Part shown: one piece after another, positions 1-64,000 of the stretch
Numbering within the stretch: position 1 is the stretch's first letter
Layout: each line of letters starts with the position of its first letter
Origin: Longimicrobium sp.
GTDB lineage: Bacteria; Gemmatimonadota; Gemmatimonadetes; Longimicrobiales; Longimicrobiaceae
Assembly (NCBI RefSeq): GCF_035474595.1
Contig: NZ_DATIND010000092.1
Span: forward strand, 1-64,000
Direction: 5' to 3'
DNA length: 64,000 nt
Translations under genes and position numbers: made by a program
The notes under the pieces: model-generated
Told to the model about the DNA's origin: nothing
Database searches by the model: none
The model's input: only the letters and a program-made list of their open reading frames with translations

Positions 1-128
1 TGCCCGCCGACCTCGCCGCGCTGAAGGAGCGTGTGGCCACGATCCTTCGCAACTACTCCAACGAAACTCTCGCCTCCATCACCGGCTACGAGTACCTGCG
101 GAACATCTATTCTGCACAATCAGCTTAA
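1..128 (+). CDS. C-terminal end of a CDS cut by the window edge (possible transposase)
   Basis: An open frame runs in from the left edge and stops at TAA 126-128. The 41 visible codons end in TGYEYLRNIYSAQSA. No domain can be named from so short a tail. The composition and the isolated position next to a tRNA gene would suit a transposase C-terminus, but that is only a guess. The reading frame itself is supported by strong GC bias at third codon positions and by the lack of competing frames. The upstream sequence would decide what it is. Confidence 0.4.
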   Translation, partial: PADLAALKERVATILRNYSNETLASITGYEYLRNIYSAQSA

Positions 129-194
129 GGAAATGGTATAAGGCCATTGACTTACCCCTGATGCACCGTGCCTCACCGCGGATCCTGCGAATAT

Positions 195-233
195 AAAAAA
201 CAGCCCCGGTTCACTCGGATGAGCGAACCGGGG
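195..233 (-). terminator. Rho-independent terminator of the tRNA gene
   Basis: The arms CCCCGGTTC (204-212) and GAACCGGGG (225-233) form a 9-bp stem. On the minus strand the stem is followed by a run of six T (complement of 195-200). It lies 4 bases beyond the 3' end of the tRNA, so it should end that transcript. Confidence 0.85.
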
Positions 234-237
234 GCAG

Positions 238-310
<73 letters not shown>

Positions 311-441
311 GAACGACGGATTTGCGCTCGGAATATGATGTTCACCGCATCCCCGGTCAACGCTTTGGCCCGGGAATGGACAGGGCGGCGCCGGGTCGAT
401 TCCCCCGCGCCGCCCTTGTTCCCTCCCCTATCCCCTGTCCC

Positions 442-3162
442 CTATCTCCCGATGTAGTAGCTCGCCTTGATCACGAACACGTTGTCGGGGTGCTCGCGGA
501 AGATCGCGCCGGCGTCGCGGCGCAGGGCGAAGTCGCCGAAGCCTTCGCTGGCGCTGCGCTGCTGCTGCCACACGAAGAAGAGCGTGCTCCCCGGCCGGTA
601 CTCCCACCGCAGCACCGCGCTGCCGCGGAGCGAGCGAAAGTTGAAGTCCGGGTTGCCGAAGGTGAACGGCGCCGTCGACGGATCGCCGTCCGCGTCCAGC
701 ACGTACACGCTGTCGCTCCCCGCCGCGTCGTGCAGCACCGAGATCCGGTCGCCGAACGGCGTCTTGGCCAGGCCGCGCGGCGCGGTGAACTCCTTGAAGT
801 CGTGGTACTCGCCCGAGCTCACGAACGGCTGCGCAAACATCTCCAGGCTGAGCGTGGGGGTGAAGGTCACGTTCAGCCGCGTGTCCATCGAGAACGTCTG
901 CTGCGAGAGCCCCGCGAACACCGCGCGCCGCCCGAAGAACGCCACCGCCGAGGGATCGCTGAACGCGGTCACGTACTGCGCCGCGATCTCGGCCCGCGAC
1001 CAGGCGGGCGCCACCGAGAGCTGGATGTTGCTGGCGGGACGGTAGCGCACGGAGAAGTTGGCGCCCTCGTCGTGCCCGCCGTCGCCGCGGGTGCCGCGGA
1101 ACACGTCGAAGCCGAACACCGTCCGCTTGCGCCCGTCGGTGCCGATGTTCCAGTCGAAGTAGCGCTGGTCCGCCCGCCGCACCGTGGCGCCGCCGCGCGT
1201 CAGCCGCTCGTCGTACACCTCGGGGCGGTACTGCGCGTAGAACCCCATCCCCCAGTAGTTGGGCAGCGTCATCGAGCCGGAGAGGTGGACCTGCGCGTCG
1301 TTCACGTCGCCGCCGAAGGTCTGCTGCCGCTGCCCGCCCACCGTCACCCACAGCTCGCGGAAGATGCGGTTCGGCTTGGTCCAGTAGCCGTTCAGGTTGG
1401 CCAGCGTCCAGATGTAGTCGGCCCGGGTGAGGAACGCCATGTCGTTCACCTCGAAGCCGGGGCTGCGGTAGTTCGCCTGCGCCTCCCAGCGGATCGTCCC
1501 CGCCTCCTTGGCCATGCGCAGGTAGCCGCCGTAGCCGCGCAGCGCGGTGGCGGAAGGATCATAGGCGTTGGAGAAGAAGCCGTTCGACCCCTGGTCGCGG
1601 TCGGGGCGCTGAAAGTAGCGCGCGGACGAGCGCTGCAGGCGCAGGATGGCCAGCGAGTCGCCCTGCACGTTGCTCAGGGCGAAGTTGCCCTGCAGCCGGT
1701 AGGTGTGGCGGCGGAAGTAGGCGTTCCAGTCCACCCCCACCGCCTCGGCGTGCGAGGGAAGCTGCTGGCGCAGCGAGTCGTACCCGAAGCTGCGGGTGAC
1801 CGAGGTGGCGATGGCGCCGAAGCTCAGGTTGCCGCCGTTCAGCGTCTGCCGCACGCGGCCCACGAAGTAGTTGGTGAGCGGCTCCACCTCGCGCTCCAGC
1901 GTCTGCCCCTCGGTGTCCACCAGCCGCGCGTGGCCGGCGCCGGTCACCGCCTCGAACGCGCCGAACTCCAGCCCGCCGCGGAAGCGGCCGGTGAGCTTGG
2001 CCGCGCCCAGGATGCCGGTGTTCTGCGGCCGGTCCACGAAGCGCGTGTCCATCGGCAGCGCCCCCTGCGGCGCCCGGCCGATGCGGCGCGAGTAGAACAG
2101 CGACAGGCTGCTCACGTTGCTGCAGGTGAAGCAGCTGAACGATCCGAATCCGAGCAGGCCGCTGCCTTCGACGAAGAAGGGGCGCTTCTCGGCGAACGAG
2201 GTCTCGAAGGCGGAAAGGTTCACCACCGCGGGGTCCACCTCCACCTGGCCGAAGTCGGGGTTGATGGTGGCCGACAGGGTGAGGTTGGAGCCCAGCAGCG
2301 CCTTGATGTCGGCGCCCACGCGCACGTCGTAGGCGCTGGCGTCCTGGAAGGGGCTTCCCGGCTGGCTGGGGCGCACGTACGAGGCGCGCGCCACGGTGTA
2401 GGGCATGATCTCCCACCCGCCCGGCTTGCGGGTGATGCGCAGGTCGGTGAGATGGCCGAAGCGCGACGGGCCGCCGGGCTCGTTCTGGCTCACGAACGAC
2501 CACTGGCTCAGCTCGTTGCGACGCTCCACGAAGCGCTTGATCTGCAATCCCCAGGTCTGCACCGAGTCGCGGGTGAACTTCAGCTGCGACCAGGGGATGC
2601 GGAACTCCGCCGTCCACCCGGCCGAGTCGATCTTCGTGGCGCCCTCCCAGATGGGGTCCCACGCGGGGTCGGCGCTGGGCGAGGCCTGGCCGGCGTCCCA
2701 CTTCACCCCGCTGGGGTTGAGCTGGATGATGGTGATGCCGGAGTGGTCGTGGTAGGTGTCGAAGTCCAGCTCCAGCCAGTCGCCGCCGCCTTCCTGGTCG
2801 CGCCGGGTGAGGCTGGTGCGCACCCCGGCCGCCCCCAGCGAGTCGTGCATCCGCGCGCCGATGTACAGCGCGTCGTCGTCGTAGGCGAAGCGCACCTCGG
2901 TGTTCTGCGACGCCGGCCGCCCCTCGTCGGGCCGCTGCTGGCGGAAGCCGGTGGCCGCGGGGGCGCTCGCCCAGACGCCCTCGTCCAGCACGCCGTCCAC
3001 CTGCACCGGCGAGGTGCGCGGCACGGCGTGCACGGTGGGCGCGCCGGCATGCGACCCGTGCTCGGGCGGTGCCGCGGGCCCGGCCTGCGCGGCGAGCGTG
3101 GCGGCGGACGCCAGGGAGAGCGCGAGCCCGAATGCCGTCGAGGCGAGGGGGCGGAGGTTCAT
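442..3162 (-). CDS. CBM9-like / DUF5916 outer-membrane protein, copy 1
   Basis: A 906-residue secreted protein. Residues 1-25 form a signal peptide ending at AAQ. A carbohydrate-binding family 9-like domain follows (about 45-250; PVQVDGVLDEGVW, ALYIGARMHDS). The rest is a DUF5916 region with alternating aromatic strands that fits an outer-membrane beta-barrel and ends in SYYIGR. A FSCFTCSN cysteine pair sits near residue 350. This family is common in Gemmatimonadota and Bacteroidetes; its substrate is unknown. It is a close paralogue of the gene at 4550-7303 but has no BlaI-type operator upstream. The ATG has no clear ribosome-binding site; the signal peptide right behind it supports this start. 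Confidence 0.85.
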   Translation of the reverse strand: MNLRPLASTAFGLALSLASAATLAAQAGPAAPPEHGSHAGAPTVHAVPRTSPVQVDGVLDEGVWASAPAATGFRQQRPDEGRPASQNTEVRFAYDDDALYIGARMHDSLGAAGVRTSLTRRDQEGGGDWLELDFDTYHDHSGITIIQLNPSGVKWDAGQASPSADPAWDPIWEGATKIDSAGWTAEFRIPWSQLKFTRDSVQTWGLQIKRFVERRNELSQWSFVSQNEPGGPSRFGHLTDLRITRKPGGWEIMPYTVARASYVRPSQPGSPFQDASAYDVRVGADIKALLGSNLTLSATINPDFGQVEVDPAVVNLSAFETSFAEKRPFFVEGSGLLGFGSFSCFTCSNVSSLSLFYSRRIGRAPQGALPMDTRFVDRPQNTGILGAAKLTGRFRGGLEFGAFEAVTGAGHARLVDTEGQTLEREVEPLTNYFVGRVRQTLNGGNLSFGAIATSVTRSFGYDSLRQQLPSHAEAVGVDWNAYFRRHTYRLQGNFALSNVQGDSLAILRLQRSSARYFQRPDRDQGSNGFFSNAYDPSATALRGYGGYLRMAKEAGTIRWEAQANYRSPGFEVNDMAFLTRADYIWTLANLNGYWTKPNRIFRELWVTVGGQRQQTFGGDVNDAQVHLSGSMTLPNYWGMGFYAQYRPEVYDERLTRGGATVRRADQRYFDWNIGTDGRKRTVFGFDVFRGTRGDGGHDEGANFSVRYRPASNIQLSVAPAWSRAEIAAQYVTAFSDPSAVAFFGRRAVFAGLSQQTFSMDTRLNVTFTPTLSLEMFAQPFVSSGEYHDFKEFTAPRGLAKTPFGDRISVLHDAAGSDSVYVLDADGDPSTAPFTFGNPDFNFRSLRGSAVLRWEYRPGSTLFFVWQQQRSASEGFGDFALRRDAGAIFREHPDNVFVIKASYYIGR

Positions 3163-3283
3163 CGGGAGGACTTGGTGGGAGGACGGCGCGGTGCTGCGAA
3201 CGTCCGGTTGGACGGCGCGAACGGCGGGAAGGTTTGCAGAGAGATCGGGATAGGACGAAATGGGAGGAAGATGGTGCTGATAT

Positions 3284-3346
3284 GAGTGCTGAGTGCTGAG
3301 TGCTGAGTGCTGAGTGCTGAGTGCTGAGTGCTGAGTGCTGAGTGCT
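3284..3346. repeat. Tandem heptamer repeat, 9 copies of GAGTGCT
   Basis: Nine perfect head-to-tail copies of GAGTGCT occupy the gap between the DUF5916 gene and upp. Related 7- and 8-bp tandem repeats recur elsewhere (4201, 13055, 28609, 28801). The rest of 3163-3477 holds no gene that I can see. Confidence 0.9.
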
Positions 3347-3477
3347 CGACGATGTCACTCCTGAGAATATATCTGACCAGGAATAGTCGCGGCGGCCCGT
3401 GCGCTTGCCCTGGCCGCCGCGTTCACCGACCTCCGCAGTTCCGTACTTTCGTACTTCCCGTACTCTCGTACTTCGGT

Positions 3478-4119
3478 CTACTTCGTCCCGAACAGCCGGT
3501 CCCCCGCGTCGCCCAGGCCGGGGAGGATGTAGCCGACGTCGTTCAGCTCGCGGTCCAGCGCGGCGGCGTAGACGTGCACGTCGGGATGGTCCTCCAGCAT
3601 GCGCTGCACGCCCTCGGGGGCGGCCACCATGCACAGCATCCGCACGCGCTTGGCGCCCTGCCGCTTCAGCGAGGTGACCGCGGCGGAGGCGCTGCCGCCC
3701 GTGGCCAGCATGGGGTCGAGCACCAGGAAGTCGCGGGACTCGGCGTCCGCGGGGATCTTGAAGTAGTAGTCCACCGGCTGCAGCGTGTCGTGGTCGCGGT
3801 ACAGGCCGATGTGCCCCACGCGCACGCCGGGCATCAGCCGCACCACGCCATCCACCATCCCCAGCCCCGCGCGGAGGATGGGGACCACGGTGAGCTTCTT
3901 CCCCGCCACCTGCCGCGCGGTCATCCGCTCCAGCGGCGTCTCCACCTCGACCTCGGCCAGCGGCAGGTCCTTGGTCACCTCGTACGCCATCAGCATGGCG
4001 ATCTCGTCGACCAGCTCCTTGAACTTCTTCTTCGACGTCTCCTTGTCGCGCAGGAAGGAGAGCTTGTGCTGGATCAGCGGATGATCGACGACGGTGAGGT
4101 TCGGAAAGGTCGGGCTCAC
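3478..4119 (-). CDS. upp: Uracil phosphoribosyltransferase
   Basis: Converts uracil and PRPP to UMP in pyrimidine salvage, in the cytosol. The PRPP-binding loop [12 protein letters not shown] and the uracil-binding C-terminal region [18 protein letters not shown] are intact, as is the conserved ILRAGLGM segment. I chose the GTG at 4119, giving 213 residues, because GGAGGAG lies 5 bases upstream and the protein then begins at [19 protein letters not shown], where UPRTs normally begin. An in-frame ATG at 4185 would add 22 Pro/Arg-rich residues without family support. The gene stands alone on the minus strand between repeat-filled gaps. Confidence 0.95.
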
Positions 4120-4200
4120 GGGCTCCTCCGGACGGATGGGCTGCACGGGCGGGCGTGAAGCTACCGTCTTTCGCGCGGAGGACAAGTGCGCGGGGATAAC

Positions 4201-4232
4201 GGGAGTGCGGGAGTGCGGGAGTGCGGGAGTGC
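4201..4232. repeat. Tandem octamer repeat, 4 copies of GGGAGTGC
   Basis: Four perfect copies of GGGAGTGC just upstream of upp. The octamer is one base different from the GAGAGTGC unit at 13055. The surrounding gap 4120-4549 holds this array and a dispersed repeat (4416) but no gene that I can support. Confidence 0.9.
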
Positions 4233-4415
4233 GATGGGATTGGTGAGCCGCGCGTTATCCGTGCTGATCCGGGCGTGGTGCGCGCCGCCGGGCCCTCTCC
4301 CCGCGCCTGAGAGCGCTCGCCCTCTCCCGTTCCGGGCGAGGGGGGCTGCCCGGCACGGGCGCACCCTGCAGCCTCTGGTCACGCCAATGCTTCCCCGTGC
4401 CGGTGATGCTTGAAA

Positions 4416-4475
4416 GCTACCTCTCCCGGTACGGGAGAGGTGGACGGCCTCGGCCGGCCGGAGAGGGCGCGATGC
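4416..4475 (+). repeat. Dispersed palindromic repeat family 1, copy a
   Basis: About 60 bases beginning GCTACCTCTCCCGGTACGGG and ending GAGAGGGCGCGATGC. The first half is a near-perfect palindrome (CCTCTCCCG TA CGGGAGAGG). Four more copies occur at 32958, 35691, 37421 and 43791, always between genes and in both orientations. Confidence 0.9.
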
Positions 4476-4549
4476 CCCGGCAACGCGCAGACGTCAGTCC
4501 CACACCCTCCCCGACGCACTCACGCACTCACGCACTTCTGCACTTCCGT

Positions 4550-7303
4550 TCACCGGCCGATCCAGTAGCTCGCCTTGATGACGATCACGTTGTCGGGACG
4601 CTCCCGGAAGATCTCGCCCAGTTCGCGGTCGAGCCCGGGATCGGACCGGAGCGCGGAACTGCTCCGCTCCTGCTGCCACACCACGAACAGCGTGCTGCCC
4701 GGGCGGAATTCCCAGCGGATCACCGCATTCCCGCGCAGCGAGCGCACGTCGAAGTCCGGGTTGTCGAACTCGAAGTCCGGGGTGGCGGCGTTCCGGTCCG
4801 GGTCCAGGCGGTAGCGCGACGGCCGCCCGCTCTCGTCGCGCGCGGCCACGCGAAGCTGCAGCGAATCGAACTCCGCGCGCTCGCCGCTGCGGGGGCGCAC
4901 GTACTCCTGGAAGCGCCCGAATCTTCCGCTGGAAACGAACGGCTCGGCGAAGAGCTCCAGCGTCAGCTGCGGGGTGAACGTCCAGCTCACCCGCGTGACC
5001 ATCGACACGGTCGTCTGGAGCATGTCGCCGAACACCGCGCGGCGGCCGAAGAACGCGGTGGCGGAGGGATCAACGAACGCCTGCACGTACTGGCCGCGGT
5101 CGTGAAGCCGCGTGTACGCCGGGCCGGCGGAGAGCTGGACGTTCGCCGCCGGCTTCACGCGCACCGAGGCGTTGAGGGTCGTGATCGTGCTCCCGTCCCC
5201 GAAGTCCTGGTACGATGGGCTCACGCTCGCCACCACGGCGCGCCGTCCGTCGGTGCCGAGCCTGGGGCCCACGTACCAGCTGGACGCGCGGCGGACCACG
5301 GCCCCGCCCCGGGTCATCCGGTCGTCGTACACCGCGGGGCGGTAGCGGGCGTAGAGGCTGGCGGTCCAGTAGTTCGGCAGCTGGCCGGCGAAGGACTGGT
5401 GGAACTGCAGGTCGGTCCGGTCGCCGTCGTAGTTGAACTGCTGCTGCGCCCCCGCGATCCAGGTGAGGCTCCGGTACCACGCGCCCGGCGTGGTCCACAG
5501 CCGCATCACGTTCGCGTTCATCCACACGTAGTCGGCACGCTGCAGGAACGCCAGGTCGTTCACCTCGAACCCGGGGCTGCGGAAGTTGACCATCGCGTCC
5601 CAGCGCCAGGGGCCCTGGTCGCGGCTCGCGCGCAGGTATCCGCCGTAGCCGCGCAGCCGCCCCGCCGAGGTGTCGTACCGGTTCGAGAAGACCGCGTTGC
5701 CGCCGCCCTCGCGGTCCGGGCGCTGGAAGTAGCGCGCACTCGAGCGCTGCAGCCGCGCGACGGCGAGCGAGTCGCCGGCCACGCTGGAGAGCACGAAGGT
5801 GCCGATCAGCCGGTACGTCTGGTCGCGCGTGGCCACCGACCAGTCGGCCCCGACGGCCTCGGCGTGACCGGGGAGCGCCTCCCGCAGCGCGCTGTCGCCG
5901 GCCTCGAAGCGGCGGACCACGGAGGTGCCCATCACCCCCCAGGTGGCCAGGCCCCCGCGCGTGGTCCGCCGCACCCGCCCCACCAGGTAGTTGCCGAGCG
6001 GCTCCACGGGCACCCGGGTCGCGGGGCCCACGTCCGGGTCCTCCACGCGCGCCACCTCGCGGCGGGTGACGGCGTCCAGGAAGCCGATCTGCCAGCCGGC
6101 GGCGGTGCGGCCGGTGAGCTTGGCCGCGCCCAGCAGCCGGGTGTCGCGCGGCACGTCGCGGTAGACGTACCGCTCCGGCACCTCCCCCTGCGGCGCGCGG
6201 CCGATCCGCCGCGAGTAGAACAGGTTCATCCCCGCCGCATTGCTGCAGCTGTAGCACTCGAAGCCGCCGAAGAACAGGATCCCGCTCCCTTCCACGAAAA
6301 ACGGGCGCTTCTCCTCGAAATAGCTCTCGAAGGCCGACAGGTTCACCACGGCCGGGTCCTGCTCCACCTCGCCGAAGTCGGGGTTCAGGGTGGCCGACAG
6401 CGTCAGGCTGCTTCCCAGCAGCATCCGCAGGTCGGCGCCGATCCGGGCCTGGTAGCGGCTCCCGTCCTGGAAGGGGCTCCCGGGCTGCGTGGGGGCCGCG
6501 TAGCTGGCGCGGGTGAGCGCGTACGGCATGATCTCCACCCCGCCCGGGCGGCTCCGCACCCGGACGCCCTCCAGGTGGCCGAAGCGCTGCGGCCCGCCCG
6601 TCTCCTGGCGCCCCCAGAACGACCACATGCTCAGCTCGTCCAGGCGCTCCACGTAGCGCCACGCCTGCATCCCCCAGGTCTGCAAGCTGTCGCGCGGAAA
6701 GCGCAGCTGGCTCCAGGGGATGCGCGCCTCCGCCGTCCACCCCAGCGAGTCCACCCGCGCGGCATACTCCCACACCGGGTCCCACGAGGGGTCCGCCCCC
6801 GGCGACGCCTGCCCCGCGTCGCCCTTCACCCCCGACGGGTTCAGGGTGAAGACGGTCCGGCCGGCGTGGTCGTGGAACGTGTCGAACACGAGCTGCAGGT
6901 AGTCGCCCTCGGTGATCTGGTCGCGGCGCGCCAGGCGGGTCCGCACCCCCGCGGCGCCCAGCGAATCGTGCATCCGCGCGCCGATGTAGAGCGCCTCGTC
7001 GTCGTACAGGAAGCGCAGCTCGGTGCGCTGCGTGGCGGGCAGTCCCTCGGCGGGCCGGAACTGCCGGAAGCCGGTGGCGGGCACCGCGGCGCTCCACGCC
7101 GCGTCCCCCAGGGCTCCGTCCAGCGCGATGGGACCGGTGCGTGCGGCGGCGACCGCCCGCGGCGCGCCGGAGTGGGCCGCCGTCTGCGCCAGGGCGGGAC
7201 GGACGAGCGTCAGGAGAAGTACGGCGACCACCGCACCGGTGCCGCGGCCGGCGGAGGCGCGCGGCGGCGCCGCGGGAGTGCTGGATGACATCATCTTCAT
7301 CAT
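4550..7303 (-). CDS. CBM9-like / DUF5916 outer-membrane protein, copy 2 (BlaI-linked)
   Basis: About 917 residues: N-terminal signal/TM segment (VVAVLLLTLVRPALAQ), a CBM9-like domain (PIALDGALGDAAW, ALYIGARMHDS), then DUF5916 barrel sequence ending SYWIGR. A FECYSCSN cysteine pair matches copy 1. It lies 71 bases after the blaR1-like gene on the same strand. A 16-bp BlaI-type operator (7303-7318) touches the proposed start, so it has its own repressor-controlled promoter. The N-terminus MMKMM offers ATGs at 7303, 7300, 7294 and 7291; there is no clear ribosome-binding site, so the exact start is open. The open frame continues to 9553 but is a shadow of blaR1 there. Confidence 0.83.
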   Translation of the reverse strand: MMKMMSSSTPAAPPRASAGRGTGAVVAVLLLTLVRPALAQTAAHSGAPRAVAAARTGPIALDGALGDAAWSAAVPATGFRQFRPAEGLPATQRTELRFLYDDEALYIGARMHDSLGAAGVRTRLARRDQITEGDYLQLVFDTFHDHAGRTVFTLNPSGVKGDAGQASPGADPSWDPVWEYAARVDSLGWTAEARIPWSQLRFPRDSLQTWGMQAWRYVERLDELSMWSFWGRQETGGPQRFGHLEGVRVRSRPGGVEIMPYALTRASYAAPTQPGSPFQDGSRYQARIGADLRMLLGSSLTLSATLNPDFGEVEQDPAVVNLSAFESYFEEKRPFFVEGSGILFFGGFECYSCSNAAGMNLFYSRRIGRAPQGEVPERYVYRDVPRDTRLLGAAKLTGRTAAGWQIGFLDAVTRREVARVEDPDVGPATRVPVEPLGNYLVGRVRRTTRGGLATWGVMGTSVVRRFEAGDSALREALPGHAEAVGADWSVATRDQTYRLIGTFVLSSVAGDSLAVARLQRSSARYFQRPDREGGGNAVFSNRYDTSAGRLRGYGGYLRASRDQGPWRWDAMVNFRSPGFEVNDLAFLQRADYVWMNANVMRLWTTPGAWYRSLTWIAGAQQQFNYDGDRTDLQFHQSFAGQLPNYWTASLYARYRPAVYDDRMTRGGAVVRRASSWYVGPRLGTDGRRAVVASVSPSYQDFGDGSTITTLNASVRVKPAANVQLSAGPAYTRLHDRGQYVQAFVDPSATAFFGRRAVFGDMLQTTVSMVTRVSWTFTPQLTLELFAEPFVSSGRFGRFQEYVRPRSGERAEFDSLQLRVAARDESGRPSRYRLDPDRNAATPDFEFDNPDFDVRSLRGNAVIRWEFRPGSTLFVVWQQERSSSALRSDPGLDRELGEIFRERPDNVIVIKASYWIGR

Positions 7304-7318
7304 ACGAAGAATTTCGTA
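7303..7318. promoter_or_regulatory. BlaI/MecI-type operator upstream of the DUF5916 gene
   Basis: TACGAA-GAAT-TTCGTA: 6-bp inverted arms with a 4-bp spacer, identical in arms and spacing to the site at 9992-10007 upstream of blaI. BlaI-family repressors bind short dyads of this size (known for the family). Its position at the start codon would block transcription initiation or early elongation. Confidence 0.75.
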
Positions 7319-7374
7319 GATACGGACGCGGAGATGCCCGACGGCGCGCGTGCCGCCCGGGCATCTCTCCGGGT

Positions 7375-9501
7375 TCAGCGGCTCCGGGAAAGCTCCGCCG
7401 CGAGCTCCGCCGCCAGCCGCGCGGATTCGCCACCCCCCCGCCCCGACCGGGGGAGGTACACCACGAACGAATACCGCGCCGCGCCGGTGCGGTCGAAGGC
7501 GAGGCCCGCGAACCAGCCGTCGCCGGCGCCGCCCGCGCGGGGAGCCGTTCCGGTCTTCCCCCCCAGCGTCCAGCCGGTGCCGGCGAGGGCCCGGTCCGCC
7601 CCGCGCGCCGTCCCCCGCCGGACCACGTCGAGCATGGCCTCCCGCAGCAGCGCGGCGGTGCGGGCGGTGAGCACCCGCTGGGGAGCCGCGGGCGCCAGCG
7701 CCGCCGCGCGCTCCACGGTGGGCGCCAGCATCAGCCCGCCGTTCCCGATCGCCTGGACGAAGCGCGACAGGTGCAGCGGCGTCACGTTGACCTGCTCCGC
7801 GCCCAGCGCCACGCCGGCCCAGTCCTCCGGTGCGTCCAGCCGCACGCCGACCCGCTCGGGGCTCATGGGCTCGCGGAAGCCGCCGGAGGTGGTGGCCCAG
7901 AACGACTCGTCGCGCCCCGCCGCGGCGGTGTCCGCGGCCTCCGCCGTGGGAAAGCCCGCGCGGGCCAGTTCCCTCCTCAGGCCCTCCGCGCCGAGCCGGT
8001 CCCTCAGCCCCAGCGCCATCCGCGCCGCCGCCGTGTTGCACGACTGCACGAGCATGCCGTGCACCCCGCTGCCGCGGGTTTCGGTGATGGGGGACCCGTT
8101 GCGGATCGTCCGCCCACCGGCGGAGAGCCGCGCGCTGCACCGGACCGGGGCGTCGCCGAGCCCCTGGTCCCACCAGATCCCCGCCAGCACCAGCTTCCAC
8201 ACGGAGCCGGGCGCCGTGCCGCGGCCGGCCTCGGTCCCGGCCGCGGAGTTGGCGAGCACGGCGCCGGTCGCCACGTCCTGCACGATCACCACGCCGCCAT
8301 CCGCGCGCCCCGAGAGCGCCCGGCCGGCCAGGGCGGCGAGCTCCGCGCAGAGCGTGCTCCCCGGTTCCGCCGGCGTGCATCCGCGCGTTGGCGCCGGGGC
8401 CGCATGCCGCGGCGCGGGCACCTGCGCCCCGGCCGCACCCGCGCGCCGGGCGGGGAGGAGCGCCACGGCGCCCAGCAGCAACAGCACGCCCAGCGCGGGG
8501 AGACGCGGCGCCCGCCGTGGCGCGGCCGCGCGCGCCTCCACCAGGCGCAGCACCCGGGCGAGCAGCCCGGAGCCGTCGGCGGCCAGCGCCAGCACCGGGC
8601 GCGCCGAGCGGACCTGCTCCATCCCGGCCAGGGCCTCCACGTAGTCGCGGACCCCTTCCAGCCGGGCGACCGCATCGTCGCAGCAGAACTCGCGTTCCTG
8701 CCGGATCCGCCGCGACACCCACCACGCCGCGGGGTGATGGAACAGCGCGATCTCGGCGGCGGCCTGGAGCAGGTTCACCAGGGTGTCGTGGCGGCGGACG
8801 TGCACCAGCTCGTGCAGGATCAGCAGCTCGATCTGGCGGGGGGTGAGGCCGGTGAGGGCGCTCAGCGGCAGGAGCACCACCGGCCGCAGCCAGCCGGCCA
8901 CGGTGGGCACCCCCACCGCCACCGAGGTCAGCAGACGCACGGGACGGGAGATCCGCAGCCGCCGGCGCAGCCGCTCCGCCGCGGCCAGCAGCCACTCCGG
9001 CGGGGGCGCCACCCCCACCCGCACCATCCGCCGCACCTGCAGCCAGGCGGCGCCCAGGCGCAGCGAGAAGAGGAGCACGCCCGCCCCCCACAGTGCCACC
9101 AGCGCCGGCAGCGCGCGCTCGATCCCGCGCACGGCCTGCCCCCACGCGGCCCGCGCGCCGAGCACCGCCACCCCCGTGGGAGCGATCGGGACGAGGGGCG
9201 CGGCAGCCCCGGGGGCATCGCCCGCCGGCGCGGAAGCAACGTCCAGTGCGGCGGGGCGAGCCGGCTCTCCGGCGGCGGCGCCGCCCGGGAGCGACGCGCG
9301 CGACGCGGCCACCCACGCCGTGCCGCCCAGCCCGCCCAGCATCAGCAGCAGCGCCCCGCAGCTGAGCCAGTAGCGCGTCGGCGCGGCCGCCCGCGGCACG
9401 ATGGCCAGCACCAGGCGCAGGGCCGCCCACACCAGGAAGCACTGCCACAGCGAGTGGACGATGGCCCACCCCAGGGCGTACAGGAGCACGTCGCCCGACA
9501 T
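7375..9501 (-). CDS. BlaR1-like M56 zinc peptidase fused to a penicillin-binding transpeptidase domain
   Basis: A 708-residue membrane protein. Residues 1-150 hold about three TM helices. The M56 metallopeptidase motif HELVH is at 230-234, followed by REFCCDDAVA. Another TM lies near 335-352. The outer C-terminal domain has the full penicillin-interacting set: SVWK at about 433, SCN at about 487 and KTG at about 649. In BlaR1/MecR1, acylation of such a domain by a beta-lactam activates the peptidase, which leads to BlaI cleavage. Here the sensor resembles a PBP transpeptidase more than the class-D-like BlaR1 sensor. The ATG at 9501 overlaps the blaI stop by one base (TGATG), so the two are co-translated. 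Confidence 0.87.
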   Translation of the reverse strand: MSGDVLLYALGWAIVHSLWQCFLVWAALRLVLAIVPRAAAPTRYWLSCGALLLMLGGLGGTAWVAASRASLPGGAAAGEPARPAALDVASAPAGDAPGAAAPLVPIAPTGVAVLGARAAWGQAVRGIERALPALVALWGAGVLLFSLRLGAAWLQVRRMVRVGVAPPPEWLLAAAERLRRRLRISRPVRLLTSVAVGVPTVAGWLRPVVLLPLSALTGLTPRQIELLILHELVHVRRHDTLVNLLQAAAEIALFHHPAAWWVSRRIRQEREFCCDDAVARLEGVRDYVEALAGMEQVRSARPVLALAADGSGLLARVLRLVEARAAAPRRAPRLPALGVLLLLGAVALLPARRAGAAGAQVPAPRHAAPAPTRGCTPAEPGSTLCAELAALAGRALSGRADGGVVIVQDVATGAVLANSAAGTEAGRGTAPGSVWKLVLAGIWWDQGLGDAPVRCSARLSAGGRTIRNGSPITETRGSGVHGMLVQSCNTAAARMALGLRDRLGAEGLRRELARAGFPTAEAADTAAAGRDESFWATTSGGFREPMSPERVGVRLDAPEDWAGVALGAEQVNVTPLHLSRFVQAIGNGGLMLAPTVERAAALAPAAPQRVLTARTAALLREAMLDVVRRGTARGADRALAGTGWTLGGKTGTAPRAGGAGDGWFAGLAFDRTGAARYSFVVYLPRSGRGGGESARLAAELAAELSRSR

Positions 9502-9902
9502 CAGCCCTCCTCTTCCGGCCGATCGCCGGTGCCGAGCGTGTCCAGCAGGGCACGGATTTGCGCGAGCTCGGCGGGCGAGGCCAGCTGCGGCGACAGCGCC
9601 TGCAGCACCAGCTGGTGCGCCGAGCCGCCGAACGCGCGCTCCACCAGGTCGGCCACCAGCCGGCGCTGCGTGGACTCGGGCGGCACGGCCGCCGCGTACA
9701 CGTGGGTGCGGTTCGTCTCGTCGCGGATCACCAGGCCCTTGGCGTGCATGATCTGCAGGAGCTTCAGCGCGGTCGTGTAGCCCGTGTCGCCGCCGCCGGG
9801 AAGGGCGTCGAGCACCTCGCGAACCGTGCTCGGGCCGCGCTGCCACAGCACCCGGAGCAGCCGCAGCTCGCCCTCGGTGGGAAGTGGGGGTTCGTGGGTC
9901 AT
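9501..9902 (-). CDS. blaI: BlaI/MecI family transcriptional repressor
   Basis: A 133-residue winged-helix repressor. GELRLLRVLWQRGPSTVREV and the recognition helix region TGYTTALKLLQIMHAKGLV are typical of BlaI/MecI/CopY, and the C-terminal part is the dimerisation helix region. The ATG at 9902 was chosen over one 39 bases upstream because GGAGAA lies 8 bases before it and the family N-terminus begins there. Two operators (9967 and 9992) lie about 65-105 bases upstream, so autoregulation is likely. It is translationally coupled to the M56 gene. No separate beta-lactamase gene is nearby. Confidence 0.92.
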   Translation of the reverse strand: MTHEPPLPTEGELRLLRVLWQRGPSTVREVLDALPGGGDTGYTTALKLLQIMHAKGLVIRDETNRTHVYAAAVPPESTQRRLVADLVERAFGGSAHQLVLQALSPQLASPAELAQIRALLDTLGTGDRPEEEG

Positions 9903-9966
9903 CCGCGGTTCTCCGACGGTCGCCAGTGAATTCGGGTGCAAGGAAGAACTCCCGCGACCACCAGAA

Positions 9967-9982
9967 TACGAAGGCCCTCGTA
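9967..9982. promoter_or_regulatory. BlaI-type operator, blaI-distal-codon site 1
   Basis: TACGAAGGCCCTCGTA: arms TACGA/TCGTA around a 6-bp centre, one mismatch per arm from the perfect sites. It lies 25 bp (centre to centre) from the next operator, on roughly the same helical face, upstream of blaI. Confidence 0.7.
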
Positions 9983-9991
9983 GGAAGTCAA

Positions 9992-10007
9992 TACGAAGGC
10001 ATTCGTA
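9992..10007. promoter_or_regulatory. BlaI-type operator, site 2
   Basis: TACGAA-GGCA-TTCGTA, a perfect 6-4-6 inverted repeat with the same arms as the site at 7303. The two-operator arrangement upstream of the repressor gene is what autoregulated BlaI/MecI systems show. Confidence 0.75.
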
Positions 10008-10069
10008 TGCTCCATGCTACTGGCTCGACCCGCGCCCGCTCCAGAAGTGATAGGAATTTCGGGGAGATG

Positions 10070-10176
10070 AATCGGTGCGTCCGACCAGCTCACGTGCTAC
10101 CGCGCCCACAGATCCTTCGGCCTGAACGGTGCTGTGGCGATGCGAGTTGCGGTGTGGCCGGCCTCAGGATGACGTC
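10070..10176 (+). repeat. Dispersed repeat family 2, copy a
   Basis: Begins AATCGGTGCGTCC, passes through CACGTGCTACCGCG and GATCCTTCGGCCTG, and ends TGGCCGGCCTCAGGATGACG. Other copies lie at 37529, 43932, 56920 (inverted) and 57046. The middle of each copy varies while the ends are conserved. Confidence 0.85.
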
Positions 10177-10211
10177 GGCGGGGGCGCGGAAACAGGAACC
10201 GGGTATGAGAA

Positions 10212-10243
10212 ACGCGGACGGAGCGACATCGCCCCGTCCGCGT
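10212..10243 (-). terminator. Hairpin terminator downstream of fur
   Basis: ACGCGGACGG...CCGTCCGCGT stem with a small internal mismatch. On the minus strand it is followed by TTCTC. It lies 26 bases beyond the fur stop codon. Confidence 0.7.
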
Positions 10244-10268
10244 CTCGTCTTTCCCATCTCCCTGCCAG

Positions 10269-10781
10269 CTATGCGACTTCCAGCGCCGGGCAGGCCAGGC
10301 CCTCGTACTTGATGGTCACGCCCTTCTCCTGGCAGGCGGCGCAGAGGCCGTAGATCTCCAGCCGGTGGCGCGTGGGGAGGAAGCCGTGCGTGGCGGCCAC
10401 CTCGTCCTGGATGCGCTGCACCTCGGGGCGCTCGAACTCCACCACCGTGCGGCAGTGGGTGCACACCAGGTGCTCGTGCAGCGGCTGGTGCCCGAACAGG
10501 TGCTCGTAGCGCTTGAAGCCGTCGCCGAAGTCGTGGTCCTCCACCAGGCCGCTGCGCACCAGGATCTCCATGGTGCGGTAGATGGTGGCCTTGCCGATCC
10601 GCTCGCCGCGCTCCTTCAGCCGCGCCTCGATCTCCTCCACCGACAGGTGCTCCTGCGAGGTGAACACCACGTCGGCCACCACCTCGCGCTGCAGCGTAAC
10701 CGGCAGCCCCTGCTGGCGCAGGTAGCGCCGGAAGAGCGGGAGATAGGGCGAACTGGGCGCGGGCGCGGCGTGGGCGGACAT
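10269..10781 (-). CDS. fur: Fur family ferric uptake regulator
   Basis: A 170-residue metal-dependent repressor. The N-terminal winged helix has the typical LPVTLQREVVADVVF and GKATIYRTMEILVRSGLV. The C-terminal metal-binding half has HEHLVCTHC and LCAACQEKG, supplying His ligands and a two-CxxC structural zinc site. The ATG at 10781 has AGGAGA 6 bases upstream; the longer frame to 10946 adds sequence unlike the family. A perfect Fur-box palindrome lies 56 bases upstream (10837), which implies that it represses itself with Fe(II). PerR or Zur identity cannot be excluded, but the box is of the Fur type. Confidence 0.92.
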   Translation of the reverse strand: MSAHAAPAPSSPYLPLFRRYLRQQGLPVTLQREVVADVVFTSQEHLSVEEIEARLKERGERIGKATIYRTMEILVRSGLVEDHDFGDGFKRYEHLFGHQPLHEHLVCTHCRTVVEFERPEVQRIQDEVAATHGFLPTRHRLEIYGLCAACQEKGVTIKYEGLACPALEVA

Positions 10782-10836
10782 CGAGTCTCCTGTCACGTGC
10801 GGGCCACCCCGCGAGGCAATCTGGATCATCCTTAAA

Positions 10837-10851
10837 CGATAATCATTATCG
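10837..10851. promoter_or_regulatory. Fur box
   Basis: CGATAATCATTATCG, a perfect 7-1-7 palindrome matching the core of the Fur consensus (GATAATCATTATC). It sits upstream of fur and overlaps the stop codon of the preceding gene (TAA at 10848-10846). It is strikingly AT-rich for this sequence. Confidence 0.9.
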
Positions 10852-11289
10852 ATTGGACGCGTCAACCGCCGTGTTCGAGCCGAGCTCCACCAGCAGCGCG
10901 TGCCAGGCCTCCGCGTCGCCGTCCAGCTCGCGCACGTCGGGAGCATCCCCCTCCCCCTCCAGCCGCCGCACCACGCCGTCCACGATGCGGTTCACGCGGT
11001 CGGGCGGCACCGTCCCCTGCTCGTCCAGCGTGTCGGTGCGGGCCATCTTCCCCCCCTTCCCCGCCTCCGCCTCGTAGCGCAGCGTCCAGATGGTCCGCCG
11101 CGCGTCGGCCGGGTCCTCGGCGGTCACCACGAGCACGGCCAGGCCGCTCTCCTTCGCGCCCACGCGGCGGGGGGGGAAGATCCACACCTGCGCCACCCGT
11201 TCGGCGGGAAAGAGCGGGGCCACCCGGGCCAGCGCGGCGCCCAGGTGGGGGTTCTGCGTGTCCTTGGCATTGGGGACGGGAGGAAGCAT
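10846..11289 (-). CDS. Hypothetical protein upstream of fur
   Basis: 147 residues, no signal peptide or membrane segment. The N-terminus is MLPPVPNAKDTQNPHLGAAL; the middle (VWIFPPRRVGAKESGLAVLV, RTIWTLRYEAEAG) suggests an alpha/beta fold with regular strands. I do not recognise a family. Its stop codon lies inside the Fur box, and it runs in the same direction as fur and as the plug-domain gene pair upstream. Codon use matches the neighbours, so it is likely a real gene. Confidence 0.7.
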   Translation of the reverse strand: MLPPVPNAKDTQNPHLGAALARVAPLFPAERVAQVWIFPPRRVGAKESGLAVLVVTAEDPADARRTIWTLRYEAEAGKGGKMARTDTLDEQGTVPPDRVNRIVDGVVRRLEGEGDAPDVRELDGDAEAWHALLVELGSNTAVDASNR

Positions 11290-11320
11290 CCGGCCGTTCA
11301 GGGGCGGGGGATGGGGCGCG

Positions 11321-12082
11321 TCACTGCGTCCGCGTATGCAGCACGATCACCCCGCATCCCGCGTTGGAGCCGCTGTACTCGGGGGGCACCACGTGGAGAT
11401 ACACCTCCACCGCGTCCAGCTCGTGGATGGCCACGATGTCCAGCGAGGGGGTGCGCAGCAGCACGCCGTCCAGGTACACCTCCGCCACGCACCGCTGCCC
11501 CAGGGAGCTGGGGTCGGCCCCGCTCCCGCCCTGCAGCATGGCCACCGCGCCGCCCGAGCCGTACAGGATGCGCACGCCGGGGACCTTTCCCAGCAGGTCG
11601 GACAGCCGCCGCGCGCGCGAGCGCTCGATCTGCCCGCGGGAGATGAGGATCCCGGTGCCGCGGGTCCGGCCGAAGGCGCGGGAGATGGCGTTGCCGGGCC
11701 CGTCGTCGGGCTGCGTCTCGGCGGTGATCTCGGGGAGCTCCACGGCCGATGCGTCCATCAGCACCTCCAGCTCCAGCGTCTGCCCGGTGCTGACCTCCAC
11801 CTGCGGCTGCATGGTGCGCCGCCCCATCATCTCCACCTCGATCACGTGCGTTCCCGCCGGCAGCCCTTCCAGCAGCACGCGGCCGCTGGAGTCGCTCACG
11901 CCGGCCGCGCCGCCGTCCACGCGCACGCTGGCACCGGCCAGGGGCGCGCCGGTCTCGGCGTCGCTCACCACCAGCTCCACCGCGCCGCCGGCCTGCGCGC
12001 GCGCCGGCGCGGCGGCCAGCAGCAGCGCCGCGGCGACCGACGAGAGCAGGCGGAGGTGCGCGGAAAGAGGGCGCAGGAACAT
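11321..12082 (-). CDS. Secreted carboxypeptidase-regulatory-like plus TonB-plug-like protein
   Basis: 253 residues. A signal peptide ends at APARAQ (about 30). A carboxypeptidase-regulatory-like beta-sandwich follows (VVSDAETGAPLAGASVRV). The C-terminal half resembles the plug domain of TonB-dependent receptors (ISRGQIERSRARRLSDLLG, VYLDGVLLR, IHELDAVEVYL, GCGVIVLHTR) but the protein stops where the barrel would begin. The start overlaps the stop of the next gene upstream by one base (TGATG), so the two paralogues are co-translated. The role is unknown; partner of a barrel or an independent adaptor are both possible. Confidence 0.78.
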   Translation of the reverse strand: MFLRPLSAHLRLLSSVAAALLLAAAPARAQAGGAVELVVSDAETGAPLAGASVRVDGGAAGVSDSSGRVLLEGLPAGTHVIEVEMMGRRTMQPQVEVSTGQTLELEVLMDASAVELPEITAETQPDDGPGNAISRAFGRTRGTGILISRGQIERSRARRLSDLLGKVPGVRILYGSGGAVAMLQGGSGADPSSLGQRCVAEVYLDGVLLRTPSLDIVAIHELDAVEVYLHVVPPEYSGSNAGCGVIVLHTRTQ

Positions 12083-12984
12083 CACGGGCCGGGCTTGGAA
12101 AGGGAGTGCGATGAATGCTTGGGCGCGGGCTGCTTCCCCATCACCCGCGCCGCCTTGGGCGCGAGTGGGCGGGGGCGCGCCTTCTCCGTGCGGCCGGGGC
12201 CGCGGAGGGTGCGCGGCTTGGGCGCGGCCGCCGGGCCGCCGCGGGTGCGGATCACCACCACGCCGCACGACGCGCGGACGCCCCCGTACTCGGCCGGAAC
12301 GTTGCCGGGGAAGAGGACCACGTCCTCCACCTCGGAGATCGGGAAGAGGTCGGGCGTCTCCAGCGCGGCGAAGCGGATGCCGTCCACGTAGTACTCCGGC
12401 GCGCAGTCCGGCGGCTCCAGCCCGCCCCCCGGCGCCGGGCGGAGCGCCGCGAAGGTGCGGCGGAAGCGCAGGACGGGCCCGTGCGGCCCCTGCACCAGCT
12501 CCACCTCGGGCGCGTCCCGCAGCACGCCGCTCAGCGTGGGCGACTTGCTGCGGTCCAGGTCGTCGCGGGTGAACTTCTTTCCCGTCCCCGCCAGCGTGGG
12601 GCGGCCGTGCGGCGAAGCCTTGTCGCGCGGCACCGTGGCGGCCAGGCCGGGAAGGCGGATGGCGTCCGGCTGCAGCCCCACCTCCAGCTCGGCCACGCCG
12701 CCGGGGGGCACCATCATTCCCAGCGCCACGGCGCGGCGGCCCAGGAGCGTCACCTTCAGCGCGTGCCAGCCGGGGGCGATCCCCTGCACGCGCACCCGCC
12801 CGTCCGGGCCCGTCGTGCCGCGGCGGACGCCGTCCACCTTGGCCGCGGCGCGGGCCAGCGGGACGCCCTCGGGATCGGTCACCTTCAGCACCAGCACGCC
12901 CGTCTCCTGTGCGTGCGCGCGGCGCGGCGTCACGGCCAGCGTGAGCGCGAGCAGGCAGGCGAGGATGGTGCGGGATGAAGGCAT
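12082..12984 (-). CDS. Secreted carboxypeptidase-regulatory-like plus TonB-plug-like protein, paralogue
   Basis: 300 residues from the ATG at 12984, chosen because the signal peptide (SSRTILACLLALTLAV...AHAQ) follows directly. A carboxypeptidase-regulatory-like domain (KVTDPEGVPLARAAAKV) precedes a plug-like segment (KFTRDDLDRSKSPTLSGVLR, YYVDGIRF, ISEVEDVVLFPG, ASCGVVVIRTRGG). A basic, Pro-rich tail of about 45 residues follows. No barrel is present. It is the first gene of the TGATG-coupled pair; the octamer array at 13055-13150 lies just upstream. Confidence 0.75.
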   Translation of the reverse strand: MPSSRTILACLLALTLAVTPRRAHAQETGVLVLKVTDPEGVPLARAAAKVDGVRRGTTGPDGRVRVQGIAPGWHALKVTLLGRRAVALGMMVPPGGVAELEVGLQPDAIRLPGLAATVPRDKASPHGRPTLAGTGKKFTRDDLDRSKSPTLSGVLRDAPEVELVQGPHGPVLRFRRTFAALRPAPGGGLEPPDCAPEYYVDGIRFAALETPDLFPISEVEDVVLFPGNVPAEYGGVRASCGVVVIRTRGGPAAAPKPRTLRGPGRTEKARPRPLAPKAARVMGKQPAPKHSSHSLSKPGP

Positions 12985-13054
12985 GATGCAGGGCTCTGAG
13001 GCGGGAAACGTCTCCCTGCAATTTCTAACCGATCGGAGCCGGGGACAAGCCACC

Positions 13055-13150
13055 GAGAGTGCGAGAGTGCGAGAGTGCGAGAGTGCGAGAGTGCGAGAGT
13101 GCGAGAGTGCGAGAGTGCGAGAGTGCGAGAGTGCGAGAGTGCGAGAGTGC
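13055..13150. repeat. Tandem octamer repeat, 12 copies of GAGAGTGC
   Basis: Twelve perfect copies with no spacers. It lies 70 bases upstream of the plug-domain pair. The lack of unique spacers excludes a CRISPR array. The remaining gap up to 13359 holds a family 3 repeat and a short GCACTTCC triplicate (13332-13355), and no gene. Confidence 0.95.
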
Positions 13151-13246
13151 GATCGAAGGCTCGGGCGGTCCGGTGCGGGGCGAAAGGCCGAGGCGGCCGT
13201 CGACGCGTTGCCGGACGCACCGAAATCTCACCCATCATCGATCCAA

Positions 13247-13301
13247 TGTCCGCGAAGGCGGACTGCGTGCCGTTGTAGCCGCGAGTTCACTCGCATTTTC
13301 C
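13247..13301 (-). repeat. Dispersed repeat family 3, copy a
   Basis: TGTCCGCGAAGGCGGAC, a spacer, then GTTGTAGCCGCGAGTTCACTCGC. Two small palindromes (GTCCGCgaaGGCGGAC and GCGAGTTCACTCGC) are joined by a conserved linker. Other copies: 33094, 55379, 55478, 57678. Confidence 0.85.
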
Positions 13302-13359
13302 CACGGCGATGCCCGTCACCCCGCACTCAATGCACTTCCGCACTTCCGCACTTCCGCAC

Positions 13360-14469
13360 TCAGGCGACCGCGGCTGGCTGCCGGCTCGCGGCCTCGATCT
13401 CCACGTAGTGCCGCAGCACGTGCAGGAAGTCCTGCGCGTTGGTGATCACGCCGAACGCCTGGTGCGTGCCCCGGTCCTTCAGCTTGCTGACCACGAACTC
13501 CGAGCTGTCCACGCAGATGGTGGTCAGCGGCCGCACCTCGCCCGTGTCTTCGCGGTAGACGTACGACGGGAGCATGTTGCCGGTGGCGATGGAGTGCAGC
13601 GCGGTGGCGATCATGATGACGCCCGTGGCCCGGCGCGTGTGCACCTTCATGGCCTCCTGCCCCGCCACCACGTCGGTGATGGTGTCCGGCAGCGGCCCGT
13701 CGTCGCGGATGGAGCCGGTGAGCACGTAGGGAACGCCGCTGGTGACCAGCGCGTGCATGATCCCCGTCTCGATGATCCCCTGCTCCACCGCCGCCCGGAT
13801 CGACCCCGCCGCGCGGACGCGGTTGATGGCGCGCATGTGGAAGGCGTGGCCCCCCTCCACCGGCACGCCGCGGCCGTTCATCCCCAGCGTGGTGCCCATC
13901 GTGGCCGCCTCGATGTCGTGCACCGCCACCGCGTTGCCGCCGAAGAGCACGCCCACGTAGCCGTTGTTGACGAACCACGCCAGCGTGTCGCGCCCGCGCG
14001 AGTGCAGCACCGCCGGGCCCACCACCCAGATGAAGTGCCCCCCGCGCTCCCTCTCGTCCACCAGGATGCGCGCCATCTCGGGGTAGTCGGTGGGCTTCTC
14101 GCGGCTGACTTCCGACGACATGAACTTGAACTCGCCCTCGGGCCCCATGTCGGGGTCGCCCATCAGCCCGCTGGCGTGGACGTAGATCCCCTCCGCGCCG
14201 TCCTCGGCGAACCCCATGGCCACCATCTGCCCGCGGCGGACGTAGCGCCCCTCCAGCACGCGGGGAACGTTGTCCGGGTCCAGCACCAGCGCCGAGTCCA
14301 TGCGCGGATCGCGCGGCAGCTTCCACTCGCCGCCCACGCGCACGTACGTCGGCAGGTTGGTGGTGGAGAAGAAGCCTTCCGGGAGCACGCCGTCGGCCGG
14401 CGCGGCCTGGAAGCGGGCGTCGGGCGCGTTCTGGAACCGCGGGTGCGAGAAGTCGGGCTGGCGGTACAT
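13360..14469 (-). CDS. TIGR00300 / LOR-SDH family protein, ornithine cyclodeaminase-like
   Basis: 369 residues. The sequence follows the LOR/SDH conserved region shared by the archaeal-type ornithine cyclodeaminase and the C-terminal part of cyanobacterial arginine dihydrolases: WVVGPAVLHSRGRDTLAWFV, GYVGVLFGGNAVAVHDIE, GTTLGMNGRGVPVEGGHAFH, VEQGIIETGIMHALV and LTGSIRDDGPLPDT. These segments include the NAD-binding region. Known members turn ornithine into proline and ammonia using NAD; I infer that activity here. It has no N-terminal arginine dihydrolase (ArgZ) domain. The ATG at 14469 lacks a clear ribosome-binding site. Confidence 0.82.
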   Translation of the reverse strand: MYRQPDFSHPRFQNAPDARFQAAPADGVLPEGFFSTTNLPTYVRVGGEWKLPRDPRMDSALVLDPDNVPRVLEGRYVRRGQMVAMGFAEDGAEGIYVHASGLMGDPDMGPEGEFKFMSSEVSREKPTDYPEMARILVDERERGGHFIWVVGPAVLHSRGRDTLAWFVNNGYVGVLFGGNAVAVHDIEAATMGTTLGMNGRGVPVEGGHAFHMRAINRVRAAGSIRAAVEQGIIETGIMHALVTSGVPYVLTGSIRDDGPLPDTITDVVAGQEAMKVHTRRATGVIMIATALHSIATGNMLPSYVYREDTGEVRPLTTICVDSSEFVVSKLKDRGTHQAFGVITNAQDFLHVLRHYVEIEAASRQPAAVA

Positions 14470-14680
14470 GCGTTCGGAAGCCGGGGAGATTCGGGGCGAT
14501 GGAGGGAAGTGCGAAGCCCTGAGTGCCAAGTCCTGAGTCCCAAGTCCCAAGTGTCAGGTCCTGGGGATTCGATGGATCCGGGCCGCATTCCGTCTCGCCG
14601 ATGGCGGGAAGCTAGCGGGGGGCGGGCCGAGGTTCAACCCGGCCCGCGAACCCTTTCGCCGCATCCGCGCGGATGCGATC

Positions 14681-14714
14681 AGATCCCTTTCCACGGACGG
14701 CTGGAAAGGGATCT
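14681..14714 (-). terminator. Hairpin terminator, perfect 13-bp stem
   Basis: AGATCCCTTTCCA (14681-14693) and TGGAAAGGGATCT (14702-14714) pair perfectly around an 8-base loop. It lies 32 bases beyond the stop of the lipoprotein gene at 14746. There is no long T run. Confidence 0.65.
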
Positions 14715-14745
14715 GGGGAGATGCGTCGCGACCGATCGGGCCGCG

Positions 14746-15243
14746 TCAGGTCGGGCGCTCGAACGCGAACGGCTGCGGGTTGCCGTCGATGGTGAGCGTC
14801 CCCGTCAGTCGGCCGCCCTCCAGCCGGCCGACGTACTGCTCGCGCACCCCCGTGTCGCGGACGATCGCGAGCCGGAGCGTGCCGTCGCGGAAGGTGCCGG
14901 TGATGGTGGTGTTTCCCGACCGGCCGCCCTCCATCATGAACGTCCCCGTCCCCGTGACGTTCTCGCCGCTGACGGCCAGCGTCATCGTCTCCAGGAAGCG
15001 GATCGGCATCTCGCGATGCACCCACGCGCCCGCCACGCCGGCCGGCACCGGCTGCGTCACCGGCGGAGGCGCCGGCGGCTGCGGGGCTGGCGGCTGCGGG
15101 GTCGGCGGCTGGGGAGCCGGTGGCGGCGGCTGCGTGGGGTTCGTCACCGGCGGGGCGCTCTTCTGGCACGTCGCCGCCGCCAGCGCGAGGAACGCCACGG
15201 TCGGCAGCACGCGGCCGGCGCGGATCAGTCGCTTCATCGTCAT
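14746..15243 (-). CDS. Secreted or lipid-anchored protein with Pro-rich linker
   Basis: 165 residues. An N-terminal signal (RLIRAGRVLPTVAFLALAAATC) is followed by a Pro/Gln-rich repeat linker (about 30-65) and a compact C-terminal beta-rich domain (GAWVHREMPIRFLETMTLAV, GTGTFMMEGGRSGNTTITGT, GRLEGGRLTGTLTIDG). The Cys at about 26 could be a lipidation site, though the residue before it is Thr, which is unusual. The domain pattern resembles small lipocalin-like or META-like envelope proteins; I cannot name a family. GGGAG lies upstream of the ATG at 15243. Confidence 0.7.
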   Translation of the reverse strand: MTMKRLIRAGRVLPTVAFLALAAATCQKSAPPVTNPTQPPPPAPQPPTPQPPAPQPPAPPPVTQPVPAGVAGAWVHREMPIRFLETMTLAVSGENVTGTGTFMMEGGRSGNTTITGTFRDGTLRLAIVRDTGVREQYVGRLEGGRLTGTLTIDGNPQPFAFERPT

Positions 15244-15464
15244 CGTCCCATCTCCCCCAGGATTGTTGGCCCGAGCCGATGCTACCCATCTGCGGCGGAA
15301 TGTGTCCTCCACCCGCCGGATATGATACATCGATGGCGCCAAATGGACACGTCCGGTCGCATCAGCGGCCGCTGAGGAGCGACACATCCCGCCAGAGTTG
15401 ACGCCTTCTCGCGGACGCTGTTTACTTCGCGGAGCCAGCGATCTCACCCGCGCCCGAGGCCGTG

Positions 15465-15707
15465 ATGAACGACCGGAGCGAGAACGAACTCGACAGGATC
15501 GACATCGTCTGCTGTACCGTCATTCTCGCGGCCGCGGCTTTCGTGCTCTATGCCCTGGCGAAGTCGGAGTTTGCGCTTGCCTGGCGGGGCAATGGTGTCG
15601 CCGCCATCGCCACGTTCTTCAAGATCCGCTCGTCGCGCGAGCGCTCCAGGCGGTGGCACCGGGCGCAGCAGCAAAACAGCGGGGAGCGCGCGAACGATGA
15701 GGCATAG
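15465..15707 (+). CDS. Small membrane protein, hypothetical
   Basis: 80 residues from ATG 15465 (a GTG codon directly precedes it). One hydrophobic segment (IVCCTVILAAAAFVLYAL, about 14-31) is followed by a second weaker one (GVAAIATFF) and a basic, Gln/Arg-rich tail (IRSSRERSRRWHRAQ). Such a layout fits a small inner-membrane protein with a cytoplasmic tail. No family is recognised. A perfect hairpin terminator follows 21 bases after the stop, which supports a real transcript. It converges on trpD. Confidence 0.5.
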   Translation: MNDRSENELDRIDIVCCTVILAAAAFVLYALAKSEFALAWRGNGVAAIATFFKIRSSRERSRRWHRAQQQNSGERANDEA

Positions 15708-15728
15708 CCGCTCGTCGCCCAAAGATTC

Positions 15729-15760
15729 GAGCCCCGCGGGTCAGGCGACCCGCGGGGCTC
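15729..15760. terminator. Bidirectional hairpin terminator between converging genes
   Basis: GAGCCCCGCGGGTC (15729-15742) pairs perfectly with GACCCGCGGGGCTC (15747-15760) across a 4-base loop. It lies between the small membrane protein (plus) and trpD (minus), and can serve both. Confidence 0.8.
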
Positions 15761-15767
15761 GTTGCGT

Positions 15768-16817
15768 TCAGGCGGCCGGCGCGGCGGCTCGCAACTCCTC
15801 CAGCTTGGCCCATCCCGCGCCCGCGGCGAGCGCCTCCTCCGCGGCGCGGACGCCGTCGACCAGCGTGGGGGCGAGGCCGGCGCAGTAGAGGGCGGCGCCG
15901 GCGTTCAGCACCACCGCGGCGCGCGCCGCCCCGGCGATGCGGCCGCGGAGAACGCCTTCCACCTTCTCCGCGTTCTCACGCCGGTCGCCGCCCGCCAGCC
16001 CGCCGGGGTCGAAGCGCTCCCATCCCAGCTCGGCGGCGGGGTCGAAGGTGCGGCGCTCCCAGCGGCCGTCCATCACCTCGATCACCTCCGACATTCCCAG
16101 CGGACTCAGCTCGTCCAGCCCCGGCTGGCCGTGGACGACCAGCGCGCGGTCGTGCCCCAGCTCGGCCAGCGCGCCGGCGATCAGCTCCAGCAGCGCCGGA
16201 TCGGAGACGCCGACCACCTGGCGGCGCGCGCCGGCGGGGTTCGTCACCGGGCCCAGCACGTTCATGATGGTCGGCATCCCCAGCTCGCGGCGGATGGGCC
16301 CCACGTGCTTCATCGCGGGGTGGTGCAGCGGCGCGAACATGAAGACGATCCCGGTCCGCTCCAGCACCCGCGCCTCCTCGTCGGGCGACAGCTCCAGCCG
16401 CACGCCCAGCGCCTCGAGCACGTCGGCGCTCCCGCACTGGCTGGTGAACGAGCGGTTGCCGTGCTTGGCCACGCGCGCCCCCGCCCCAGCGGCCAGCAGC
16501 GCCGCGGCGGTGGAGATGTTGAAGGTGGTCATCGCCCCGCCGCCGGTGCCGCAGGTGTCCACCAGCCCGGCCGCGTCCGCGGGGACGGGAACCATCGCCC
16601 GGCGCAGCGCCCGCACGCCGCCCGCCACCTCGCTCGGCACGGCGCCGCGCACGCGGATGGCGACCAGGAGCGCGGCCATCTGCACCGGCGTCGCCCGCCC
16701 TTCCATCACCTCGCTGAACGCGGCCTCGGCCTCGGCGGCGGTGAGCGGGCGGAGCGTGGCGTGGCGGATCAGCGCGCCCAGGTCCGGCGCCGCGAGCGCG
16801 TCATCCCCCACGCTCAC
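15768..16817 (-). CDS. trpD: Anthranilate phosphoribosyltransferase
   Basis: Second step of tryptophan synthesis: anthranilate plus PRPP to phosphoribosylanthranilate. 349 residues. Family motifs are intact: the PRPP site DTCGTGGGAMTTFNIST, KHGNRSFTSQCGSADVLEALG, and HHPAMKHVGPIRRELGMPTIMNVLGPVTNPA. The GTG at 16817 overlaps the stop of the GAF gene upstream (GTGA), so translation is coupled. No other trp gene is in the window, so the pathway is dispersed in this genome. Why it is coupled to a GAF protein is unclear. Confidence 0.95.
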   Translation of the reverse strand: MSVGDDALAAPDLGALIRHATLRPLTAAEAEAAFSEVMEGRATPVQMAALLVAIRVRGAVPSEVAGGVRALRRAMVPVPADAAGLVDTCGTGGGAMTTFNISTAAALLAAGAGARVAKHGNRSFTSQCGSADVLEALGVRLELSPDEEARVLERTGIVFMFAPLHHPAMKHVGPIRRELGMPTIMNVLGPVTNPAGARRQVVGVSDPALLELIAGALAELGHDRALVVHGQPGLDELSPLGMSEVIEVMDGRWERRTFDPAAELGWERFDPGGLAGGDRRENAEKVEGVLRGRIAGAARAAVVLNAGAALYCAGLAPTLVDGVRAAEEALAAGAGWAKLEELRAAAPAA

Positions 16818-18019
16818 GCCGCCAGCCCCGCGAACAGGCGGTCGTTCAGCCCCGCGTGGTCGGCCAGCAGCCCCACGCAGAGCGCGACTAGGCGGAGCTG
16901 CTCCACCTCGTAGTCGTCCACCGTGCCCGCGCGGAAGTTGCTCAGGTTCAGCACCCCCAGCAGCCGCCCGCGGCAGAGGAGCGGGAGCGAGACGAAGGCC
17001 GGGCCCGTGTACCACGCGTCGCGCATCAGCGGGTGGGTGACGCCCTCGTCGGGGTCGCGCACCACCAGCGGCATGCGCGAGCTTGCCACGGCGCCGCTGA
17101 TCCCCCGCCCCAGGGGAATGCGCACCCGGTCGGAGTCGATCATCGGCGGGAGGCCCACGGCCGCGCAGAGGCGCAGCTCGGGGGCGCCGCCGTGCTCGTC
17201 GATGAGCAGGAGCGAGCAGCGGCTCCCGCCGAACGCCTCGGAAACGGTCTTCACCACCTCGTCGGCCAGCTCGGCGGGGCCCATGCCGTGGGCGCTGCGC
17301 TCCAGCAGCTTGCGCAGGAGGTAGAGGACGCGCGTCTGCCGCTGGTGGCGCTGGGCGCGGCGGTCGATCTCCACGTGCGCCTCCATCAGCATCTCGGTGG
17401 CGCTGGCGGCGGCCTGCTCCAGCGCCTCCATCCGCGCGCGCATGCTTTCCACGTCGCGGCGCGCCTCGGCCACGTCGCGCGGCTGCGCGGGCGCCTGCGC
17501 CAGCGAGCGCAGGGCGTGCGCGCGCGCCGCCTCGGCCTCCTGCCGCTCGCGCAGCAGGAGCGCGCGGGAAAGGCAGAGCTCCAGCACGTCGCCGCCGGCG
17601 TCCATCGAGTCGTCGCTCCGGCGCGCCAGCATCCGGCGCCGCGGCTCGGCCACCACGAACACGCCCAGCCAGCGGCCGTCGTGGGCCACGGCGCGGGCGC
17701 GCACCCAGTGCTTCTCGGGCTCGATCCCCGGGAGCAGGTCCTTCAGCACCCAGGCGGCGGCGCTGTCCACGGGGCGCAGCGGGCGGTCGCCGCCGGCGTC
17801 GTCGGCCAGCAGCGCGTGCAGGCGGGCGGGCTCCAGCTCCAGCCGGGCCTCGTCCACCCCGCCCTCCCCGGCGGCGGACCAGCGGCGCACCAGCACCGCG
17901 GCGCCGTCGTCGTACGCCGCGTAGGCTACGCGGCGGCCGCCGTGCGCCAGCACGGGGAGGAGTCGCTGGAGCACGGTTTCGTCGTCGACCGCGTCGTGCA
18001 GGCGGACCAGCAGGTTCAT
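16814..18019 (-). CDS. GAF domain protein with central coiled coil
   Basis: 401 residues, no signal peptide. Residues 1-150 are GAF-like (VAYAAYDDGAAVLVRRW, VRARAVAHDGRWLGVFVV). A coiled coil follows at about 155-230 (RERQEAEAARAHALRSLAQ, RRDVESMRARMEALEQAAAS). The C-terminal GAF domain is about 250-390 (SRCSLLLIDEHGG, RIPLGRGISGAVASSRMPLV, AFVSLPLLCRGRLLGVLNLS). There is no kinase, cyclase or phosphatase output domain, so it may act through a partner. Its stop is overlapped by trpD (GTGA). A short array of GGGGACA-like repeats (about 18028-18062) lies upstream. Confidence 0.82.
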   Translation of the reverse strand: MNLLVRLHDAVDDETVLQRLLPVLAHGGRRVAYAAYDDGAAVLVRRWSAAGEGGVDEARLELEPARLHALLADDAGGDRPLRPVDSAAAWVLKDLLPGIEPEKHWVRARAVAHDGRWLGVFVVAEPRRRMLARRSDDSMDAGGDVLELCLSRALLLRERQEAEAARAHALRSLAQAPAQPRDVAEARRDVESMRARMEALEQAAASATEMLMEAHVEIDRRAQRHQRQTRVLYLLRKLLERSAHGMGPAELADEVVKTVSEAFGGSRCSLLLIDEHGGAPELRLCAAVGLPPMIDSDRVRIPLGRGISGAVASSRMPLVVRDPDEGVTHPLMRDAWYTGPAFVSLPLLCRGRLLGVLNLSNFRAGTVDDYEVEQLRLVALCVGLLADHAGLNDRLFAGLAA

Positions 18020-18195
18020 CTTGGAACTGCAGGGGACAGGGGACAGGGAACAGGGGACAGGGAACGGCCGGCGACGGGCACGCCGGCGAGTCCTCCTGCG
18101 GACCCTCATCTCTCGTTGTGAGCGGAGGTTGAAGGGTATGCTGCCGCGCCCCGGCTGTCAACGCGCGCAAAGCCCTTTGGGGACGCGGAATTTGC

Positions 18196-18224
18196 TTGAC
18201 AGCACGCGCGCCGCCGGGCAGGTT
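18196..18224 (+). promoter_or_regulatory. Candidate promoter of truA
   Basis: TTGACA (18196-18201), 17 bases, then CAGGTT (18219-18224). The -35 is perfect and the -10 is weak. The GTG start at 18232 lies about 7 bases after the -10, which would make the mRNA leaderless or nearly so. Confidence 0.35.
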
Positions 18225-18231
18225 GTCGCGC

Positions 18232-19044
18232 GTGAACGAACCCGCCCTCCACCGCATCCGCCTGACCCTGCACTACGACGGGCGCGCCTTCCACGGCTGG
18301 CAGGTGCAGCCCGAGCAGCGCACCGTGCAGGGCGAGCTGGAGCGCGTCGTCGCCAAGCTCACCAACCGCCCCGCGCAGGTCGTGGGCAGCGGCCGCACCG
18401 ACAGCGGCGTGCACGCCACCGGGCAGGTGGCGGCCACCGACGTGCCCGAGCGGTGGACGGCGCACGCGCTGCGCCGGGCGATGAACGCGCTCCTTCCCGA
18501 CGACGTGTGGGTGGCCGACGCGGTGCTCGCGCCGCCCTTCTTCCACCCCCGGTACGACGCCACTTCGCGCTCGTACGTCTACCGCATCGGGCTGGCGCAG
18601 CACGCCGACAGCCCGTTCCACGCGCCCTGGTGCTGGCCGCTGCTGCGCCCCGTCGACCTCGGGGGGATGGAGCACGCGGCGGAGATGATCGTCGGCGACC
18701 ACTCGTTCAAGGCGTTCGCCAAGGCGGGGCAGGAGGAGCGCGGCGACCGCTGCACCGTGACCGAGGCGCGCTGGGCGCCGTGGGAGGGGCTGGGGCTGGA
18801 GTTCCACGTGAGCGCCAACCGCTTCCTGCACCACATGGTGCGCTACCTGGTGGGGACGATGGTGGACGTCGGGCTCGGCGAGCGCCCGGCGGGCGACATG
18901 GCCGACCTGCTGGACGGCGCGCCGGGGCTGGAGACGAGCCCGCCTGCGCCGCCCGAGGGGCTGTTCCTGGCCGCTGTCACCTACCCGTCCGACGCCGGCA
19001 CCACGCCGCCGCCGAAGCGTCCGCGCCTGCGGCTGATGGAGTGA
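18232..19044 (+). CDS. truA: tRNA pseudouridine(38-40) synthase
   Basis: Makes pseudouridine at positions 38-40 of the tRNA anticodon arm. 270 residues. The catalytic Asp is D57 in GSGRTDSGVHATGQVA; RLTLHYDGRAFHGWQ and the RNA-binding FHVSANRFLHHMVRYLVG motif are also intact. I chose GTG 18232 because LTLHYDG then falls about 10 residues in, as in other TruA proteins; the TTG starts upstream lie in the putative promoter. The next gene (cbrC-like) starts 8 bases after the stop, on the same strand. Confidence 0.93.
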   Translation: MNEPALHRIRLTLHYDGRAFHGWQVQPEQRTVQGELERVVAKLTNRPAQVVGSGRTDSGVHATGQVAATDVPERWTAHALRRAMNALLPDDVWVADAVLAPPFFHPRYDATSRSYVYRIGLAQHADSPFHAPWCWPLLRPVDLGGMEHAAEMIVGDHSFKAFAKAGQEERGDRCTVTEARWAPWEGLGLEFHVSANRFLHHMVRYLVGTMVDVGLGERPAGDMADLLDGAPGLETSPPAPPEGLFLAAVTYPSDAGTTPPPKRPRLRLME

Positions 19045-19051
19045 GGTCCCC

Positions 19052-19603
19052 ATGCCGGACGAAGCGCTTCCCCGCTTCCCCTACCACCCCGATCCGCTCG
19101 GCACCGGTTCCGTCGCACAGTCGGCGGCGGCGTGCCGGTGCTGCGGTCGTGCCCGTGGCTACATCTACACGGGGCCCGCATACGCCCGTGACGACCTGGA
19201 CGACGCGCTCTGCCCCTGGTGCATCGCCGACGGCTCTGCGTCGAAGCGCTTCGACGCCGAGTTCACCGACGCTGCCGGGATCGGCGGCTATGGCCGGTGG
19301 CCGACGGTCTCTCCCGAGGTGATCGAGGAAGTCAGCCGCCGGACGCCCGGCTTCATGGGGTGGCAGCAGGAGCAATGGTGGACGTGCTGCGATGACGCGG
19401 GCGAGTTCCTGGGGCGAGGGGGCTACGCCGAGCTGTCGCAGCGGTGGTCCGGGGCGATCCCGGAGATCCGGAAGGAAAGCGGCATCGAGGACGCCGGCTG
19501 GGAGCCGTACCTGCGCGCGCTCGATCGCGACGACGCTCCCACGGCCTACGTGTTCCGCTGCCGGCACTGCGGCCGGCTGGGCGGATACAGCGACACCCCC
19601 TGA
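19052..19603 (+). CDS. CbrC family (UPF0167) protein
   Basis: 183 residues. It matches the CbrC/UPF0167 family closely: LPRFPYHPDPLGTGSV, then CRCCGRARGYIYTGPAY, LCPWCIADGSASKRFDAEF and WWTCCDDAGEFLG, with a final FRCRHCGRLGGY. Four Cys pairs suggest zinc binding. E. coli CbrC is linked to colicin E2 tolerance under CreBC control; the biochemical function is unknown. It follows truA by 7 bases and likely shares its transcript. Confidence 0.88.
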   Translation: MPDEALPRFPYHPDPLGTGSVAQSAAACRCCGRARGYIYTGPAYARDDLDDALCPWCIADGSASKRFDAEFTDAAGIGGYGRWPTVSPEVIEEVSRRTPGFMGWQQEQWWTCCDDAGEFLGRGGYAELSQRWSGAIPEIRKESGIEDAGWEPYLRALDRDDAPTAYVFRCRHCGRLGGYSDTP

Positions 19604-19659
19604 CCCCCACGGCGGCCGGCGTCGTGGGAGACGGCAGCGGGAGACGCACGGAGGAGACG

Positions 19660-20055
19660 ATGGCGAACAGCGTTCGACCGTTCCTGATGTTCGAGGGTAA
19701 GGCCGAGGAGGCGATGAATTTCTACGTCTCCCTGATTCCGGGGAGCGAGATCACGCGCATCTCCCGCTACGGCCCGGGACAGCCCGGCGCCGAGGGGTCG
19801 GTGATGATGGCCGAGGTCTCCATCGCCGGGCAGACGGTGATGTGCACCGACAGCGTGATCGAGCACGGCTTCACCTTCACCCCGGCCTCGTCGTTCTTCG
19901 TGGAATGCGAGAGCGACGAGGAGATCCGGCGCCTCGCCGCCGCGCTGGCCGAGGGCGGCGCCGAGCTGATGCCGCTGGGCGACTACGGCTTCAGCCGCCA
20001 GTTCGCGTGGGTGAACGACCGCTTCGGCGTCTCCTGGCAGCTGAACCTGTCGTAG
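19660..20055 (+). CDS. VOC family protein (PhnB-like, 3-demethylubiquinone methyltransferase domain)
   Basis: 131 residues. PFLMFEGKAEEAMNFYVSLIPGSEI at the start and GVSWQLNLS at the end are hallmarks of the PhnB-like glyoxalase/VOC fold. It is a single-fold protein expected to dimerise; the substrate is unknown. GGAGGAG lies 5 bases before the ATG at 19660. The longer open frame starting at 19444 runs through cbrC in another frame and is not used. It is likely in one operon with truA and cbrC-like, with purB following at 37 bases. Confidence 0.88.
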   Translation: MANSVRPFLMFEGKAEEAMNFYVSLIPGSEITRISRYGPGQPGAEGSVMMAEVSIAGQTVMCTDSVIEHGFTFTPASSFFVECESDEEIRRLAAALAEGGAELMPLGDYGFSRQFAWVNDRFGVSWQLNLS

Positions 20056-20091
20056 CGTCCGCCCCGAATCGACACCACCAGATCCGGAACG

Positions 20092-21528
20092 ATGGCATCC
20101 GATCGATATTCCAACCCGCTCACGGAGCGGTACGCGTCCGCGGAGATGAGCCGCATCTTCTCCGCGGACTTCAAGTTCGGCACCTGGCGGCGGCTCTGGC
20201 TGGCGCTGGCCGAGGCCGAGCGCGAGCTGGGGCTGCCCATCCCCGACGAAGCGGTCGAGGCCATCCGCGCGCACCTGGACGACTTCGACCTGCGCCGCGC
20301 CGCCGAGCTGGAACGCCAGCTCCGCCACGACGTGATGGCGCACGTCCATCACCTGGGCGAGCAGGCGCCCGGCGCGCGTGCCATCATCCACCTGGGCGCC
20401 ACCAGCGCCTACGTGGGCGACAACACCGACCTCATCCAGCACCGCGAGGCGCTGAAGCTGGTCGCCCGCCGCATCGCCGCCGTGGTCGCCGCGCTGGCGG
20501 ACTTCGCGCGGCGGTATCGCGATCTCCCCACCCTCGGCTTCACGCACTTCCAGCCCGCGCAGCCCACCACGGTCGGCAAGCGCGCCACGCTCTGGATCCA
20601 GGACCTCCTCCTCGACCTCGAGGAAGTCGAATTCCGCATCGCCACGATGCGCTTCCGCGGGGTGCGGGGGACCACGGGGACGCAGGCCAGCTTCATGGAC
20701 CTGTTCGAGGGCGACGGCGCGCAGGTGGAGCGCCTCAACCGCCTGGTGGCGAAGAAGATGGGCTTCGAGCAGGTGTACGGCGTCACCGGACAGACGTACA
20801 CGCGCAAGACGGACTACGCCTGCCTGGCGACGCTGGCGGGCGTGGGCCAGAGCGCCAGCAAGTTCGCCAACGACGTGCGGCTGCTCTCGCACCTCAAGGA
20901 GGTGGAGGAGCCGTTCGAGGAGCACCAGATCGGCAGCTCGGCGATGCCCTACAAGCGCAACCCCATGCGCTGCGAGCGGATCAACGCGCTGGCCCGCCAC
21001 GCCATCGTGCTGTCGATGGACCCCGCCTTCACCGCCGCGCAGCAGTGGTTCGAGCGCACGCTGGACGACAGCGCCAACAAGCGCATCGCCGTCCCCGAAG
21101 CCTATCTCGCCATCGACAGCGTGCTGCTGCTGATGCACAACGTGGCGGGGGGGATGGTGGTGTATCCGGAGATGATCCGCCGCCGGCTGATGGAAGAGCT
21201 GCCGTTCATGGCCACCGAGAACCTGATGATGCGCGCGGCGAAGCGGGGCGGCGACCGGCAGGACCTGCACGAGCGCGTGCGGGTGCACAGCATCGAGGCC
21301 GGGCAGCAGGTGAAGCAGCACGGCCGCCCCAACGACCTGATGGACCGCATCGCCGGAGACGCGGCGTTCGGCGTCACCCGCGCGGAGCTGGACGAGGACC
21401 TGCGCCCGGAGCTGTACGTGGGCCGCGCCCCCGAGCAGGTGGACGAGTTCCTGGAGGAGTGGGTCGCCCCCGCCCTCGCCCGCTACCCCGAGGCCGCGCG
21501 CGACGCCGCGCCGGAGCTGCGGGTTTGA
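20092..21528 (+). CDS. purB: Adenylosuccinate lyase
   Basis: Acts twice in purine synthesis: it splits SAICAR to AICAR, and adenylosuccinate to AMP, each releasing fumarate. 478 residues. The fumarase/aspartase superfamily signature GSSAMPYKRNPMR is intact, with the catalytic serine in this mobile loop; the TSAYVGDNTD and THFQPAQPTTVGKR motifs carry the other active-site residues. It lies 8.8 kb from the purC-purQ block. The stop codon overlaps a TTG start of the following gene (TTGA). Confidence 0.95.
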   Translation: MASDRYSNPLTERYASAEMSRIFSADFKFGTWRRLWLALAEAERELGLPIPDEAVEAIRAHLDDFDLRRAAELERQLRHDVMAHVHHLGEQAPGARAIIHLGATSAYVGDNTDLIQHREALKLVARRIAAVVAALADFARRYRDLPTLGFTHFQPAQPTTVGKRATLWIQDLLLDLEEVEFRIATMRFRGVRGTTGTQASFMDLFEGDGAQVERLNRLVAKKMGFEQVYGVTGQTYTRKTDYACLATLAGVGQSASKFANDVRLLSHLKEVEEPFEEHQIGSSAMPYKRNPMRCERINALARHAIVLSMDPAFTAAQQWFERTLDDSANKRIAVPEAYLAIDSVLLLMHNVAGGMVVYPEMIRRRLMEELPFMATENLMMRAAKRGGDRQDLHERVRVHSIEAGQQVKQHGRPNDLMDRIAGDAAFGVTRAELDEDLRPELYVGRAPEQVDEFLEEWVAPALARYPEAARDAAPELRV

Positions 21529-22154
21529 CCTTCTCGCCAGGCGAACCTCCAGCGAGCCGCCGGAATTCCTCGGCCAACAGGGGCACGGCCTTCGAGCTGG
21601 CCGTGAAAGCGCTGATAGAAGCGGAACTGCACGAAGGGAATCTGGGGCTGGATCCAGCGTGCGCGACGGTCTTCCACCAGAAGGGGTACCGGTCGCTTCA
21701 GCGGGGCTCCGACATCGTGGTGGACCTGGCGATCGAACTCCGTATGAAGGGCGCGAGCGATCCGTATCTGGTCTGGGTGTGGGAGTGCAAGGGCTACACG
21801 CACCCCGTTCGGGTAGACGACATCGAGGAGTTTCACGCGAAGCTGCAGCAGATCGGCGCGGACCGGACCAAGGGAACCGTGGTCACCCGGTCGACGTTCC
21901 AGAAAAGCGCCGTCAGGTTCGCGAAGGCGAACGGAATCGGTCTGGCCCGCGCCGTTCCCGGCACCGGGCTGGACCACGTGATGTACCACGGACTTCCACC
22001 CACCCAGGAAGAACTTGCGGCGGGATTGATCGCCGGAGAGAGCCCCGATGGCGGAGCGGAATTCTACGGCTTGTGCCTGGACGGCCGGTTCACCGGCGAC
22101 TTTGCGGAGTTCCTCGAGTCCGGCCTTCCCCCGGAGATGGTTTCGGAGGAGTGA
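21525..22154 (+). CDS. Predicted restriction-endonuclease-like (Mrr_cat/PD-(D/E)xK) protein
   Basis: About 209 residues. GSDIVVDLAIEL followed by LVWVWECKGYTHPVRVDDIEEF gives a D...ExK pattern (D in DIVVDL, E-C-K in ECKGY), and GADRTKGTVVTRSTFQKSAV matches the Mrr/RecB-like core strand-helix that follows. A DNA nuclease is inferred, from motifs only. No methylase or ATPase partner lies nearby, so it may not be a restriction system. I chose TTG 21525, which overlaps the purB stop (TTGA); no ATG is available before the conserved region. The gap 22155-22380 shows nothing I can name. Confidence 0.6.
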   Translation: MTFSPGEPPASRRNSSANRGTAFELAVKALIEAELHEGNLGLDPACATVFHQKGYRSLQRGSDIVVDLAIELRMKGASDPYLVWVWECKGYTHPVRVDDIEEFHAKLQQIGADRTKGTVVTRSTFQKSAVRFAKANGIGLARAVPGTGLDHVMYHGLPPTQEELAAGLIAGESPDGGAEFYGLCLDGRFTGDFAEFLESGLPPEMVSEE

Positions 22155-22380
22155 TGCCCAGCATGAGGGATGCGCGCCCGGAGGGCCGGGAACCCGCCGC
22201 GCCTGGATCGATGCCGGGGATCGCGGCTGATCCTATGCGCGGCGGGGGCCCGGCGCGGTTGGGCACAGCGGTACCGTGCCCTACCGCGCGCGCAGCCCGG
22301 CCCGGAGCGCAGCGGAGGGACATGCCCGCACCCCGCTTTTCAAGCTTTTCCGACGGAGATGAACGGATGAAGGAGAACGG

Positions 22381-23922
22381 ATGAGCGAACAGACGGACGT
22401 GGCCGCCCCGCACCCCGCCTACGACGAGCTGCGCCGGCTGCTGCGCGAGGCGGCCACGCTGCAGTCCGCCAGCAGCATCATCGGGTGGGACCAGGAGACG
22501 CACATGCCGCCCGCCGCCGCGCCGCTGCGCGCCGAGCAGATGGCCGTGCTGTCGTCGCTGATCCACGAGCGGCGCACCAGCCCGCGCATCGGCGAGCTGC
22601 TGGCGCGGTGCGAGGGCGACCCGTCGCTCGGCGCCGACCCGGGCGCCGCCGCCAACCTGCGCGAGATTCGCCGCGACTTCGACCGCCACACCCGCATGCC
22701 GGGCGACCTGGTGCGCGAGATGGCCGAGACCTCGTCGCGTGCGATGCACGTGTGGCGCGACGCGCGCGAGCGGAACGACTTCGCCGCGTTCGCGCCGTGG
22801 CTCGAGAAGATCGTCGTCCTGACGCAGCGCTCGGCCGAGGCGCTGGGGTGGCCCGAGGGCGGGGTGATGTACGACGCGCTGCTGGACCAGTTCGAGCCGG
22901 GGATGACCACCGCCGAGATCACGCGCACCTTCCAGGCGCTGCGCGGCGGGCTGGCGCCGCTGATCCGCGCGGTGGCCGATTCGGGCGTGCAGCCGGACGT
23001 GTCGTGGCAGCGCACGCCCATCTCCATTGCGAAGCAGGAGGCGTTCAACCTGGACGTGGTCCGGCGGATGGGGTTCGACATGGACGCGGGGCGGCTGGAC
23101 GTGTCGGCGCACCCGTTCTGCGACGGCATTGGCCCGGGCGACACGCGGCTGACCACGCGCTACGCCGAGGACCAGTTCCCCAGCGCGCTCAGCAGCACCA
23201 TGCACGAGACCGGGCACGCGCTGTACGAGCAGAACCTGCCCAAGGGCGGGCACTTCGGCGAGCCGCTGGCCGAGGCGGCGAGCACCGGCATCCACGAGAG
23301 CCAGTCGCGGATGTGGGAGAACCTGGTGGGCCGCTCGCACCCGTTCTGGGAGTGGGCGCTCCCCGCCATCCGCCAGTCGTTCGGCCCGTCCGCGCTGGAT
23401 TCAGTGGACGTGGATGCGGCGTACCGGTCGATGAACGTCGTCGAGCCGAACCTGATCCGCATCGAGAGCGACGAGGCCACGTACAACCTGCACATCATGC
23501 TGCGCTTCGACCTGGAGCGCGCGATGCTCTCCGGCGAGCTGCCGGTGCGCGACCTGCCGGCGGCGTGGAACGAGCGCATCCGCGCGGACCTGGGGCTGGA
23601 GGTGCCCGACGACGCGCGCGGGTGCATGCAGGACATCCACTGGTCGATGGGCGCGTTCGGCTACTTTCCCACCTACACGCTGGGGAACCTGTACGCGGCG
23701 CAGTTCTGGGCCACGCTGCGCCGGGCTCTTCCGTCGCTGGACGACGACCTGCGGCGCGGGGAGTTCGGCGGGCTGCTGGGGTGGCTGAAGGAGAACGTGC
23801 ACGCGCACGGCCGCCGATTCACCGCGCCGGAGCTGTGCGAGCGCATCACCGGGGCGCGGCTGAGCCACGAGCCGCTGCTGCGCTACCTCGAGGCCAAGGT
23901 GCGGCCGGTCTACGGGCTCTGA
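22381..23922 (+). CDS. M32 family metallocarboxypeptidase
   Basis: 513 residues, the usual length for M32 (Taq carboxypeptidase). The zinc site is HETGH at about 275-279, with the downstream acid in GIHESQSRMWENLVGRS. The N-terminus IIGWDQETHMPPAAAPLRAEQ and the C-terminal DIHWSMGAFGYFPTYTLGNLYAAQF are typical. It removes C-terminal amino acids from peptides in the cytosol. GGAG lies 9 bases upstream of the ATG, which sits in ACGGATGAGC. The hairpin at 23977 ends the transcript. Confidence 0.93.
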   Translation: MSEQTDVAAPHPAYDELRRLLREAATLQSASSIIGWDQETHMPPAAAPLRAEQMAVLSSLIHERRTSPRIGELLARCEGDPSLGADPGAAANLREIRRDFDRHTRMPGDLVREMAETSSRAMHVWRDARERNDFAAFAPWLEKIVVLTQRSAEALGWPEGGVMYDALLDQFEPGMTTAEITRTFQALRGGLAPLIRAVADSGVQPDVSWQRTPISIAKQEAFNLDVVRRMGFDMDAGRLDVSAHPFCDGIGPGDTRLTTRYAEDQFPSALSSTMHETGHALYEQNLPKGGHFGEPLAEAASTGIHESQSRMWENLVGRSHPFWEWALPAIRQSFGPSALDSVDVDAAYRSMNVVEPNLIRIESDEATYNLHIMLRFDLERAMLSGELPVRDLPAAWNERIRADLGLEVPDDARGCMQDIHWSMGAFGYFPTYTLGNLYAAQFWATLRRALPSLDDDLRRGEFGGLLGWLKENVHAHGRRFTAPELCERITGARLSHEPLLRYLEAKVRPVYGL

Positions 23923-23976
23923 GCGTTTCCGCGGCATCGCGGATCTCACGCGGAGACCCGGAGGAGACACGAGCGC

Positions 23977-24010
23977 GAACCCCTCGTCCGGGTGGCCGGG
24001 CGAGGGGTTC
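23977..24010. terminator. Bidirectional hairpin terminator
   Basis: GAACCCCTCG (23977-23986) pairs with CGAGGGGTTC (24001-24010). It lies between the converging M32 gene and the lipoprotein operon. The bases after it (GTTGCGTTCG) repeat those after the hairpin at 15760. Confidence 0.75.
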
Positions 24011-24023
24011 GTTGCGTTCGTGG

Positions 24024-24497
24024 CTACGGCGTCCGCTCCGCCGCGACGTCCAGAATCGGCGTCGGGCGCGGGGGGATGGGGATGCCGATGCATTCGCCCA
24101 GCCTCTGCCCGAAGTCGCAGGGCGGGGTCCGGATGACGACGACGCTGTCGTAGTCGCCCGGCCCGAAGCGGTCGCCCACCTCCGCGCGGGTGAAGACGAT
24201 GGCCGCGGCCACGCCCCGCCTGCGGATGCGCGGATCGTCGCGCCGGAGATGGACCACGCGGCCGTCCAGCACCACGCGCGGATTGCGCACGAATTCCCGC
24301 GGCCCGTCGACGATCAGCCCGTCGACGATGCCGAGCGAATCCCGCAGTCCGGTCGCCGTCGCGGTCACCTGCACCGCGGAGAGCCGCTCGGCGGCGGTGG
24401 TGGGCCGCACCTGCGCGGGCGCGGGCGCCACGGCGCGGTCCGGCGCGCACCCCGCCGCCGTGCACATGAGCAGGACAGCGGCGGCCCCGCGCTTCAT
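24024..24497 (-). CDS. Small lipoprotein, divergent member of the plug-like group
   Basis: 157 residues. The signal RGAAAVLLMCTAAGC has a lipobox with C17 as the likely lipid-anchored residue. The mature part has VTATATGLRDSLGIVDGLIV and VVLDGRVVHLRRDDPRI, then YDSVVVIRTPPCDFGQRLGE. The VxxDGxxV...VVVIRT order recalls the plug-like proteins encoded next to it but is weaker. Its start overlaps the stop of the next gene upstream (ATGA), so it is the last gene of a three-gene operon. Confidence 0.72.
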   Translation of the reverse strand: MKRGAAAVLLMCTAAGCAPDRAVAPAPAQVRPTTAAERLSAVQVTATATGLRDSLGIVDGLIVDGPREFVRNPRVVLDGRVVHLRRDDPRIRRRGVAAAIVFTRAEVGDRFGPGDYDSVVVIRTPPCDFGQRLGECIGIPIPPRPTPILDVAAERTP

Positions 24498-24919
24498 CGC
24501 TCGTCGTGCTTCAGGGTGATCAGGACGACGCCGTGCTCGGCCGCCGCACCGTAGCGTCCAACCGCATCCATCCCCTTGATGACCTCGATCGCCTCGACCT
24601 GCTCCGGACGGATGTTCATCGCGGCGATGTCGTTGCCGGGAACCGGTTTTCCGTCGACGAAATAGAGCGGGGACGGTCCGGGTGGGGCAGGACCGACGGG
24701 CCGGGACCGGATGTACACTCCGGTTGACCCGGGCGGCAGCACGAAACCCTGAACTCTCGTAGCCAGCAATTCGGTCAGTGGCGAGACGATGACGGGCGGC
24801 GGCGCCACGCGGGCCGGCGCGCTCGCGAGCACGGTCGGCGCGCGGCGCGGCGTGGCGTTCGAAGCGCAGGCGGTAAATCCGAACACGAGCGCGGCGGCGC
24901 AGGCGCGGAGGACGCTCAT
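24494..24919 (-). CDS. Small plug-like lipoprotein
   Basis: 141 residues. A signal with lipobox (VFGFTAC, C18) precedes a Pro/Ala-rich stretch. The end is the plug motif of SusC/TonB-dependent receptors: PLYFVDGKPVPGND, then EQVEAIEVIKGMDAVGRYG, then AAEHGVVLITLK. In full receptors this motif sits in the periplasmic plug and is followed by a 22-strand barrel; here the protein ends at that point. ATGA overlaps link it to both neighbours. Confidence 0.82.
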   Translation of the reverse strand: MSVLRACAAALVFGFTACASNATPRRAPTVLASAPARVAPPPVIVSPLTELLATRVQGFVLPPGSTGVYIRSRPVGPAPPGPSPLYFVDGKPVPGNDIAAMNIRPEQVEAIEVIKGMDAVGRYGAAAEHGVVLITLKHDER

Positions 24920-25305
24920 CGGGGCTTCAGCGTGATCAGCACCACGCCGTTGGACGCGGCCGCGCCGTAAAGCGCCACTGCGGATGGACCGTTCATCATC
25001 CCGAGGTCCGCGATCGACCCCGCATCGATGTTCAGCGCGTGGAACTCGGCGTGGGATACCGGGCGGCCGTTCACGACGAAGAGCGGCTCGCTGCCGAGGG
25101 AGATGCTGCCGCCGCAGCGAATTCGTATCACCGCGCCAGGAGTCGCGCCGCGGACCGCGCGGATCGGCGAAGCCGGGGAGTCCACCAGATCCAGGACCGG
25201 CGCTGGCCGCACCTCGGCTGGCATGGCCGCCGTGACGCCATCTGCGGCGCAGGCAGCGGCCGGAAGCACCAGAGCGGCGATGGCCATCACGCGAAAACGA
25301 TTCAT
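24916..25305 (-). CDS. Small plug-like lipoprotein
   Basis: 129 residues from the ATG at 25305. The signal is RFRVMAIAALVLPAAACA, with a possible lipobox at PAAAC. The plug motif is present: PLFVVNGRPVSHAEFHALNI, then GSIADLGMMNGPSAVALYG, then AASNGVVLITLKPR. First gene of the three-gene ATGA-linked operon. No barrel follows. The longer frame to 25365 lacks support. Confidence 0.8.
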   Translation of the reverse strand: MNRFRVMAIAALVLPAAACAADGVTAAMPAEVRPAPVLDLVDSPASPIRAVRGATPGAVIRIRCGGSISLGSEPLFVVNGRPVSHAEFHALNIDAGSIADLGMMNGPSAVALYGAAASNGVVLITLKPR

Positions 25306-25378
25306 CCTATTTCGTCTCTCGGAAGATTCGGCATGTCCTGAACACAACGCGCGGGACGCCTCCACCCTGACGCACGAA

Positions 25379-25407
25379 AACCCCTCGCCGGAAGCCGGCG
25401 AGGGGTT
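25379..25407 (-). terminator. Rho-independent terminator
   Basis: AACCCCTCGCCGG (25379-25391) and CCGGCGAGGGGTT (25395-25407) pair perfectly around a 3-base loop. On the minus strand the stem runs into TTTTCGTGCG. It ends the gene at 25431, separating it from the lipoprotein operon behind it. Confidence 0.85.
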
Positions 25408-25430
25408 CGTGTGCGCGTCGCCGCGCCGGG

Positions 25431-25985
25431 TCAGAGGCTGTCGTCCACGCGCTTCGTGCGGACCACGACCACGCCCTCGGCCGCGCGGTCGCCGTACTGC
25501 TGCACGGCGGCTGCGCCCTTCAGCACCTGGATGTCGAGGATGTCGTCGGCCGCGATGTCCTGGAGCGTGGCGGCCGGGACCGCGCGGCCGTCCACCATCA
25601 CCAGCACGTCACCGGTGATGGCGTTGCTGCCGCGGATGCGGATCTGTCCCTCGCGCTGCACCACGGCGTCGTGGCCGCCGCGGGCCGCGGCTTCCTTCGT
25701 GGTGACGATGATCACCCCGTTGGCCGCGGCGTCACCGTACATCTCCACCGCGCGCGTGCCCTTCACGATCTCCACGTTGGCGATGCGGTCCGGATCGATG
25801 TCGCGTCCGCCGCTGGTCAGGATGTGTCCGTCGACCACGAAGAGCGGCTGCGCGGAACTCCCATGCTCCGTCACCCGCAGGCTGCGCGCGGACGGCTGCT
25901 GCGGCGCGGTCATGCGGTCGGGCGCGCACCCGCCGCTCACGAGCACGAACACGCCGGCGAACGCCAGACGATTCACTTTCACCAT
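25431..25985 (-). CDS. Lipoprotein with two tandem TonB-plug motifs
   Basis: 184 residues. The lipobox is VSGGC. The plug motif occurs twice: PLFVVDGHILTSGGRD...IANVEIVKGTRAVEMYGDAA...NGVIIVTTK, then VLVMVDGRAVPAATLQD...ILDIQVLKGAAAVQQYGDRA...EGVVVVRTK. The two halves are clearly a duplication. No barrel follows. GGAGGG lies 5 bases before the ATG at 25985, which decides the start against the longer frame to 26120. A rho-independent terminator follows. It may bind a partner in the periplasm or compete for a receptor barrel; both ideas are speculation. Confidence 0.82.
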   Translation of the reverse strand: MVKVNRLAFAGVFVLVSGGCAPDRMTAPQQPSARSLRVTEHGSSAQPLFVVDGHILTSGGRDIDPDRIANVEIVKGTRAVEMYGDAAANGVIIVTTKEAAARGGHDAVVQREGQIRIRGSNAITGDVLVMVDGRAVPAATLQDIAADDILDIQVLKGAAAVQQYGDRAAEGVVVVRTKRVDDSL

Positions 25986-26172
25986 CAAACCCTCCGCGAT
26001 TGTGGGTGTGAGCCCCGGATCGGTCTCCGTGACCAGTGAACGCGCCGGAGCGGTGCCGTATGACAACGGGGAGATGAGGAGGAGATGAGGCGCGCCGTCG
26101 AGACGAATCGCCCCCGGCACCCGATACCATCGGGCGCGCGGGGGCGATTTCGGTCGCGCGGCGATGCCGGGG

Positions 26173-26787
26173 CTACGAGTTGGCGACCACCGCCGCCGGC
26201 TCGGGCGTGGCGATCCGGCCCACGGGAACGGCGTCGCGGATGGGAACGCCGTCGCCGAACCTGAGGACGCGCGGGAGCTGGACGTCCTTGATGCGGCTGC
26301 CGGCGGGCTGCTCGGCCACGGTCAGCGCCACGCCCACCTCCAGCTTCCCGGAGCGCAGCTCGCGGAAGCGCCCGCCCTGCACCACCAGCACCCCGCCGAT
26401 CACCTTCACGCCCACGGTCACGCCGAGCGGGATGGAGACCGGGTAGGTCTCGTTGAAGACGATCTCGATCTTCGGCGCGTACTCCCAGGCGAAGCGGTGC
26501 TCGGCCAGCTCCAGCATCGTCTCCTCGCCCGAGGGGTGCAGGCGCGCGTCGGCCAGCTCGCGGATCTCGGGGTAGCGCTCCCAGGCGCCGGTCAGCAGCT
26601 CGGCGAAGGGCACGTCGAGCACCTTCGCGGCCTGCTCGATGACCTTGCCGATGGCGGCCTCGAACACGGTGCCGCTCACGTGCCCCGCGAAGGGCAGCAG
26701 CTTCTCGCGCACGGCGGCGGTCAGCTTCTCGGCGAAGGTGGCCTCGAACTCCACGGCCTCGGCCAGGGTGGTGCGGCTCTCGTCCAT
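26173..26787 (-). CDS. Hypothetical protein coupled to the PASTA gene
   Basis: 204 residues. The N-terminal half is helical (LAEAVEFEATFAEKLTAAV, VFEAAIGKVIEQAAKVL); the C-terminal half is a run of beta strands (KIEIVFNETYPVSIPLGVTV, GVLVVQGGRFRELRSGKLEV). No signal peptide. I do not recognise a family. The third of three consecutive ATGs (26787) has GAGGAG at 6 bases; the first (26793) overlaps the stop of the PASTA gene (ATGA). The two are translationally coupled, which suggests a shared envelope role. Confidence 0.68.
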   Translation of the reverse strand: MDESRTTLAEAVEFEATFAEKLTAAVREKLLPFAGHVSGTVFEAAIGKVIEQAAKVLDVPFAELLTGAWERYPEIRELADARLHPSGEETMLELAEHRFAWEYAPKIEIVFNETYPVSIPLGVTVGVKVIGGVLVVQGGRFRELRSGKLEVGVALTVAEQPAGSRIKDVQLPRVLRFGDGVPIRDAVPVGRIATPEPAAVVANS

Positions 26788-26789
26788 CA

Positions 26790-28499
26790 TCATCTCCTCT
26801 TCAGGATCACGGATTCGCCGTCGCCCGGCCAGAAATCCGGTTGGTCGTCGCTGGTGGTCACCCGCACCCGCCCGGCGGAGATCGTCTCCGGCTCCTCGGT
26901 GGGTCGCGGCACGTCGCCCTCCATCATCGTCACCGCCACGCGCCCGGCGCCCAGCGGCACCTGCGCGGTGTTGGCCTCCTTGGGGCGCGCCTCGGCCATG
27001 CGCACGCCCAGCCGCACCCGCCCGCCGGTGGCCATCTTCTCCGGCTGCGGCGCCGCCTGCTGCTCGCCGCCGTCCACCCGCACGCGCACGCCGACGGGCA
27101 TGGGCCCCGGCACCGGCGCGGCCACCGTGGCGCCCCGCGGCGCGGCCCGGCGCCGGTCGATCGCGCGCAGGACCAGCCCGAGCACCATGAAGGCGAGCAG
27201 CACCAGCATCGCGTACAGCGCCGAGCGCGGGAAACGCCTTTCCGCCGGCGCGGGCTGCGGCTCCGGTCGAGACGCGGGCGGCCGCGCGGCGGGCTGGTTG
27301 GCCGCGGGCTGCGGCGCGACCGGCTGCGGCGTCACCTCGGGCGTCGCGGGCTGCGGCGCGGGCACGGTGTCCTGCGCGGCGGGCGGCACGACGGGCGGGG
27401 CGATGGGCTGCGTGGCCACCGGCGTGGTGTCCGCGGGCGGCCGCACGGGCTCCGTCGGCGCGACGACGACCGGCGGCACCACGGCGGGCGCGCGGGAGAC
27501 GGTCAGGGCGACGGCGGTGCCCGGCGCGACCGCCGTACCCGCCGCGACCGACTGGCCGACCACGCGCGGCTCGCCCGGCGCCTCGCGCTCCGTCACCCCG
27601 CCCGCGCGGAGGCCGGCGGCGGCGAGCGTCCGCCGCGCCTCGGCCAGCGGCTGCCCGGCCAGCGACGGCACCCGCACCAGCCGCGGCCGCGCCACCGTCA
27701 CGGTGACGAAGGTGCCCGGATCCACCGACGCGCCCGCCGCGGGCTTCTGCCCGACGACGGTTCCCGCGGCGGAGGAGGACGACGCGCTGTCCACCGAGCC
27801 CAGCAGCAGCCGCGCGCCGCCGATCGCCGCGCGCGCCTCGGCCACCGTCTTCCCGGCGACGTTGGGAACGACCACGCGGTCCGGCTGCGGCTCCACCGGC
27901 GTGGGCGGCTGCGGCTGCGCCGCCGGCGCCCGCCGGGCGATGGTGATGCGCACGCGGCTGCCGGTGCTCACCCGCGTCCCCGCGGCGGGCTCCTGCGCCA
28001 CGACCCGGCCGGCGCGCGCGCCCTCGGCGGAGGCGGAGTCCACGCGGCCGGGAACGAGCCCGCCGGCCACCAGCCGGGCGCGCGCCATCAGCACGCTCAT
28101 CCCCGTCAGGTCCGGCACGCTCACCTCGTTGGGCACCTGCACCACGCGGCCGCCGCCGTCCGTCTCCCCGTCGCCGGTCTGCGTCTGGCGCGCGCCGGTG
28201 GACACCTCGAGCACGGCGGCCGAGCCGACGCGCACGGCCTGGCCGGACGCGGGCTCCTGCGTCACCACCACGCCCTTCGGCTGGGCCGAGGCCACGTCGC
28301 GCACCCGCACGCTCATCTGCAGGCGCTGCAGGCGGGTGATGGCCTGCTCGCGCGTGAGCCCCACCACGTCGGGCATGGTGGGCTGCTGCGCCGAGGAGAG
28401 GGTCGACTGCGCGCGCAGGCCGGCCGCGGGCGCCACGAAAGCGAGCGCCAGCGCCAGGAAGATGCGGAACGGCAGCGGAAGGGAGATGCGCCCCGGCAT
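26790..28499 (-). CDS. Secreted protein with four PASTA domains and a C-terminal membrane anchor
   Basis: 569 residues. A signal peptide ends near AAGLRAQ (31). Four PASTA-like units follow, each with a V-P-x-(V/L)-x-G start: MPDVVGLTREQAITRL, VPDLTGMSVLMARARL, VPNVAGKTVAEARAAI and VPSLAGQPLAEARRTL. A long Pro/Ala/Gln-rich linker leads to one TM (SALYAMLVLLAFMVLGLVLR, about 425-447) and a cytoplasmic beta-rich tail. PASTA domains bind muropeptides or beta-lactams in Ser/Thr kinases and PBPs. Here no kinase or transpeptidase is attached, and the order (PASTA outside, small domain inside) is the reverse of PknB. Confidence 0.82.
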   Translation of the reverse strand: MPGRISLPLPFRIFLALALAFVAPAAGLRAQSTLSSAQQPTMPDVVGLTREQAITRLQRLQMSVRVRDVASAQPKGVVVTQEPASGQAVRVGSAAVLEVSTGARQTQTGDGETDGGGRVVQVPNEVSVPDLTGMSVLMARARLVAGGLVPGRVDSASAEGARAGRVVAQEPAAGTRVSTGSRVRITIARRAPAAQPQPPTPVEPQPDRVVVPNVAGKTVAEARAAIGGARLLLGSVDSASSSSAAGTVVGQKPAAGASVDPGTFVTVTVARPRLVRVPSLAGQPLAEARRTLAAAGLRAGGVTEREAPGEPRVVGQSVAAGTAVAPGTAVALTVSRAPAVVPPVVVAPTEPVRPPADTTPVATQPIAPPVVPPAAQDTVPAPQPATPEVTPQPVAPQPAANQPAARPPASRPEPQPAPAERRFPRSALYAMLVLLAFMVLGLVLRAIDRRRAAPRGATVAAPVPGPMPVGVRVRVDGGEQQAAPQPEKMATGGRVRLGVRMAEARPKEANTAQVPLGAGRVAVTMMEGDVPRPTEEPETISAGRVRVTTSDDQPDFWPGDGESVILKRR

Positions 28500-28608
28500 G
28501 GGAAGTCCGCGAGGACGGGGAAGGCGAAGTCGGCGGGCGGGAGGAAGTTACGCCCAAACGGATGATACTCTGATCGCGCGGATCGCACAACAGAATCGCG
28601 TCAAAGGA

Positions 28609-28684
28609 AGTGCTGAGTGCTGAGTGCTGAGTGCCAAGTCCTAAGTCCTAAGTCCTAAGTCCTAAGTCCTAAGTCCTAAGTCCT
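28609..28684. repeat. Tandem heptamers AGTGCTG (x3) then AAGTCCT (x7)
   Basis: Three AGTGCTG units (28609-28629) are followed by seven AAGTCCT units (28636-28684). The array is the reverse complement of the one at 28801-28898. Both lie between the divergent PASTA and purC genes. The rest of 28500-28893 shows no gene. Confidence 0.92.
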
Positions 28685-28800
28685 AAGTTCCTGATGCGGA
28701 GTGCTGGACTCTGGAAGGACGGCCGGGGGATGAGGCTCCGGAGCACCCTGCGTCGCATCCCTCCGGCCGAATCCTTCGTCGGCGAACGTCAGCACCTGGC

Positions 28801-28898
28801 ACTCAGCACTCAGCACTCAGCACTCAGCACTCAGCACTCAGCACTCAGCACTCAGCACTTAGGACTTAGGACTTAGGACTTAGCACTTAGGACTTGCC
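28801..28898. repeat. Tandem heptamers ACTCAGC (x8) then ACTTAGG (x5)
   Basis: Eight perfect ACTCAGC units (28801-28856) followed by ACTTAGG-type units up to the purC region. Units are the reverse complement of those at 28609-28684, so the two arrays could form a long cruciform or hairpin with a loop of about 115 bases. Confidence 0.92.
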
Positions 28899-29916
28899 TT
28901 GGTTGCCGCGCCCCCGCGCGCCTGCTACCTTTCCGCCCATCCGACCGGCAAAACCCAGCATCGGAGCCACCGTCCTGACCCCGGCGCTCGTCACCACCGA
29001 CCTCCCCTTCCCGCTGCGGGTGCGCGGGAAGGTGCGCGACGTGTACGACCTGGGCGACGCGCTCCTCATGGTCGCCACCGACCGCGTCAGCGCGTTCGAC
29101 GTGGTGATGCCGCAGCCGGTGCCCCGCAAGGGCGAGGTCCTCACCCTGATCTCCGCCTGGTGGTTCGCGCGCACCGCCGACCTGGTGCCCAACCACCTCA
29201 TCTCCGTCGACCCCGGCGAAATCGCCGCCCGCTACCCCGCGCTCGCCCCGCTCCGCGACGCGTGGGCGCGCCGGTCGATGCTGGTGCGCAAGCTCGATCC
29301 CTTCCCCGTGGAATGCGTGGTCCGCGGCTACATCAGCGGGAGCGCGTGGAAGGAGTACCGCGAGCGCGGGACGCTGGCCGGCGAGCCGCTTCCCGCGGGG
29401 CTGCGCGAGTCGGACCGCCTCGACCCGCCGGTCTTCTCCCCCGCCACCAAGGCCGAGACCGGGCACGACGAGAACATCCCCTTCGGGCGGATGGGCGAGA
29501 TCGTGGGCGCGGAGGTTGCCGGTACGCTCCGGGCGCACGCGCTGGCGCTGTACGGCCGCGGGCGCGAGGTGGCGGCGGGCGCGGGGATCATCATCGCCGA
29601 CACCAAGTTCGAGTTCGGCCGCGACGGCGACGCGACGATCCGGGTGATGGACGAGGTGCTGACGCCCGACTCGTCGCGCTTCTGGCCGGCCGACACCTAC
29701 CAGCCGGGGCGCGGCCAGCCGTCGCTGGACAAGCAGCCGCTGCGCGACTGGCTGGAAGAGCTGGTCGGGCGCGGCGAGTGGAACAAGGCGTACCCGGCGC
29801 CCGACCTGCCGCCGGAGGTGATCGATGCCACCTCGGCGCGCTACCAGGACGCCTTCCGGAGGCTCACGGGGATGACGCTGGACGAGTTCCCGCTCCGCGC
29901 GGAGGAGGGGCGATGA
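28894..29916 (+). CDS. purC: Phosphoribosylaminoimidazole-succinocarboxamide synthase
   Basis: Joins CAIR and aspartate using ATP to form SAICAR. Family motifs intact: GKVRDVYDLGDALLMVATDR, VECVVRGYISGSAWKEY, IIIADTKFEFGR and MDEVLTPDSSRFWP. This is the longer (about 300-residue) form. The start is uncertain: homology begins near TDLPFPLRVRGK (28999), and the only standard start codons upstream are TTG at 28894 and 28903, inside or next to the heptamer array. A CTG at 28975 with GGAG 8 bases before it is also possible. The stop overlaps the pssA start (ATGA). Confidence 0.9.
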   Translation: MPWLPRPRAPATFPPIRPAKPSIGATVLTPALVTTDLPFPLRVRGKVRDVYDLGDALLMVATDRVSAFDVVMPQPVPRKGEVLTLISAWWFARTADLVPNHLISVDPGEIAARYPALAPLRDAWARRSMLVRKLDPFPVECVVRGYISGSAWKEYRERGTLAGEPLPAGLRESDRLDPPVFSPATKAETGHDENIPFGRMGEIVGAEVAGTLRAHALALYGRGREVAAGAGIIIADTKFEFGRDGDATIRVMDEVLTPDSSRFWPADTYQPGRGQPSLDKQPLRDWLEELVGRGEWNKAYPAPDLPPEVIDATSARYQDAFRRLTGMTLDEFPLRAEEGR

Positions 29917-30803
29917 GCGACACGGGGAACACCGTGGCCGGCGCGCGCCGCCGGCGGCTGAGGCGGGGGATCATCATCCTCCCCAGCGCCTTCACGGTGG
30001 GCAACATGTTCCTGGGCGTGTGGGCCATCGTCCACGCCACCCGGGGCGACTTCATCACCGCCGGCTGGCTGATCGTGCTGGCGGCGGTGTTCGACATGCT
30101 GGACGGCCGCATCGCCCGCTTCACCGCCACGGGAAGCGCCTTCGGCGAGGAGCTGGACTCGCTGGTCGACGCCATCTCGTTCGGCGTGGCGCCGGCGCTC
30201 ATCATCTACTTCACCTTCCTGAAGAACGGCGGCGAGTGGAGCTGGATCGTCGCCTTCCTCTACATCACCGCCGCGGTCTTCCGGCTGGCGCGCTTCAACA
30301 TCGAGCAGGCGGGAACGGCGAAGTCCGCGTTCCACGGGCTTCCCTCCCCCACCGCGGGCGCCTCGGTGGCCACGTACTACGCCTTCACGCAGACCGCGCT
30401 CTGGCACCGCTGGTTCAGCCACGTGGACGCGGGGCGCGCGGCGGGGTGGCTGATGATGATGGTGGCGGTGCTGATGGTGAGCAACGTCCTGTACCCGGTG
30501 GTCCCGCGCTTCTCGCTCCGCACCTGGAGCGGGCGCTTCGCGATGGCGATGGCGGTGCTGGCCATCGTGGCCGCGTTCACCTATCCGGAGTACTTCTTCT
30601 TCCCCATGTCCATCGTCTACATCGGCTACGGGCTGCTGCGCACGGTGATGCAGGGGTTCGAGGAGAAGCTGCCCGACGAGGACCCGATCGAGACCGTGGA
30701 CCCGAGCCCGGACGAGGTCCGGCCGCTGGAATACGAGGGGCGCCGCGGCCCGCGCGCCGCGGGGCCGCCGCCCGACGCGCTGAACGAGGAGCTTTTGCCG
30801 TGA
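29913..30803 (+). CDS. pssA: CDP-diacylglycerol-serine O-phosphatidyltransferase
   Basis: Makes phosphatidylserine from CDP-diacylglycerol and serine, the first step to phosphatidylethanolamine. 296 residues with about 7-8 membrane segments. The CDP-alcohol phosphatidyltransferase signature is complete: DMLDGRIARFTATGSAFGEE and then LDSLVDAISFG (pattern DxxDGxxAR...GxxxDxxxD). GGAGGAG lies 6 bases before the ATG; ATGA overlap with purC and GTGA overlap with purS put it firmly inside the purine operon. The C-terminal 50 residues are charged and cytoplasmic. Confidence 0.93.
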   Translation: MSDTGNTVAGARRRRLRRGIIILPSAFTVGNMFLGVWAIVHATRGDFITAGWLIVLAAVFDMLDGRIARFTATGSAFGEELDSLVDAISFGVAPALIIYFTFLKNGGEWSWIVAFLYITAAVFRLARFNIEQAGTAKSAFHGLPSPTAGASVATYYAFTQTALWHRWFSHVDAGRAAGWLMMMVAVLMVSNVLYPVVPRFSLRTWSGRFAMAMAVLAIVAAFTYPEYFFFPMSIVYIGYGLLRTVMQGFEEKLPDEDPIETVDPSPDEVRPLEYEGRRGPRAAGPPPDALNEELLP

Positions 30804-31059
30804 CGGACTTTCGCGTGGAGGTGCGGGTGACGCCGCGCCGGGGGATCCTGGACCCGCAGGGGAGCGCCGTGCAGGGCGCGCTGAAGTCGCTGGGCTTCGG
30901 CGGCGTGGAGGACGCGCACGTGGGGCGGCTGATCCGCTTCACCCTGTCGGCCGACTCGGAGGCCGACGCGGCCGGCCGCGTGGACGCGATGTGCCGGCAG
31001 CTGCTGGCCAACCCGGTGACCGAGGACTACGACGTGCGCGTGGAGGCGCTTGCCGCGGC

Positions 31060-31063
<4 letters not shown>
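30800..31063 (+). CDS. purS: Phosphoribosylformylglycinamidine synthase subunit PurS
   Basis: 87 residues. Bridging subunit of the PurLQS complex that converts FGAR to FGAM. FRVEVRVTPRRGILDPQGSAV and LKSLGFGGVEDAHVGRLI are typical. The GTG start overlaps the pssA stop (GTGA); the stop overlaps purQ (ATGA). The presence of purS matches the small-type purL at 33328. Confidence 0.93.
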
Positions 31064-31755
<692 letters not shown>

Positions 31756-31984
31756 GCCTCGCTCCGCCGAATGAATTCGGCGGCAACAAGGGGCACGAAG
31801 TCCCTGCGGGACTGCTGGCGGGGCATCCGGGCGGCTCCGGAGCATCGGTGACTAGCCGAGAAGCGGCCAAGCCGTGGTGCTGGAGCGAGTTATGCGCTGC
31901 GGGCGGGGATGACGGAACCGATCGGCGGGATGGGGCGATGCGGATCTCGCCATCTCCCGGCCCTGCCACACCGGAGGTGAGACG

Positions 31985-32878
31985 ATGAAGATGATGCTGA
32001 CGCTGGCCGCGGCGCTCTCTGCTGTCCTCGCCGCCTCTCCGTCCGCCGCGCAGCGGACCATCGCGCAGGGGATGTCGCCCGACCAGGTGCGCTCCGTCTT
32101 CGGCTCGCCCGCGCGGACGCGCACCGAGGGCGACTGGAGCTACTGGTTCTACTCCAACGGCTGCCCCAACCGCTGCGGCAGCGACGACGTGGTCTTCTTC
32201 CGCGGCGACCAGGTGATCGCCGCCGTGCTGCGCACCCGCGCGCGCCGCATCGACGCCCCGCCCGCCGCCGATGCCATCGGCGGCGAGGGCGGCTCGGCCG
32301 GCGCGGCCGCGGTCCGCGCGCAGGCGGCGCCCGCCGGGCCCGCGCAAAGCCAGGAGCGCGTGATCGTGCGCGGGCGCAGCCGCGAGCGCAACGGCACCCT
32401 GCCGCCCGCCGAGGTCGGCGGCGTGCGCGTGGAGTCCGGCGCGCCGGGGATGTCCGGCCAGGTGCGCGACGTAACCCCGCCGCCCGCCCGCTCGGGGAGC
32501 AACCTGTCGCGCGACAATGCGGCGGGCGCGAACGGCGCCGGGCAGAGCACCATCATCCGCGGCGGCGCCCCCACTACGACCGGCGGCGCGACGACGACGA
32601 CGGGCGGCGGCCTGCCGGTCCCGACCCTGACGCGCGGCAACCAGACGGGGAACGGGCGCACGGTCACCGGCCCCGGCCCGATCACCGCGGGCGCGCAGCC
32701 GCCGGCCACGCTCAGCGACACGACCGGAACGCCGCGCGCGACCTCGGTGGACGACGAGCGCGCCGACCGCGAGAGCAAGGTCACGCGCACCACGGTGCCG
32801 AACCAGCCCGACACCATCCAGTCGCGAACCCGCGACCGCGAGAACAGCGTCACCCCGCGCGTGGTCCCGCGGCCGTAG
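31985..32878 (+). CDS. Secreted protein with BamE/SmpA-like N-terminus and disordered tail
   Basis: 297 residues. The signal peptide ends at PSAAQ. Residues 25-85 (IAQGMSPDQVRSVFGSPART, WSYWFYSNGC, DDVVFFRGDQVIAAVLR) resemble the BamE/SmpA fold: a GM(S/T)xxxVxxxxGxP helix then a strand with aromatic residues. The remaining 200 residues are rich in Gly, Ala, Thr, Pro and Arg and look disordered. It breaks the purine cluster between purQ and purL but shares their strand. GGTGAGACG lies just before the ATG. Function unknown. Confidence 0.68.
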   Translation: MKMMLTLAAALSAVLAASPSAAQRTIAQGMSPDQVRSVFGSPARTRTEGDWSYWFYSNGCPNRCGSDDVVFFRGDQVIAAVLRTRARRIDAPPAADAIGGEGGSAGAAAVRAQAAPAGPAQSQERVIVRGRSRERNGTLPPAEVGGVRVESGAPGMSGQVRDVTPPPARSGSNLSRDNAAGANGAGQSTIIRGGAPTTTGGATTTTGGGLPVPTLTRGNQTGNGRTVTGPGPITAGAQPPATLSDTTGTPRATSVDDERADRESKVTRTTVPNQPDTIQSRTRDRENSVTPRVVPRP

Positions 32879-32957
32879 GGCGGAGGGCGATCGCGCAGGA
32901 GACAGGCTCGGCGCGAGACGGGCTCAGCGCGGGACGGGCTTTCGAGCCAGTCCGACG

Positions 32958-33016
32958 CGTCGCGCCCTCTCCGGCCGGCTTAGGCCGTCCACCTCTCCCG
33001 TACCGGGAGAGGTAGC
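32958..33016 (-). repeat. Dispersed palindromic repeat family 1, copy b
   Basis: Inverted copy: GCGCCCTCTCCGGCCGGC ... ACCTCTCCCGTACCGGGAGA ... GGTAGC. Part of the 449-base gap before purL, which also has a family 3 copy (33094) and G-rich hairpin sequence (33180-33250) but no gene. Confidence 0.9.
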
Positions 33017-33093
33017 CTGGCGAGCTCGGCGCGGTGGGGAGAGATCCACGACGCCACGCGAGGCTGGGTGACGAGCGCGGATGCCGGGGCGCG

Positions 33094-33143
33094 AGTCCGC
33101 GAAGGCGGACTTCGGGCCGTTGTTGCCGCGAATTCATTCGCCC
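33094..33143 (-). repeat. Dispersed repeat family 3, copy b
   Basis: GTCCGCGAAGGCGGAC then GTTGTTGCCGCGAATTCATTCGC. The second palindrome has changed in both arms relative to copy a (GCGAATTCATTCGC against GCGAGTTCACTCGC), keeping pairing. Confidence 0.8.
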
Positions 33144-33327
33144 GGCGAACCCCGGCCGCGCCGAATCCGGCCCACGCGCACTCTGTTCCACCCCCTCCCG
33201 CGCAGCGGGAGGGGGTACGCGGTCTAAGCCGCGGGGGAGGGCCTCCGCGGGGGGAGGGCCGGGTGGCCTCGGACGCGCACTGCTGCTGGTCCCGATTGGA
33301 AACCACATCAACCGAAGCGATACACCG

Positions 33328-35643
33328 GTGTCCGTGAGCACACGTCCCGGCGATCCCGCGATCACTCCCGAGCTGGTCGCGGAGCACGGGCTTTCGACCG
33401 ACGAGTACAGGCTCGTCCTGAGCATCCTGGGGCGCACGCCCACGTGGACCGAGCTGGGCGTGTTCAGCGCCATGTGGAGCGAGCACTGCGGCTACAAGAA
33501 CAGCCGCCCGCTCCTGAAGAAGCTCCCCACCAGGGCGCCCTGGGTGCTGCAGGGCCCGGGCGAGAACGCCGGCGTCATCGACGTGGGCGACGGCCTGGCC
33601 ATCGCCTTCAAGATCGAGTCGCACAACCACCCTTCGGCCGTGGAGCCGTACCAGGGCGCCGCGACCGGCGTGGGCGGCATCCTCCGCGACGTGTTCACCA
33701 TGGGCGCGCGCCCCATCGCCATGCTGAACTCGCTGCGCTTCGGCGAGATCGACGGCGAGCAGGGCGACCGCGTGCGCTACCTCTTCGCCGGCTGCGTGAA
33801 GGGGATCGGCGACTACGGCAACTGCGTGGGCATTCCCACCGTGGCCGGCGAGGTGTACTTCGACGGCGCGTACGAGGGGAACCCGCTGGTGAACGCCATG
33901 TGCGTGGGGCTGCTGAAGCACGACGAGCTGATCCGCGGCGTGGCGGCCGGCGTGGGCAACGCGATCATGGCGGTGGGCGCGAAGACGGGGCGCGACGGCA
34001 TCCACGGCGCCACCTTTGCCTCCGCCGAGCTGTCGGAAGAGAGCGAGGCGAAGCGGCCTCAGGTGCAGGTGGGCGACCCCTTCACCGAGAAGCTGCTCCT
34101 CGAGGCGTCGCTGGAGCTGATCCGCAGCGGCCACATCGTGGGCATCCAGGACATGGGCGCGGCGGGACTGGTCTCCTCGTCGACCGAGATGGCGGCGCGC
34201 GGCGGGACCGGCGTGGACATCGAGATCACCGCCGTGCCCGTGCGCGAGCGGGGGATGACGCCCTACGAGATCCTGCTCAGCGAGACGCAGGAGCGGATGC
34301 TCGTCGTCGCCAAGAACGGCCACGAGGAGGACGTCCGCGCCATCCTGGGCAAGTGGGACCTGGACGCGGAGACGATCGGCCGGGTGACGGAGACGGGGCG
34401 CTATGTCATCCGTGAGAACGGGGTCGTCATCGTCGACATCCCCGGCGAGCCGCTGGTGGAGGGATGCCCGACCTACACGCGCCAGGGCGTGGAATCTCCC
34501 GAGATCGCCGCGCTGCGCGAGTGGGACGCGTCCACGCTCTCGCCCGCGTTCGAGGAGAGCGACCCCACCTGGACGCTGCGGCAGCTGCTTGATTCGCCCT
34601 CCATCGCCAGCAAGCGCTGGGTGTACGAGCAGTACGACAGCACCGTGCGCACGAACACGGTGGTGGGTCCCGGGAGCGACGCGGCGGTGCTGCGGCTGCG
34701 GGGGACGAACAAGGCCGTGGCCATGACGGTGGACTGCAACGGCCGCTACGTCCACCTCAATCCTTATCGCGGCGGGCTGATCGCCGTGGCCGAGGCGGCG
34801 CGGAACCTGGTGTGCAGCGGCGCGCTGCCGCGGGCGGTGACGGACAACCTCAACTTCGGCAACCCGCTGAAGCCCGAGGTCTACTTCCAGATGTCCGAGG
34901 CGCTGCGCGGCATCGGCCAGGCGTGCGAGGCGTTCGAGACGCCGGTGACGGGCGGCAACGTGTCGCTCTACAACGAGAACCCGCGCGGCGCCATCTATCC
35001 CACCCCCACGATCGGGATGGTGGGGATCGTGGACGACGTGGCGCACGTGACGACCGCCGCGTTCAAGGCCGAGGGCGATGCGATCGTCCTCGCCGGGACG
35101 AACACCGGCGAGCTGGGCGGGAGCGAGTACCTGAAGGTGGTCCACGGCCTGGTGGCGGGAGATGCGCCCGCGCTGGACCTCGCGGCCGAGTCGCGGCTCC
35201 AGCGCGGCCTGCTGGCGGCCATCCGCTCCGGCCTGGTCCGCTCCGCGCACGACACGGCCGAGGGCGGGTTCGCGGTGGCGCTGGCGGAGAGCGCCTTCGC
35301 CTCCGGCGACGACCCGTTCGGCGTGGAGGTGGAGCTGCGGGACGACCTTCCCGCGAACGCGCTCCTCTTCGGCGAGGCGCAGGGGCGCGTGGTCCTGTCC
35401 TGCGAAGCGGCGAAGGAGGCGGAGCTGGTGCGCTGCCTGGAGATCCACGGTGTCCCCGCGCGCCGCATCGGCACCGTGGGCGAGCGCGGCGGCGTGTTCC
35501 GCGTAGCCACGAAGGACGGCGAGATCCGCGGCGTTTCATCGCTGCTGCGCGACGTGTACGAGCGGGCCATCCCCCGCCGAATGGACGGCAGCGCCGCGGA
35601 CGTGGAGACGGCGCTGGAGAGCGAGGTGCAGCACGGGGCGTAG
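33328..35643 (+). CDS. purL: Phosphoribosylformylglycinamidine synthase subunit PurL (small type)
   Basis: 771 residues, the usual size of small PurL that works with PurS and PurQ. Motifs: [39 protein letters not shown] (nucleotide site), [17 protein letters not shown] and [10 protein letters not shown]. The start is GTG at 33328 or 33334; the protein then begins a few residues before the conserved [15 protein letters not shown] region. The long gap before it suggests its own promoter. A family 1 repeat follows, then purF. Confidence 0.94.
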
Positions 35644-35690
35644 GGAGACGGGGAGATTCGCCGGTCGAACGGCATCTTCGATCGTCCGAC

Positions 35691-35750
35691 GCATCGCGCC
35701 CTCTCCGGCCGGCCCAGGCCGTCCACCTCTCCCGTACCGGGAGAGGTAGC
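35691..35750 (-). repeat. Dispersed palindromic repeat family 1, copy c
   Basis: GCATCGCGCCCTCTCCGG ... CTCCCGTACCGGGAGAGG ... TAGC, in the purL-purF gap. The 10 bases before it (CGTCCGACGC) also match copy b, so the conserved unit extends a little further there. Confidence 0.9.
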
Positions 35751-35880
35751 TCGGTGAGATCGGTGCACGGGTGGGATGCGGTCGCGAGCCACCGAATCCC
35801 GTTGCCTGCGGCTCCGAATCGCCCTCACGGTGTAAGAATCGCTTTCGCAACAACCTCACATCAGCAGGACAGATCGCCCC

Positions 35881-37272
35881 GTGTGTGGAATCGTCGCGGT
35901 TTCCGGCAATCCCGAAGCGGCCCGGCTCGCGTACCTGGGGCTGTACTCGCTGCAGCACCGCGGGCAGGAGGCGGCGGGGATCGCCACCTTCGACCGCGCC
36001 ACCGGCGACAGCAGCCGCGTGCGCGAGGCCGGGCTCGTCTCCGACGTGTTCGGCGAGGACAAGCTGGACAAGCTGCGCGGCGACCTGGCCGTGGGGCACA
36101 TCCGCTACTCCACCGCCGGCGGCGCGGGGCTGAAGAACGCGCAGCCCATCCGCGAGATCTACCGCTCCGGCCATCTCGCTCTCGTCCACAACGGCAACCT
36201 CACCAACTTCCACGCGCTGCGCGACCGGCTGCTGGACGAGGGCGCCATGTTCCAGAGCACCATCGACAGCGAGATCATCGTCCACCTGATCGCCCGCAGC
36301 CGCGAGGCGGGCGCCGAGGCGCAGATCATCGACGCGCTGCAGCAGCTGGAGGGCGCGTACTGCGTGCTGGTGTCGGTGGACGACGCGCTGTTCGCCGCGC
36401 GCGACCCGTTCGGCTACCGGCCGCTGGTGATCGGCGCGCTGCCCGACGGCGGGCTGATGGTGGCCAGCGAGACCTGCGCGCTGGACATCGTGAAGGCGCG
36501 CTACGTCCGCGACGTGGAGCCGGGCGAGGTGATCCGCATCCGCGGCGGCGAGATCGAGGAGGTCACGCGGCTTCCCCGCTTCGTGGACCAGCCGCAGCCG
36601 TGCATCTTCGAGCTGGTGTACTTCGCCCGCCCCGACACGCACCTGTGGGGGTACACGGTGGACCGCGCGCGCCGCGCCTTCGGCCGCAGGCTGGCGCAGG
36701 AGCAGCCCGCGCCGGGCGACATCGTCATCTCCATCCCCGACAGCGCCAACTCGGCCGCGGTGGGATACGCGGAGGCCAGCGGGATCGGGTTCGAGCTGGG
36801 GCTGATCCGCAACCACTACGTGGGGCGCACCTTCATCACCCCCACGCAGGCCGGGCGCGACTTCAAGGTGCGGCTGAAGTTCAGCCCCGTGCGCGAGGTG
36901 CTGGACGGCAAGCGCGTGGTGGTGGTGGACGACTCGCTGGTGCGCGGCACCACGAGCCGCGCGCTGGTGCAGATGCTGCGCGAGGCGGGCGCCTCGCAGG
37001 TGCACCTGCGCCTGGCCAGCCCGCCGGTGCGCTGGCCCTGCTTCTACGGCATCGACATGCCCACGCGCAACGAGCTGATCGCCGCCGAGAAGACGATCGA
37101 CGAGATGCGCGAGTACCTGGGCGTGGACTCGCTCGGCTACCTCTCGGCCGAGGGGATGATCGACTGCGTGCGCGACCACGGCGAGACCTACTGCACCGCC
37201 TGCTTCACCGGCGACTACAAGGCCCCGCTGGTGGACGCGCAGGAGGGCTTCGCGATGTCCTCGCACTGCTGA
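35881..37272 (+). CDS. purF: Amidophosphoribosyltransferase
   Basis: First committed step of purine synthesis: PRPP plus glutamine to phosphoribosylamine. 463 residues. The GTG start is followed directly by Cys2 (CGIVAV), the glutaminase nucleophile exposed by removal of Met. LQHRGQEAAGIATF and the PRPP loop VVVVDDSLVRGTTSRAL are intact. Cysteines near the C-terminus (MIDCVRD, YCTACFTGDY) match the [4Fe-4S] type of PurF known from Bacillus. No propeptide is present. Confidence 0.95.
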   Translation: MCGIVAVSGNPEAARLAYLGLYSLQHRGQEAAGIATFDRATGDSSRVREAGLVSDVFGEDKLDKLRGDLAVGHIRYSTAGGAGLKNAQPIREIYRSGHLALVHNGNLTNFHALRDRLLDEGAMFQSTIDSEIIVHLIARSREAGAEAQIIDALQQLEGAYCVLVSVDDALFAARDPFGYRPLVIGALPDGGLMVASETCALDIVKARYVRDVEPGEVIRIRGGEIEEVTRLPRFVDQPQPCIFELVYFARPDTHLWGYTVDRARRAFGRRLAQEQPAPGDIVISIPDSANSAAVGYAEASGIGFELGLIRNHYVGRTFITPTQAGRDFKVRLKFSPVREVLDGKRVVVVDDSLVRGTTSRALVQMLREAGASQVHLRLASPPVRWPCFYGIDMPTRNELIAAEKTIDEMREYLGVDSLGYLSAEGMIDCVRDHGETYCTACFTGDYKAPLVDAQEGFAMSSHC

Positions 37273-37420
37273 GGCGCGCGGCCGCACGATCGGACGTCTC
37301 CGGCATCGGCTGAACGGGAATCGCGCCGCACGCCGGCATCCTGCCCGCCTGGCCCGCCCCTCCGCCCGCTCCGTGGCGGAGGGATGAACCGCAACTCCGC
37401 GCAGCGCACCGCTCTCGTCG

Positions 37421-37481
37421 AGCTACCTCTCCCGGTACGGGAGAGGTGGACGGCCTCGGCCGGCCGGAGAGGGCGCGATGC
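37421..37481 (+). repeat. Dispersed palindromic repeat family 1, copy d
   Basis: AGCTACCTCTCCCGGTACGG ... GGAGAGGGCGCGATGC, same orientation as copy a. In the 581-base gap after purF, together with family 2 copy b; no gene seen there. Confidence 0.9.
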
Positions 37482-37528
37482 GGCGGGCACGCGAGGATGC
37501 CTTCCCCCGATCCGACGGAAGAATCGGT

Positions 37529-37628
37529 GCGTCCCGCCGAGTCACGTGCTGCCGCGGCTATGGATCCTTTGGCCTGCAACCTGTTGTGCAGACGCTGATT
37601 ATGGCGTGACCGGCCTCAGGATGACGTC
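37529..37628 (+). repeat. Dispersed repeat family 2, copy b
   Basis: GAATCGGTGCGTCC ... GTCACGTGCTGCCGCGGC ... GGATCCTTTGGCCTGC ... CGGCCTCAGGATGACGTC. Aligns with copy a over about 100 bases. Confidence 0.85.
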
Positions 37629-37853
37629 GGGTGGGGGCGGCGCGGAAGGACAAACTTCATTGCCGGATCTGGTATCAGCACCGCCTGCTGTCATCCCCTC
37701 CCCTACACCGCCGGTACGGCATCTTCCCACTTGCTTCCGCCCGCCGCGGAGGGCACCTTTCCATCTCTCCACTCCACTGAACTGGAGTACCGGCGCATCA
37801 TCCGCCGCCGGCGAGATTTAGAGTCCGTTTCCGCGCCTGATCTGGAGGGCACG

Positions 37854-38954
37854 ATGAGATACCGCACCTATCCGGGGACCGACATCACCGTCTCCGAAGT
37901 GGGCTTCGGGCTGTGGACGCTGGCCGCCGGCTGGTGGGGCGAGTTCAGCGACGACGAGGCGGTGGCCATGCTGCACCGCGCCTTCGACCTGGGCATCACC
38001 ACCTTCGACAGCGCCGACACCTACGGCAACGGCCGCGCGGACGAGCTGCTGCGGCGCGCCTTCGGCGACCGCCGCGACCGGGTGGTCATCACCACGAAGG
38101 TGGGATACGACTTCTACAACAACCCCAACGTCCGCCGCGGGCAGCAGGAGATCCCGCACAGCGCCGACCCGGCATACATCCGCTTCGCCGTGGACGAGTC
38201 GCTGAAGCGCATGGGCACCGACGTGATCGACATCGTGAGCTACCACAACGCCCACGAGGAGCACGTGCCCGACGACGCGATCTGGGAGACGCTGGCGCGG
38301 CTGCAGGAAGAGGGCAAGGTGCGCGCGTGGGGCGGCGCGCTGGGGCCCAGCAACGGCTACCTGTTCGAGGGGGTGGAGCTGATCCGCGAGCGGCGCGCGA
38401 AGAACCTGCAGCTCATCAACAACATCCTGGAGCCCTTCCCCGGCCAGATCCTGACGCGCGAGGCCGAGCAGGCCGGCGTGGGGCTGCAGGTGCGCGTGAC
38501 GCACAGCAGCGGGATGCTGGAAGGCAAGTACACGGAAGATACAGAGTTCGCCAAGAACGACCACCGCCGCCACCGCCCGCGCAGCTGGCTGACCAACGGG
38601 CTGAAGAAGCTGGAGGCGCTGGGCTGGCTGCACGAGGGGCGGGAGATGACCATCGGCCAGGGCGCGCTGAAGTGGATCCTGGCCAGCCCCGCGGTGATGA
38701 CCACGCTGCCGAACATCTACAACGACGAGCAGCTGGAGGAGTTCGCCGCCGCCAGCGACCTGCCGGACCTCACGGCCGACGACCTGCGCCGTATCGACGA
38801 GCTGCAGCGCATCAACTTCGGCGTGCACGAGGAGCACATGCGCTACAAGGGCACCATGCTCCGCGACGGCGAGCCCCTCGCCCCGCACTACCGCTACGCC
38901 GGCGACGGCTATCCCGGCGCGCCGGAGTCCGAGGAAGCGGCGGCGGCGGATTGA
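37854..38954 (+). CDS. Aldo/keto reductase
   Basis: 366 residues, TIM barrel. Asp and Tyr of the catalytic tetrad lie in TTFDSADTYGNGRADELL, the Lys in VVITTKVGYDF and the His in SYHNAHEEH. The C-terminal NADPH site region (WILASPAVMTTLPNIYNDEQ) fits the family. The sub-class resembles AKRs that act on sugar or xenobiotic aldehydes; the substrate is unknown. GGAGGG lies 6 bases before the ATG, deciding against the longer frame. A hairpin (38998) follows the stop by 43 bases. Confidence 0.92.
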   Translation: MRYRTYPGTDITVSEVGFGLWTLAAGWWGEFSDDEAVAMLHRAFDLGITTFDSADTYGNGRADELLRRAFGDRRDRVVITTKVGYDFYNNPNVRRGQQEIPHSADPAYIRFAVDESLKRMGTDVIDIVSYHNAHEEHVPDDAIWETLARLQEEGKVRAWGGALGPSNGYLFEGVELIRERRAKNLQLINNILEPFPGQILTREAEQAGVGLQVRVTHSSGMLEGKYTEDTEFAKNDHRRHRPRSWLTNGLKKLEALGWLHEGREMTIGQGALKWILASPAVMTTLPNIYNDEQLEEFAAASDLPDLTADDLRRIDELQRINFGVHEEHMRYKGTMLRDGEPLAPHYRYAGDGYPGAPESEEAAAAD

Positions 38955-38997
38955 AGCGCAACCTGTTTTCTGCTGTCCCGTCGATCTGATGGAGCAC

Positions 38998-39026
38998 GGC
39001 CCCGGCGAAACCGATTCGCCGGGGCC
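38998..39026 (+). terminator. Hairpin terminator after the aldo/keto reductase
   Basis: GGCCCCGGCGAA (38998-39009) pairs with TTCGCCGGGGCC (39015-39026). The same GGCCCCGGCG arm recurs at 41494 and 49000. Confidence 0.75.
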
Positions 39027-39144
39027 GATGCATGCGCCCACTCCGCATGTGATTTGCAGCGGCCCCTCGCCAGACGGTCACGCGCGTCGCGGCGAAGGGA
39101 GCCTCTGCACCTCGTTCGCGATCTACCCCTGGATGGAAGTACCC

Positions 39145-39738
39145 ATGCGCATCTCCCACATCAGCGTGCGTGCCGTGTTCGCCGCCGCGCTCGCCGCCCT
39201 GCTGTCCGGCCTGGCGCCGGCCGCCGCGGCGCAGGACCTCGTCCCCCTCGTGGGCAAGCCCATCGCGTACCGGGTGAGCATGCCGGCGCAGGGCTGGAAC
39301 GTTTCCACCGTGGACGACAAGCTGATGGTCGGTCGCGACAGCGTGATAATGATCGTCTCCGCGACGGACCTGGTGGCCCTGCAGGGCGACTCCCGCGCCG
39401 GCACCGAGGCGGATCGACGGCGGATACTGACGGCAAGGTTCATGGGCTCCGACTCGATCATGATGGCGCTGATGACCCGAGTGGCCGCGCGCGCCACCGC
39501 CCTGGAGCAGGAAGGGCTGGTGCAGGAGATCCGCACGCTGGGCGGCCAGCGGGCCGCATACATCCGCGACCGTAAGGTGCAGGACGGCAGGACCACGTGG
39601 CGCCAGGTGTACCTCACCGTGAAGGACGGCATCATGTACCTGCTGGTTTTCGTCGCCCAGGGCGAAAACCCGGACATGCACAAGGATCTCTTCGACCGCG
39701 TCCACCAGTCGTTCGTGCTGGCGGAGACGCCGAAGTAG
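39145..39738 (+). CDS. Secreted hypothetical protein
   Basis: 197 residues. The signal peptide ISHISVRAVFAAALAALLSG ... AAAAQ is cleaved near 29. The mature part has alternating strands and helices: PIAYRVSMPAQGWNVSTVDD, DSVIMIVSATDLVALQGDS, a helical middle (ARATALEQEGLVQEIRTL) and IMYLLVFVAQGENPDMHKDL. This layout recalls PsbP/DUF1795-like proteins but I am not sure. ATG 39145 has GGAAG 5 bases upstream; ATG 39133 is the alternative. A hairpin follows at 39810. Confidence 0.7.
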   Translation: MRISHISVRAVFAAALAALLSGLAPAAAAQDLVPLVGKPIAYRVSMPAQGWNVSTVDDKLMVGRDSVIMIVSATDLVALQGDSRAGTEADRRRILTARFMGSDSIMMALMTRVAARATALEQEGLVQEIRTLGGQRAAYIRDRKVQDGRTTWRQVYLTVKDGIMYLLVFVAQGENPDMHKDLFDRVHQSFVLAETPK

Positions 39739-39809
39739 GGACGCGAGCTTCTGAAATCGAGAAGCAGGGAGGACGCAGATTGCGCCCCGGGACATTCAAG
39801 GAACGCCAG

Positions 39810-39840
39810 GAAACCCCAGCGAGTGCATCGCCGGGGTTTC
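39810..39840 (+). terminator. Rho-independent terminator
   Basis: GAAACCCCAGCGA ... TCGCCGGGGTTTC hairpin followed by GTCTTCTTCG. It lies 72 bases after the secreted hypothetical gene. The rest of 39739-40077 holds no gene that I can support. Confidence 0.75.
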
Positions 39841-40077
39841 GTCTTCTTCGGGACCGCTGCGGAAACCGATGCTCCACCTCCTTGGCACTGGAGGAGAGCG
39901 CCAGGCAACCCACCGATGTCATATTTGGGCCGCAGTGCGCGCAACCGAATCGCCGTTTTCTCTTGACTTCCGAACAAAATTCATCGAATGTGCGCCCGAG
40001 AAGGAATCGGCCTCTGTCCAGCCGTTGGCGTCAACAGATCGCAGCTGGTCACACGTCACCCCATCGTGCGTACGGCC

Positions 40078-40551
40078 ATGGAAGAGAACATTTCGCCGCG
40101 TCCGATTCAGAACGTGAACGTGCACGGCACCGGGCACACGATCATCGTAGCAGGCCGCGACGCGCAGGTGACGTTCCCGCCGACTCCAGCGCCGCAGCCC
40201 GATCACACGCCGAGTACTGGAGCGGGGAGCATGCCGGGAAATGCCGCCACATCGAAGCGGCGCTGGAGCCGGGCTTCCGGTGGCAAGCTGTCGGCCAGCA
40301 CGCTCGTCGCCGTCGCGCTGCTCTCGGCGCTCGCCTTCTCTTCATCACACGGAACAACTTCTCCCCCGACGAACACCGTCTGGCCCGAAGGGAAGACGGC
40401 CCTGTGCAAGGACGGCCGGTTCTCGGAGAGCCATACGCGTTCGGGCACCTGCTCCAGCCACGGCGGTGTGGTGGAGTGGCGGCTCCCAGCCTCGAATCCG
40501 GTCTGGCAGCACCCGGCGGCGGCCGGCGAACGGCTCGCGACGCGCACCTGA
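40078..40551 (+). CDS. Single-pass membrane protein ending in a DUF3761-like motif
   Basis: 157 residues. The N-terminus EENISPRPIQNVNVHGTGHT looks cytoplasmic and beta-rich. A basic stretch (TSKRRWSRASGGK) precedes a TM (LSASTLVAVALLSALAFSSS, about 78-97). The C-terminal domain ALCKDGRFSESHTRSG then TCSSHGGVVEW is the DUF3761 pattern (CxDGxxSxS...GTCSxHGGVxxW), with two Cys that may form a disulfide outside the membrane. Three other proteins in the window (58055-59726) carry the same end. ATG 40078 was chosen; upstream in-frame codons look non-coding. Confidence 0.68.
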   Translation: MEENISPRPIQNVNVHGTGHTIIVAGRDAQVTFPPTPAPQPDHTPSTGAGSMPGNAATSKRRWSRASGGKLSASTLVAVALLSALAFSSSHGTTSPPTNTVWPEGKTALCKDGRFSESHTRSGTCSSHGGVVEWRLPASNPVWQHPAAAGERLATRT

Positions 40552-40577
40552 ACTCTTTCCTGGCGCTTGAGATAGAG

Positions 40578-40610
40578 AAATGCCCCGGCAGCGCAGGCGC
40601 CGGGGCATTT
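40578..40610 (+). terminator. Hairpin terminator
   Basis: AAATGCCCCGGC (40578-40589) and GCCGGGGCATTT (40599-40610) with the loop AGCGCAGGC. The same core with the same loop returns at 40949-40993. Confidence 0.75.
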
Positions 40611-40693
40611 GGCGTCTTGTAGGGAAATCGGGAACCCGCGTCCGTCTCTCCTCTGATCCTTGTTGCTACTGCACCTGCACATGGGAGGCACCG

Positions 40694-40921
40694 ATGGCCA
40701 GACGGTACAAGGGGCACATGAACGGCGAGCGCTATCTCGCGAACACGAACCCGAGCAAGAAGGAAGTTCACGACCTCGACAACGAGAAGACCGGCAGGAA
40801 CGAGTGCCAGATCGACGAGATCATCAGCGCGGGTAACGACAAGCCGTACAACTCGCAGAAGGCCGCCAACGACGCCGGTTACAACAACTGCACGCACTGC
40901 ATCGGGGACTCCGAGCGGTGA
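40694..40921 (+). CDS. Small hypothetical protein with C-terminal CxxC
   Basis: 75 residues, hydrophilic and rich in Asn, Lys and Asp (ANTNPSKKEVHDLDNEKTG, CQIDEIISAGNDKPYNSQKA), ending CTHCIGDSER. No signal or TM. GGGAGG lies 6 bases before the ATG, and hairpins bound it on both sides, so it is a single-gene unit. Composition is less GC-biased than its neighbours, which may indicate transfer or rapid change. Function unknown; the CxxC and one more Cys could bind metal. Confidence 0.62.
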   Translation: MARRYKGHMNGERYLANTNPSKKEVHDLDNEKTGRNECQIDEIISAGNDKPYNSQKAANDAGYNNCTHCIGDSER

Positions 40922-40948
40922 CCACCGGACCGCGTGGTTGACCGCGTG

Positions 40949-40993
40949 ACACGAGAATGCCCCGGCAGCGCAGGCGCCGGGGCATTCTCGTGT
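40949..40993 (+). terminator. Perfect 18-bp hairpin terminator
   Basis: ACACGAGAATGCCCCGGC (40949-40966) pairs perfectly with GCCGGGGCATTCTCGTGT (40976-40993) around a 9-base loop. It ends the small CxxC gene. Confidence 0.8.
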
Positions 40994-41148
40994 GCGGCAA
41001 TCCCCGCCATGGGTGCGGGTGATGCTCACCGTCGGCCATCCTCCCGATGCGACACACAAGTTTGCTGGATGCGGGTGGCCTTCCCGATTACACTGCTTGA
41101 GACGACGCATATCTGATCATGAGTTTCCTTTCACGCGGAGCTACACCG

Positions 41149-41454
41149 ATGCGCAAGCTCAGGCTGGACGTGGATCGCCTTTCCGTGGAGTCGTTCGCCA
41201 CGGGAGCAGTGATGCGGAAAACCGGGACGGTACGCGGCCGCGGCGAAGACTGCACGTATTTCGACAGCTGCTTCTGCCACACGGCGTACGCGGTCTGCGG
41301 CACTGGCCACGCCACCATCTACTCGTGCAACTACACCTACGACGAGCGCTGTGCCGAGGACACGCTGGCCGAGCCGTGCGAGCGCACCGCGGTGGATTGC
41401 CTGGACACCTCGTACGACGTGTGCGGCACGCGTATGGACACCCCCGTCTGCTGA
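41149..41454 (+). CDS. RiPP precursor-like peptide 1, pinensin-type leader, 10 Cys
   Basis: 101 residues. The leader RKLRLDVDRLSVESFATG matches the other three peptides (consensus K-L-x-L-x-x-[DE]-x-L-x-V-[ES]-S-F-[EAD]-T). After a short linker the rest has 10 Cys spaced by Thr, Tyr and Asp (CTYFDSCFCHTAYAVCGTG, CLDTSYDVCGTR). There is no signal peptide. I chose ATG 41149 because the leader begins there; ATG 41119 is possible. Leader-plus-Cys/Thr core is the layout of lanthipeptide-like precursors such as pinensins, but no LanB/C, LanM or radical-SAM gene is in the window. A perfect hairpin follows 39 bases after the stop. Confidence 0.72.
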   Translation: MRKLRLDVDRLSVESFATGAVMRKTGTVRGRGEDCTYFDSCFCHTAYAVCGTGHATIYSCNYTYDERCAEDTLAEPCERTAVDCLDTSYDVCGTRMDTPVC

Positions 41455-41493
41455 GGGCATCGGCGGACAACGTGCCGAGAGCCCGGCGCGCGC

Positions 41494-41528
41494 AATCGGC
41501 CCCGGCGGTCATCTCGCCGGGGCCGATT
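41494..41528 (+). terminator. Hairpin terminator after RiPP-like gene 1
   Basis: AATCGGCCCCGGCG (41494-41507) and CGCCGGGGCCGATT (41515-41528), a perfect 14-bp stem with a 7-base loop. Confidence 0.8.
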
Positions 41529-41566
41529 CGTATCCACCGTCGCGCGTCATCCGCGGCTGATCGCTC

Positions 41567-43537
41567 TCAGCGCGTCCCCGCCGCGGCGGGCGGCGGGGCG
41601 AAGCTGACGCGGCGCAGCTCGTGGATACGGCCGTCGTCTTCCCTTCCCTCCACCAGCTCGTAGCCCAGCAGCGCGAAGACGCGGCCGCGCAGGAAGATGG
41701 GGCGCGCGTTGCCGTACCAGTCCACGCAGCTGACCTTGCAGCCGTCGTCCGCGCCCGAGGTGTCGCGTGCGGCCAGCTCGCCCAGCTCGCGCAGGCGGAA
41801 CGCCTGGTTGCGCAGGAACAGCACCGACGCCGAGCCGCGGTCCAGCTGGCGGTACCCGGGGCGCGCCGCCTCGGCCACGGGCAACCCCAGCACCCCCACG
41901 TCGTCGCCGTCGGGCCGGTAGAAGAAGCCGTGCGTGCGCGTCTCGCCCTGCGACGCGTTCGGGCGAGTGTAGCGGTCCGCCAGCGTGGCCCGCGCGCCGC
42001 CCAGCCGCACTCCGCTGAAGTGCAGGTCGCGCCCGTCGCTGCCCACCACCACCGCGCCCGAGCCCATCGCCTCGATGCGGTCCACGCCGTGCGGCAGCCG
42101 CAGCGAGTCGACCGCGCCCGCGCCGGCCCAGCGCACCGCGTACACCATCGACGTGTCCTTCATCGCCCCGGCCCAGCCGGCGCCCGGGCCGTACATCAGC
42201 CAGCTGCCCACGTAGCGGTTCTGGAGCGCCCGGTTGCCGCCGGGCGTGGGAAGGCGGCGGTAGGCCGACACCGGCGCCGCGCGGCGTCCGTCGCCCAGGC
42301 TGGCAATCGGCACGCGCAGCAGCGACAGATCGCCCTCGGGCACCTCCTGCCGCCACATCGCCTCGCCGCTCGCGTCGGCCTCCACCAGCACGTTCAGGTA
42401 CCCGTCGCCGCCCTCCAGGAACGACATCTGGTCCACGGGCCCGCCGCTCACCCGCAGCCCCGTGGGCGCCGAGCCGTCCAGCGGCATGCGGTAGAGCATG
42501 GACTGCGGCGGCAGCTCGCCGTCCCGTTCGTTCCACAGCTCGCGCGTGGCCCACACGTACACCGCGCGCGGCGACACGTAGAACACGCGCCCCTGGGGCC
42601 CGAAGAGCGCGGTGGAGCGGCAGTCCAGCGCCTCGCCCAGCAGGTCGCACACCGTCACCGTGTGCAGCACCAGCTCGTCGTCGAACGAGACGTCGCCGGC
42701 GGGGCGGTAGACGCGCGCGGCCGGCGCGGTGCGGTGGAAGGTGGTGTCGGCCACGCCCCAGCGGCGCACGGCGGGAAAGCCGGCGAACGGGTCGTCGGTC
42801 TCGAACGGGTCCACGGGCACGGGGGAGTACATCACCAGCTTACCGTCCACCAGCCGGCTGGCGAAGTTGCGCGACGAGTAGTAGTCCTCGGAGCGGAGCT
42901 GGTAGGTGGCGCGCCAGGCGAGGCGCCCGGCCTCGTCCAGGTGGAACAGGCCCAGCTCGGTGCCGCCGCGCTCGTAGCTGTAGCCGATGACCACCACCTG
43001 GTCGCCCGACACCAGCATCTCGTCGATCCAGGTGCCGCTGGGGTCCAGCCCGGGGCCGAAGGCGTCCAGCGCGCTCACCGGCTGCAGCGCGTCGCCGCCG
43101 ATGCGCACGGTGAAGAGGCGTCCGCGGCGCAGGATCACCAGGTAGTCGCCGTGCACCTTCACGATGCCGCCCTCGTCAACCCCCGCGTGCTGCACGTTGG
43201 TGATCGACTCGTCCGGCCGCGCCGCGGCAGCACCGGTCGCCGTGACCACCTGGTCCATCACGATCGGGGCCGGAGGAGGCGGCGGTGGCGCGCCCGGCAT
43301 GGTGGGCGGGGGCGGGGGAGCGGGCGGCGGGGGTGGAGGAGGGGGCGGAGGTGGGGGTGGCGGCGGAGGCTCGTACGCGGCGGCCAGCTGGCGGACGAAG
43401 CTCGCGAACTCGGCGTCACTGCGGAACGGGCGCAGCGTGCGGCCGTGCTGGCCGGGGAGGCCGCCGGTCGCGCACCCGGCGCTGCCCAGCGACGCGGCGC
43501 ACACGGCGGCCAGCGCGAACAGGGGGATCGCTCTCAT
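41567..43537 (-). CDS. Beta-propeller domain lipoprotein (PF09826-like) with polyproline linker
   Basis: 656 residues. The signal RAIPLFALAAVCAASLGSAGC has a lipobox (SAGC, C22). A 30-residue linker at about 56-88 is almost pure proline. The domain proper starts ITNVQHAGVDEGGIVKVHGD, the N-terminal signature of the secreted C-terminal beta-propeller family, and continues with repeated propeller strands (MLVSGDQVVVIGYSY, LVDGKLVMYSPVP, VFYVSPRAVYVWATR, FLRGRVFALLGYEL) to the end. Binding or enzymatic role unknown. It should be anchored to the outer or inner membrane facing the periplasm or surface. Confidence 0.83.
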   Translation of the reverse strand: MRAIPLFALAAVCAASLGSAGCATGGLPGQHGRTLRPFRSDAEFASFVRQLAAAYEPPPPPPPPPPPPPPPPAPPPPPTMPGAPPPPPPAPIVMDQVVTATGAAAARPDESITNVQHAGVDEGGIVKVHGDYLVILRRGRLFTVRIGGDALQPVSALDAFGPGLDPSGTWIDEMLVSGDQVVVIGYSYERGGTELGLFHLDEAGRLAWRATYQLRSEDYYSSRNFASRLVDGKLVMYSPVPVDPFETDDPFAGFPAVRRWGVADTTFHRTAPAARVYRPAGDVSFDDELVLHTVTVCDLLGEALDCRSTALFGPQGRVFYVSPRAVYVWATRELWNERDGELPPQSMLYRMPLDGSAPTGLRVSGGPVDQMSFLEGGDGYLNVLVEADASGEAMWRQEVPEGDLSLLRVPIASLGDGRRAAPVSAYRRLPTPGGNRALQNRYVGSWLMYGPGAGWAGAMKDTSMVYAVRWAGAGAVDSLRLPHGVDRIEAMGSGAVVVGSDGRDLHFSGVRLGGARATLADRYTRPNASQGETRTHGFFYRPDGDDVGVLGLPVAEAARPGYRQLDRGSASVLFLRNQAFRLRELGELAARDTSGADDGCKVSCVDWYGNARPIFLRGRVFALLGYELVEGREDDGRIHELRRVSFAPPPAAAGTR

Positions 43538-43790
43538 CTCGCGGAAACGGTGAAGGGGTGGGGAGATAGCGGAAGGACGGCAGCGGATCGAGCAACGGGC
43601 GTGGAGATCCAGTATCGGGAATCGCCGCCGGTTTCGATAGATGCAACGCACCACCCGCCGCGCCTCCGCCGGCGACCGGCCACGAACCGTTGGGAGAGAG
43701 CGCTGATCCGAATCTCCCGCCTCTTCCCCCAATCTTCCTGCCAATCCCCCAATCTTGCCGCCCGTCCTCCGATTCGGTGCGATCGCCCGG

Positions 43791-43850
43791 CATCGCGCCC
43801 TCTCCGGCCGGCCGAGGCCGTCCACCTCTCCCGTACCGGGAGAGGTAGCT
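43791..43850 (-). repeat. Dispersed palindromic repeat family 1, copy e
   Basis: CATCGCGCCCTCTCCGGCC ... CTCTCCCGTACCGGGAGAGG ... TAGCT. In a 584-base gap with family 2 copy c and no recognisable gene. Confidence 0.9.
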
Positions 43851-43931
43851 CTCCTGCATCTCCGCCACACCGCAAACATGGACGCCGCCAAAAGGTTTAC
43901 CGGTTTCGAAACTGATCGTGCAATCCGGCAG

Positions 43932-44014
43932 CGCACGTGCGACCTCGCCTATAGATCCTTCGGCCTGCAACCACTCGTGCTGAGCAAAGCTGGTGTGGCC
44001 GGCCTCAGGATGAC
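43932..44014 (+). repeat. Dispersed repeat family 2, copy c
   Basis: GCACGTGCGACCTCGCC ... AGATCCTTCGGCCTGCAAC ... GTGTGGCCGGCCTCAGGATG ... ACGTC. Confidence 0.85.
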
Positions 44015-44121
44015 GTCTCTGTGCGTTTGTAATGCCCAGGTGATTGGTAGATCCGGTATTACAGGGCGCGCGGAAGCTGACCCCCTGGCCCGAGACGAGA
44101 GAGCGCCAGCCGACAGGAAGG

Positions 44122-45165
44122 TCAGGCGGGATCGGGACCGGGCGCGAGGACGGAGGCTTTCCACTCCGCCAGGATCGGGTCCAGGCGGGCCGGCTCGCGG
44201 CGGGCGCCCAAGGCGGCGAAACGGTCGCGGGCCGCCTCGAGCAGGGCACAGGCTTCGGCGCGGCGCCCCTCCACGTACCGCAAGTGGGCGATCCCGCCCA
44301 GCACCTGGGCCTGCTCCAGCTCCAGGCCGGCCGCGCGGGACTCGGCGAGCGCCTGCTCCAGGTACTCGCCGGCCGCCGCGGTGTCGCCCTTCAGCCGCGC
44401 CACGATCCCCCGGAAGCGCAGCACCGCCACCGCGGCCTCGCGGTCGTCCGACTCGCGGGCGAAGCGGTCGGCCCGGTCCAGCGACTCGCCGGCCTGGCCC
44501 AGCTCGCCCAGGTGGATGAGCGGCTCGGCCACGCCCACCGAGAGGCGCGCCAGCATGGGAACGTGCCCCAGCCGCTCGGCCAGCTCCAGCCCCCGCTCGA
44601 AGTAGAGCTCGGACTCCAGCCACTCGCCCATGTCGGTGCAGATGACGCCCAGGTTGTGGTAGGCCATCAGCGCCGCGGTCCGGTCGCCCGTGCGCGCGCT
44701 GGCGCCGATGCTCTCCAGGTACAGCGTGCGCGCTTCGTGCAGGTCGCCGCGGATGTTGGCCACGACGCCCAGATTCTGGCAGGCGTGCCCCACCAGCTCG
44801 TCGTCGTGCACCGCGCGGGCGCGCTCCAGCGCGTGGCGGTACAGGCCGCTCGCGCCGTCCAGGTCGTGGCGCGCGAACCCGATCATCCCCCGCACGTTCA
44901 GCGCGCGTGCCCCGGCGCGCTCCAGGCCATGCAGCGCGGCCATCTCGCCGGCCAGCACCGCCAGCTCCTCGGCCTCGTCCAGCCGGCCCTGCGCCAGGCG
45001 CACCCGCGCGCTCCCCCGCGCGGCCTCCACCATCGCCTCGGGCGAGCGCTCCGCGGCGCCGTGGCGGAACGCGGCGGCATAGGCCTCGGCGGCGGCGCTC
45101 CACCGCCCGGCCTGCTCCATCTCGCGGGCGCTCTCCCGCCGCGCGGCGCATGCGGTTCCGCTCAT
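44122..45165 (-). CDS. Tetratricopeptide-repeat protein
   Basis: 347 residues, soluble, almost all helical. About seven TPR-like hairpins are visible, for example ACQNLGVVANIRGDLHEART, AYHNLGVICTDMGEWLESEL and FRGIVARLKGDTAAAGEYLE. It resembles the TPR part of SARP/LuxR-type regulators but has no DNA-binding domain. Likely a protein-interaction scaffold. It starts 14 bases after the stop of the lipoprotein gene, so the two probably share a transcript, perhaps with the histidine kinase gene further upstream. Confidence 0.82.
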   Translation of the reverse strand: MSGTACAARRESAREMEQAGRWSAAAEAYAAAFRHGAAERSPEAMVEAARGSARVRLAQGRLDEAEELAVLAGEMAALHGLERAGARALNVRGMIGFARHDLDGASGLYRHALERARAVHDDELVGHACQNLGVVANIRGDLHEARTLYLESIGASARTGDRTAALMAYHNLGVICTDMGEWLESELYFERGLELAERLGHVPMLARLSVGVAEPLIHLGELGQAGESLDRADRFARESDDREAAVAVLRFRGIVARLKGDTAAAGEYLEQALAESRAAGLELEQAQVLGGIAHLRYVEGRRAEACALLEAARDRFAALGARREPARLDPILAEWKASVLAPGPDPA

Positions 45166-45179
45166 CGCCCCGCTCCGCT

Positions 45180-45728
45180 TCAGTTCCCGCCGACCGCGTA
45201 GATGCTGAACCCGCTCAGCAGCGCCGCCACCCTTCCGTCGCGGTCCACCCCGCCCCTGGCCTCGGGCTGCCCGCGCGGCGGGAGGCGGTACAGCGCGTAC
45301 GGCGGGCGCGGGCGGCCGGAGGTGCTGGCGCCGAGACAGGGCGAGTAGTTGACGGTGAGCCGCACCGCGCCCTGGAAGGTGGTCGGCGCGTTCCCCACCG
45401 GCTCGATGCGGAACGCGGCGTACGGGCGGTACCAGGTGATGCGGTACTGCGCCCCGGCAGGCGCCGACCCGGTGTCGAACTGCAGCGAGTGGCCGCCCCC
45501 GATCGCCACCGCGCCATAGCCCGCGGGCACGGTCACGATCGCCTGGCCGCCGGGAAGGAAAGCGCTGCTGTCGGCGCACGCGAGAAGGCGGACCCGCGTG
45601 GCCACCGTGACGCCGTTCCGGTAGCTGTCCGGGTAGGCGGTTTCGGTGGCGGGGACGCTGGCGCATGCGGGCGCCAGGGCGGCGAGCACGACGGCCGCCC
45701 ACGCGGCGCGGAGCCGGGTTGCGTACAT
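45180..45728 (-). CDS. Secreted or lipid-anchored hypothetical protein
   Basis: 182 residues. Signal TRLRAAWAAVVLAALAPAC with a possible lipobox (APAC, C22). The mature part is beta-rich (NGVTVATRVRLLACADSSAF, QYRITWYRPYAAFRIEP, VRLTVNYSPCL), with three further Cys that could make disulfides. No family recognised. It sits between the histidine kinase (47 bases upstream) and the TPR gene (14 bases downstream) on the same strand. Confidence 0.72.
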   Translation of the reverse strand: MYATRLRAAWAAVVLAALAPACASVPATETAYPDSYRNGVTVATRVRLLACADSSAFLPGGQAIVTVPAGYGAVAIGGGHSLQFDTGSAPAGAQYRITWYRPYAAFRIEPVGNAPTTFQGAVRLTVNYSPCLGASTSGRPRPPYALYRLPPRGQPEARGGVDRDGRVAALLSGFSIYAVGGN

Positions 45729-45775
45729 GAAGACCCCCGATCTGAAGGAGGTGCCGCGGGTTCGCTACCGCCCGT

Positions 45776-47494
<1,719 letters not shown>

Positions 47495-47837
47495 GGCCGC
47501 ACCGATTTGCTGGATCGCGGCGGAAGGAACCCCCCGTGTCCGCCAGGAGGAAGCCGCCGCGGATGGGAGGATCGTTCACGAAACGTGCCCGGCTCGTCCA
47601 CTTCCCGCACCCCGGCGGAGCGGCGGGGACGGACCCGGCAAGTCCCTGCACAACCGGCATTTATCGGCCACGCGAGAGTCACCCGGTCCGGACAGGTGCG
47701 GCATCCGCCGGGCGGCCCTTCGGGGCAGCCACGTCCCACATGGGACATCGTGAGGCCGATCGGATCCCGTCCCGCGCGGCCACCGATTCTTTCCACGACC
47801 CGGAGACGAAGCAATCGAAGGAGGATGAGCAAAACGG

Positions 47838-47875
47838 CGGCGGGCGCCGGAGACTTCGCGTCTCCGGCGCCCGCC
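47838..47875 (-). terminator. Rho-independent terminator after RiPP-like gene 2
   Basis: GGCGGGCGCCGGAGAC and GTCTCCGGCGCCCGCC form a 16-bp stem with a TTCGC loop; on the minus strand CCGTTTTGC follows. It lies 25 bases after the stop at 47900. The rest of 47495-47837 shows nothing I can call. Confidence 0.85.
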
Positions 47876-47899
47876 GTGCGTTTCCGTGCGTCCGCCGGC

Positions 47900-48076
47900 T
47901 TAGAAGCAGGCGTCGATGCAGGTGTAGCCGAAGCAGGTGCCCACGAGCGGGTCGCAGGTGTACTGGTTCGCCTTGGTGCGGGCGTACGCCTCGACCGTGC
48001 CGGCCTCGACCTCGACCGCGGCGGTCTCGAAGGCGCTGACCTGCAGGTCGTCGATGTTCAGCGAGATCTTCTTCAT
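47900..48076 (-). CDS. RiPP precursor-like peptide 2, pinensin-type leader, 4 Cys
   Basis: 58 residues. Leader KKISLNIDDLQVSAFETA; core-like end CDPLVGTCFGYTCIDACF. The motif TCFGYTC is nearly the same as TCYGYTC in peptide 4, although the genes are 13 kb apart. GGGAGG lies 10 bases before the ATG at 48076 with GGTAGCAGG between, a strong site for so small a gene. A 16-bp terminator follows. An inverted repeat AACCCCT/AGGGGTT (48205-48226) and a possible promoter (TTGTGT-17-TAGGTT on the minus strand) lie upstream. No maturation enzyme is adjacent. Confidence 0.78.
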   Translation of the reverse strand: MKKISLNIDDLQVSAFETAAVEVEAGTVEAYARTKANQYTCDPLVGTCFGYTCIDACF

Positions 48077-48204
48077 CCTGCTACCTCCCTCTGGATTCCG
48101 GCGCGGGACCATGCGGAGACCGGCATCCCGCGCCCCACGGTTATCTCTCGGTGTCCTGAAGCAGTCTCCGTGCAGCCAACCTAGAGGGATCGATCCAGCG
48201 ACAC

Positions 48205-48226
48205 AACCCCTTGACACAGAGGGGTT
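48205..48226. promoter_or_regulatory. Inverted repeat upstream of RiPP-like gene 2
   Basis: AACCCCT (48205-48211) and AGGGGTT (48220-48226) around an 8-base spacer containing TGACAC. It lies just upstream of the possible -35 of gene 2 and could be an operator. The rest of 48077-48430 has no gene that I can see. Confidence 0.3.
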
Positions 48227-48430
48227 TACCTGCATCGTGGCGTTCACGCTGGCTTCCTTCCGGTCCGGTGCTGCCTCGCGATTCCGGCGGCATCCCGTTG
48301 CCGCGCGGGTGGTTCGCGGGCGGCCACTCCGGTGGCTTCCCCGGCTCTGTCGGACGGGTACGGGGGAGGTAGATTCCATGAGCTTCGATCCCATTCCACC
48401 ACGGCACATCCCGACCGGAGACGACGCACG

Positions 48431-48994
48431 ATGCATCCGCGCATCCAGCAGGTGCTGGACCTGATCGACGAGCAGTACCAGGCCCTGCGTGCCGCCGCCG
48501 ACGCGGTGCCCGCCGGGCACCGCGAGCACCAGCCGGCCGGCGGGGGGTGGTCGGTGGCGCAGGTGATCGAGCACGTCTCGAAGGTGGAGAACGTGATGGC
48601 CGAGCGCGTCACGCAGGCGCTGGCCGAAGCGCGGGCGGGCGGCGTGGGCCCGGAGACGGAGACCGCGCCGCTGGACACCTCCGGGCACTTCGCGAGGGTG
48701 GCCGACCGGTCGCAGAAGCGCGTCGCCCCCGAGCGCGCCCACCCGGCGCCCGACGCGCGCTACGACAGCGCCCGTGCCGCGCTCGATGCGGCGCACCAGC
48801 GCGCGGTGCAGGCCTTCGCCGCGGGCGACGGGGTGGCGCTGGCGCAGGTGGAGATGGCGCACCCCGCGCTCGGCCCGCTGAACCTGTACCAGTGGGGCGT
48901 CTCCGCCGCCGCCCACGAAGCCCGCCACGCCGCCCAGATCCGCGAGATCGCCGCCACCCTCGCATCACCCGACGAGCCCGCGGCCGCGAGCTGA
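48431..48994 (+). CDS. DinB-like (four-helix) protein
   Basis: 187 residues. The N-terminal helix IQQVLDLIDEQYQALRAAAD, the WSVAQVIEHVSKVE metal-site helix and the C-terminal HEARHAAQIREI helix fit the DinB/YfiT superfamily, in which three His bind a metal. Members act as thiol-dependent transferases or have unknown roles. The ATG at 48431 follows GGAGACGACGCACG. A perfect hairpin follows the stop. Confidence 0.83.
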   Translation: MHPRIQQVLDLIDEQYQALRAAADAVPAGHREHQPAGGGWSVAQVIEHVSKVENVMAERVTQALAEARAGGVGPETETAPLDTSGHFARVADRSQKRVAPERAHPAPDARYDSARAALDAAHQRAVQAFAAGDGVALAQVEMAHPALGPLNLYQWGVSAAAHEARHAAQIREIAATLASPDEPAAAS

Positions 48995-48999
48995 GATGC

Positions 49000-49032
49000 C
49001 ACGGCCCCGGCGAGCGGATCGCCGGGGCCGTG
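49000..49032 (+). terminator. Hairpin terminator after the DinB-like gene
   Basis: CACGGCCCCGGCGA (49000-49013) and TCGCCGGGGCCGTG (49019-49032), a perfect 14-bp stem. The remainder of 48995-49534 has a weak family 3 fragment near 49170-49205 and no gene I can support. Confidence 0.8.
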
Positions 49033-49534
49033 TTGGTGTCGGGAGATGATGCCGATCCCAGGAAAAACATGATCCTGAGTTGTCCCTTCGCTTTGCGCGC
49101 CGAGGGAAGATGAGAGACGAGCCGTAGCCGGCTTCCGAGCCGAACAGCCTCGCGCAGTTTGCGAGGCGTCCCGTGGTTGTTGCTGCGGCTTCAGCCGCCG
49201 GTGAGGAGCCAGCCCGTCACCCGCATCTTCCCCCCACTCCCGTTACTCTCGCACTCTAACACCCGTCACCACGGTGGAGCATTCCACTATGAGCGCTCCC
49301 TTTAACACAATGCTTGCGCACACCCCGTCACCTTCGTACCTTCTTGGTAAGAAATGTCTCTTGGGGGACGGCGCCCTCGCAGTCGGGCGCTTTCGACCAT
49401 ACACAGCGACGCCCCCCACGAGCGTGCAGGGATATGCGCAGTACAACCGGACCGCCCCGCCTGCCGAAGCGCGGCCGGCGGGGAAGTTGGAAGGGCGGCA
49501 CCATCATCACCTATCACACGGAGGGAAGCGATCG

Positions 49535-51331
49535 ATGGCAAATTCCTCGATTCTGGCGGACATGCCGGGCACCACGGAAACCGAGACCGGACAGTTCACC
49601 GAGGCCTCGCTGTACGACCCCGGCGAGGCCTGGGTCAACGTGCGCGACCCGGACTACGGGGCCACGTACGACGGGTCCGGCGCCATGACCAACGCGGCCG
49701 CGGTGATCCAGGCGGCCATCAACGACGCGAGCGCCGCCGGCGGCGGGACGGTCCTGGTTCCCGCCGGCACGTACACGCTCACCGCGTGGGTGTACGTGAA
49801 GAGCAGGGTGACCGTGCAGGGGATGCCGGGCTCGCTGATCCAGAACAACGGCGGCGGCTTCCGCAACGGCTCCTTCGTTACCGCCGTGGCCGCCGGGGCG
49901 GACTACGACATCGCCATCCGCGGCCTGACCATCCAGGACGTGAGCCCCAACCCCGCCACCCCTCCGTCCGACGATCCGGGGATCATCTCCCTGAAGTTCG
50001 CGGACCGGGTCCGCATCTCGGAAAACCGCATCTACCAGACCGGCAACAACACGCACCTGTACGGGGTGAAGATCTACGCGGCCCTGCGCGACAGCTGGAT
50101 CACGGGGAACCATCACACGCTGGTGGGCGACTTCGTGTACATGATGGCGGGGGCCAACGACAACGTGGAGATCTCGCACAACACGGTGCGGGGCAGGCGC
50201 GACCTCAGCAGCATCCCCAACGGCATCAGCCTGTGGGGCGGGGCGAAGAACATCCGCGTGCTCAGCAACGACGTGCGCGGCATCGGCGACGAGGGGATCA
50301 GCGTGCAGGACTGCTCGAACGTGCTGGTGGAAGCCAACACGGTGTTCGACTGCGACAGCTCGTGCATCGACGTTCGCGGCACGAACCACAACGTGACCAT
50401 CGCCGGCAACAACGTGGCGTACAGCAACGAAGGCCAGGGGTGCATCCGGGTGGGCGCGTTCGTGGTCAACGGCTCGCTCGGCGTGCCGGTGGGCGTGAGC
50501 GTGACCGGGAACACGGTGGACGCCACGCCCTCCGTCTCCGGCGGCCCGGGCATCCGCATCGAGGGTGCGGAGGACGTGTGCGTGAGCGGCAACGACGTGT
50601 ACGGCACCACCGGCACGGGCTCGGGAATCGTGGTGCAGAGCACCTACAACACGGCCCGCAACGTGGTGGTATCGGCCAACACGGTGCGCAACCTGATCGT
50701 GGGGATCGAGATCCACGGCTGCCGCGGCTGTGCCGTGGACAACAACGTGGTGAGCGGCTGCGCGGGATCGGGGATCCGCACCTACAGCACGGCACCCGTC
50801 CGCCTCGACATCACCCACAACAAATGCTCGCGCAACGGGAGGACGGCGGCCTTCTCCAGCGGGATCGAGGTGAACGTGGGCGACCGCGTGCGGATCATGG
50901 GAAACCGGTGCTGGGACGACCAGGCCACTCCCACGCAGGCGTTCGCCATCCTCGTCAACAGCGCGGTGACCAACGCGCAGATCGTGGACAACGACGTGTC
51001 GCAGGGCGGACTGCTGATCGCCCCCTGGAACCACGCCAACGCGCCCGTGCTGGTGCGCGACAACCGGGGATACACCACCCGCGCCCGGAACAGCGTCACG
51101 GTGCCGGCGGGGGCCACCACGCTCTCGGTCGCGCACGGCCTGAACCGCGACATCGAGAGCGTGAACAACGTGCGCATCACGCCGCGATCCAACCTGGGCG
51201 GGCTGGACTACTGGGTGACCGACCCCACGCCGGGAGACGGCGCCTTCACCATCAACCTGTCGGCCGCCGCGCCGGCGGGCGGGGCCTCGTTCTCGTACGA
51301 GGCGTGGTCCGACCGCATGACCGCCTACTGA
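49535..51331 (+). CDS. Right-handed parallel beta-helix protein (tail-spike/pectate-lyase-like)
   Basis: 598 residues, no signal peptide. After a short head, VNVRDPDYGATYDGSGAMTN starts the pectate lyase 3/GH28-like helix, with AAINDASAAGGGTVLVPAGTY as the first rungs. Many N-G-N and V-x-I-x-x-N rungs follow (VRISENRIYQTGNNT, VEISHNTVRGRRD, IRVLSNDVRGIGD, VTIAGNNVAYSN, VVVSANTVRN). The last 80 residues (SVTVPAGATTLSVAHGL, VRITPRSNLGGLDYWV, ASFSYEAWSDRM) look like the C-terminal receptor-binding domain of phage tail fibres. GGAGGGAAGC lies 6 bases before the ATG. A secreted or phage-derived polysaccharide-binding role is inferred. Confidence 0.8.
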   Translation: MANSSILADMPGTTETETGQFTEASLYDPGEAWVNVRDPDYGATYDGSGAMTNAAAVIQAAINDASAAGGGTVLVPAGTYTLTAWVYVKSRVTVQGMPGSLIQNNGGGFRNGSFVTAVAAGADYDIAIRGLTIQDVSPNPATPPSDDPGIISLKFADRVRISENRIYQTGNNTHLYGVKIYAALRDSWITGNHHTLVGDFVYMMAGANDNVEISHNTVRGRRDLSSIPNGISLWGGAKNIRVLSNDVRGIGDEGISVQDCSNVLVEANTVFDCDSSCIDVRGTNHNVTIAGNNVAYSNEGQGCIRVGAFVVNGSLGVPVGVSVTGNTVDATPSVSGGPGIRIEGAEDVCVSGNDVYGTTGTGSGIVVQSTYNTARNVVVSANTVRNLIVGIEIHGCRGCAVDNNVVSGCAGSGIRTYSTAPVRLDITHNKCSRNGRTAAFSSGIEVNVGDRVRIMGNRCWDDQATPTQAFAILVNSAVTNAQIVDNDVSQGGLLIAPWNHANAPVLVRDNRGYTTRARNSVTVPAGATTLSVAHGLNRDIESVNNVRITPRSNLGGLDYWVTDPTPGDGAFTINLSAAAPAGGASFSYEAWSDRMTAY

Positions 51332-51345
51332 GGAGGGGGAAGAGA

Positions 51346-51687
51346 ATGTCTACGGTACGCATCGAGGCGCCGGGAGAAGAGGCGCGCCGGGAAGAGTGGG
51401 ACGGGCTGGATGGAGCGGCGGTGGACGCCTTTCTCGGCGCCGCCCGTCGGGAAGCCGGGTCCTTCGCCGCCGCCGGCTCGGGGGACCGCGTGGTCGGCTA
51501 CAGCGCCACGGGAGACGCGGACGGAGTCGTCGTGTTCGTCAGCGAGCGGAACGGCCAGATCGCCTCCCTGAGCCCCGGCGCCGAGCTCCTGCTGGAGAAC
51601 GCGCGGCACGAGAAGTGGGCCCGGGAGCGGAGAAGCGCGGCGGACCCCGCCGGAAGCGAAGCCCATCCTGAAACTGAATCCGCCTGA
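51346..51687 (+). CDS. Small acidic hypothetical protein paired with the beta-helix gene
   Basis: 113 residues, acidic, no signal or TM. STVRIEAPGEEARREEWDGL and VVGYSATGDADGVVVFVSER suggest a small alpha/beta fold. The start is 14 bases after the beta-helix stop, with GGAGGGGG 6-13 bases before the ATG, so it is co-transcribed. It could be an assembly helper or partner for the beta-helix protein; that is context only. No family is recognised. Confidence 0.65.
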   Translation: MSTVRIEAPGEEARREEWDGLDGAAVDAFLGAARREAGSFAAAGSGDRVVGYSATGDADGVVVFVSERNGQIASLSPGAELLLENARHEKWARERRSAADPAGSEAHPETESA

Positions 51688-51706
51688 ACTTGTGGGTGGA
51701 CGTCGC

Positions 51707-51736
51707 TTGACACGCGGCGCCGCGCACCGGTAGAGT
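51707..51736 (+). promoter_or_regulatory. Promoter of the threonine operon
   Basis: TTGACA (51707-51712), 18 bases, TAGAGT (51731-51736). The start ATG of the leader peptide is 8 bases after the -10, so the transcript would begin at or next to it. TTGACACGCGGCG is shared with the promoter at 61643. Confidence 0.6.
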
Positions 51737-51743
51737 TGAAGCC

Positions 51744-51833
51744 ATGACGAACGCCGCCATCCGCACCACCGGCACCACCACTACCACCACGACCCGTCTC
51801 ACGGGCCGCGGCCGGGAGTGCTTGCGCCGGTAG
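51744..51833 (+). CDS. thrL: Threonine operon leader peptide
   Basis: 29 residues: MTNAAIRTTG, then seven Thr in a row (codons 11-17, bases 51774-51794), then RLTGRGRECLRR. Eleven of 29 residues are Thr and one is Ile. It lies 98 bases upstream of thrA, with a terminator between. E. coli ThrL has the same logic (runs of Thr and Ile codons), though the sequences are not related. Stalling of the ribosome on these codons when charged tRNA-Thr is scarce would free the antiterminator strand at 51799. No ribosome-binding site is seen, consistent with a leaderless start. Confidence 0.82.
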   Translation: MTNAAIRTTGTTTTTTTRLTGRGRECLRR

Positions 51834-51893
51834 TCGAGAAGGCGCGGTTCACCAGCAGGACGCGAGCGGCCCGTGAGCGATCACGGGCCGCTC
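51799..51893 (+). promoter_or_regulatory. Threonine attenuator: antiterminator and terminator
   Basis: Terminator: GAGCGGCCCGTGA (51864-51876) pairs with TCACGGGCCGCTC (51881-51893), loop GCGA, then TTCGTCTTGTCCCC. Antiterminator: TCACGGGCCGC inside thrL (51799-51809) is identical to the 3' arm, so it can pair over 11 bases with GCGGCCCGTGA (51867-51877). A ribosome stalled on the Thr codons leaves 51799-51809 free; one that reaches the stop at 51833 covers it and lets the terminator form. Confidence 0.82.
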
Positions 51894-51931
51894 TTCGTCT
51901 TGTCCCCATCCCCAAGACCCACGAGGACCGC

Positions 51932-54406
51932 ATGCCCCCGGAACGCCTGGTGGTGCACAAGTTCGGCGGGACCAGCCTGGCCGGCGCGGAGCGCTACCGC
52001 GCCGTGGCGGAGATCGTCCTCGCGCGCCCCGAGCCGCGGCGCGCCATGGTCGTCAGCGCCATGGCGGGGGTGACGGACGGGCTGGTGCGCGCGGTGCGGC
52101 TGGCGGGCGCCCGCGACGCCGCGTACGAGCGCGAGATCGCGGCGCTGCGCGAGCGCCACCGCCGGACCGCCGCCGAGCTCCTCCCGCCCGCCGAGGCGGA
52201 ATCGGTCGCCGAGGCGATGGAGCGCGAGCTGGCCGACGTGCACGACGTGCTGCGCGCCGCCTGGATCCTGCGCCACGCCCCGCGCGGCGGCGCCGACATG
52301 GTGTCCGGCGTGGGCGAGGTCTGGTCCGCGCGGCTGCTGGCCGCGTACCTGGGCACGCGCGGCGCGGGCGGCGCCTGGCTGGACGCGCGCGAGGTGCTGG
52401 TCGCCGAGCCCGGCGAGACGACGGCGCGGGTGGACTGGCCCGCCACGCGCGAGCGGCTGCGCGCGTGGGAAGCGGCGCGCGGCGGCATCCCCCCGATGCT
52501 CGTGGTAACCGGCTTTGTCGCCTCCACCGCGGCGGGCGTCCCCGCCACGCTGGGGCGGAACGGGAGCGACTTCTCCGCCTCCATCTTCGGCGCGCTGCTG
52601 GGGGCCGACGAGATCCACATCTGGACCGACGTGGACGGGGTGATGAGCGCCAACCCGCGCCTCGTCCCCGAGGCCATCGTCCTCGACCGCCTGAGCTACC
52701 GCGAGGCGATGGAGCTGGCGCACTTCGGCGCCAGGGTCGTCCACCCGGCGACGATGGGGCCCGCGGTGGAGCGCGGCATCCCCCTCTACATCCGCAACAC
52801 CTTCCGCCCGGACGCGCCGGGAACGCGCATCGACGCCGACGGCGCCCCGGTGCGCATGGTGAAGGGGCTTTCCACGGTGGAGGGCGTGGCCCTGCTGAAC
52901 CTGGAGGGGCCGGGGATGCGCGACGTGCCCGGCACCGCGCACCGCCTGTTCGCCGCGCTCCGCGAGGCCGGCGTGGAGCCGCTGATGGTGTCGCAGGGAA
53001 GCTCGCAGAACTCCATCTGCCTGGCCGTGCCCGCCGCGCTGGCCGGCGCGGCGCGCGGGGCGGCCGACGCGGCCTTCTTCGCCGAGCGCCACCACGGGCA
53101 GGTGCGTGAGACCGAGGTCGACGCCGACTGCTGCCTCCTCGCGGTCGTGGGCGACGGGATGGCGGGGAACCCCGGCGTGGCCGCGCGCTTCTTCGGCGCG
53201 CTGGGGAAGGCGGGCGTGAACATCCGCGCGATCGCGCAGGGCTCGTCGGAGCGCAACATCTCCGTGGTGGTCGGCGGAAGCGAGGCCGAGCGTGCCTTGC
53301 GCGCCGCGCACGCCGGGCTGTACCTGTCCGGGCAGACGCTCTCCATCGGGGTGATCGGCAGCGGCGTGGTGGGAGCGGCGCTGCTGGACCAGCTGGCCGC
53401 GCGCGCCCCCGCCATCCGCCGCGAGCGCAACGTGGACCTGCGCGTGCGCGCCATCTGCACCTCGCGCGCGATGGCGCGGGACGATCGCGGCATCGCGCTC
53501 GGCGGCTGGCGGGGGGAGATGGCGCGCGGCGACGCGCCGGATCTGGACGCCTTCGCCGCGCACGTGCAGACCGAGCACCTGCCGCACGCGGTGATCGTGG
53601 ACTGCACGGCCGACGAGTCCATCGCGCGGCGGTACGCGGAGTGGCTGCGGCGCGGCATCCACGTGGTGACGCCGAACAAGCGCGCGAACACGCTGGAGCT
53701 GGACTACTACCGCCAGCTGCGGGCGCTGGGGCGCGGCGCGGGCGGGCACTACCTGTACGAGACCACGGTCGGCGCGGGGCTCCCCATCATCCAGACGCTG
53801 CGCGACCTGATCGACACGGGCGACGAGGTGCAGCGCATCGAGGGCGTCCTTTCGGGGACGCTGTCGTACCTCTTCAACGCCTTCGACGGGGTGCGGCCGT
53901 TCTCGGAACTGGTCGGCGAGGCGCGGCGCGAGGGGTTCACCGAGCCCGACCCGCGCGACGACCTGTCCGGCGCCGACGTGGCCCGGAAGGTGGTGATCCT
54001 GGGACGGGAGATGGGACTGGAGATGGAGATGGCGGACGTGGAGCTGGAAGGACTGGTGCCCGACGGGCTGCGCGGCGGGAGCGTGGACGACTTCCTCCGC
54101 CGCCTGGGCGAGCACGACGAGCCGATGACGCGGATGTGGCGCGACGCGCACGGGCGCGGCGAGCGGCTGCGCTTCGTCGGCGCCGTCGAGCGGGACGGGC
54201 GGGCGACGGTGCGGCTGCGCGCCTATCCGGCCACGCACGCATTCGCGCGGCTGAACCGCACCGACAACCTGGTGCAGTTCCAGACGCGGCGGTACACGCC
54301 CAACCCGCTGATCGTGCAGGGCCCCGGCGCCGGGCCGGAGGTCACGGCCGGCGGCGTCTTCGCGGACCTGCTGCGCCTGGCCTCGTACCTGGGGGGCGCC
54401 TCGTGA
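51932..54406 (+). CDS. thrA: Bifunctional aspartate kinase / homoserine dehydrogenase
   Basis: 824 residues. Aspartate kinase at about 1-300 (VVHKFGGTSLAGAERY; GRNGSDFSASIFGALLGADE), two ACT-type regulatory modules at about 315-460 (LNLEGPGMRDVPGTAHRLFA; NPGVAARFFGALGKAGVNIR), and homoserine dehydrogenase at about 470-824 (IGVIGSGVVGAALLDQLA; VVTPNKRANTLELDYY; IEGVLSGTLSYLFNAFD). Catalyses steps 1 and 3 from aspartate; feedback inhibition by threonine is expected from the ACT modules. GAGGA lies 6 bases before ATG 51932. Preceded by an attenuator; the stop overlaps thrB (GTGA). Confidence 0.95.
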   Translation: MPPERLVVHKFGGTSLAGAERYRAVAEIVLARPEPRRAMVVSAMAGVTDGLVRAVRLAGARDAAYEREIAALRERHRRTAAELLPPAEAESVAEAMERELADVHDVLRAAWILRHAPRGGADMVSGVGEVWSARLLAAYLGTRGAGGAWLDAREVLVAEPGETTARVDWPATRERLRAWEAARGGIPPMLVVTGFVASTAAGVPATLGRNGSDFSASIFGALLGADEIHIWTDVDGVMSANPRLVPEAIVLDRLSYREAMELAHFGARVVHPATMGPAVERGIPLYIRNTFRPDAPGTRIDADGAPVRMVKGLSTVEGVALLNLEGPGMRDVPGTAHRLFAALREAGVEPLMVSQGSSQNSICLAVPAALAGAARGAADAAFFAERHHGQVRETEVDADCCLLAVVGDGMAGNPGVAARFFGALGKAGVNIRAIAQGSSERNISVVVGGSEAERALRAAHAGLYLSGQTLSIGVIGSGVVGAALLDQLAARAPAIRRERNVDLRVRAICTSRAMARDDRGIALGGWRGEMARGDAPDLDAFAAHVQTEHLPHAVIVDCTADESIARRYAEWLRRGIHVVTPNKRANTLELDYYRQLRALGRGAGGHYLYETTVGAGLPIIQTLRDLIDTGDEVQRIEGVLSGTLSYLFNAFDGVRPFSELVGEARREGFTEPDPRDDLSGADVARKVVILGREMGLEMEMADVELEGLVPDGLRGGSVDDFLRRLGEHDEPMTRMWRDAHGRGERLRFVGAVERDGRATVRLRAYPATHAFARLNRTDNLVQFQTRRYTPNPLIVQGPGAGPEVTAGGVFADLLRLASYLGGAS

Positions 54407-55347
54407 CGCCTCCGTCGCGCGCCACGGCCTTCGCCCCCGCCAGCACCTCCAACCTCGCCGTCGGCTTCGACCTCCTCGGCCATCCGCTGGCGCTGTATGG
54501 AGATCGCGTGACGGTCACGCGGCGCGCGTCCCCCGGTGTCGTGATGGGCGCGGTGACGGGAGTCGCCGGCCCGCTGCCGGCGGACCCCGCCGCGAACACC
54601 GCGGGGACGGCGGTGATGCGCTTCCTGGCCGACCACGCGCCGGGGCTGGGCGTGGAGGTGGCGATCGAGAAGGGGATCCCGCTGGGCTCGGGGATCGGGG
54701 GATCGGCCGCCTCCGCAGTGGCCGCGGTGGTCGCAGCGAACGCGCTGCTCCCGGAGCCGCTCCCCGCCGCCGCGCTCTTCCGCTACGCGCTGATGGGCGA
54801 GGCGGTCGCCAGCGGGGCGATGCACGGCGACAACGTGGCCCCATCGCTCTTCGGCGGGCTGGTGCTGGTGCGCGCCGCCGATCCGCCGGACGTGGTTCCC
54901 CTCCCCGCCCCGCCCGCGCTGCGCTGCGTCCTCGTGCTCCCGCGCCTGCGGCTGGACACGCGCGACGCCCGCGCCGTGCTGCCGAAGTCCGTGCCGCTGG
55001 GCGACTTCATCCACCAGTGCGCGAACCTGGCCGGCGTGGTGGCGGGGTGCTTCCGCGGCGACCTGGCGCTCATCGGCCGCTCGCTGCGCGACGAGGTGAT
55101 CGAGCCGCACCGTGCCGCCCTCATCCCCGGCTTCGCCGCCGTCCAGGCCGCCGCGATGGACGCGGGCGCGCTCGGCTGCTCCATCTCCGGCGCCGGCCCC
55201 AGCCTCTTCGCCTGGTGCGATGAGGATGAAGATGCCGAGCGCGCGCGGATCGCGATGGTCGCTGCCTTCGCCGCCGCCGGAGTCGCCGCCGAGGGCTGGA
55301 CGTCGCCGGTCGACGGCCCGGGCGCGCGGCTGGAGGACGTGGGGTGA
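54403..55347 (+). CDS. thrB: Homoserine kinase
   Basis: 314 residues, GHMP kinase family. ATP loop IPLGSGIGGSAASAVAAVVA; N-terminal ATAFAPASTSNLAVGFDLLG; C-terminal LGCSISGAGPSLFAW. Phosphorylates homoserine for ThrC. The GTG start overlaps the thrA stop by 4 bases. Confidence 0.95.
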   Translation: MTPPSRATAFAPASTSNLAVGFDLLGHPLALYGDRVTVTRRASPGVVMGAVTGVAGPLPADPAANTAGTAVMRFLADHAPGLGVEVAIEKGIPLGSGIGGSAASAVAAVVAANALLPEPLPAAALFRYALMGEAVASGAMHGDNVAPSLFGGLVLVRAADPPDVVPLPAPPALRCVLVLPRLRLDTRDARAVLPKSVPLGDFIHQCANLAGVVAGCFRGDLALIGRSLRDEVIEPHRAALIPGFAAVQAAAMDAGALGCSISGAGPSLFAWCDEDEDAERARIAMVAAFAAAGVAAEGWTSPVDGPGARLEDVG

Positions 55348-55378
55348 TGGGGATGCGTGCGCGTCCCAAAAGATCCAG

Positions 55379-55430
55379 AATGCGAGTGAACTCGCGGCTA
55401 CAACGGCACGCACTCCGCCTGCGCGGAGTT
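55379..55430 (+). repeat. Dispersed repeat family 3, copy c
   Basis: AATGCGAGTGAACTCGCGGC, TACAACGGCACGCACTCCGC, CTGCGCGGAGTT. Opposite in orientation to copy d 50 bases further on; the two make an inverted pair in the thrB-thrC gap. Confidence 0.8.
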
Positions 55431-55477
55431 CAACCGCGTTTCCCCGTCGCACCAGCGATGCGGCCGCCCAGGAGTGA

Positions 55478-55534
55478 TGTCCGCGAAGGCGGACAGTGTG
55501 CAGTTGTAACCGCCACTTCAGCGGCATTTTCCAC
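55478..55534 (-). repeat. Dispersed repeat family 3, copy d
   Basis: ATGTCCGCGAAGGCGGAC, then CAGTTGTAACCGCCACTTCA, then GCGGCATTTTCC. Partner of copy c. Confidence 0.8.
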
Positions 55535-55574
55535 ACACCGATGCCGGTAACAAGCTCCGCATGGCCGGAATGAG

Positions 55575-56867
55575 ATGAGATACATCAGCACGCGCGGCCA
55601 ATCCGATCCCGTCCCGCTCTCCGCGGCGGTGGAGCGCGGGCTGGCGCCGGACGGCGGCCTCTACGTCCCCGAGGCGTATCCCCCCATCGCGCCCGAGGCG
55701 CTGGACGGCGCGGAGACGCTGGCGGAGGTCGCCGAGCGGCTGCTGGCGCCGTTCTTCGCGGGCGATGTGCTGGCGCCCGCGCTGGGCGCCATCTGCCGCG
55801 AGGCGTTCACCGTTCCCGTGCCGCTGCGAGATCTGCGCGATCGCACCGCCGTGCTGGAGCTGTTCCACGGGCCGACCGCGGCGTTCAAGGACGTGGGCGC
55901 GCGCTTCCTGGCCGCGCTGATGTCGCGCCTCGACGGCGGCGACGCGCGGCCGCTCACCATCCTCGTCGCCACCTCGGGCGACACCGGCGGCGCGGTGGCG
56001 GCGGCGTTCCACGGGCGCCCGGGCGTGGAGGTCGCCGTGCTGTATCCGGCGGGGATGGTGTCGCCGCGGCAGGAGAAGCAGCTCACCGCGTGGGGCGGCA
56101 ACGTGCGCGCGTTCGCCGTGCGCGGCGCCTTCGACGACTGCCAGCGCCTGGTGAAGGCGGCCATGGCGGACCCGGCGCTCCGCGCGGCGCGGCGATTGTC
56201 GTCGGCCAACAGCATCAACGTGGGCCGGCTGCTGCCGCAGATGGCCTATTACGCCTGGGCCGCGCGCGAGTACGTCCGCCGCCACGGCGCGGAGCCGGGC
56301 TTCGTCATCCCCTCGGGCAACCTGGGCAACGCCGCGGCGGCGCTCTGGGCGCGCCGCGCCGGGCTCCCCATCCGCCAGGTGGTGATGGCCACGAACGCGA
56401 ACCGCGCCATCGCCGCGTTCGCCGCGGGCGGCGCGTGGGCCGCGCACCCGACCGTGGCCACGCTCGCCAGCGCGATGGACGTGGGCGATCCCAGCAACAT
56501 GGAGCGCATCTTCCACCTCTTCGGCGGCCACGAGCCTGCGCGCGCGGCGCTGTGCGCGGAGCAGGTGGACGACGACGAGATTCGCCGCGTGATCCGCGAA
56601 GGCGAATCGCGGTGGGGCACCGTGTGGGACCCGCACACCGCCACCGCCATCGCCGCGCGCGAGCGCCTCGGCGGCAGCGACTGGATCGTCGTCGCCACCG
56701 CGCACCCCGCCAAGTTCGAGGCCGTCGTCGAGCCGCTCGTCGGCCACGAGATCCCCATCCCCCCCGAGTTGCAGCGCCTCCTCGGCCGCCCCTCCCACGC
56801 CGAGCCCCTGGAGCCCACCCTCGACGCCTTCCGCGCCGCGCTGGAGGGCGAATCAGAGGGGAGATAA
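55575..56867 (+). CDS. thrC: Threonine synthase
   Basis: 430 residues, PLP enzyme: phosphohomoserine to threonine. The PLP lysine is in FHGPTAAFKDVGARFLA; VATSGDTGGAVAAAF is the phosphate-binding loop; RYISTRGQSDPVPLSAAVER is the typical N-terminus. The start at ATG 55575 is 227 bases after thrB, the gap being filled by an inverted pair of family 3 repeats, so coupling to the operon may be altered. A TGGCCGGAATGAG stretch precedes the start without a clear ribosome-binding site. Confidence 0.95.
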   Translation: MRYISTRGQSDPVPLSAAVERGLAPDGGLYVPEAYPPIAPEALDGAETLAEVAERLLAPFFAGDVLAPALGAICREAFTVPVPLRDLRDRTAVLELFHGPTAAFKDVGARFLAALMSRLDGGDARPLTILVATSGDTGGAVAAAFHGRPGVEVAVLYPAGMVSPRQEKQLTAWGGNVRAFAVRGAFDDCQRLVKAAMADPALRAARRLSSANSINVGRLLPQMAYYAWAAREYVRRHGAEPGFVIPSGNLGNAAAALWARRAGLPIRQVVMATNANRAIAAFAAGGAWAAHPTVATLASAMDVGDPSNMERIFHLFGGHEPARAALCAEQVDDDEIRRVIREGESRWGTVWDPHTATAIAARERLGGSDWIVVATAHPAKFEAVVEPLVGHEIPIPPELQRLLGRPSHAEPLEPTLDAFRAALEGESEGR

Positions 56868-56919
56868 CAGCGCCGCGCTGGATGTAGAGTCAGAGGGAGA
56901 CGCCAATCCCCCGCGAAAA

Positions 56920-57132
56920 GACGTCATCCTGAGGCCGGCCACGCCCGAGCCGCTTCCGCACAAGTGCATTCAGGCCGAAGGATCTATCGCCGGATAGCAC
57001 GTCAGCATGCTCCGCGCGCCGGGATGTCGGTCGCCGGTCCCCTGCTCACGTGCGAGGCAGGGTATGGATCCTTCGGCCTGCGACTTTCCGCGCGGGTGCA
57101 GCTTGCGGCGTGGCCGGCCTCAGGATGACGTC
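56920..57132. repeat. Head-to-head pair of family 2 repeats (copies d and e)
   Basis: Copy d (56920-57003) is inverted: GACGTCATCCTGAGGCCGGCC ... CAGGCCGAAGGATC. Copy e (57046-57132) is direct: CTCACGTGC ... GGATCCTTCGGCCTGC ... TGGCCGGCCTCAGGATGACG. Together they form a long inverted repeat with about 42 bases between. They fill the gap between thrC and RiPP-like gene 3. Confidence 0.85.
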
Positions 57133-57196
57133 TTTCGAGGGCGGCGTCAGGACCTGCCCGCACATCCGGTTGCACCGTTTCATCGCCAAACGAAAA

Positions 57197-57226
57197 TGCC
57201 CCGGCGCCGCTCTGGCGCCGGGGCAC
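57197..57226 (-). terminator. Rho-independent terminator after RiPP-like gene 3
   Basis: On the minus strand GCCCCGGCGCC AGAGC GGCGCCGGGGC is followed by ATTTTCGTTT. It lies 29 bases past the stop at 57255. Confidence 0.85.
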
Positions 57227-57254
57227 ATCCATTTGTCCGATCTCGGCCCGCGAT

Positions 57255-57404
57255 CTAGCAGAAGCAGACCGTCGCCTTGCTTCCGGGGACGCAGCCCGGC
57301 TCGTTCGTGCGCGGCGTGATGAGCAGCGATGCCGTATCCTGGGTGACCGGCGTTTCGAAGCTTTCGATGACCAGGTCCTCGGGGTTCAGCGTGAGCTTGG
57401 GCAT
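57255..57404 (-). CDS. RiPP precursor-like peptide 3, pinensin-type leader, 3 Cys
   Basis: 49 residues. Leader PKLTLNPEDLVIESFETP; short linker with TASLLITPRTNEPG; end GCVPGSKATVCFC. The smallest of the four peptides. GGGAGGAG lies 5 bases before the ATG at 57404 and a perfect terminator follows, so it is a complete single-gene unit. No enzyme or transporter is adjacent. The 650 bases upstream (57405-58054) hold a family 3 repeat but no gene I can support. Confidence 0.78.
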   Translation of the reverse strand: MPKLTLNPEDLVIESFETPVTQDTASLLITPRTNEPGCVPGSKATVCFC

Positions 57405-57677
57405 GGTCTCCTCCCGGGCTGGGGTGTGGTGGGAGATGCGGCGAACGCCTCGGCGCGAGGCCGGCGTTCGCGGAGCCGATGCCGCGGGATCGCGGCCGAG
57501 GTAGGCAGCCCCGCATCGAAGAAGCACCCTGCGTCAGCCACCGTCAAGCGCCCGTGCGGATGCGGGCGATGCAAGCCGCCTCGCCCGCTCTGCGGGCCAA
57601 TCCAGAGCGGATGAATGCCGCCGTTGGTTTATGATGTTGCGTGCAGCGGCGGGTTGGCTGCACGGGGAGGAATTCGA

Positions 57678-57731
57678 AGATGCGACTGAAGTCGCGGCTA
57701 CAACTGCACACTGTCCGCCTTCGCGGACATC
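57678..57731 (+). repeat. Dispersed repeat family 3, copy e
   Basis: AGATGCGACTGAAGTCGCGG, CTACAACTGCACACTGTCCG, CCTTCGCGGACAT. The first palindrome is GCGACTGAAGTCGC, again with compensating changes. Confidence 0.8.
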
Positions 57732-58054
57732 GCGCGAGGCGAGCGGCAGTGCGTCGCCTCCGAATCCGCGCGGAGGATGGTTTTGGCGATAATGTCCAGC
57801 GTTGATCCAGCGGCGGCGCAAACAAACCGCATCTGAATCTCGCCGCAGGCGGACGGACTGACACGCAACAAACATCAACGCAGCCGCGGGAGATCGCTCC
57901 CGCGCTGCTGATTTTCATCCCTCTAAAACCGCTTTGGGAAACGTCAGATCAACGTCCGTCAAATCCACAGTTGGTCAGCGGCGACGTAAAAGACGCGCCG
58001 TCGGAACCACCGCTGGACGCGTCACCGATCGACCCTCTCCCCGAACGCATCATC

Positions 58055-58567
58055 ATGACGCAACGAGATCCCCGCGATCCCGCCCACGGTCCATCGGACG
58101 ATGCCGACGACATCGAAGCCAAAGTCCGGGATGTGATGCGACAGGAGCAGACTCCGTCACCTCCACCGCCCGAGCCGGAAGCTCACGACGACATCGATCG
58201 CATCGTTGACGCCCCTGAGAAGAGGAAGTGGCGCCTGTCGTGGGAAGCGGGGAGCATCTTCGCCGTCGTGCTGATCCTTGCCATCGCTGTAGCGGCTCTC
58301 CGCGGCGGAGGCGATGACGGGAAAGAATCGAGCACGTCCCAGCAGCCGCGCGGGATAATCTCACGGCCTCCGCCGCCGCCCGCGGCACCGCTCCTGTCGC
58401 TTACCGACAGAACGGCGATCTGTCGCGACGGCACAGCGTCGTTCAGCAAGCATTCAGGTGGAACCTGCTCGTCCCGCGGTGGCGTCCGATGCTGGATCCA
58501 TCACCCGGGCCCGAACCCTCCGACGACCGCGCCGTTCTGCACCACCCCGTCCGAGAAAGAGCCTTGA
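58055..58567 (+). CDS. Single-pass membrane protein ending in a DUF3761-like motif
   Basis: 170 residues. An acidic cytoplasmic head (PSDDADDIEAKVRDVMRQEQ), a TM (SIFAVVLILAIAVAALRGGG, about 68-87), a Pro-rich linker, then AICRDGTASFSKHSGG, TCSSRGGVRCWI: the DUF3761 pattern. A Pro-rich tail follows with one more Cys. The stop overlaps a TTG of the next gene (TTGA). First of three genes in a row whose products end in this motif. Confidence 0.72.
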   Translation: MTQRDPRDPAHGPSDDADDIEAKVRDVMRQEQTPSPPPPEPEAHDDIDRIVDAPEKRKWRLSWEAGSIFAVVLILAIAVAALRGGGDDGKESSTSQQPRGIISRPPPPPAAPLLSLTDRTAICRDGTASFSKHSGGTCSSRGGVRCWIHHPGPNPPTTAPFCTTPSEKEP

Positions 58568-58602
58568 TCCGCTCGAAGAACCATAGTGAGCTTGGAGAAT
58601 CA

Positions 58603-58920
58603 ATGGATTCCGAGAAATCGTTGCGTCAGTGGCAGGCGAGGGAGCGTGCGGAAGCAAAGCGTCGGCAGGAAGAGGAGAGGCGCAGGAAGCGAGCGGAGAA
58701 GCGGCGCCGGCTTCTGAAGCCGTTGCGGGTGATCGGGTTTGCCATCTCGGCCACTGTCGCCGCCTGGGGAGCATCGAAGATCCGGCATCATGGCGAACGC
58801 GAAGCCTCGTCCGCGACCGCGCTCTGCCGGGACGGAAGCTATTCTTACAGCAAACACCGTCCGGGCACCTGCTCCGGGCATGCAGGCGTGAAGAAGTGGA
58901 TCAATCTCCCTGAGTATTGA
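58603..58920 (+). CDS. Small basic membrane protein ending in a DUF3761-like motif
   Basis: 105 residues from ATG 58603 (GGAGAAT at 5 bases). A highly charged helix (QARERAEAKRRQEEERRRKR), a TM or membrane-proximal segment (PLRVIGFAISATVAAWGASK), then ALCRDGSYSYSKHRPG, TCSGHAGVKKWI. A TTG at 58564 that overlaps the previous stop is the alternative start. The basic helix next to the membrane could bind nucleic acid or lipid; unknown. Confidence 0.72.
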   Translation: MDSEKSLRQWQARERAEAKRRQEEERRRKRAEKRRRLLKPLRVIGFAISATVAAWGASKIRHHGEREASSATALCRDGSYSYSKHRPGTCSGHAGVKKWINLPEY

Positions 58921-58946
58921 GGACCCGTTCATCCCGAGGTGAAGTC

Positions 58947-59726
58947 ATGGGCTTCCGTTTCCGCAAATCGGTGAAGATCGCACCCGGCGTCCGGCTGAAC
59001 TTCAGCCGCTCCGGCGTGAGCACGACGGTGGGCGTGCGTGGGATGAGCGTGAACACCGGCCGCCGGGGCACCTACCTGAACGCGGGGATCCCGGGGACGG
59101 GCATCCGCTCGCGCTCGCGCATCGGTGGCGGCGGGCGCGGAGGCTCGGCGGCGCCGGCTGGCGCGGGGAACACGCTGGCCGGGTGCATGGGATGCGGCGG
59201 CATCGGGTTCATGCTGCTGCTCGTCGTGGGGTTCTGCGGCAGCATCGCCGGCCACCCGGGCGGCGGCTACACCGGCGCCAGCGGCTACGCGCCGCTCTCG
59301 ATCGTCGACAGCAGCGGCTACGGCCAGCAGCGCGAAACGCTGTACGCACGCGGCCAGGTGAACGTGCGCTCCGGCGCCGGCACCTCGTACGCCGTCGTGC
59401 GCACGCTCTCGCGCGGCGATCGTATCGAAGTCGGATCACGGGATTCGCGCGGCTGGGCGGCGGTCTACGAGATCGGCGGCCCGCGCATCGGCTTCGTGCA
59501 TCTCCCCACCACGCGCCTGACCTCGTCCTCGCCATCGGCCGACGACAACGATCGTCCACGCTCGGCGCGCAGTTCGACAGACGGCGAGCGACCACGTTCG
59601 CGACGGCGCTCGGAGCGCAGCGCACCGTCCGGAGCAACCGCCCGCTGCCGCGACGGCACGCCGTCGTTCAGCACGCATCGCCGCGGCACCTGCTCGCATC
59701 ACGGAGGAGTGGCGGAGTGGTATTAG
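58947..59726 (+). CDS. DUF4236 - TM - SH3b - DUF3761 multidomain protein
   Basis: 259 residues. DUF4236 at 1-50 (GFRFRKSVKIAPGVRLNFSR, SGVSTTVGVRGMSVNTGRRG, TYLNAGIPGTGI). TM at about 80-100 (GIGFMLLLVVGFCGSIAG). Bacterial SH3-like domain at about 132-190 (YARGQVNVRSGAGTSYAVVR, TLSRGDRIEVGSRDSRGWAA), a type that often binds peptidoglycan. A Ser/Arg-rich linker leads to ARCRDGTPSFSTHRRG, TCSHHGGVAEWY. GAGGTGA lies 5 bases before the ATG. Last gene of the three-gene unit. Confidence 0.83.
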   Translation: MGFRFRKSVKIAPGVRLNFSRSGVSTTVGVRGMSVNTGRRGTYLNAGIPGTGIRSRSRIGGGGRGGSAAPAGAGNTLAGCMGCGGIGFMLLLVVGFCGSIAGHPGGGYTGASGYAPLSIVDSSGYGQQRETLYARGQVNVRSGAGTSYAVVRTLSRGDRIEVGSRDSRGWAAVYEIGGPRIGFVHLPTTRLTSSSPSADDNDRPRSARSSTDGERPRSRRRSERSAPSGATARCRDGTPSFSTHRRGTCSHHGGVAEWY

Positions 59727-59950
59727 ATCGCGCAGCGCAGCCGCGTCTGTGAGTTACCCAGCACCAGCCTTCGATCTTGCGCCCGAATGCCGCGGCCGCA
59801 GTCGCGGAGCGACTTTGTGCTGTTGTTGCATGCGAATTCCATTCGCCTTCCACCCTGCCGCGGCCAAGCCGTGCCGACGCCGTGTCGCCGCCGCGGCCGC
59901 CGTGGTAAACTGCCGGGATCGTGAAGCACGACTCCCTACCCGGCATCCAC

Positions 59951-61084
59951 ATGACGGATCGATACGACGTGATCGTGGCCGGCCTGGGCGCGATGGGCAG
60001 CGCCTCGGCGTACCACCTGGCGCGGCGCGGGCTGCGCGTGCTGGGGCTGGACCGCTGGCCGCAGCCGCACGCCCACGGCTCGTCGCACGGCGACAGCCGC
60101 ATCATCCGCGAGATGTACTTCGAGCACCCGCTGTACGTCCCGCTCGTGCAGCGCGCGTACGAGCTCTGGCGCGAGCTGGAGCGCGACGCCGGCGAGCCGC
60201 TGATGCGCATCCACGGTGGCCTGATGATCGGCCCGCGGGACGGAATGCTCATCACCGGCACCCTCCGCAGCGCCGCCGAGCACGGGCTCCCGTACGAGTT
60301 GCTGTCGCCCGCCGCGGTCCGCGTCCGCTTCCCCGCCTTCGCCATCTCCGGCGACCTCGTCGCCGTGTTCGACCCGCGCGCGGGATATCTCCACCCCGAG
60401 GCGTGCACCGCCGCGCACCTGGCGCTCGCCGCCCGCCACGGCGCCGACCTCCGCTACGGCGAGCCGGTGGCGGGGTGGGAGGAAGACGGAGACGGCGTCC
60501 GCGTCCGCACCGCGACGCAGGCGTGGACGGCCGATCGCCTGCTCGTCACCGCCGGCGCGTGGACGCGGGAGCTGCTGGGCGGGATCGATCTCCCGCTCAC
60601 CGTCGAGCGCCAGGTGCCGTTCTGGTTCGATCTCCCCGCGGGTGAGGATTACGAGCCGGAGCGCTGCCCGATCTACGCGTGGGAGCACACGACGGGCTTC
60701 ATCGGCTACGGCTTCCCGCGGCTGGAGAAGGGCGTGAAGGCCGCGCGGATGCACCAGGGCGAGACCGCCGCGCACCCCGACGGCATTCGCCGCACCGTCG
60801 ACTCAGACGAGGTGGAGCCGCTGCGGGCCGCGCTGCGCCAGATCCTCCCCGCCGCCGCGGCCGCGCCGGTGCGCGAGAGCACGACCTGTCTCTTCACCAA
60901 CACCCCGGACGGCGACTTCGCCATCGGCTTCCACCCGGCGCATCCGCGCGTCCTCATCTCCACCCCCTGCTCGGGCCACGGCTTCAAGTTCGCCTCCGCC
61001 ATCGGCGAGCTGCACGCCGACCTGCTGACCGAGGGCCGCACCCGCTTCGACCTCGCCCCATTCCGCCTGGAGCGCTTCGGTTGA
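59951..61084 (+). CDS. Monomeric sarcosine oxidase / N-methyl-tryptophan oxidase family flavoenzyme
   Basis: 377 residues. FAD-binding VIVAGLGAMGSASAYHLARR at the N-terminus; GSSHGDSRIIREMYFEHPLY is the family segment after it; STPCSGHGFKFASAIGELHA near the C-terminus has the Cys that carries covalent FAD in this family. It oxidises N-methylated amino acids, making formaldehyde and hydrogen peroxide; which substrate is used cannot be told. ATG 59951 puts the dinucleotide fold at residue 7; GTG 59921 is the alternative. Confidence 0.9.
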   Translation: MTDRYDVIVAGLGAMGSASAYHLARRGLRVLGLDRWPQPHAHGSSHGDSRIIREMYFEHPLYVPLVQRAYELWRELERDAGEPLMRIHGGLMIGPRDGMLITGTLRSAAEHGLPYELLSPAAVRVRFPAFAISGDLVAVFDPRAGYLHPEACTAAHLALAARHGADLRYGEPVAGWEEDGDGVRVRTATQAWTADRLLVTAGAWTRELLGGIDLPLTVERQVPFWFDLPAGEDYEPERCPIYAWEHTTGFIGYGFPRLEKGVKAARMHQGETAAHPDGIRRTVDSDEVEPLRAALRQILPAAAAAPVRESTTCLFTNTPDGDFAIGFHPAHPRVLISTPCSGHGFKFASAIGELHADLLTEGRTRFDLAPFRLERFG

Positions 61085-61266
61085 CGCGCGCGATCACGAT
61101 CGTATCACGCCACACAAACAGGCGTTGAGCGCCCATTTCGCTGATTTACGAATCGGTTGCGCCATGGAGCGCGAAATGCATCTGTTTACGCCCGAGCCGC
61201 GGCCGCGCTCCTGTGCCGGCCGGCTCACGAGCCTTTCCTTCGACCCCCACCCCTCGGAGGCACCTC

Positions 61267-61617
61267 ATGAAGAAGCTGGCGCTCGAGCTGGACACGCTGC
61301 TGGTCGAATCGTTCGACACCACGCCCGCCGGACGCGTCGTGATGGGCGGCACGGTGCGCGCGCACGACTCCCGCGCGTACCCCGTGGACGAGAACACCAA
61401 CAGCGGCGACGGGACGTGCTGGGAGGCCGGGTGCAACAACAACACGGCGGGCGGCGAGAACACCTGCGACACGGGGTGCGGCGGAACGCAGTACGTGACC
61501 TGCAACCCCACCGAGGCCAACTGCGTGGTGCAGACCGACAACACCTGCTACGGCTACACCTGCTACGGGGTGAGCTGCGGGCCCGCCGGCTCGTGCAGCC
61601 AGGGCTGCTACGTGTGA
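61267..61617 (+). CDS. RiPP precursor-like peptide 4, pinensin-type leader, 11 Cys
   Basis: 116 residues. Leader KKLALELDTLLVESFDTT; a linker; then 11 Cys in a Thr/Asn/Gly-rich tail (CWEAGCNNNTAGGENTC, CNPTEANC, TCYGYTCYGVSCGPAGSC). TCYGYTC is nearly the TCFGYTC of peptide 2. GGAGG lies 6 bases before the ATG. The tail is unusually poor in Lys/Arg. If the Cys react with dehydrated Thr it would be a large lanthipeptide-like product, but a disulfide-rich or metal-binding peptide is equally possible from sequence alone. Confidence 0.75.
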   Translation: MKKLALELDTLLVESFDTTPAGRVVMGGTVRAHDSRAYPVDENTNSGDGTCWEAGCNNNTAGGENTCDTGCGGTQYVTCNPTEANCVVQTDNTCYGYTCYGVSCGPAGSCSQGCYV

Positions 61618-61642
61618 GCGGCGCCTTCCCGCGGACCGGCGA

Positions 61643-61671
61643 TTGACACGCGGCGGGAGCGTGGATACCGT
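61643..61671 (+). promoter_or_regulatory. Candidate promoter downstream of RiPP-like gene 4
   Basis: TTGACA (61643-61648), 17 bases, TACCGT (61666-61671). It drives the small open frame at 61704. Confidence 0.5.
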
Positions 61672-61703
61672 TCATCCGCAACCCGTTTCCAGGTGATGGC
61701 AAG

Positions 61704-61805
61704 ATGATGGTGGACATCCACATGGGCATTTCGATGCGGCGCATCCGCGGCCACGGTCGCGGATCCGCCTGCGGCGAGGCTGTGCCCATCGTACGGATGT
61801 CGTAA
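61704..61805 (+). CDS. Small open frame, possible regulatory leader peptide
   Basis: 33 codons: MMVDIHMGISMRRIRG, then HGRGSACGEAVPIVRMS. Five Met and four Ile. AGGTGAT lies 6 bases before the ATG and a -35/-10 pair lies 33 bases before. A 14-bp hairpin with five T follows (61831), then the methyltransferase gene. This is the layout of a transcription attenuator, but no amino-acid run comparable to thrL is seen. Confidence 0.45.
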   Translation: MMVDIHMGISMRRIRGHGRGSACGEAVPIVRMS

Positions 61806-61830
61806 GCCCCGGCAGAAGCCGGTCGCGACA

Positions 61831-61869
61831 GGCCGTGGGCGCGCTCTCGTGCGCGCCCACGGCCTTTTT
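61831..61869 (+). terminator. Strong rho-independent terminator (possible attenuator)
   Basis: GGCCGTGGGCGCGC (61831-61844) pairs perfectly with GCGCGCCCACGGCC (61851-61864), then TTTTT. It precedes the methyltransferase gene by 100 bases. CCACGGTC inside the small frame (61751-61758) could pair with GGCCGTGG of the first arm. Confidence 0.88.
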
Positions 61870-61969
61870 CGTTCGCCCGCAGGCCGCGGCGCGTGTGCAG
61901 GCACGCGCCGCGGCTTTTCCCGTTTTTCCCGAAATCGAGCGATCAACCCATGAACACGAGCGTGGCCCG

Positions 61970-62767
61970 ATGGGAAGAAGAAAGAATCAGGCTCGGCCTG
62001 CAGGGAGCGACAGCTGGAACCCGGTGGCCGACTGGTACACCGGCTGGGTGGGCGCCGAGGGAAGCGAGCACCACCGCCGCGTCGCCATCCCCGCGCTGCT
62101 GGAGCTGCTGCTCCCCGCGCGCGGCGAGCAGGTGCTGGACGTGGGCTGCGGGCCGGGGGTGCTGGCCCCGCACGTGGCCGGGGCCGGCGCGCGCTACACC
62201 GGCGTGGACGCCAGCCGCAGGCTGCTGGAGTTCGCGCGGCGCCACCACGCCGCGCACGGCCGCTTCGTCCAGGGCGACGCCACGAAGCTGCAGGAGATCG
62301 GCGAGCTCCAGGCGGGCGCGTTCGACGCGGCGGTGTTCCTGCTGAGCATCCAGGACATCGACCCGCTGGAAGACGCGCTGGCGGCGGCGGCGTGGGCGGT
62401 GCGGCCCGGCGGGCGCGTGGTGCTGCTGATGACGCACCCGTGCTTCCGCATCCCCCGCCAGAGCGGGTGGGGATGGGACCGCCAGCGCAAGCTGCAGTAC
62501 CGCCGCGTGGACCGGTACCTGACGCGGCTGGCGGTGCCGATGAAGAGCTACGGCGCCGCCCGCCACGGCTTCACCCGCAGCTATCACCGCCCGCTCGGGG
62601 CGTACGTGAACGGCCTGGCCGCCTGCGGGCTGCGGGTCGACGGCATCCACGAGATCCCCACGCACAAGTCTCCGGAGCCCGGCCCGCACGCCCGCGCCGA
62701 ACGGCTGGCCACGCGCGAGATCCCGCTCTTCCTCGGCCTCCGCGCCGTGAAGGAGGAGGGGAGATGA
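61970..62767 (+). CDS. Class I SAM-dependent methyltransferase
   Basis: 265 residues. Motif I VLDVGCGPGVLAPHVAGAG, the acidic residue at the end of strand 2 in YTGVDASRRLLEF, FVQGDATKL and the motif IV-like FDAAVFLLSIQDID are clear. The C-terminal third (HGFTRSYHRPLGAYVNGLAA) fits small-molecule methyltransferases. Substrate unknown. The ATG at 61970 has no good ribosome-binding site. It is separated from the RiPP-like gene 4 by a small open frame and terminator, so a link with that peptide is only positional. Confidence 0.85.
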   Translation: MGRRKNQARPAGSDSWNPVADWYTGWVGAEGSEHHRRVAIPALLELLLPARGEQVLDVGCGPGVLAPHVAGAGARYTGVDASRRLLEFARRHHAAHGRFVQGDATKLQEIGELQAGAFDAAVFLLSIQDIDPLEDALAAAAWAVRPGGRVVLLMTHPCFRIPRQSGWGWDRQRKLQYRRVDRYLTRLAVPMKSYGAARHGFTRSYHRPLGAYVNGLAACGLRVDGIHEIPTHKSPEPGPHARAERLATREIPLFLGLRAVKEEGR

Positions 62768-62772
62768 AGACC

Positions 62773-62801
62773 GGCCCCCGCGCGCGGCATGCGCGGGGGC
62801 C
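62773..62801. terminator. Bidirectional hairpin terminator
   Basis: GGCCCCCGCGC (62773-62783) pairs with GCGCGGGGGCC (62791-62801), between the converging methyltransferase and hydrolase genes. Confidence 0.8.
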
Positions 62802-62805
62802 ACTT

Positions 62806-63573
62806 TCACACCGCCGCCTCCACCTCCGCGATGAACTCGTCCAGCATGCGGTTCACCTCTTCGGGGCGGTCGAGCTGGATCCAGTGGCCGGTGCCGGTCA
62901 CCATCCGGTGCGCGAGCGACGGGTCGATGACGTGCAGGCTCATCGGCCCGTCGTTCTGCGGCGTGGTGATGGAGATGCGCAGCCCGCGGTAGCCCCGCAG
63001 CAGCGCCTCCACGTCCAGGTCGCGAAGCGCGCGGAGGATGCCGGCGACGGTGGCCCGCGGCGTCGCGCGCAGATCAGCCAGCAGGCGGTCGCGGACGGCG
63101 GGGTCCGCGCCCGCGATGCCGCGCCAGTAGGCGTCGATCGCCTCTTGATACCCGTCCCCCTCCAGCGTGGCGAGGAACGGGTCGATCATCTCCGCGGGAA
63201 CGCGCCGCATGTCGCCCGAGGGATCGAGCAGGAACAGCCCCGCCACGCGCTCCGGGTGCATCCCCGCGTACGCCAGCGCGACCAGTCCCCCCGCGCTGTG
63301 GCCGGCGAGGACGAAGCGCGCCAGCCCCAGCCGGTCCACCGCCGCCGCGACGTCCCGCGCCATCTCCGCGGGCGACCAGCCGCCGTCCGGCGCCGCGCCC
63401 GAGCGCCCGTGCCCGCGCCAGTCCAGCGCCACCGCCCGCCGCGAGGCGCGCAGGTGCGCGAGCTGCGCCTCCCAGTGGCGCGTGTTCCCCGCCAGCGAGT
63501 GGAGGAAGACGACGGGGAGCCCATCCCCCGCCCCGCCGTCGTCCGCGTGCAGCTCCACCGTCGCATCCCCCAT
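62806..63573 (-). CDS. Alpha/beta hydrolase
   Basis: 255 residues. Nucleophile elbow AGHSAGG (Ser at about 94), oxyanion region VVFLHSLAGNTRHWE, a strand-7 acid in LRISITTPQNDGPMSLHVID and the final His in GTGHWIQLDRPEEV. Cytosolic esterase or similar; substrate unknown. The ATG at 63573 follows GAGGGGACG. Confidence 0.9.
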   Translation of the reverse strand: MGDATVELHADDGGAGDGLPVVFLHSLAGNTRHWEAQLAHLRASRRAVALDWRGHGRSGAAPDGGWSPAEMARDVAAAVDRLGLARFVLAGHSAGGLVALAYAGMHPERVAGLFLLDPSGDMRRVPAEMIDPFLATLEGDGYQEAIDAYWRGIAGADPAVRDRLLADLRATPRATVAGILRALRDLDVEALLRGYRGLRISITTPQNDGPMSLHVIDPSLAHRMVTGTGHWIQLDRPEEVNRMLDEFIAEVEAAV

Positions 63574-64000
63574 CGTCCCCTCCGGACTCGCGGTTCATCC
63601 ATCCCCCGCCCGCAGTTTACCGCGGTTCGTCCCGCCCATCCAGCGACGCCCGTTGCGCCCGCGCCGCCGACCGCCGAACTTGGCCGCCCGGCCACGAACT
63701 TCGCACCGATGATTCAAATCTCGCCATCCCGGCGGCGGCCCTGCGCCGGCGCGGCCCGGGGGCTCCGCAGCGGTCCGACCGTGACTCGCGCGCGCACAGG
63801 CGTAGCACGAGAGAACACCCGGGGCGGCCGCCGCGGCGGAGGCGGAGTGGGGATAACCCGCGCCGCGCTTTGCGTTCGGCCGCAAACATCCGCGCGCACC
63901 GAAACTTGCATCCGGTGTAGCAGAGACCGGGCGGCACCGCGGCCGTGGTACCCCACGGGCGCGGGCGGCCGGGCCGCATCCCGCGCCGCATCTTCCATCT
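63574..64000. other. Right-end stretch without a supportable gene
   Basis: Open frames here are GC-driven and show no known motif, ribosome-binding site or signal peptide. No tRNA, hairpin with T run, or copy of the dispersed repeats was seen. A gene whose start lies beyond the window could begin here. Confidence 0.5.

What the first reader, a model, noticed from the sequence alone, without database searches (positions are those of the whole stretch)
41149..61617. Four unlinked orphan RiPP precursor-like peptides share one leader
Peptides at 41149, 48076(-), 57404(-) and 61267 begin RKLRLDVDRLSVESFATG, KKISLNIDDLQVSAFETA, PKLTLNPEDLVIESFETP and KKLALELDTLLVESFDTT, yet their C-termini differ completely in length (49-116 aa in all) and Cys count (3-11). 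Three (1-3) have a perfect hairpin directly behind them and three (2-4) have GGAGG-type ribosome sites, so they are self-contained cassettes. A constant leader with free cores suggests one maturation enzyme elsewhere acting in trans on a family of cores. The leader resembles that of pinensin-type lanthipeptides (recalled, not searched). No LanB/C, LanM, radical-SAM or exporter gene is within the window, which would make this a dispersed precursor system rather than a usual cluster.
Basis: partly seen in the sequence, partly recalled or inferred. Interest (0 to 1): 0.85.

Follow-up and report, generated by a model that had tools for sequence, protein, structure and literature searches.

The report
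Genome-wide scattered lanthipeptide precursor library
Four small window genes belong to a family of at least 174 scattered peptide genes in this bacterium that share one leader but have different cysteine-rich ends, and they are probably all ring-closed by one pinensin-type lanthipeptide enzyme set encoded elsewhere, which would be more substrates than the largest such set I found published.

Summary
A leader profile built without the window peptides finds all four (24.6-50.5 bits; reversed and shuffled controls at most 8.3). They are a small part of a genome-wide family: at least 174 leader-bearing genes, estimated at about 187. The 150 listed by search lie at 91 sites on 54 contigs, 69 of them single genes.

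The genome holds one split class I lanthipeptide cluster on contig C23: a LanB glutamylation-domain protein, a stand-alone elimination domain, a LanM-like LanC cyclase, at least four precursors, and an ABC/HlyD exporter. Among 31 relatives the leader and the LanB elimination domain occur in exactly the same nine genomes. In a 298-genome phylum sample, 9 of 10 genomes with a stand-alone elimination domain carry the leader; none of six with only full-length LanB does. The same leader sits beside the same enzymes in Ignavibacteriota and Bacteroidota.

Cores are rich in Cys and Thr, with Ser/Thr enriched exactly 1 and 5 residues before Cys, repeated in four other genomes. The cyclase tail models as a leader-binding RRE domain.

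Best reading: pinensin-type class I lanthipeptides made in trans from a dispersed, prochlorosin-like library. Chemistry, expression and function are untested.

The parts
41149..41454 (+). P1: precursor with pinensin-type leader and GTVRG motif; 101 aa, 10 Cys in the core
   Evidence: leader HMM (built without it) 50.5 bits; whole-genome E=2.6e-13; NF038180 11.3 bits, cut-off 24
41494..41528 (+). 15-bp hairpin behind P1, no T-run
   Evidence: RNA fold z=-4.7
47900..48076 (-). P2: precursor, 58 aa, 4 Cys in the core
   Evidence: leader HMM 39.3 bits; whole-genome E=1.6e-10; NF038180 16.3 bits
47838..47876 (-). 17-bp hairpin plus T-run behind P2, terminator-like
   Evidence: RNA fold z=-6.1
57255..57404 (-). 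P3: precursor, 49 aa, 3 Cys; lacks the GTVRG part of the leader
   Evidence: leader HMM 24.6 bits against a control maximum of 8.3; the syntenic site in relative G008 also holds a leader peptide beginning MPKLTL
57196..57226 (-). 13-bp hairpin plus T-run behind P3, terminator-like
   Evidence: RNA fold z=-6.2
61267..61617 (+). P4: precursor, 116 aa, 11 Cys in the core; no hairpin behind it
   Evidence: leader HMM 38.4 bits; whole-genome E=9.2e-10; downstream fold z=+0.85

Best explanation
The four genes encode precursors of class I, pinensin-type lanthipeptides. They are members of a library of about 190 dispersed precursor genes in one genome. The constant leader (MKKLxLxxDxLxVESFxT, usually followed by GTVRGH) is the docking tag. 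One enzyme set encoded on other contigs (C4/C23) is inferred to bind it in trans: a LanB glutamylation-domain protein and a separate elimination-domain protein dehydrate core Ser/Thr, and a LanM-like LanC adds core Cys to them to form thioether rings. A conserved C-terminal RRE-like domain of that LanC is the likely leader-binding part. The ABC/HlyD pair next to the cyclase is the likely exporter; the leader protease is unknown. Shown by sequence: the genes, the family size, the enzymes, their co-occurrence and linkage, the core signature, and the RRE fold prediction. Inferred: in-trans processing, ring formation, export, and any biological role.
For: Family size: 150 matches (the scoring cap) all at E<=2.3e-7, plus 24 more of at least 19.8 bits. 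These are real genes: 114 of 121 have a Shine-Dalgarno 4-mer (18% at random positions) and 28% have a perfect stem of 9 bp or more behind them (1.3% at random). Enzymes: LanB_N on C4 and C23, LanB_C and LanC on C23, with invariant CHG cyclase motifs in eight genomes. Co-occurrence: leader and PF14028 in exactly the same 9 of 31 relatives (Fisher p=5e-8, not corrected for kinship). In 298 phylum genomes, 9 of 10 with a stand-alone LanB_C have the leader against 1 of 288 others. Linkage: the same leader sits beside split LanB and/or LanC in L134, L136, L137 and L145-L147. Cores: 14.8% Cys and 12.4% Thr; Ser/Thr peaks only at -1 and -5 to Cys (non-redundant z 11.8 and 10.2; other genomes pooled z 14.7 and 11.4). 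RRE: LanC tail model pLDDT 88.7; fold hits are TglHI, PqqD and TbiB1-leader complexes.
Against: No chemistry, expression or product is shown. The genome also has two LanMs and one LanKC that could act on some members. NF038180 scores P1 and P2 below its cut-off and does not report P3 and P4. Only about 36% of core Cys have a Ser/Thr at -5, so not every Cys need be in such a ring. No leader protease was found; the exporter lacks a C39 domain. G103 has a stand-alone LanB_C without a detected leader, and G140 has one weak leader hit without LanB_C.
Confidence: 0.82

Rival explanations
1. The dispersed precursors are class II substrates: one of the two LanM enzymes (C25, C136) modifies them in trans, as ProcM does in picocyanobacteria, and the split LanB cluster serves only its own neighbours.
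For: Two full LanMs are present. The prochlorosin precedent is a LanM acting on scattered precursors (PMC10783134). One leader gene lies about 4.5 kb from the C25 LanM.
Against: LanC-domain proteins, which include LanM, occur in relatives without any leader (G003, G004, G005), while the leader tracks LanB_C exactly. The leader is physically linked to split LanB/LanC across phyla. At roughly one leader per 35 kb, one near a LanM is expected by chance.
Confidence: 0.08
2. The peptides are secreted disulfide-rich or metal-binding peptides; the leader is only an export or chaperone tag and no lanthionine is formed.
For: Cores are very Cys-rich (mean 6 Cys), and the cluster has an ABC/HlyD exporter.
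Against: Ser and Thr are both enriched at -1 and -5 to Cys, and CC pairs are strongly avoided. Presence tracks a dehydratase domain. The leader is not hydrophobic.
Confidence: 0.06
3. Most dispersed cassettes are decaying or silent copies and only the C23 cluster is functional.
For: Counts vary from 1 to more than 150 between related genomes, and the P3 site is shared only with the nearest relative tested.
Against: Intact ORFs, 94% with ribosome sites, frequent hairpins, and a core Ser/Thr-Cys signature kept across diverged cores and genomes.
Confidence: 0.04

Closest known systems
Pinensin-type class I lanthipeptides (Chitinophaga pinensis; NCBIfam NF038180; family I 17 of Walker et al. 2020, PMC7268733)
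   Same: Leader family (about 19 genes over the NF038180 cut-off), split LanB, LanM-like LanC.
   Different: Chryseobacterium/Elizabethkingia genomes carry one leader match each, beside the enzymes; here at least 174 are spread over the genome. Cores share no evident homology. The pinensin cluster itself was not fetched.
Prochlorosins / synechococsins (ProcM, SyncM; PMC12328550, PMC10783134)
   Same: Constant leader, hypervariable cores, scattered and tandem precursor genes, one synthetase inferred or shown to act in trans. Reported sizes are 29 (prochlorosin) and 79 (SyncA, MIT9509).
   Different: That system is class II (one LanM) with Nif11-type leaders and a Gly-Gly site. This one is class I with split LanB plus LanC, an unrelated leader, no Gly-Gly site, and about twice as many precursors.
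RiPP recognition elements (PqqD, lasso B1 proteins, TglHI)
   Same: The LanC C-terminal domain model matches TbiB1-leader complexes (TMt 0.76-0.77), PqqD, and one chain of TglHI (E=5.6e-6).
   Different: Here the domain is fused to a lanthionine cyclase behind a helical region; the Pfam PqqD match is only marginal (E 0.07-0.17).

Membership tests
Pinensin-type class I lanthipeptide precursor | pinensin-family leader (NF038180) | tested here: met
   Met for the family: about 19 genes over the 24-bit cut-off. P1 and P2 score 11.3 and 16.3 bits, P3 and P4 are not reported, but all four match a profile of the genome's other members.
Pinensin-type class I lanthipeptide precursor | split LanB (glutamylation and elimination on separate proteins) | tested here: met
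   PF04738 on C4/C23 and stand-alone PF14028 on C23.
Pinensin-type class I lanthipeptide precursor | LanC related to LanM cyclase domains, catalytic CHG motifs kept | tested here: met
   TIGR03897 258 bits; C313/H314 and C360/H361 invariant in 8 genomes.
Pinensin-type class I lanthipeptide precursor | precursor clustered with its enzymes | tested here: not met
   Of the 150 listed members, 4 lie on C23 beside the enzymes; the four window members are on another contig. The claim is therefore pinensin-type leader and enzymes, not a pinensin-type cluster.
Lanthipeptide | lanthionine/methyllanthionine in the product | not testable with these tools
   Only indirect: Ser/Thr-Cys spacing signature.
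Prochlorosin (ProcA/ProcM) | Nif11-type leader ending in Gly-Gly, modified by a LanM | tested here: not met
   No Nif11 match in Pfam; no GG site in the leader alignment; the leader tracks LanB_C, not LanM.
Prochlorosin (ProcA/ProcM) | many unlinked precursors with constant leader and free cores | tested here: met
   91 sites on 54 contigs; mean leader identity 53% (shuffled 32%) against core 40% (shuffled 37%). Shows what it works like, not membership.

The most novel reading that the evidence does not exclude
A single class I (split LanB plus RRE-bearing LanC) machinery acts in trans on about 190 independently transcribed, dispersed precursor genes in one cell. It would be the largest substrate family of a RiPP enzyme set I found on record and a class I counterpart, of separate origin, to the prochlorosin system, specific to part of the Longimicrobiaceae-like family.
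Probability: 0.7. Interest if true: 0.85.

Novelty: new variant of a known kind. Interest (0 to 1): 0.74.

Why it matters
One-enzyme, many-substrate lanthipeptide systems are known mainly from marine picocyanobacteria, are class II, and have no known function. A class I system of about twice that size in soil-type Gemmatimonadota gives a comparison of separate origin, a ready library of more than 170 natural cores for the tolerance of a LanB/LanC set, and a test of leader recognition by a cyclase-borne RRE. Cluster-based mining would miss most of these genes, because 69 of the 91 sites are isolated.

Tried and rejected
Pfam found nothing in the four peptides. LanM as partner: rejected as the main one by co-occurrence. 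Assembly fragmentation as the cause of dispersal: rejected, since relative G009 has its 84 leaders spread over several contigs of up to 805 kb with the enzymes on another contig. Redundant paralogues as the cause of the core signature: rejected by a non-redundant set and by other genomes. The -5 signal being only a by-product of [ST]CxxxC: partly true; without a Cys at -4 it falls to 167/576 against 125/576 at -6. dN/dS on tandem copies: only 5 pairs, uninformative. Association of cassettes with a dispersed repeat: none, if anything avoidance. Unbiased density estimate: only 5 hits in 678 kb, too clustered for a good total.

Full report
Observation. The four ORFs were read from the sequence and are as described. 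Pfam is silent on them and NCBIfam gives only sub-threshold pinensin-leader matches for P1 and P2. A profile built from 44 other precursors of the same genome, none from the window (A2), recovers all four at 50.5, 39.3, 24.6 and 38.4 bits. The same search on reversed or shuffled ORFs of 1.27 Mb of this genome gives nothing above 8.3 bits. Hairpins behind P1-P3 and ribosome sites are confirmed; only P2 and P3 look like true terminators.

Genome-wide family. NF038180 (leader_pinensin) gives 127 loose matches in the genome, about 19 over the curated cut-off. Profile A2 gives 150 matches, which is the tool's scoring cap, with a worst E-value of 2.3e-7. A local HMM search of 1.27 Mb found 121 members, 97 of them in that list, so at least 174 are confirmed and about 187 expected. 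The 150 sit at 91 sites on 54 contigs: 69 singletons, otherwise arrays of 2-8. They behave as genes: 118 of 121 start with ATG, 114 of 121 have a Shine-Dalgarno 4-mer against 18% at random positions, and 28% have a perfect stem of 9 bp or more behind them against 1.3%. In relative G009, whose contigs reach 805 kb, leaders are scattered over several large contigs and the enzymes lie on another, so dispersal is not an assembly artefact.

Enzymes. The genome has one stand-alone LanB elimination domain (C23), LanB glutamylation domains on C23 (cut by the contig end) and C4, and four LanC-domain proteins: the C23 LanC, two LanMs (C25, C136) and one LanKC (C87). On C23 the order is LanB_N, LanB_C, LanC, precursors, ABC exporter, HlyD. 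The LanC resembles LanM cyclase domains, as reported for pinensin-family LanCs (PMC7268733), and keeps its CHG motifs. The cluster is conserved at 51-84% identity in the leader-rich relatives.

Which enzyme acts on the leader. Among 31 relatives the leader occurs in nine genomes, the same nine that have PF14028; LanC/LanM genes are also found in genomes without the leader. In 298 phylum genomes, 9 of 10 with a stand-alone LanB_C carry the leader, one of the other 288 does (weakly), and six with only full-length LanB have none. Whether LanB_C stands alone was judged from open-frame length (under 600 aa). The p-values ignore kinship. A scan of genome contigs with the LanC found relatives in Gemmatimonadota, Acidobacteria, Ignavibacteriota, Aminicenantes, Phycisphaerae, Chloroflexi and Bacteroidota. 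In Melioribacter, Ignavibacteriales, Elizabethkingia and Chryseobacterium the same leader lies beside these enzymes, with only 1-2 copies per genome. An Acidobacteria genome has 8 leaders on 8 contigs. Large expansion was seen only in the window's own family.

Cores. Leaders have almost no Cys (0.2%); cores have 14.8% Cys and 12.4% Thr. Ser and Thr together are enriched exactly at -1 and -5 relative to Cys and depleted at -2, and CC pairs are avoided. This holds in a non-redundant set (z 11.8 and 10.2) and the two peaks recur in G008, G009, G014 and G015. No other residue shows this double peak. It is what dense Ser/Thr-x4-Cys thioether rings would leave, though it does not prove them. Leader identity is well above shuffled (53% against 32%), core identity barely (40% against 37%).

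Leader recognition. The LanC carries a conserved C-terminal region of about 240 aa. Its model (pLDDT 88.7) matches TglHI chain A, PqqD, and lasso-peptide RREs solved with bound leaders. An RRE on the cyclase is the likely docking site for the constant leader; the LanB_N protein was not examined for a second one.

Turnover. The P3 site behind thrC is occupied in the closest relative tested (G008, thrC 91% identical) by another leader peptide in opposite orientation with a different core, and is empty in seven others. Cassettes and cores therefore seem to turn over quickly.

Comparison with the known. Pinensin-type leader and enzymes with prochlorosin-like logistics. Published prochlorosin-type sets have 29 precursors (PMC12328550) and 79 (PMC10783134), scattered or in arrays. 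I found no paper describing this in Gemmatimonadota; the L. terrae genome note lists three antiSMASH regions with a lanthipeptide type (PMC7291104). NCBI already has the leader model, so individual members may be annotated as 'pinensin family lanthipeptide'; the size, dispersal and enzyme link are what is new.

Limits.

Noticed in passing
window 56923 (+), 57118 (-), also 10162, 37614, 44003: A dispersed repeat GACGTCATCCTGAGGCCGGCCACGCC...: its 12-mer core occurs 64 times in 1.27 Mb of this genome (well under 1 expected); two inverted copies flank the stretch between thrC and P3. It is not enriched near precursor genes.
   Followed up: partly
window 56868-57404 and L198:1722: The intergenic site behind threonine synthase holds a leader peptide in two sister genomes but in opposite orientation and with different cores; empty in seven other relatives.
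   Followed up: partly
L043 17127-20000 (C4 end) and L038 16214-17704 (C23 end): Two LanB glutamylation-domain genes, 85.8% identical over 541 bp, sit at the ends of two contigs; probably a tandem duplication that broke the assembly.
   Followed up: no
L039 5240-8374, L041 297-3545, L042 5598-8411: The same genome encodes two class II LanM synthetases and one class III-type LanKC, substrates not identified.
   Followed up: no
L135 (Acidobacteria MAG): A genome of another phylum with the same LanC (45% identity) has eight leader genes on eight separate contigs, a smaller dispersed set.
   Followed up: no

What the first reader, a model, noticed from the sequence alone, without database searches (positions are those of the whole stretch)
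51744..51893. Complete threonine attenuator with an exact 11-bp antiterminator
A 29-codon leader with seven consecutive Thr codons (51774-51794) is followed by a 13-bp terminator (51864-51893). TCACGGGCCGC occurs both inside the leader (51799-51809) and as the terminator 3' arm, so the leader copy can pair with the 5' arm instead. Placing a stalled ribosome on the Thr run leaves 51799 free; a ribosome at the stop codon covers it. All parts of the classical model are in place, outside Proteobacteria as far as the gene content suggests.
Basis: partly seen in the sequence, partly recalled or inferred. Interest (0 to 1): 0.75.

Follow-up and report, generated by a model that had tools for sequence, protein, structure and literature searches.

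The report
Threonine attenuator from a recoded family
The switch in front of this bacterium's threonine genes looks like a genuine "ribosome stalls, gene turns on" attenuator, and almost the same switch, with its sensing codons rewritten for tyrosine, phenylalanine or histidine, sits in front of the matching amino-acid genes in related bacteria.

Summary
In detail: 29-codon leader, seven consecutive Thr codons, exact 11-nt repeat, 13-bp terminator, then thrA-thrB-thrC. In folding, stalls at Thr codons 51765-51789 give the antiterminator (P=0.95-1.0), while no ribosome, or one at the stop, gives protector plus terminator. The leader has no Shine-Dalgarno site and starts 7 nt after a -10 box, so it is probably leaderless.

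The larger result is a family. A model built only from Tyr/Phe/His leaders finds this Thr attenuator as the window's top hit (77 bits, E=1.5e-19). The scaffold matches in 142 of 394 genomes of the class. Of 96 hits inspected, 92 have a leader ORF; in 88 of 91 with a readable gene the leader's amino acid fits it. The antiterminator strand covaries with the terminator arm. I call it a new variant of classical attenuation: one leaderless scaffold recoded for four amino acids. There are no expression data, and common descent is inferred.

The parts
51707..51712 (+). -35 box TTGACA
   Evidence: 18-nt spacer; conserved in relatives
51731..51736 (+). -10 box TAGAGT; ends 7 nt before the leader ATG, so the predicted transcript starts at about 51743-51744 (leaderless; start site not measured)
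51744..51833 (+). leader peptide ORF, MTNAAIRTTGTTTTTTTRLTGRGRECLRR*
51774..51794 (+). seven consecutive Thr codons (sensor); further Thr codons at 51747, 51765, 51768
51793..51797 (+). strand 1 (CCCGT), pairs with 51801-51805 to form the protector hairpin
51799..51809 (+). strand 2, antiterminator strand TCACGGGCCGC; pairs with 51866-51876
51824..51845 (+). candidate hairpin across the leader stop codon (51824-51828 with 51841-51845); conserved in part of the family
51864..51876 (+). strand 3, 5' arm of the terminator
51881..51893 (+). strand 4, 3' arm of the terminator
51894..51901 (+). T-rich tract after the terminator (interrupted: TTCGTCTT)
51932..54406 (+). thrA, fused aspartokinase-homoserine dehydrogenase, with an SD-like GAGG upstream
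54403..55347 (+). thrB, homoserine kinase (GHMP kinase domains)
55575..56867 (+). thrC, threonine synthase

Best explanation
A ribosome-sensed transcription attenuator that senses charged tRNA-Thr. RNA polymerase probably starts at the leader's AUG, so a ribosome loads on a leaderless message. With enough Thr the ribosome passes the run; strand 1 pairs with strand 2 behind it, strand 3 pairs with strand 4, and transcription stops before thrA. When Thr is short the ribosome stalls in the Thr run and covers strand 1; strand 2 is free, pairs with strand 3 as it emerges, and transcription reads through into thrABC. The element is one member of a family found across the class, in which the same leaderless scaffold carries Thr, Tyr, Phe or His codons to match the downstream gene. 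Shown: anatomy, co-varying pairings, codon-gene match, score against a model of the other members. Inferred: transcription start, stalling, read-through, common descent and the direction of the codon swap.
For: Anatomy. Folding with the 3' end before strand 4: A-site stalls from 51765 to 51786 give P(2:3)=1.0 and 51789 gives 0.95; no ribosome gives P(1:2)=0.96 and P(2:3)=0; ribosome at stop gives 1:2 about 0.8-0.97 and, once strand 4 is made, 3:4 = 1.0. Across 48 leaders the 2:3 pairing is at least 7 bp in 46; inner pairs 136 against 80 +/- 6 shuffled, 0 of 10000 as high. Model R3, built from 23 non-Thr members, hits the window's attenuator at 77.2 bits, E=1.5e-19; the next hit not on the same hairpin has 14.6 bits. 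88 of 91 leaders match their gene in three classes, 0 of 10000 permutations as high. Strict promoter at 48 of 92 leaders against 2 of 1812 other ATGs; SD-like motif at 7 of 92 leaders against 28 of 44 DAHP-synthase/hisG starts.
Against: No expression data. Folding at equilibrium with the full transcript always favours the terminator, so read-through rests on the order of folding. Outer 2:3 pairs do not exceed shuffles (138 against 142.9), because those bases hardly vary. In alignment A2 alone, covariation of 2:3 is only weakly above shuffles (35 of 500). The U-tract here is interrupted. Thr is codon 2, and a stall there gives P(2:3) of only 0.21; a stall at the last codon of the run (51792) gives 0. 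Strand 1 is intact in most but not all A2 members. thrA in three other genera or species of the family has no leader.
Confidence: 0.85

Rival explanations
1. The Thr, Tyr, Phe and His attenuators are unrelated and look alike only because GC-rich genomes build similar hairpins and short promoters.
For: The elements are short and GC-rich. The loose three-strand pattern occurred no more often than its reversed control in the 21 family genomes. Thr leaders in other genera (L044, L046, L047) use other stems and are not found by R3, so Thr attenuation did arise more than once.
Against: R3, trained without Thr members, scores 77.2 bits on the window and 84.8, 76.4 and 57 on three relatives, against 11-24 bits or nothing for other Thr attenuators. 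The strand-2 anchor lies in the same codon phase in 40 of 48 leaders and exactly 29 nt before the stop in 29 of 48; pairing alone does not need this, though the model's fixed spacing favours it.
Confidence: 0.15
2. The hairpin is only a transcription terminator that sets basal expression, and the leader is a by-product.
For: The terminator is very stable; at equilibrium it always wins; G001 keeps the terminator with a degenerate leader.
Against: Codon-gene concordance of 88 of 91 and a strand 2 that covaries with strand 3 are not expected of a bare terminator. In G001 the thrA frame is also split.
Confidence: 0.05
3. The leader peptide acts as a protein, and its recurring ...TGRGxRRxMR tail is under protein selection.
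For: The Arg-rich tail recurs in many leaders; a leader peptide acting in trans is known in Sinorhizobium meliloti (PMC7298713, start of abstract in a listing and passages read).
Against: TGR is what strand 2 encodes, and bases next to it covary with strand 3; several members have lost or shortened the tail (L257, L313).
Confidence: 0.05
4. The attenuator came with thrA from Gammaproteobacteria by gene transfer.
For: The window's thrA falls in a supported clade with proteobacterial and acidobacterial thrA, apart from many thrA of its own order.
Against: R3 gives at most 11.1 bits on the four Xanthomonadales loci given to it; the same scaffold stands before a distant thrA lineage (G033, 42-43% identical) and before aromatic and his genes in the class.
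Confidence: 0.05

Closest known systems
Threonine operon leader of enterobacteria (thrL; Rfam Thr_leader, number recalled as RF00506)
   Same: Thr-rich leader peptide, competing antiterminator and terminator, thrABC downstream
   Different: No Rfam leader family matches the window, at gathering threshold or with E up to 10 on 51650-51960. Here the antiterminator strand lies inside the leader ORF, the leader is probably leaderless, and the scaffold is shared with Tyr, Phe and His operons. That thrL senses Thr plus Ile and has an SD site is recalled.
Leaderless leader-peptide attenuators of Streptomyces lividans and S. meliloti trpL (PMC8079986, PMC7298713; passages read)
   Same: The leader ORF begins at the transcript's 5' end, codons match the downstream gene
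   Different: Separate leaders per amino acid; the passages read do not report a shared scaffold with swapped codons
Shared His leader of hisZ and a hisS paralogue in bacilli (PMC2965389; passages read)
   Same: One leader sequence reused at two genes
   Different: Same amino acid at both genes, no recoding
T-box riboswitches (recalled)
   Same: One scaffold re-specified for many amino acids by changing a codon
   Different: T-boxes bind tRNA directly; here a translating ribosome is the sensor

Membership tests
Classical ribosome-mediated transcription attenuator | Short ORF rich in codons of the regulated amino acid, just upstream of its biosynthetic gene | tested here: met
   88 of 91 across the family
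Classical ribosome-mediated transcription attenuator | Intrinsic terminator between leader and gene | tested here: met
   13-bp stem, loop 4, then a T-rich but interrupted tract
Classical ribosome-mediated transcription attenuator | Mutually exclusive antiterminator, conserved by covariation | tested here: met
   inner pairs only, outer pairs nearly invariant; shuffling does not remove relatedness
Classical ribosome-mediated transcription attenuator | Protector (1:2) hairpin that is blocked by the stalled ribosome | tested here: met
   by folding; strand 1 conserved in most of 12 members, not in G033 as aligned
Classical ribosome-mediated transcription attenuator | Read-through responds to charging of the cognate tRNA | not testable with these tools
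   needs RNA measurement
Rfam amino-acid leader families (Thr, His, Phe leaders) | Match to the family covariance model | tested here: not met
   (window); 0 matches on 11 loci of the family
Leaderless mRNA | Transcript starts at the start codon | tested here: inconclusive
   promoter 7 nt upstream and no SD; no start site was measured
Recoded scaffold family described here | Found by a model trained without Thr members | tested here: met

The most novel reading that the evidence does not exclude
One ancestral leaderless attenuator has been copied between operons across a bacterial class and had only its sensor codons rewritten (Tyr, Phe, His, Thr), so that it acts as a plug-in amino-acid sensor, as T-boxes do but with a ribosome as reader. 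The window's Thr copy would be a Tyr-type leader changed residue by residue (YYAYTYYYATRDTGRG in G011 against TTGTTTTTTTRLTGRG here).
Probability: 0.65. Interest if true: 0.75.

Novelty: new variant of a known kind. Interest (0 to 1): 0.63.

Why it matters
Leader-peptide attenuators are usually treated as having arisen separately for each operon (recalled; Naville and Gautheret, PMC2965389, passages read, consider repeated emergence). A single scaffold with swapped codons would show how specificity evolves, give a natural series for testing which parts are sensor and which are switch, and offer a modular regulator. It also gives many aromatic, his and thr operons in this class a testable regulator where Rfam has none.

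Tried and rejected
Rejected: 'ribosome at the stop codon masks strand 2' (geometry). Rejected: gene transfer of the attenuator with thrA from Gammaproteobacteria.

Led nowhere: the loose pattern CGGGCC-N25-55-GGCCCG-N3-18-CGGGCC was no commoner than its reversed control in 21 genomes and missed the window's own copy, whose 2-3 gap is too long; it served only to find candidates. A frameshift route from (TAC)n to (ACT)n or (CAC)n to (ACC)n was considered; the codon-by-codon match to G011 does not favour it and it was not tested. Own hisG has no attenuator; it follows hisZ-like sequence. hisG of other genera does.

Rows dropped: one search left out 14 of the loci then held (monofunctional kinases, fragments or matches without a 5' end) and 4 regions without a KFGG anchor, leaving 100. 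Searches left out L321 (contig ends; a leader is present), L322 (DAHP synthase downstream, no leader ORF by my rule), L323 (G001, degenerate leader) and L339 (no leader, no gene: a false positive). Searches used only the 52 order hits (48 rows); searches used 92 of all 96 inspected hits. The 96 are 52 and 44; I took the higher-scoring ones, and the weaker matches were not inspected. Leader starts were chosen with a preference for ones with a promoter, which raises the promoter count somewhat. 12 of the 96 trained R1; the 44 were outside the training of R2.

Literature searches: (10 of 10). None listed a paper on this scaffold or on attenuators in this class; subscription journals and preprints are mostly not held.

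Full report
1. The observation. The leader ORF 51744-51833 encodes MTNAAIRTTGTTTTTTTRLTGRGRECLRR; seven Thr codons lie at 51774-51794; TCACGGGCCGC lies at 51799 and 51881, its complement at 51866. The terminator is a perfect 13-bp stem. Downstream are thrA at 51932-54406 (aspartokinase, ACT and homoserine dehydrogenase domains), thrB at 54403-55347 and thrC at 55575-56867. One run of seven Thr codons occurs in the window and the mean over 200 Markov sequences is 0.0.

2. Promoter and start. TTGACA (51707-51712), an 18-nt spacer and TAGAGT (51731-51736) put the expected transcription start about at the A of the leader ATG; the leader has no SD-like site while thrA has GAGG. The pattern TTGACA-N17-18-TANNNT-N5-8-ATG has 7 matches in the whole genome and 0 for the reversed control; one is this leader, and the other six read into longer genes or other short frames. 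Over 92 leaders of the family a strict version fits 48, against 2 of 1812 other ATGs in the same loci; SD-like motifs stand before 7 of 92 leaders and before 28 of 44 DAHP-synthase or hisG starts. Leader starts were picked with a preference for promoters, so 48 is somewhat favoured.

3. Mechanism by folding. With the transcript ending at 51878 (strand 3 made, strand 4 not), and free RNA assumed to begin 14 nt after the first base of the A-site codon, a stall at any Thr codon from 51765 to 51786 gives P(2:3)=1.0 and at 51789 0.95; at 51792 it is 0, at codon 2 (51747) 0.21. Without a ribosome 1:2 is at 0.96 and 2:3 at 0. With a ribosome at the stop the upstream piece forms 1:2, and the downstream piece forms the terminator once strand 4 is made (the two pieces were folded apart). 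With the full transcript the terminator always wins. So the antiterminator needs a ribosome inside the run, and strand 1 is the part it blocks.

4. Relatives at thrA. Among 61 genomes (relatives), 53 match thrA at E<=1e-3; many of these are other aspartokinases. In 100 thrA upstream regions that could be anchored the window's type of attenuator is present in G000, G008, G006 and G033; G001 has the terminator but a degenerate leader, and its thrA match is split in two pieces. L007-L009, from other genera of the family, have none. Other Thr or Ile/Thr leaders, with other stems, precede thrA in L013, L018, L019, L042, L044, L046, L047 and L112, the Thr content of L042 being low; L042, L044, L046 and L047 again have TTGACA-18-box-7-ATG as read by eye.

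5. The family. An exact search for the terminator alone (strands 3 and 4, nothing asked of strand 2) gave 8 of 154 genomes, control 0. Five stand before thrA. The other three stand before aromatic genes with a leader to match: MTMHQSYYAYTYYYATRDTGRGWRRMRG before DAHP synthase (G011), MIVRQSSYAYVYYYAPRNTGCVRRRLRG before phenylalanine hydroxylase and DAHP synthase (G013), MTHRAFFAFTFFAFAARGGARGAA before prephenate dehydratase (G027). Twelve were aligned and modelled as R1.

6. R1 over the order: 74 of 154 genomes at E<=1e-3; the weakest are noisy. R2, from 48 members, over the class: 142 of 394 genomes at E<=1e-7, including further families. I inspected 52 loci from the first round and 44 from the second. 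Of 96, 92 have a leader ORF by my rule; 91 of these have a readable gene: thrA 4, DAHP synthase 34, phenylalanine hydroxylase 24, chorismate mutase 3, chorismate mutase then prephenate dehydratase 3, prephenate dehydratase 8, hisG 15. Gene classes rest on tblastn to six references, themselves checked in Pfam. The commonest residue among T, Y, F, H, W fits the gene class in 88 of 91; permutation never exceeded 68. Phe and Tyr are also told apart: hydroxylase, which makes Tyr, has Tyr commonest or tied in 23 of 24, and prephenate dehydratase alone has Phe commonest or tied in 8 of 8. The three misses are two with Thr commonest (L319, L375) and one hisG leader with Thr and His tied.

7. Covariation. 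In 48 leaders strand 2 and strand 3 pair over at least 7 bp in 46 (6 bp in L313, 3 in L332). Inner pairs, next to the loop, total 136 against 80.1 +/- 6.2 after shuffling partners, 0 of 10000 as high; outer pairs total 138 against 142.9, no signal, as they hardly vary. For example CCCGTGA goes with TCACGGG here, CCCGTCCGG with CCGGACGGG at hisG (L331, L334), CCCGCG with CGCGGG (L302, L304). Relatedness is not removed by this shuffle. A first version of this test with a worse anchor gave 243 against 187.8 in total. In A2 alone the signal is weak (35 of 500).

8. Homology of the Thr copy. R3, built from 23 Tyr, Phe and His members only (rows were aligned through R1), ranks the window's attenuator first in 64 kb at 77.2 bits, E=1.5e-19; the next match not on the same hairpin has 14.6 bits. 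It also finds the Thr copies in L004 (84.8), L005 (76.4) and L020 (57.0), the decayed one in L006 (37.9), L013 weakly (24.0), and not the Thr leaders of L044, L046 or L047; of four Xanthomonadales loci only L142 shows anything (11.1). E-values of these models are rough by the tool's own warning.

9. The same genome's Tyr attenuator. DAHP synthase at G000:C31 has the leader MSNVTACAFWCYYYRLPHGNPELVARG 7 nt after a TACTGT box, with a different stem (GAGGGCTCCCGA...); all 8 genomes of the genus with this gene, of 10 searched, have a leader with Tyr codons there. R3 does not find the G000 one. So in this genus the Tyr copy has changed its stems and the Thr copy keeps the class-wide ones.

10. Gene history. 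The window's thrA lies in a clade with proteobacterial and acidobacterial thrA (100/100), apart from that of G033 with the same attenuator; the tool warns of long branches for L019 and L020. Scaffold and gene thus appear to have different histories.

11. Known or new. No Rfam family fits. Leaderless leaders are known in Streptomyces and S. meliloti (PMC8079986, PMC7298713, passages read). A leader reused with the same amino acid is known in bacilli (PMC2965389, passages). Ten searches found no report of this scaffold or of one recoded for several amino acids. As a Thr attenuator the finding is a good example of a known kind; as part of a recoded, probably leaderless family it is a new variant.

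Noticed in passing
window 47900-48076 (- strand): A 58-aa peptide MKKISLNIDDLQ...CFGYTCIDACF looks like a RiPP precursor (leader plus Cys-containing core); a similar one lies in L289.
   Followed up: no
L390 (G000:C31, upstream of 13256) and L394-L400: Probably leaderless Tyr leader with a different stem before DAHP synthase in all 8 genomes of the genus that have the gene.
   Followed up: partly
L042, L044, L046, L047: A second, apparently unrelated Thr or Ile/Thr attenuator before thrA, again with TTGACA-18-box-7-ATG.
   Followed up: partly
L142, L149, L162 (Xanthomonadales): Thr leaders there also start about 7 nt after a possible -10 position that follows TTGACA by 18 nt, so they may be leaderless too.
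   Followed up: no
L257 and L258 (G016): Two DAHP synthase copies, one behind a Phe-type and one behind a Tyr-type leader, both near contig ends.
   Followed up: no
L006 (G001): Terminator kept, leader degenerate, thrA match split in two pieces: decay of the operon or an assembly error.
   Followed up: no
A2 columns 54-75; window 51824-51845: A small hairpin across the leader stop codon recurs with changed sequence in several members; its role is unexplained.
   Followed up: partly
L265 and L293: A conserved GC hairpin between two apparent transporter genes matched the loose pattern; no leader peptide.
   Followed up: no
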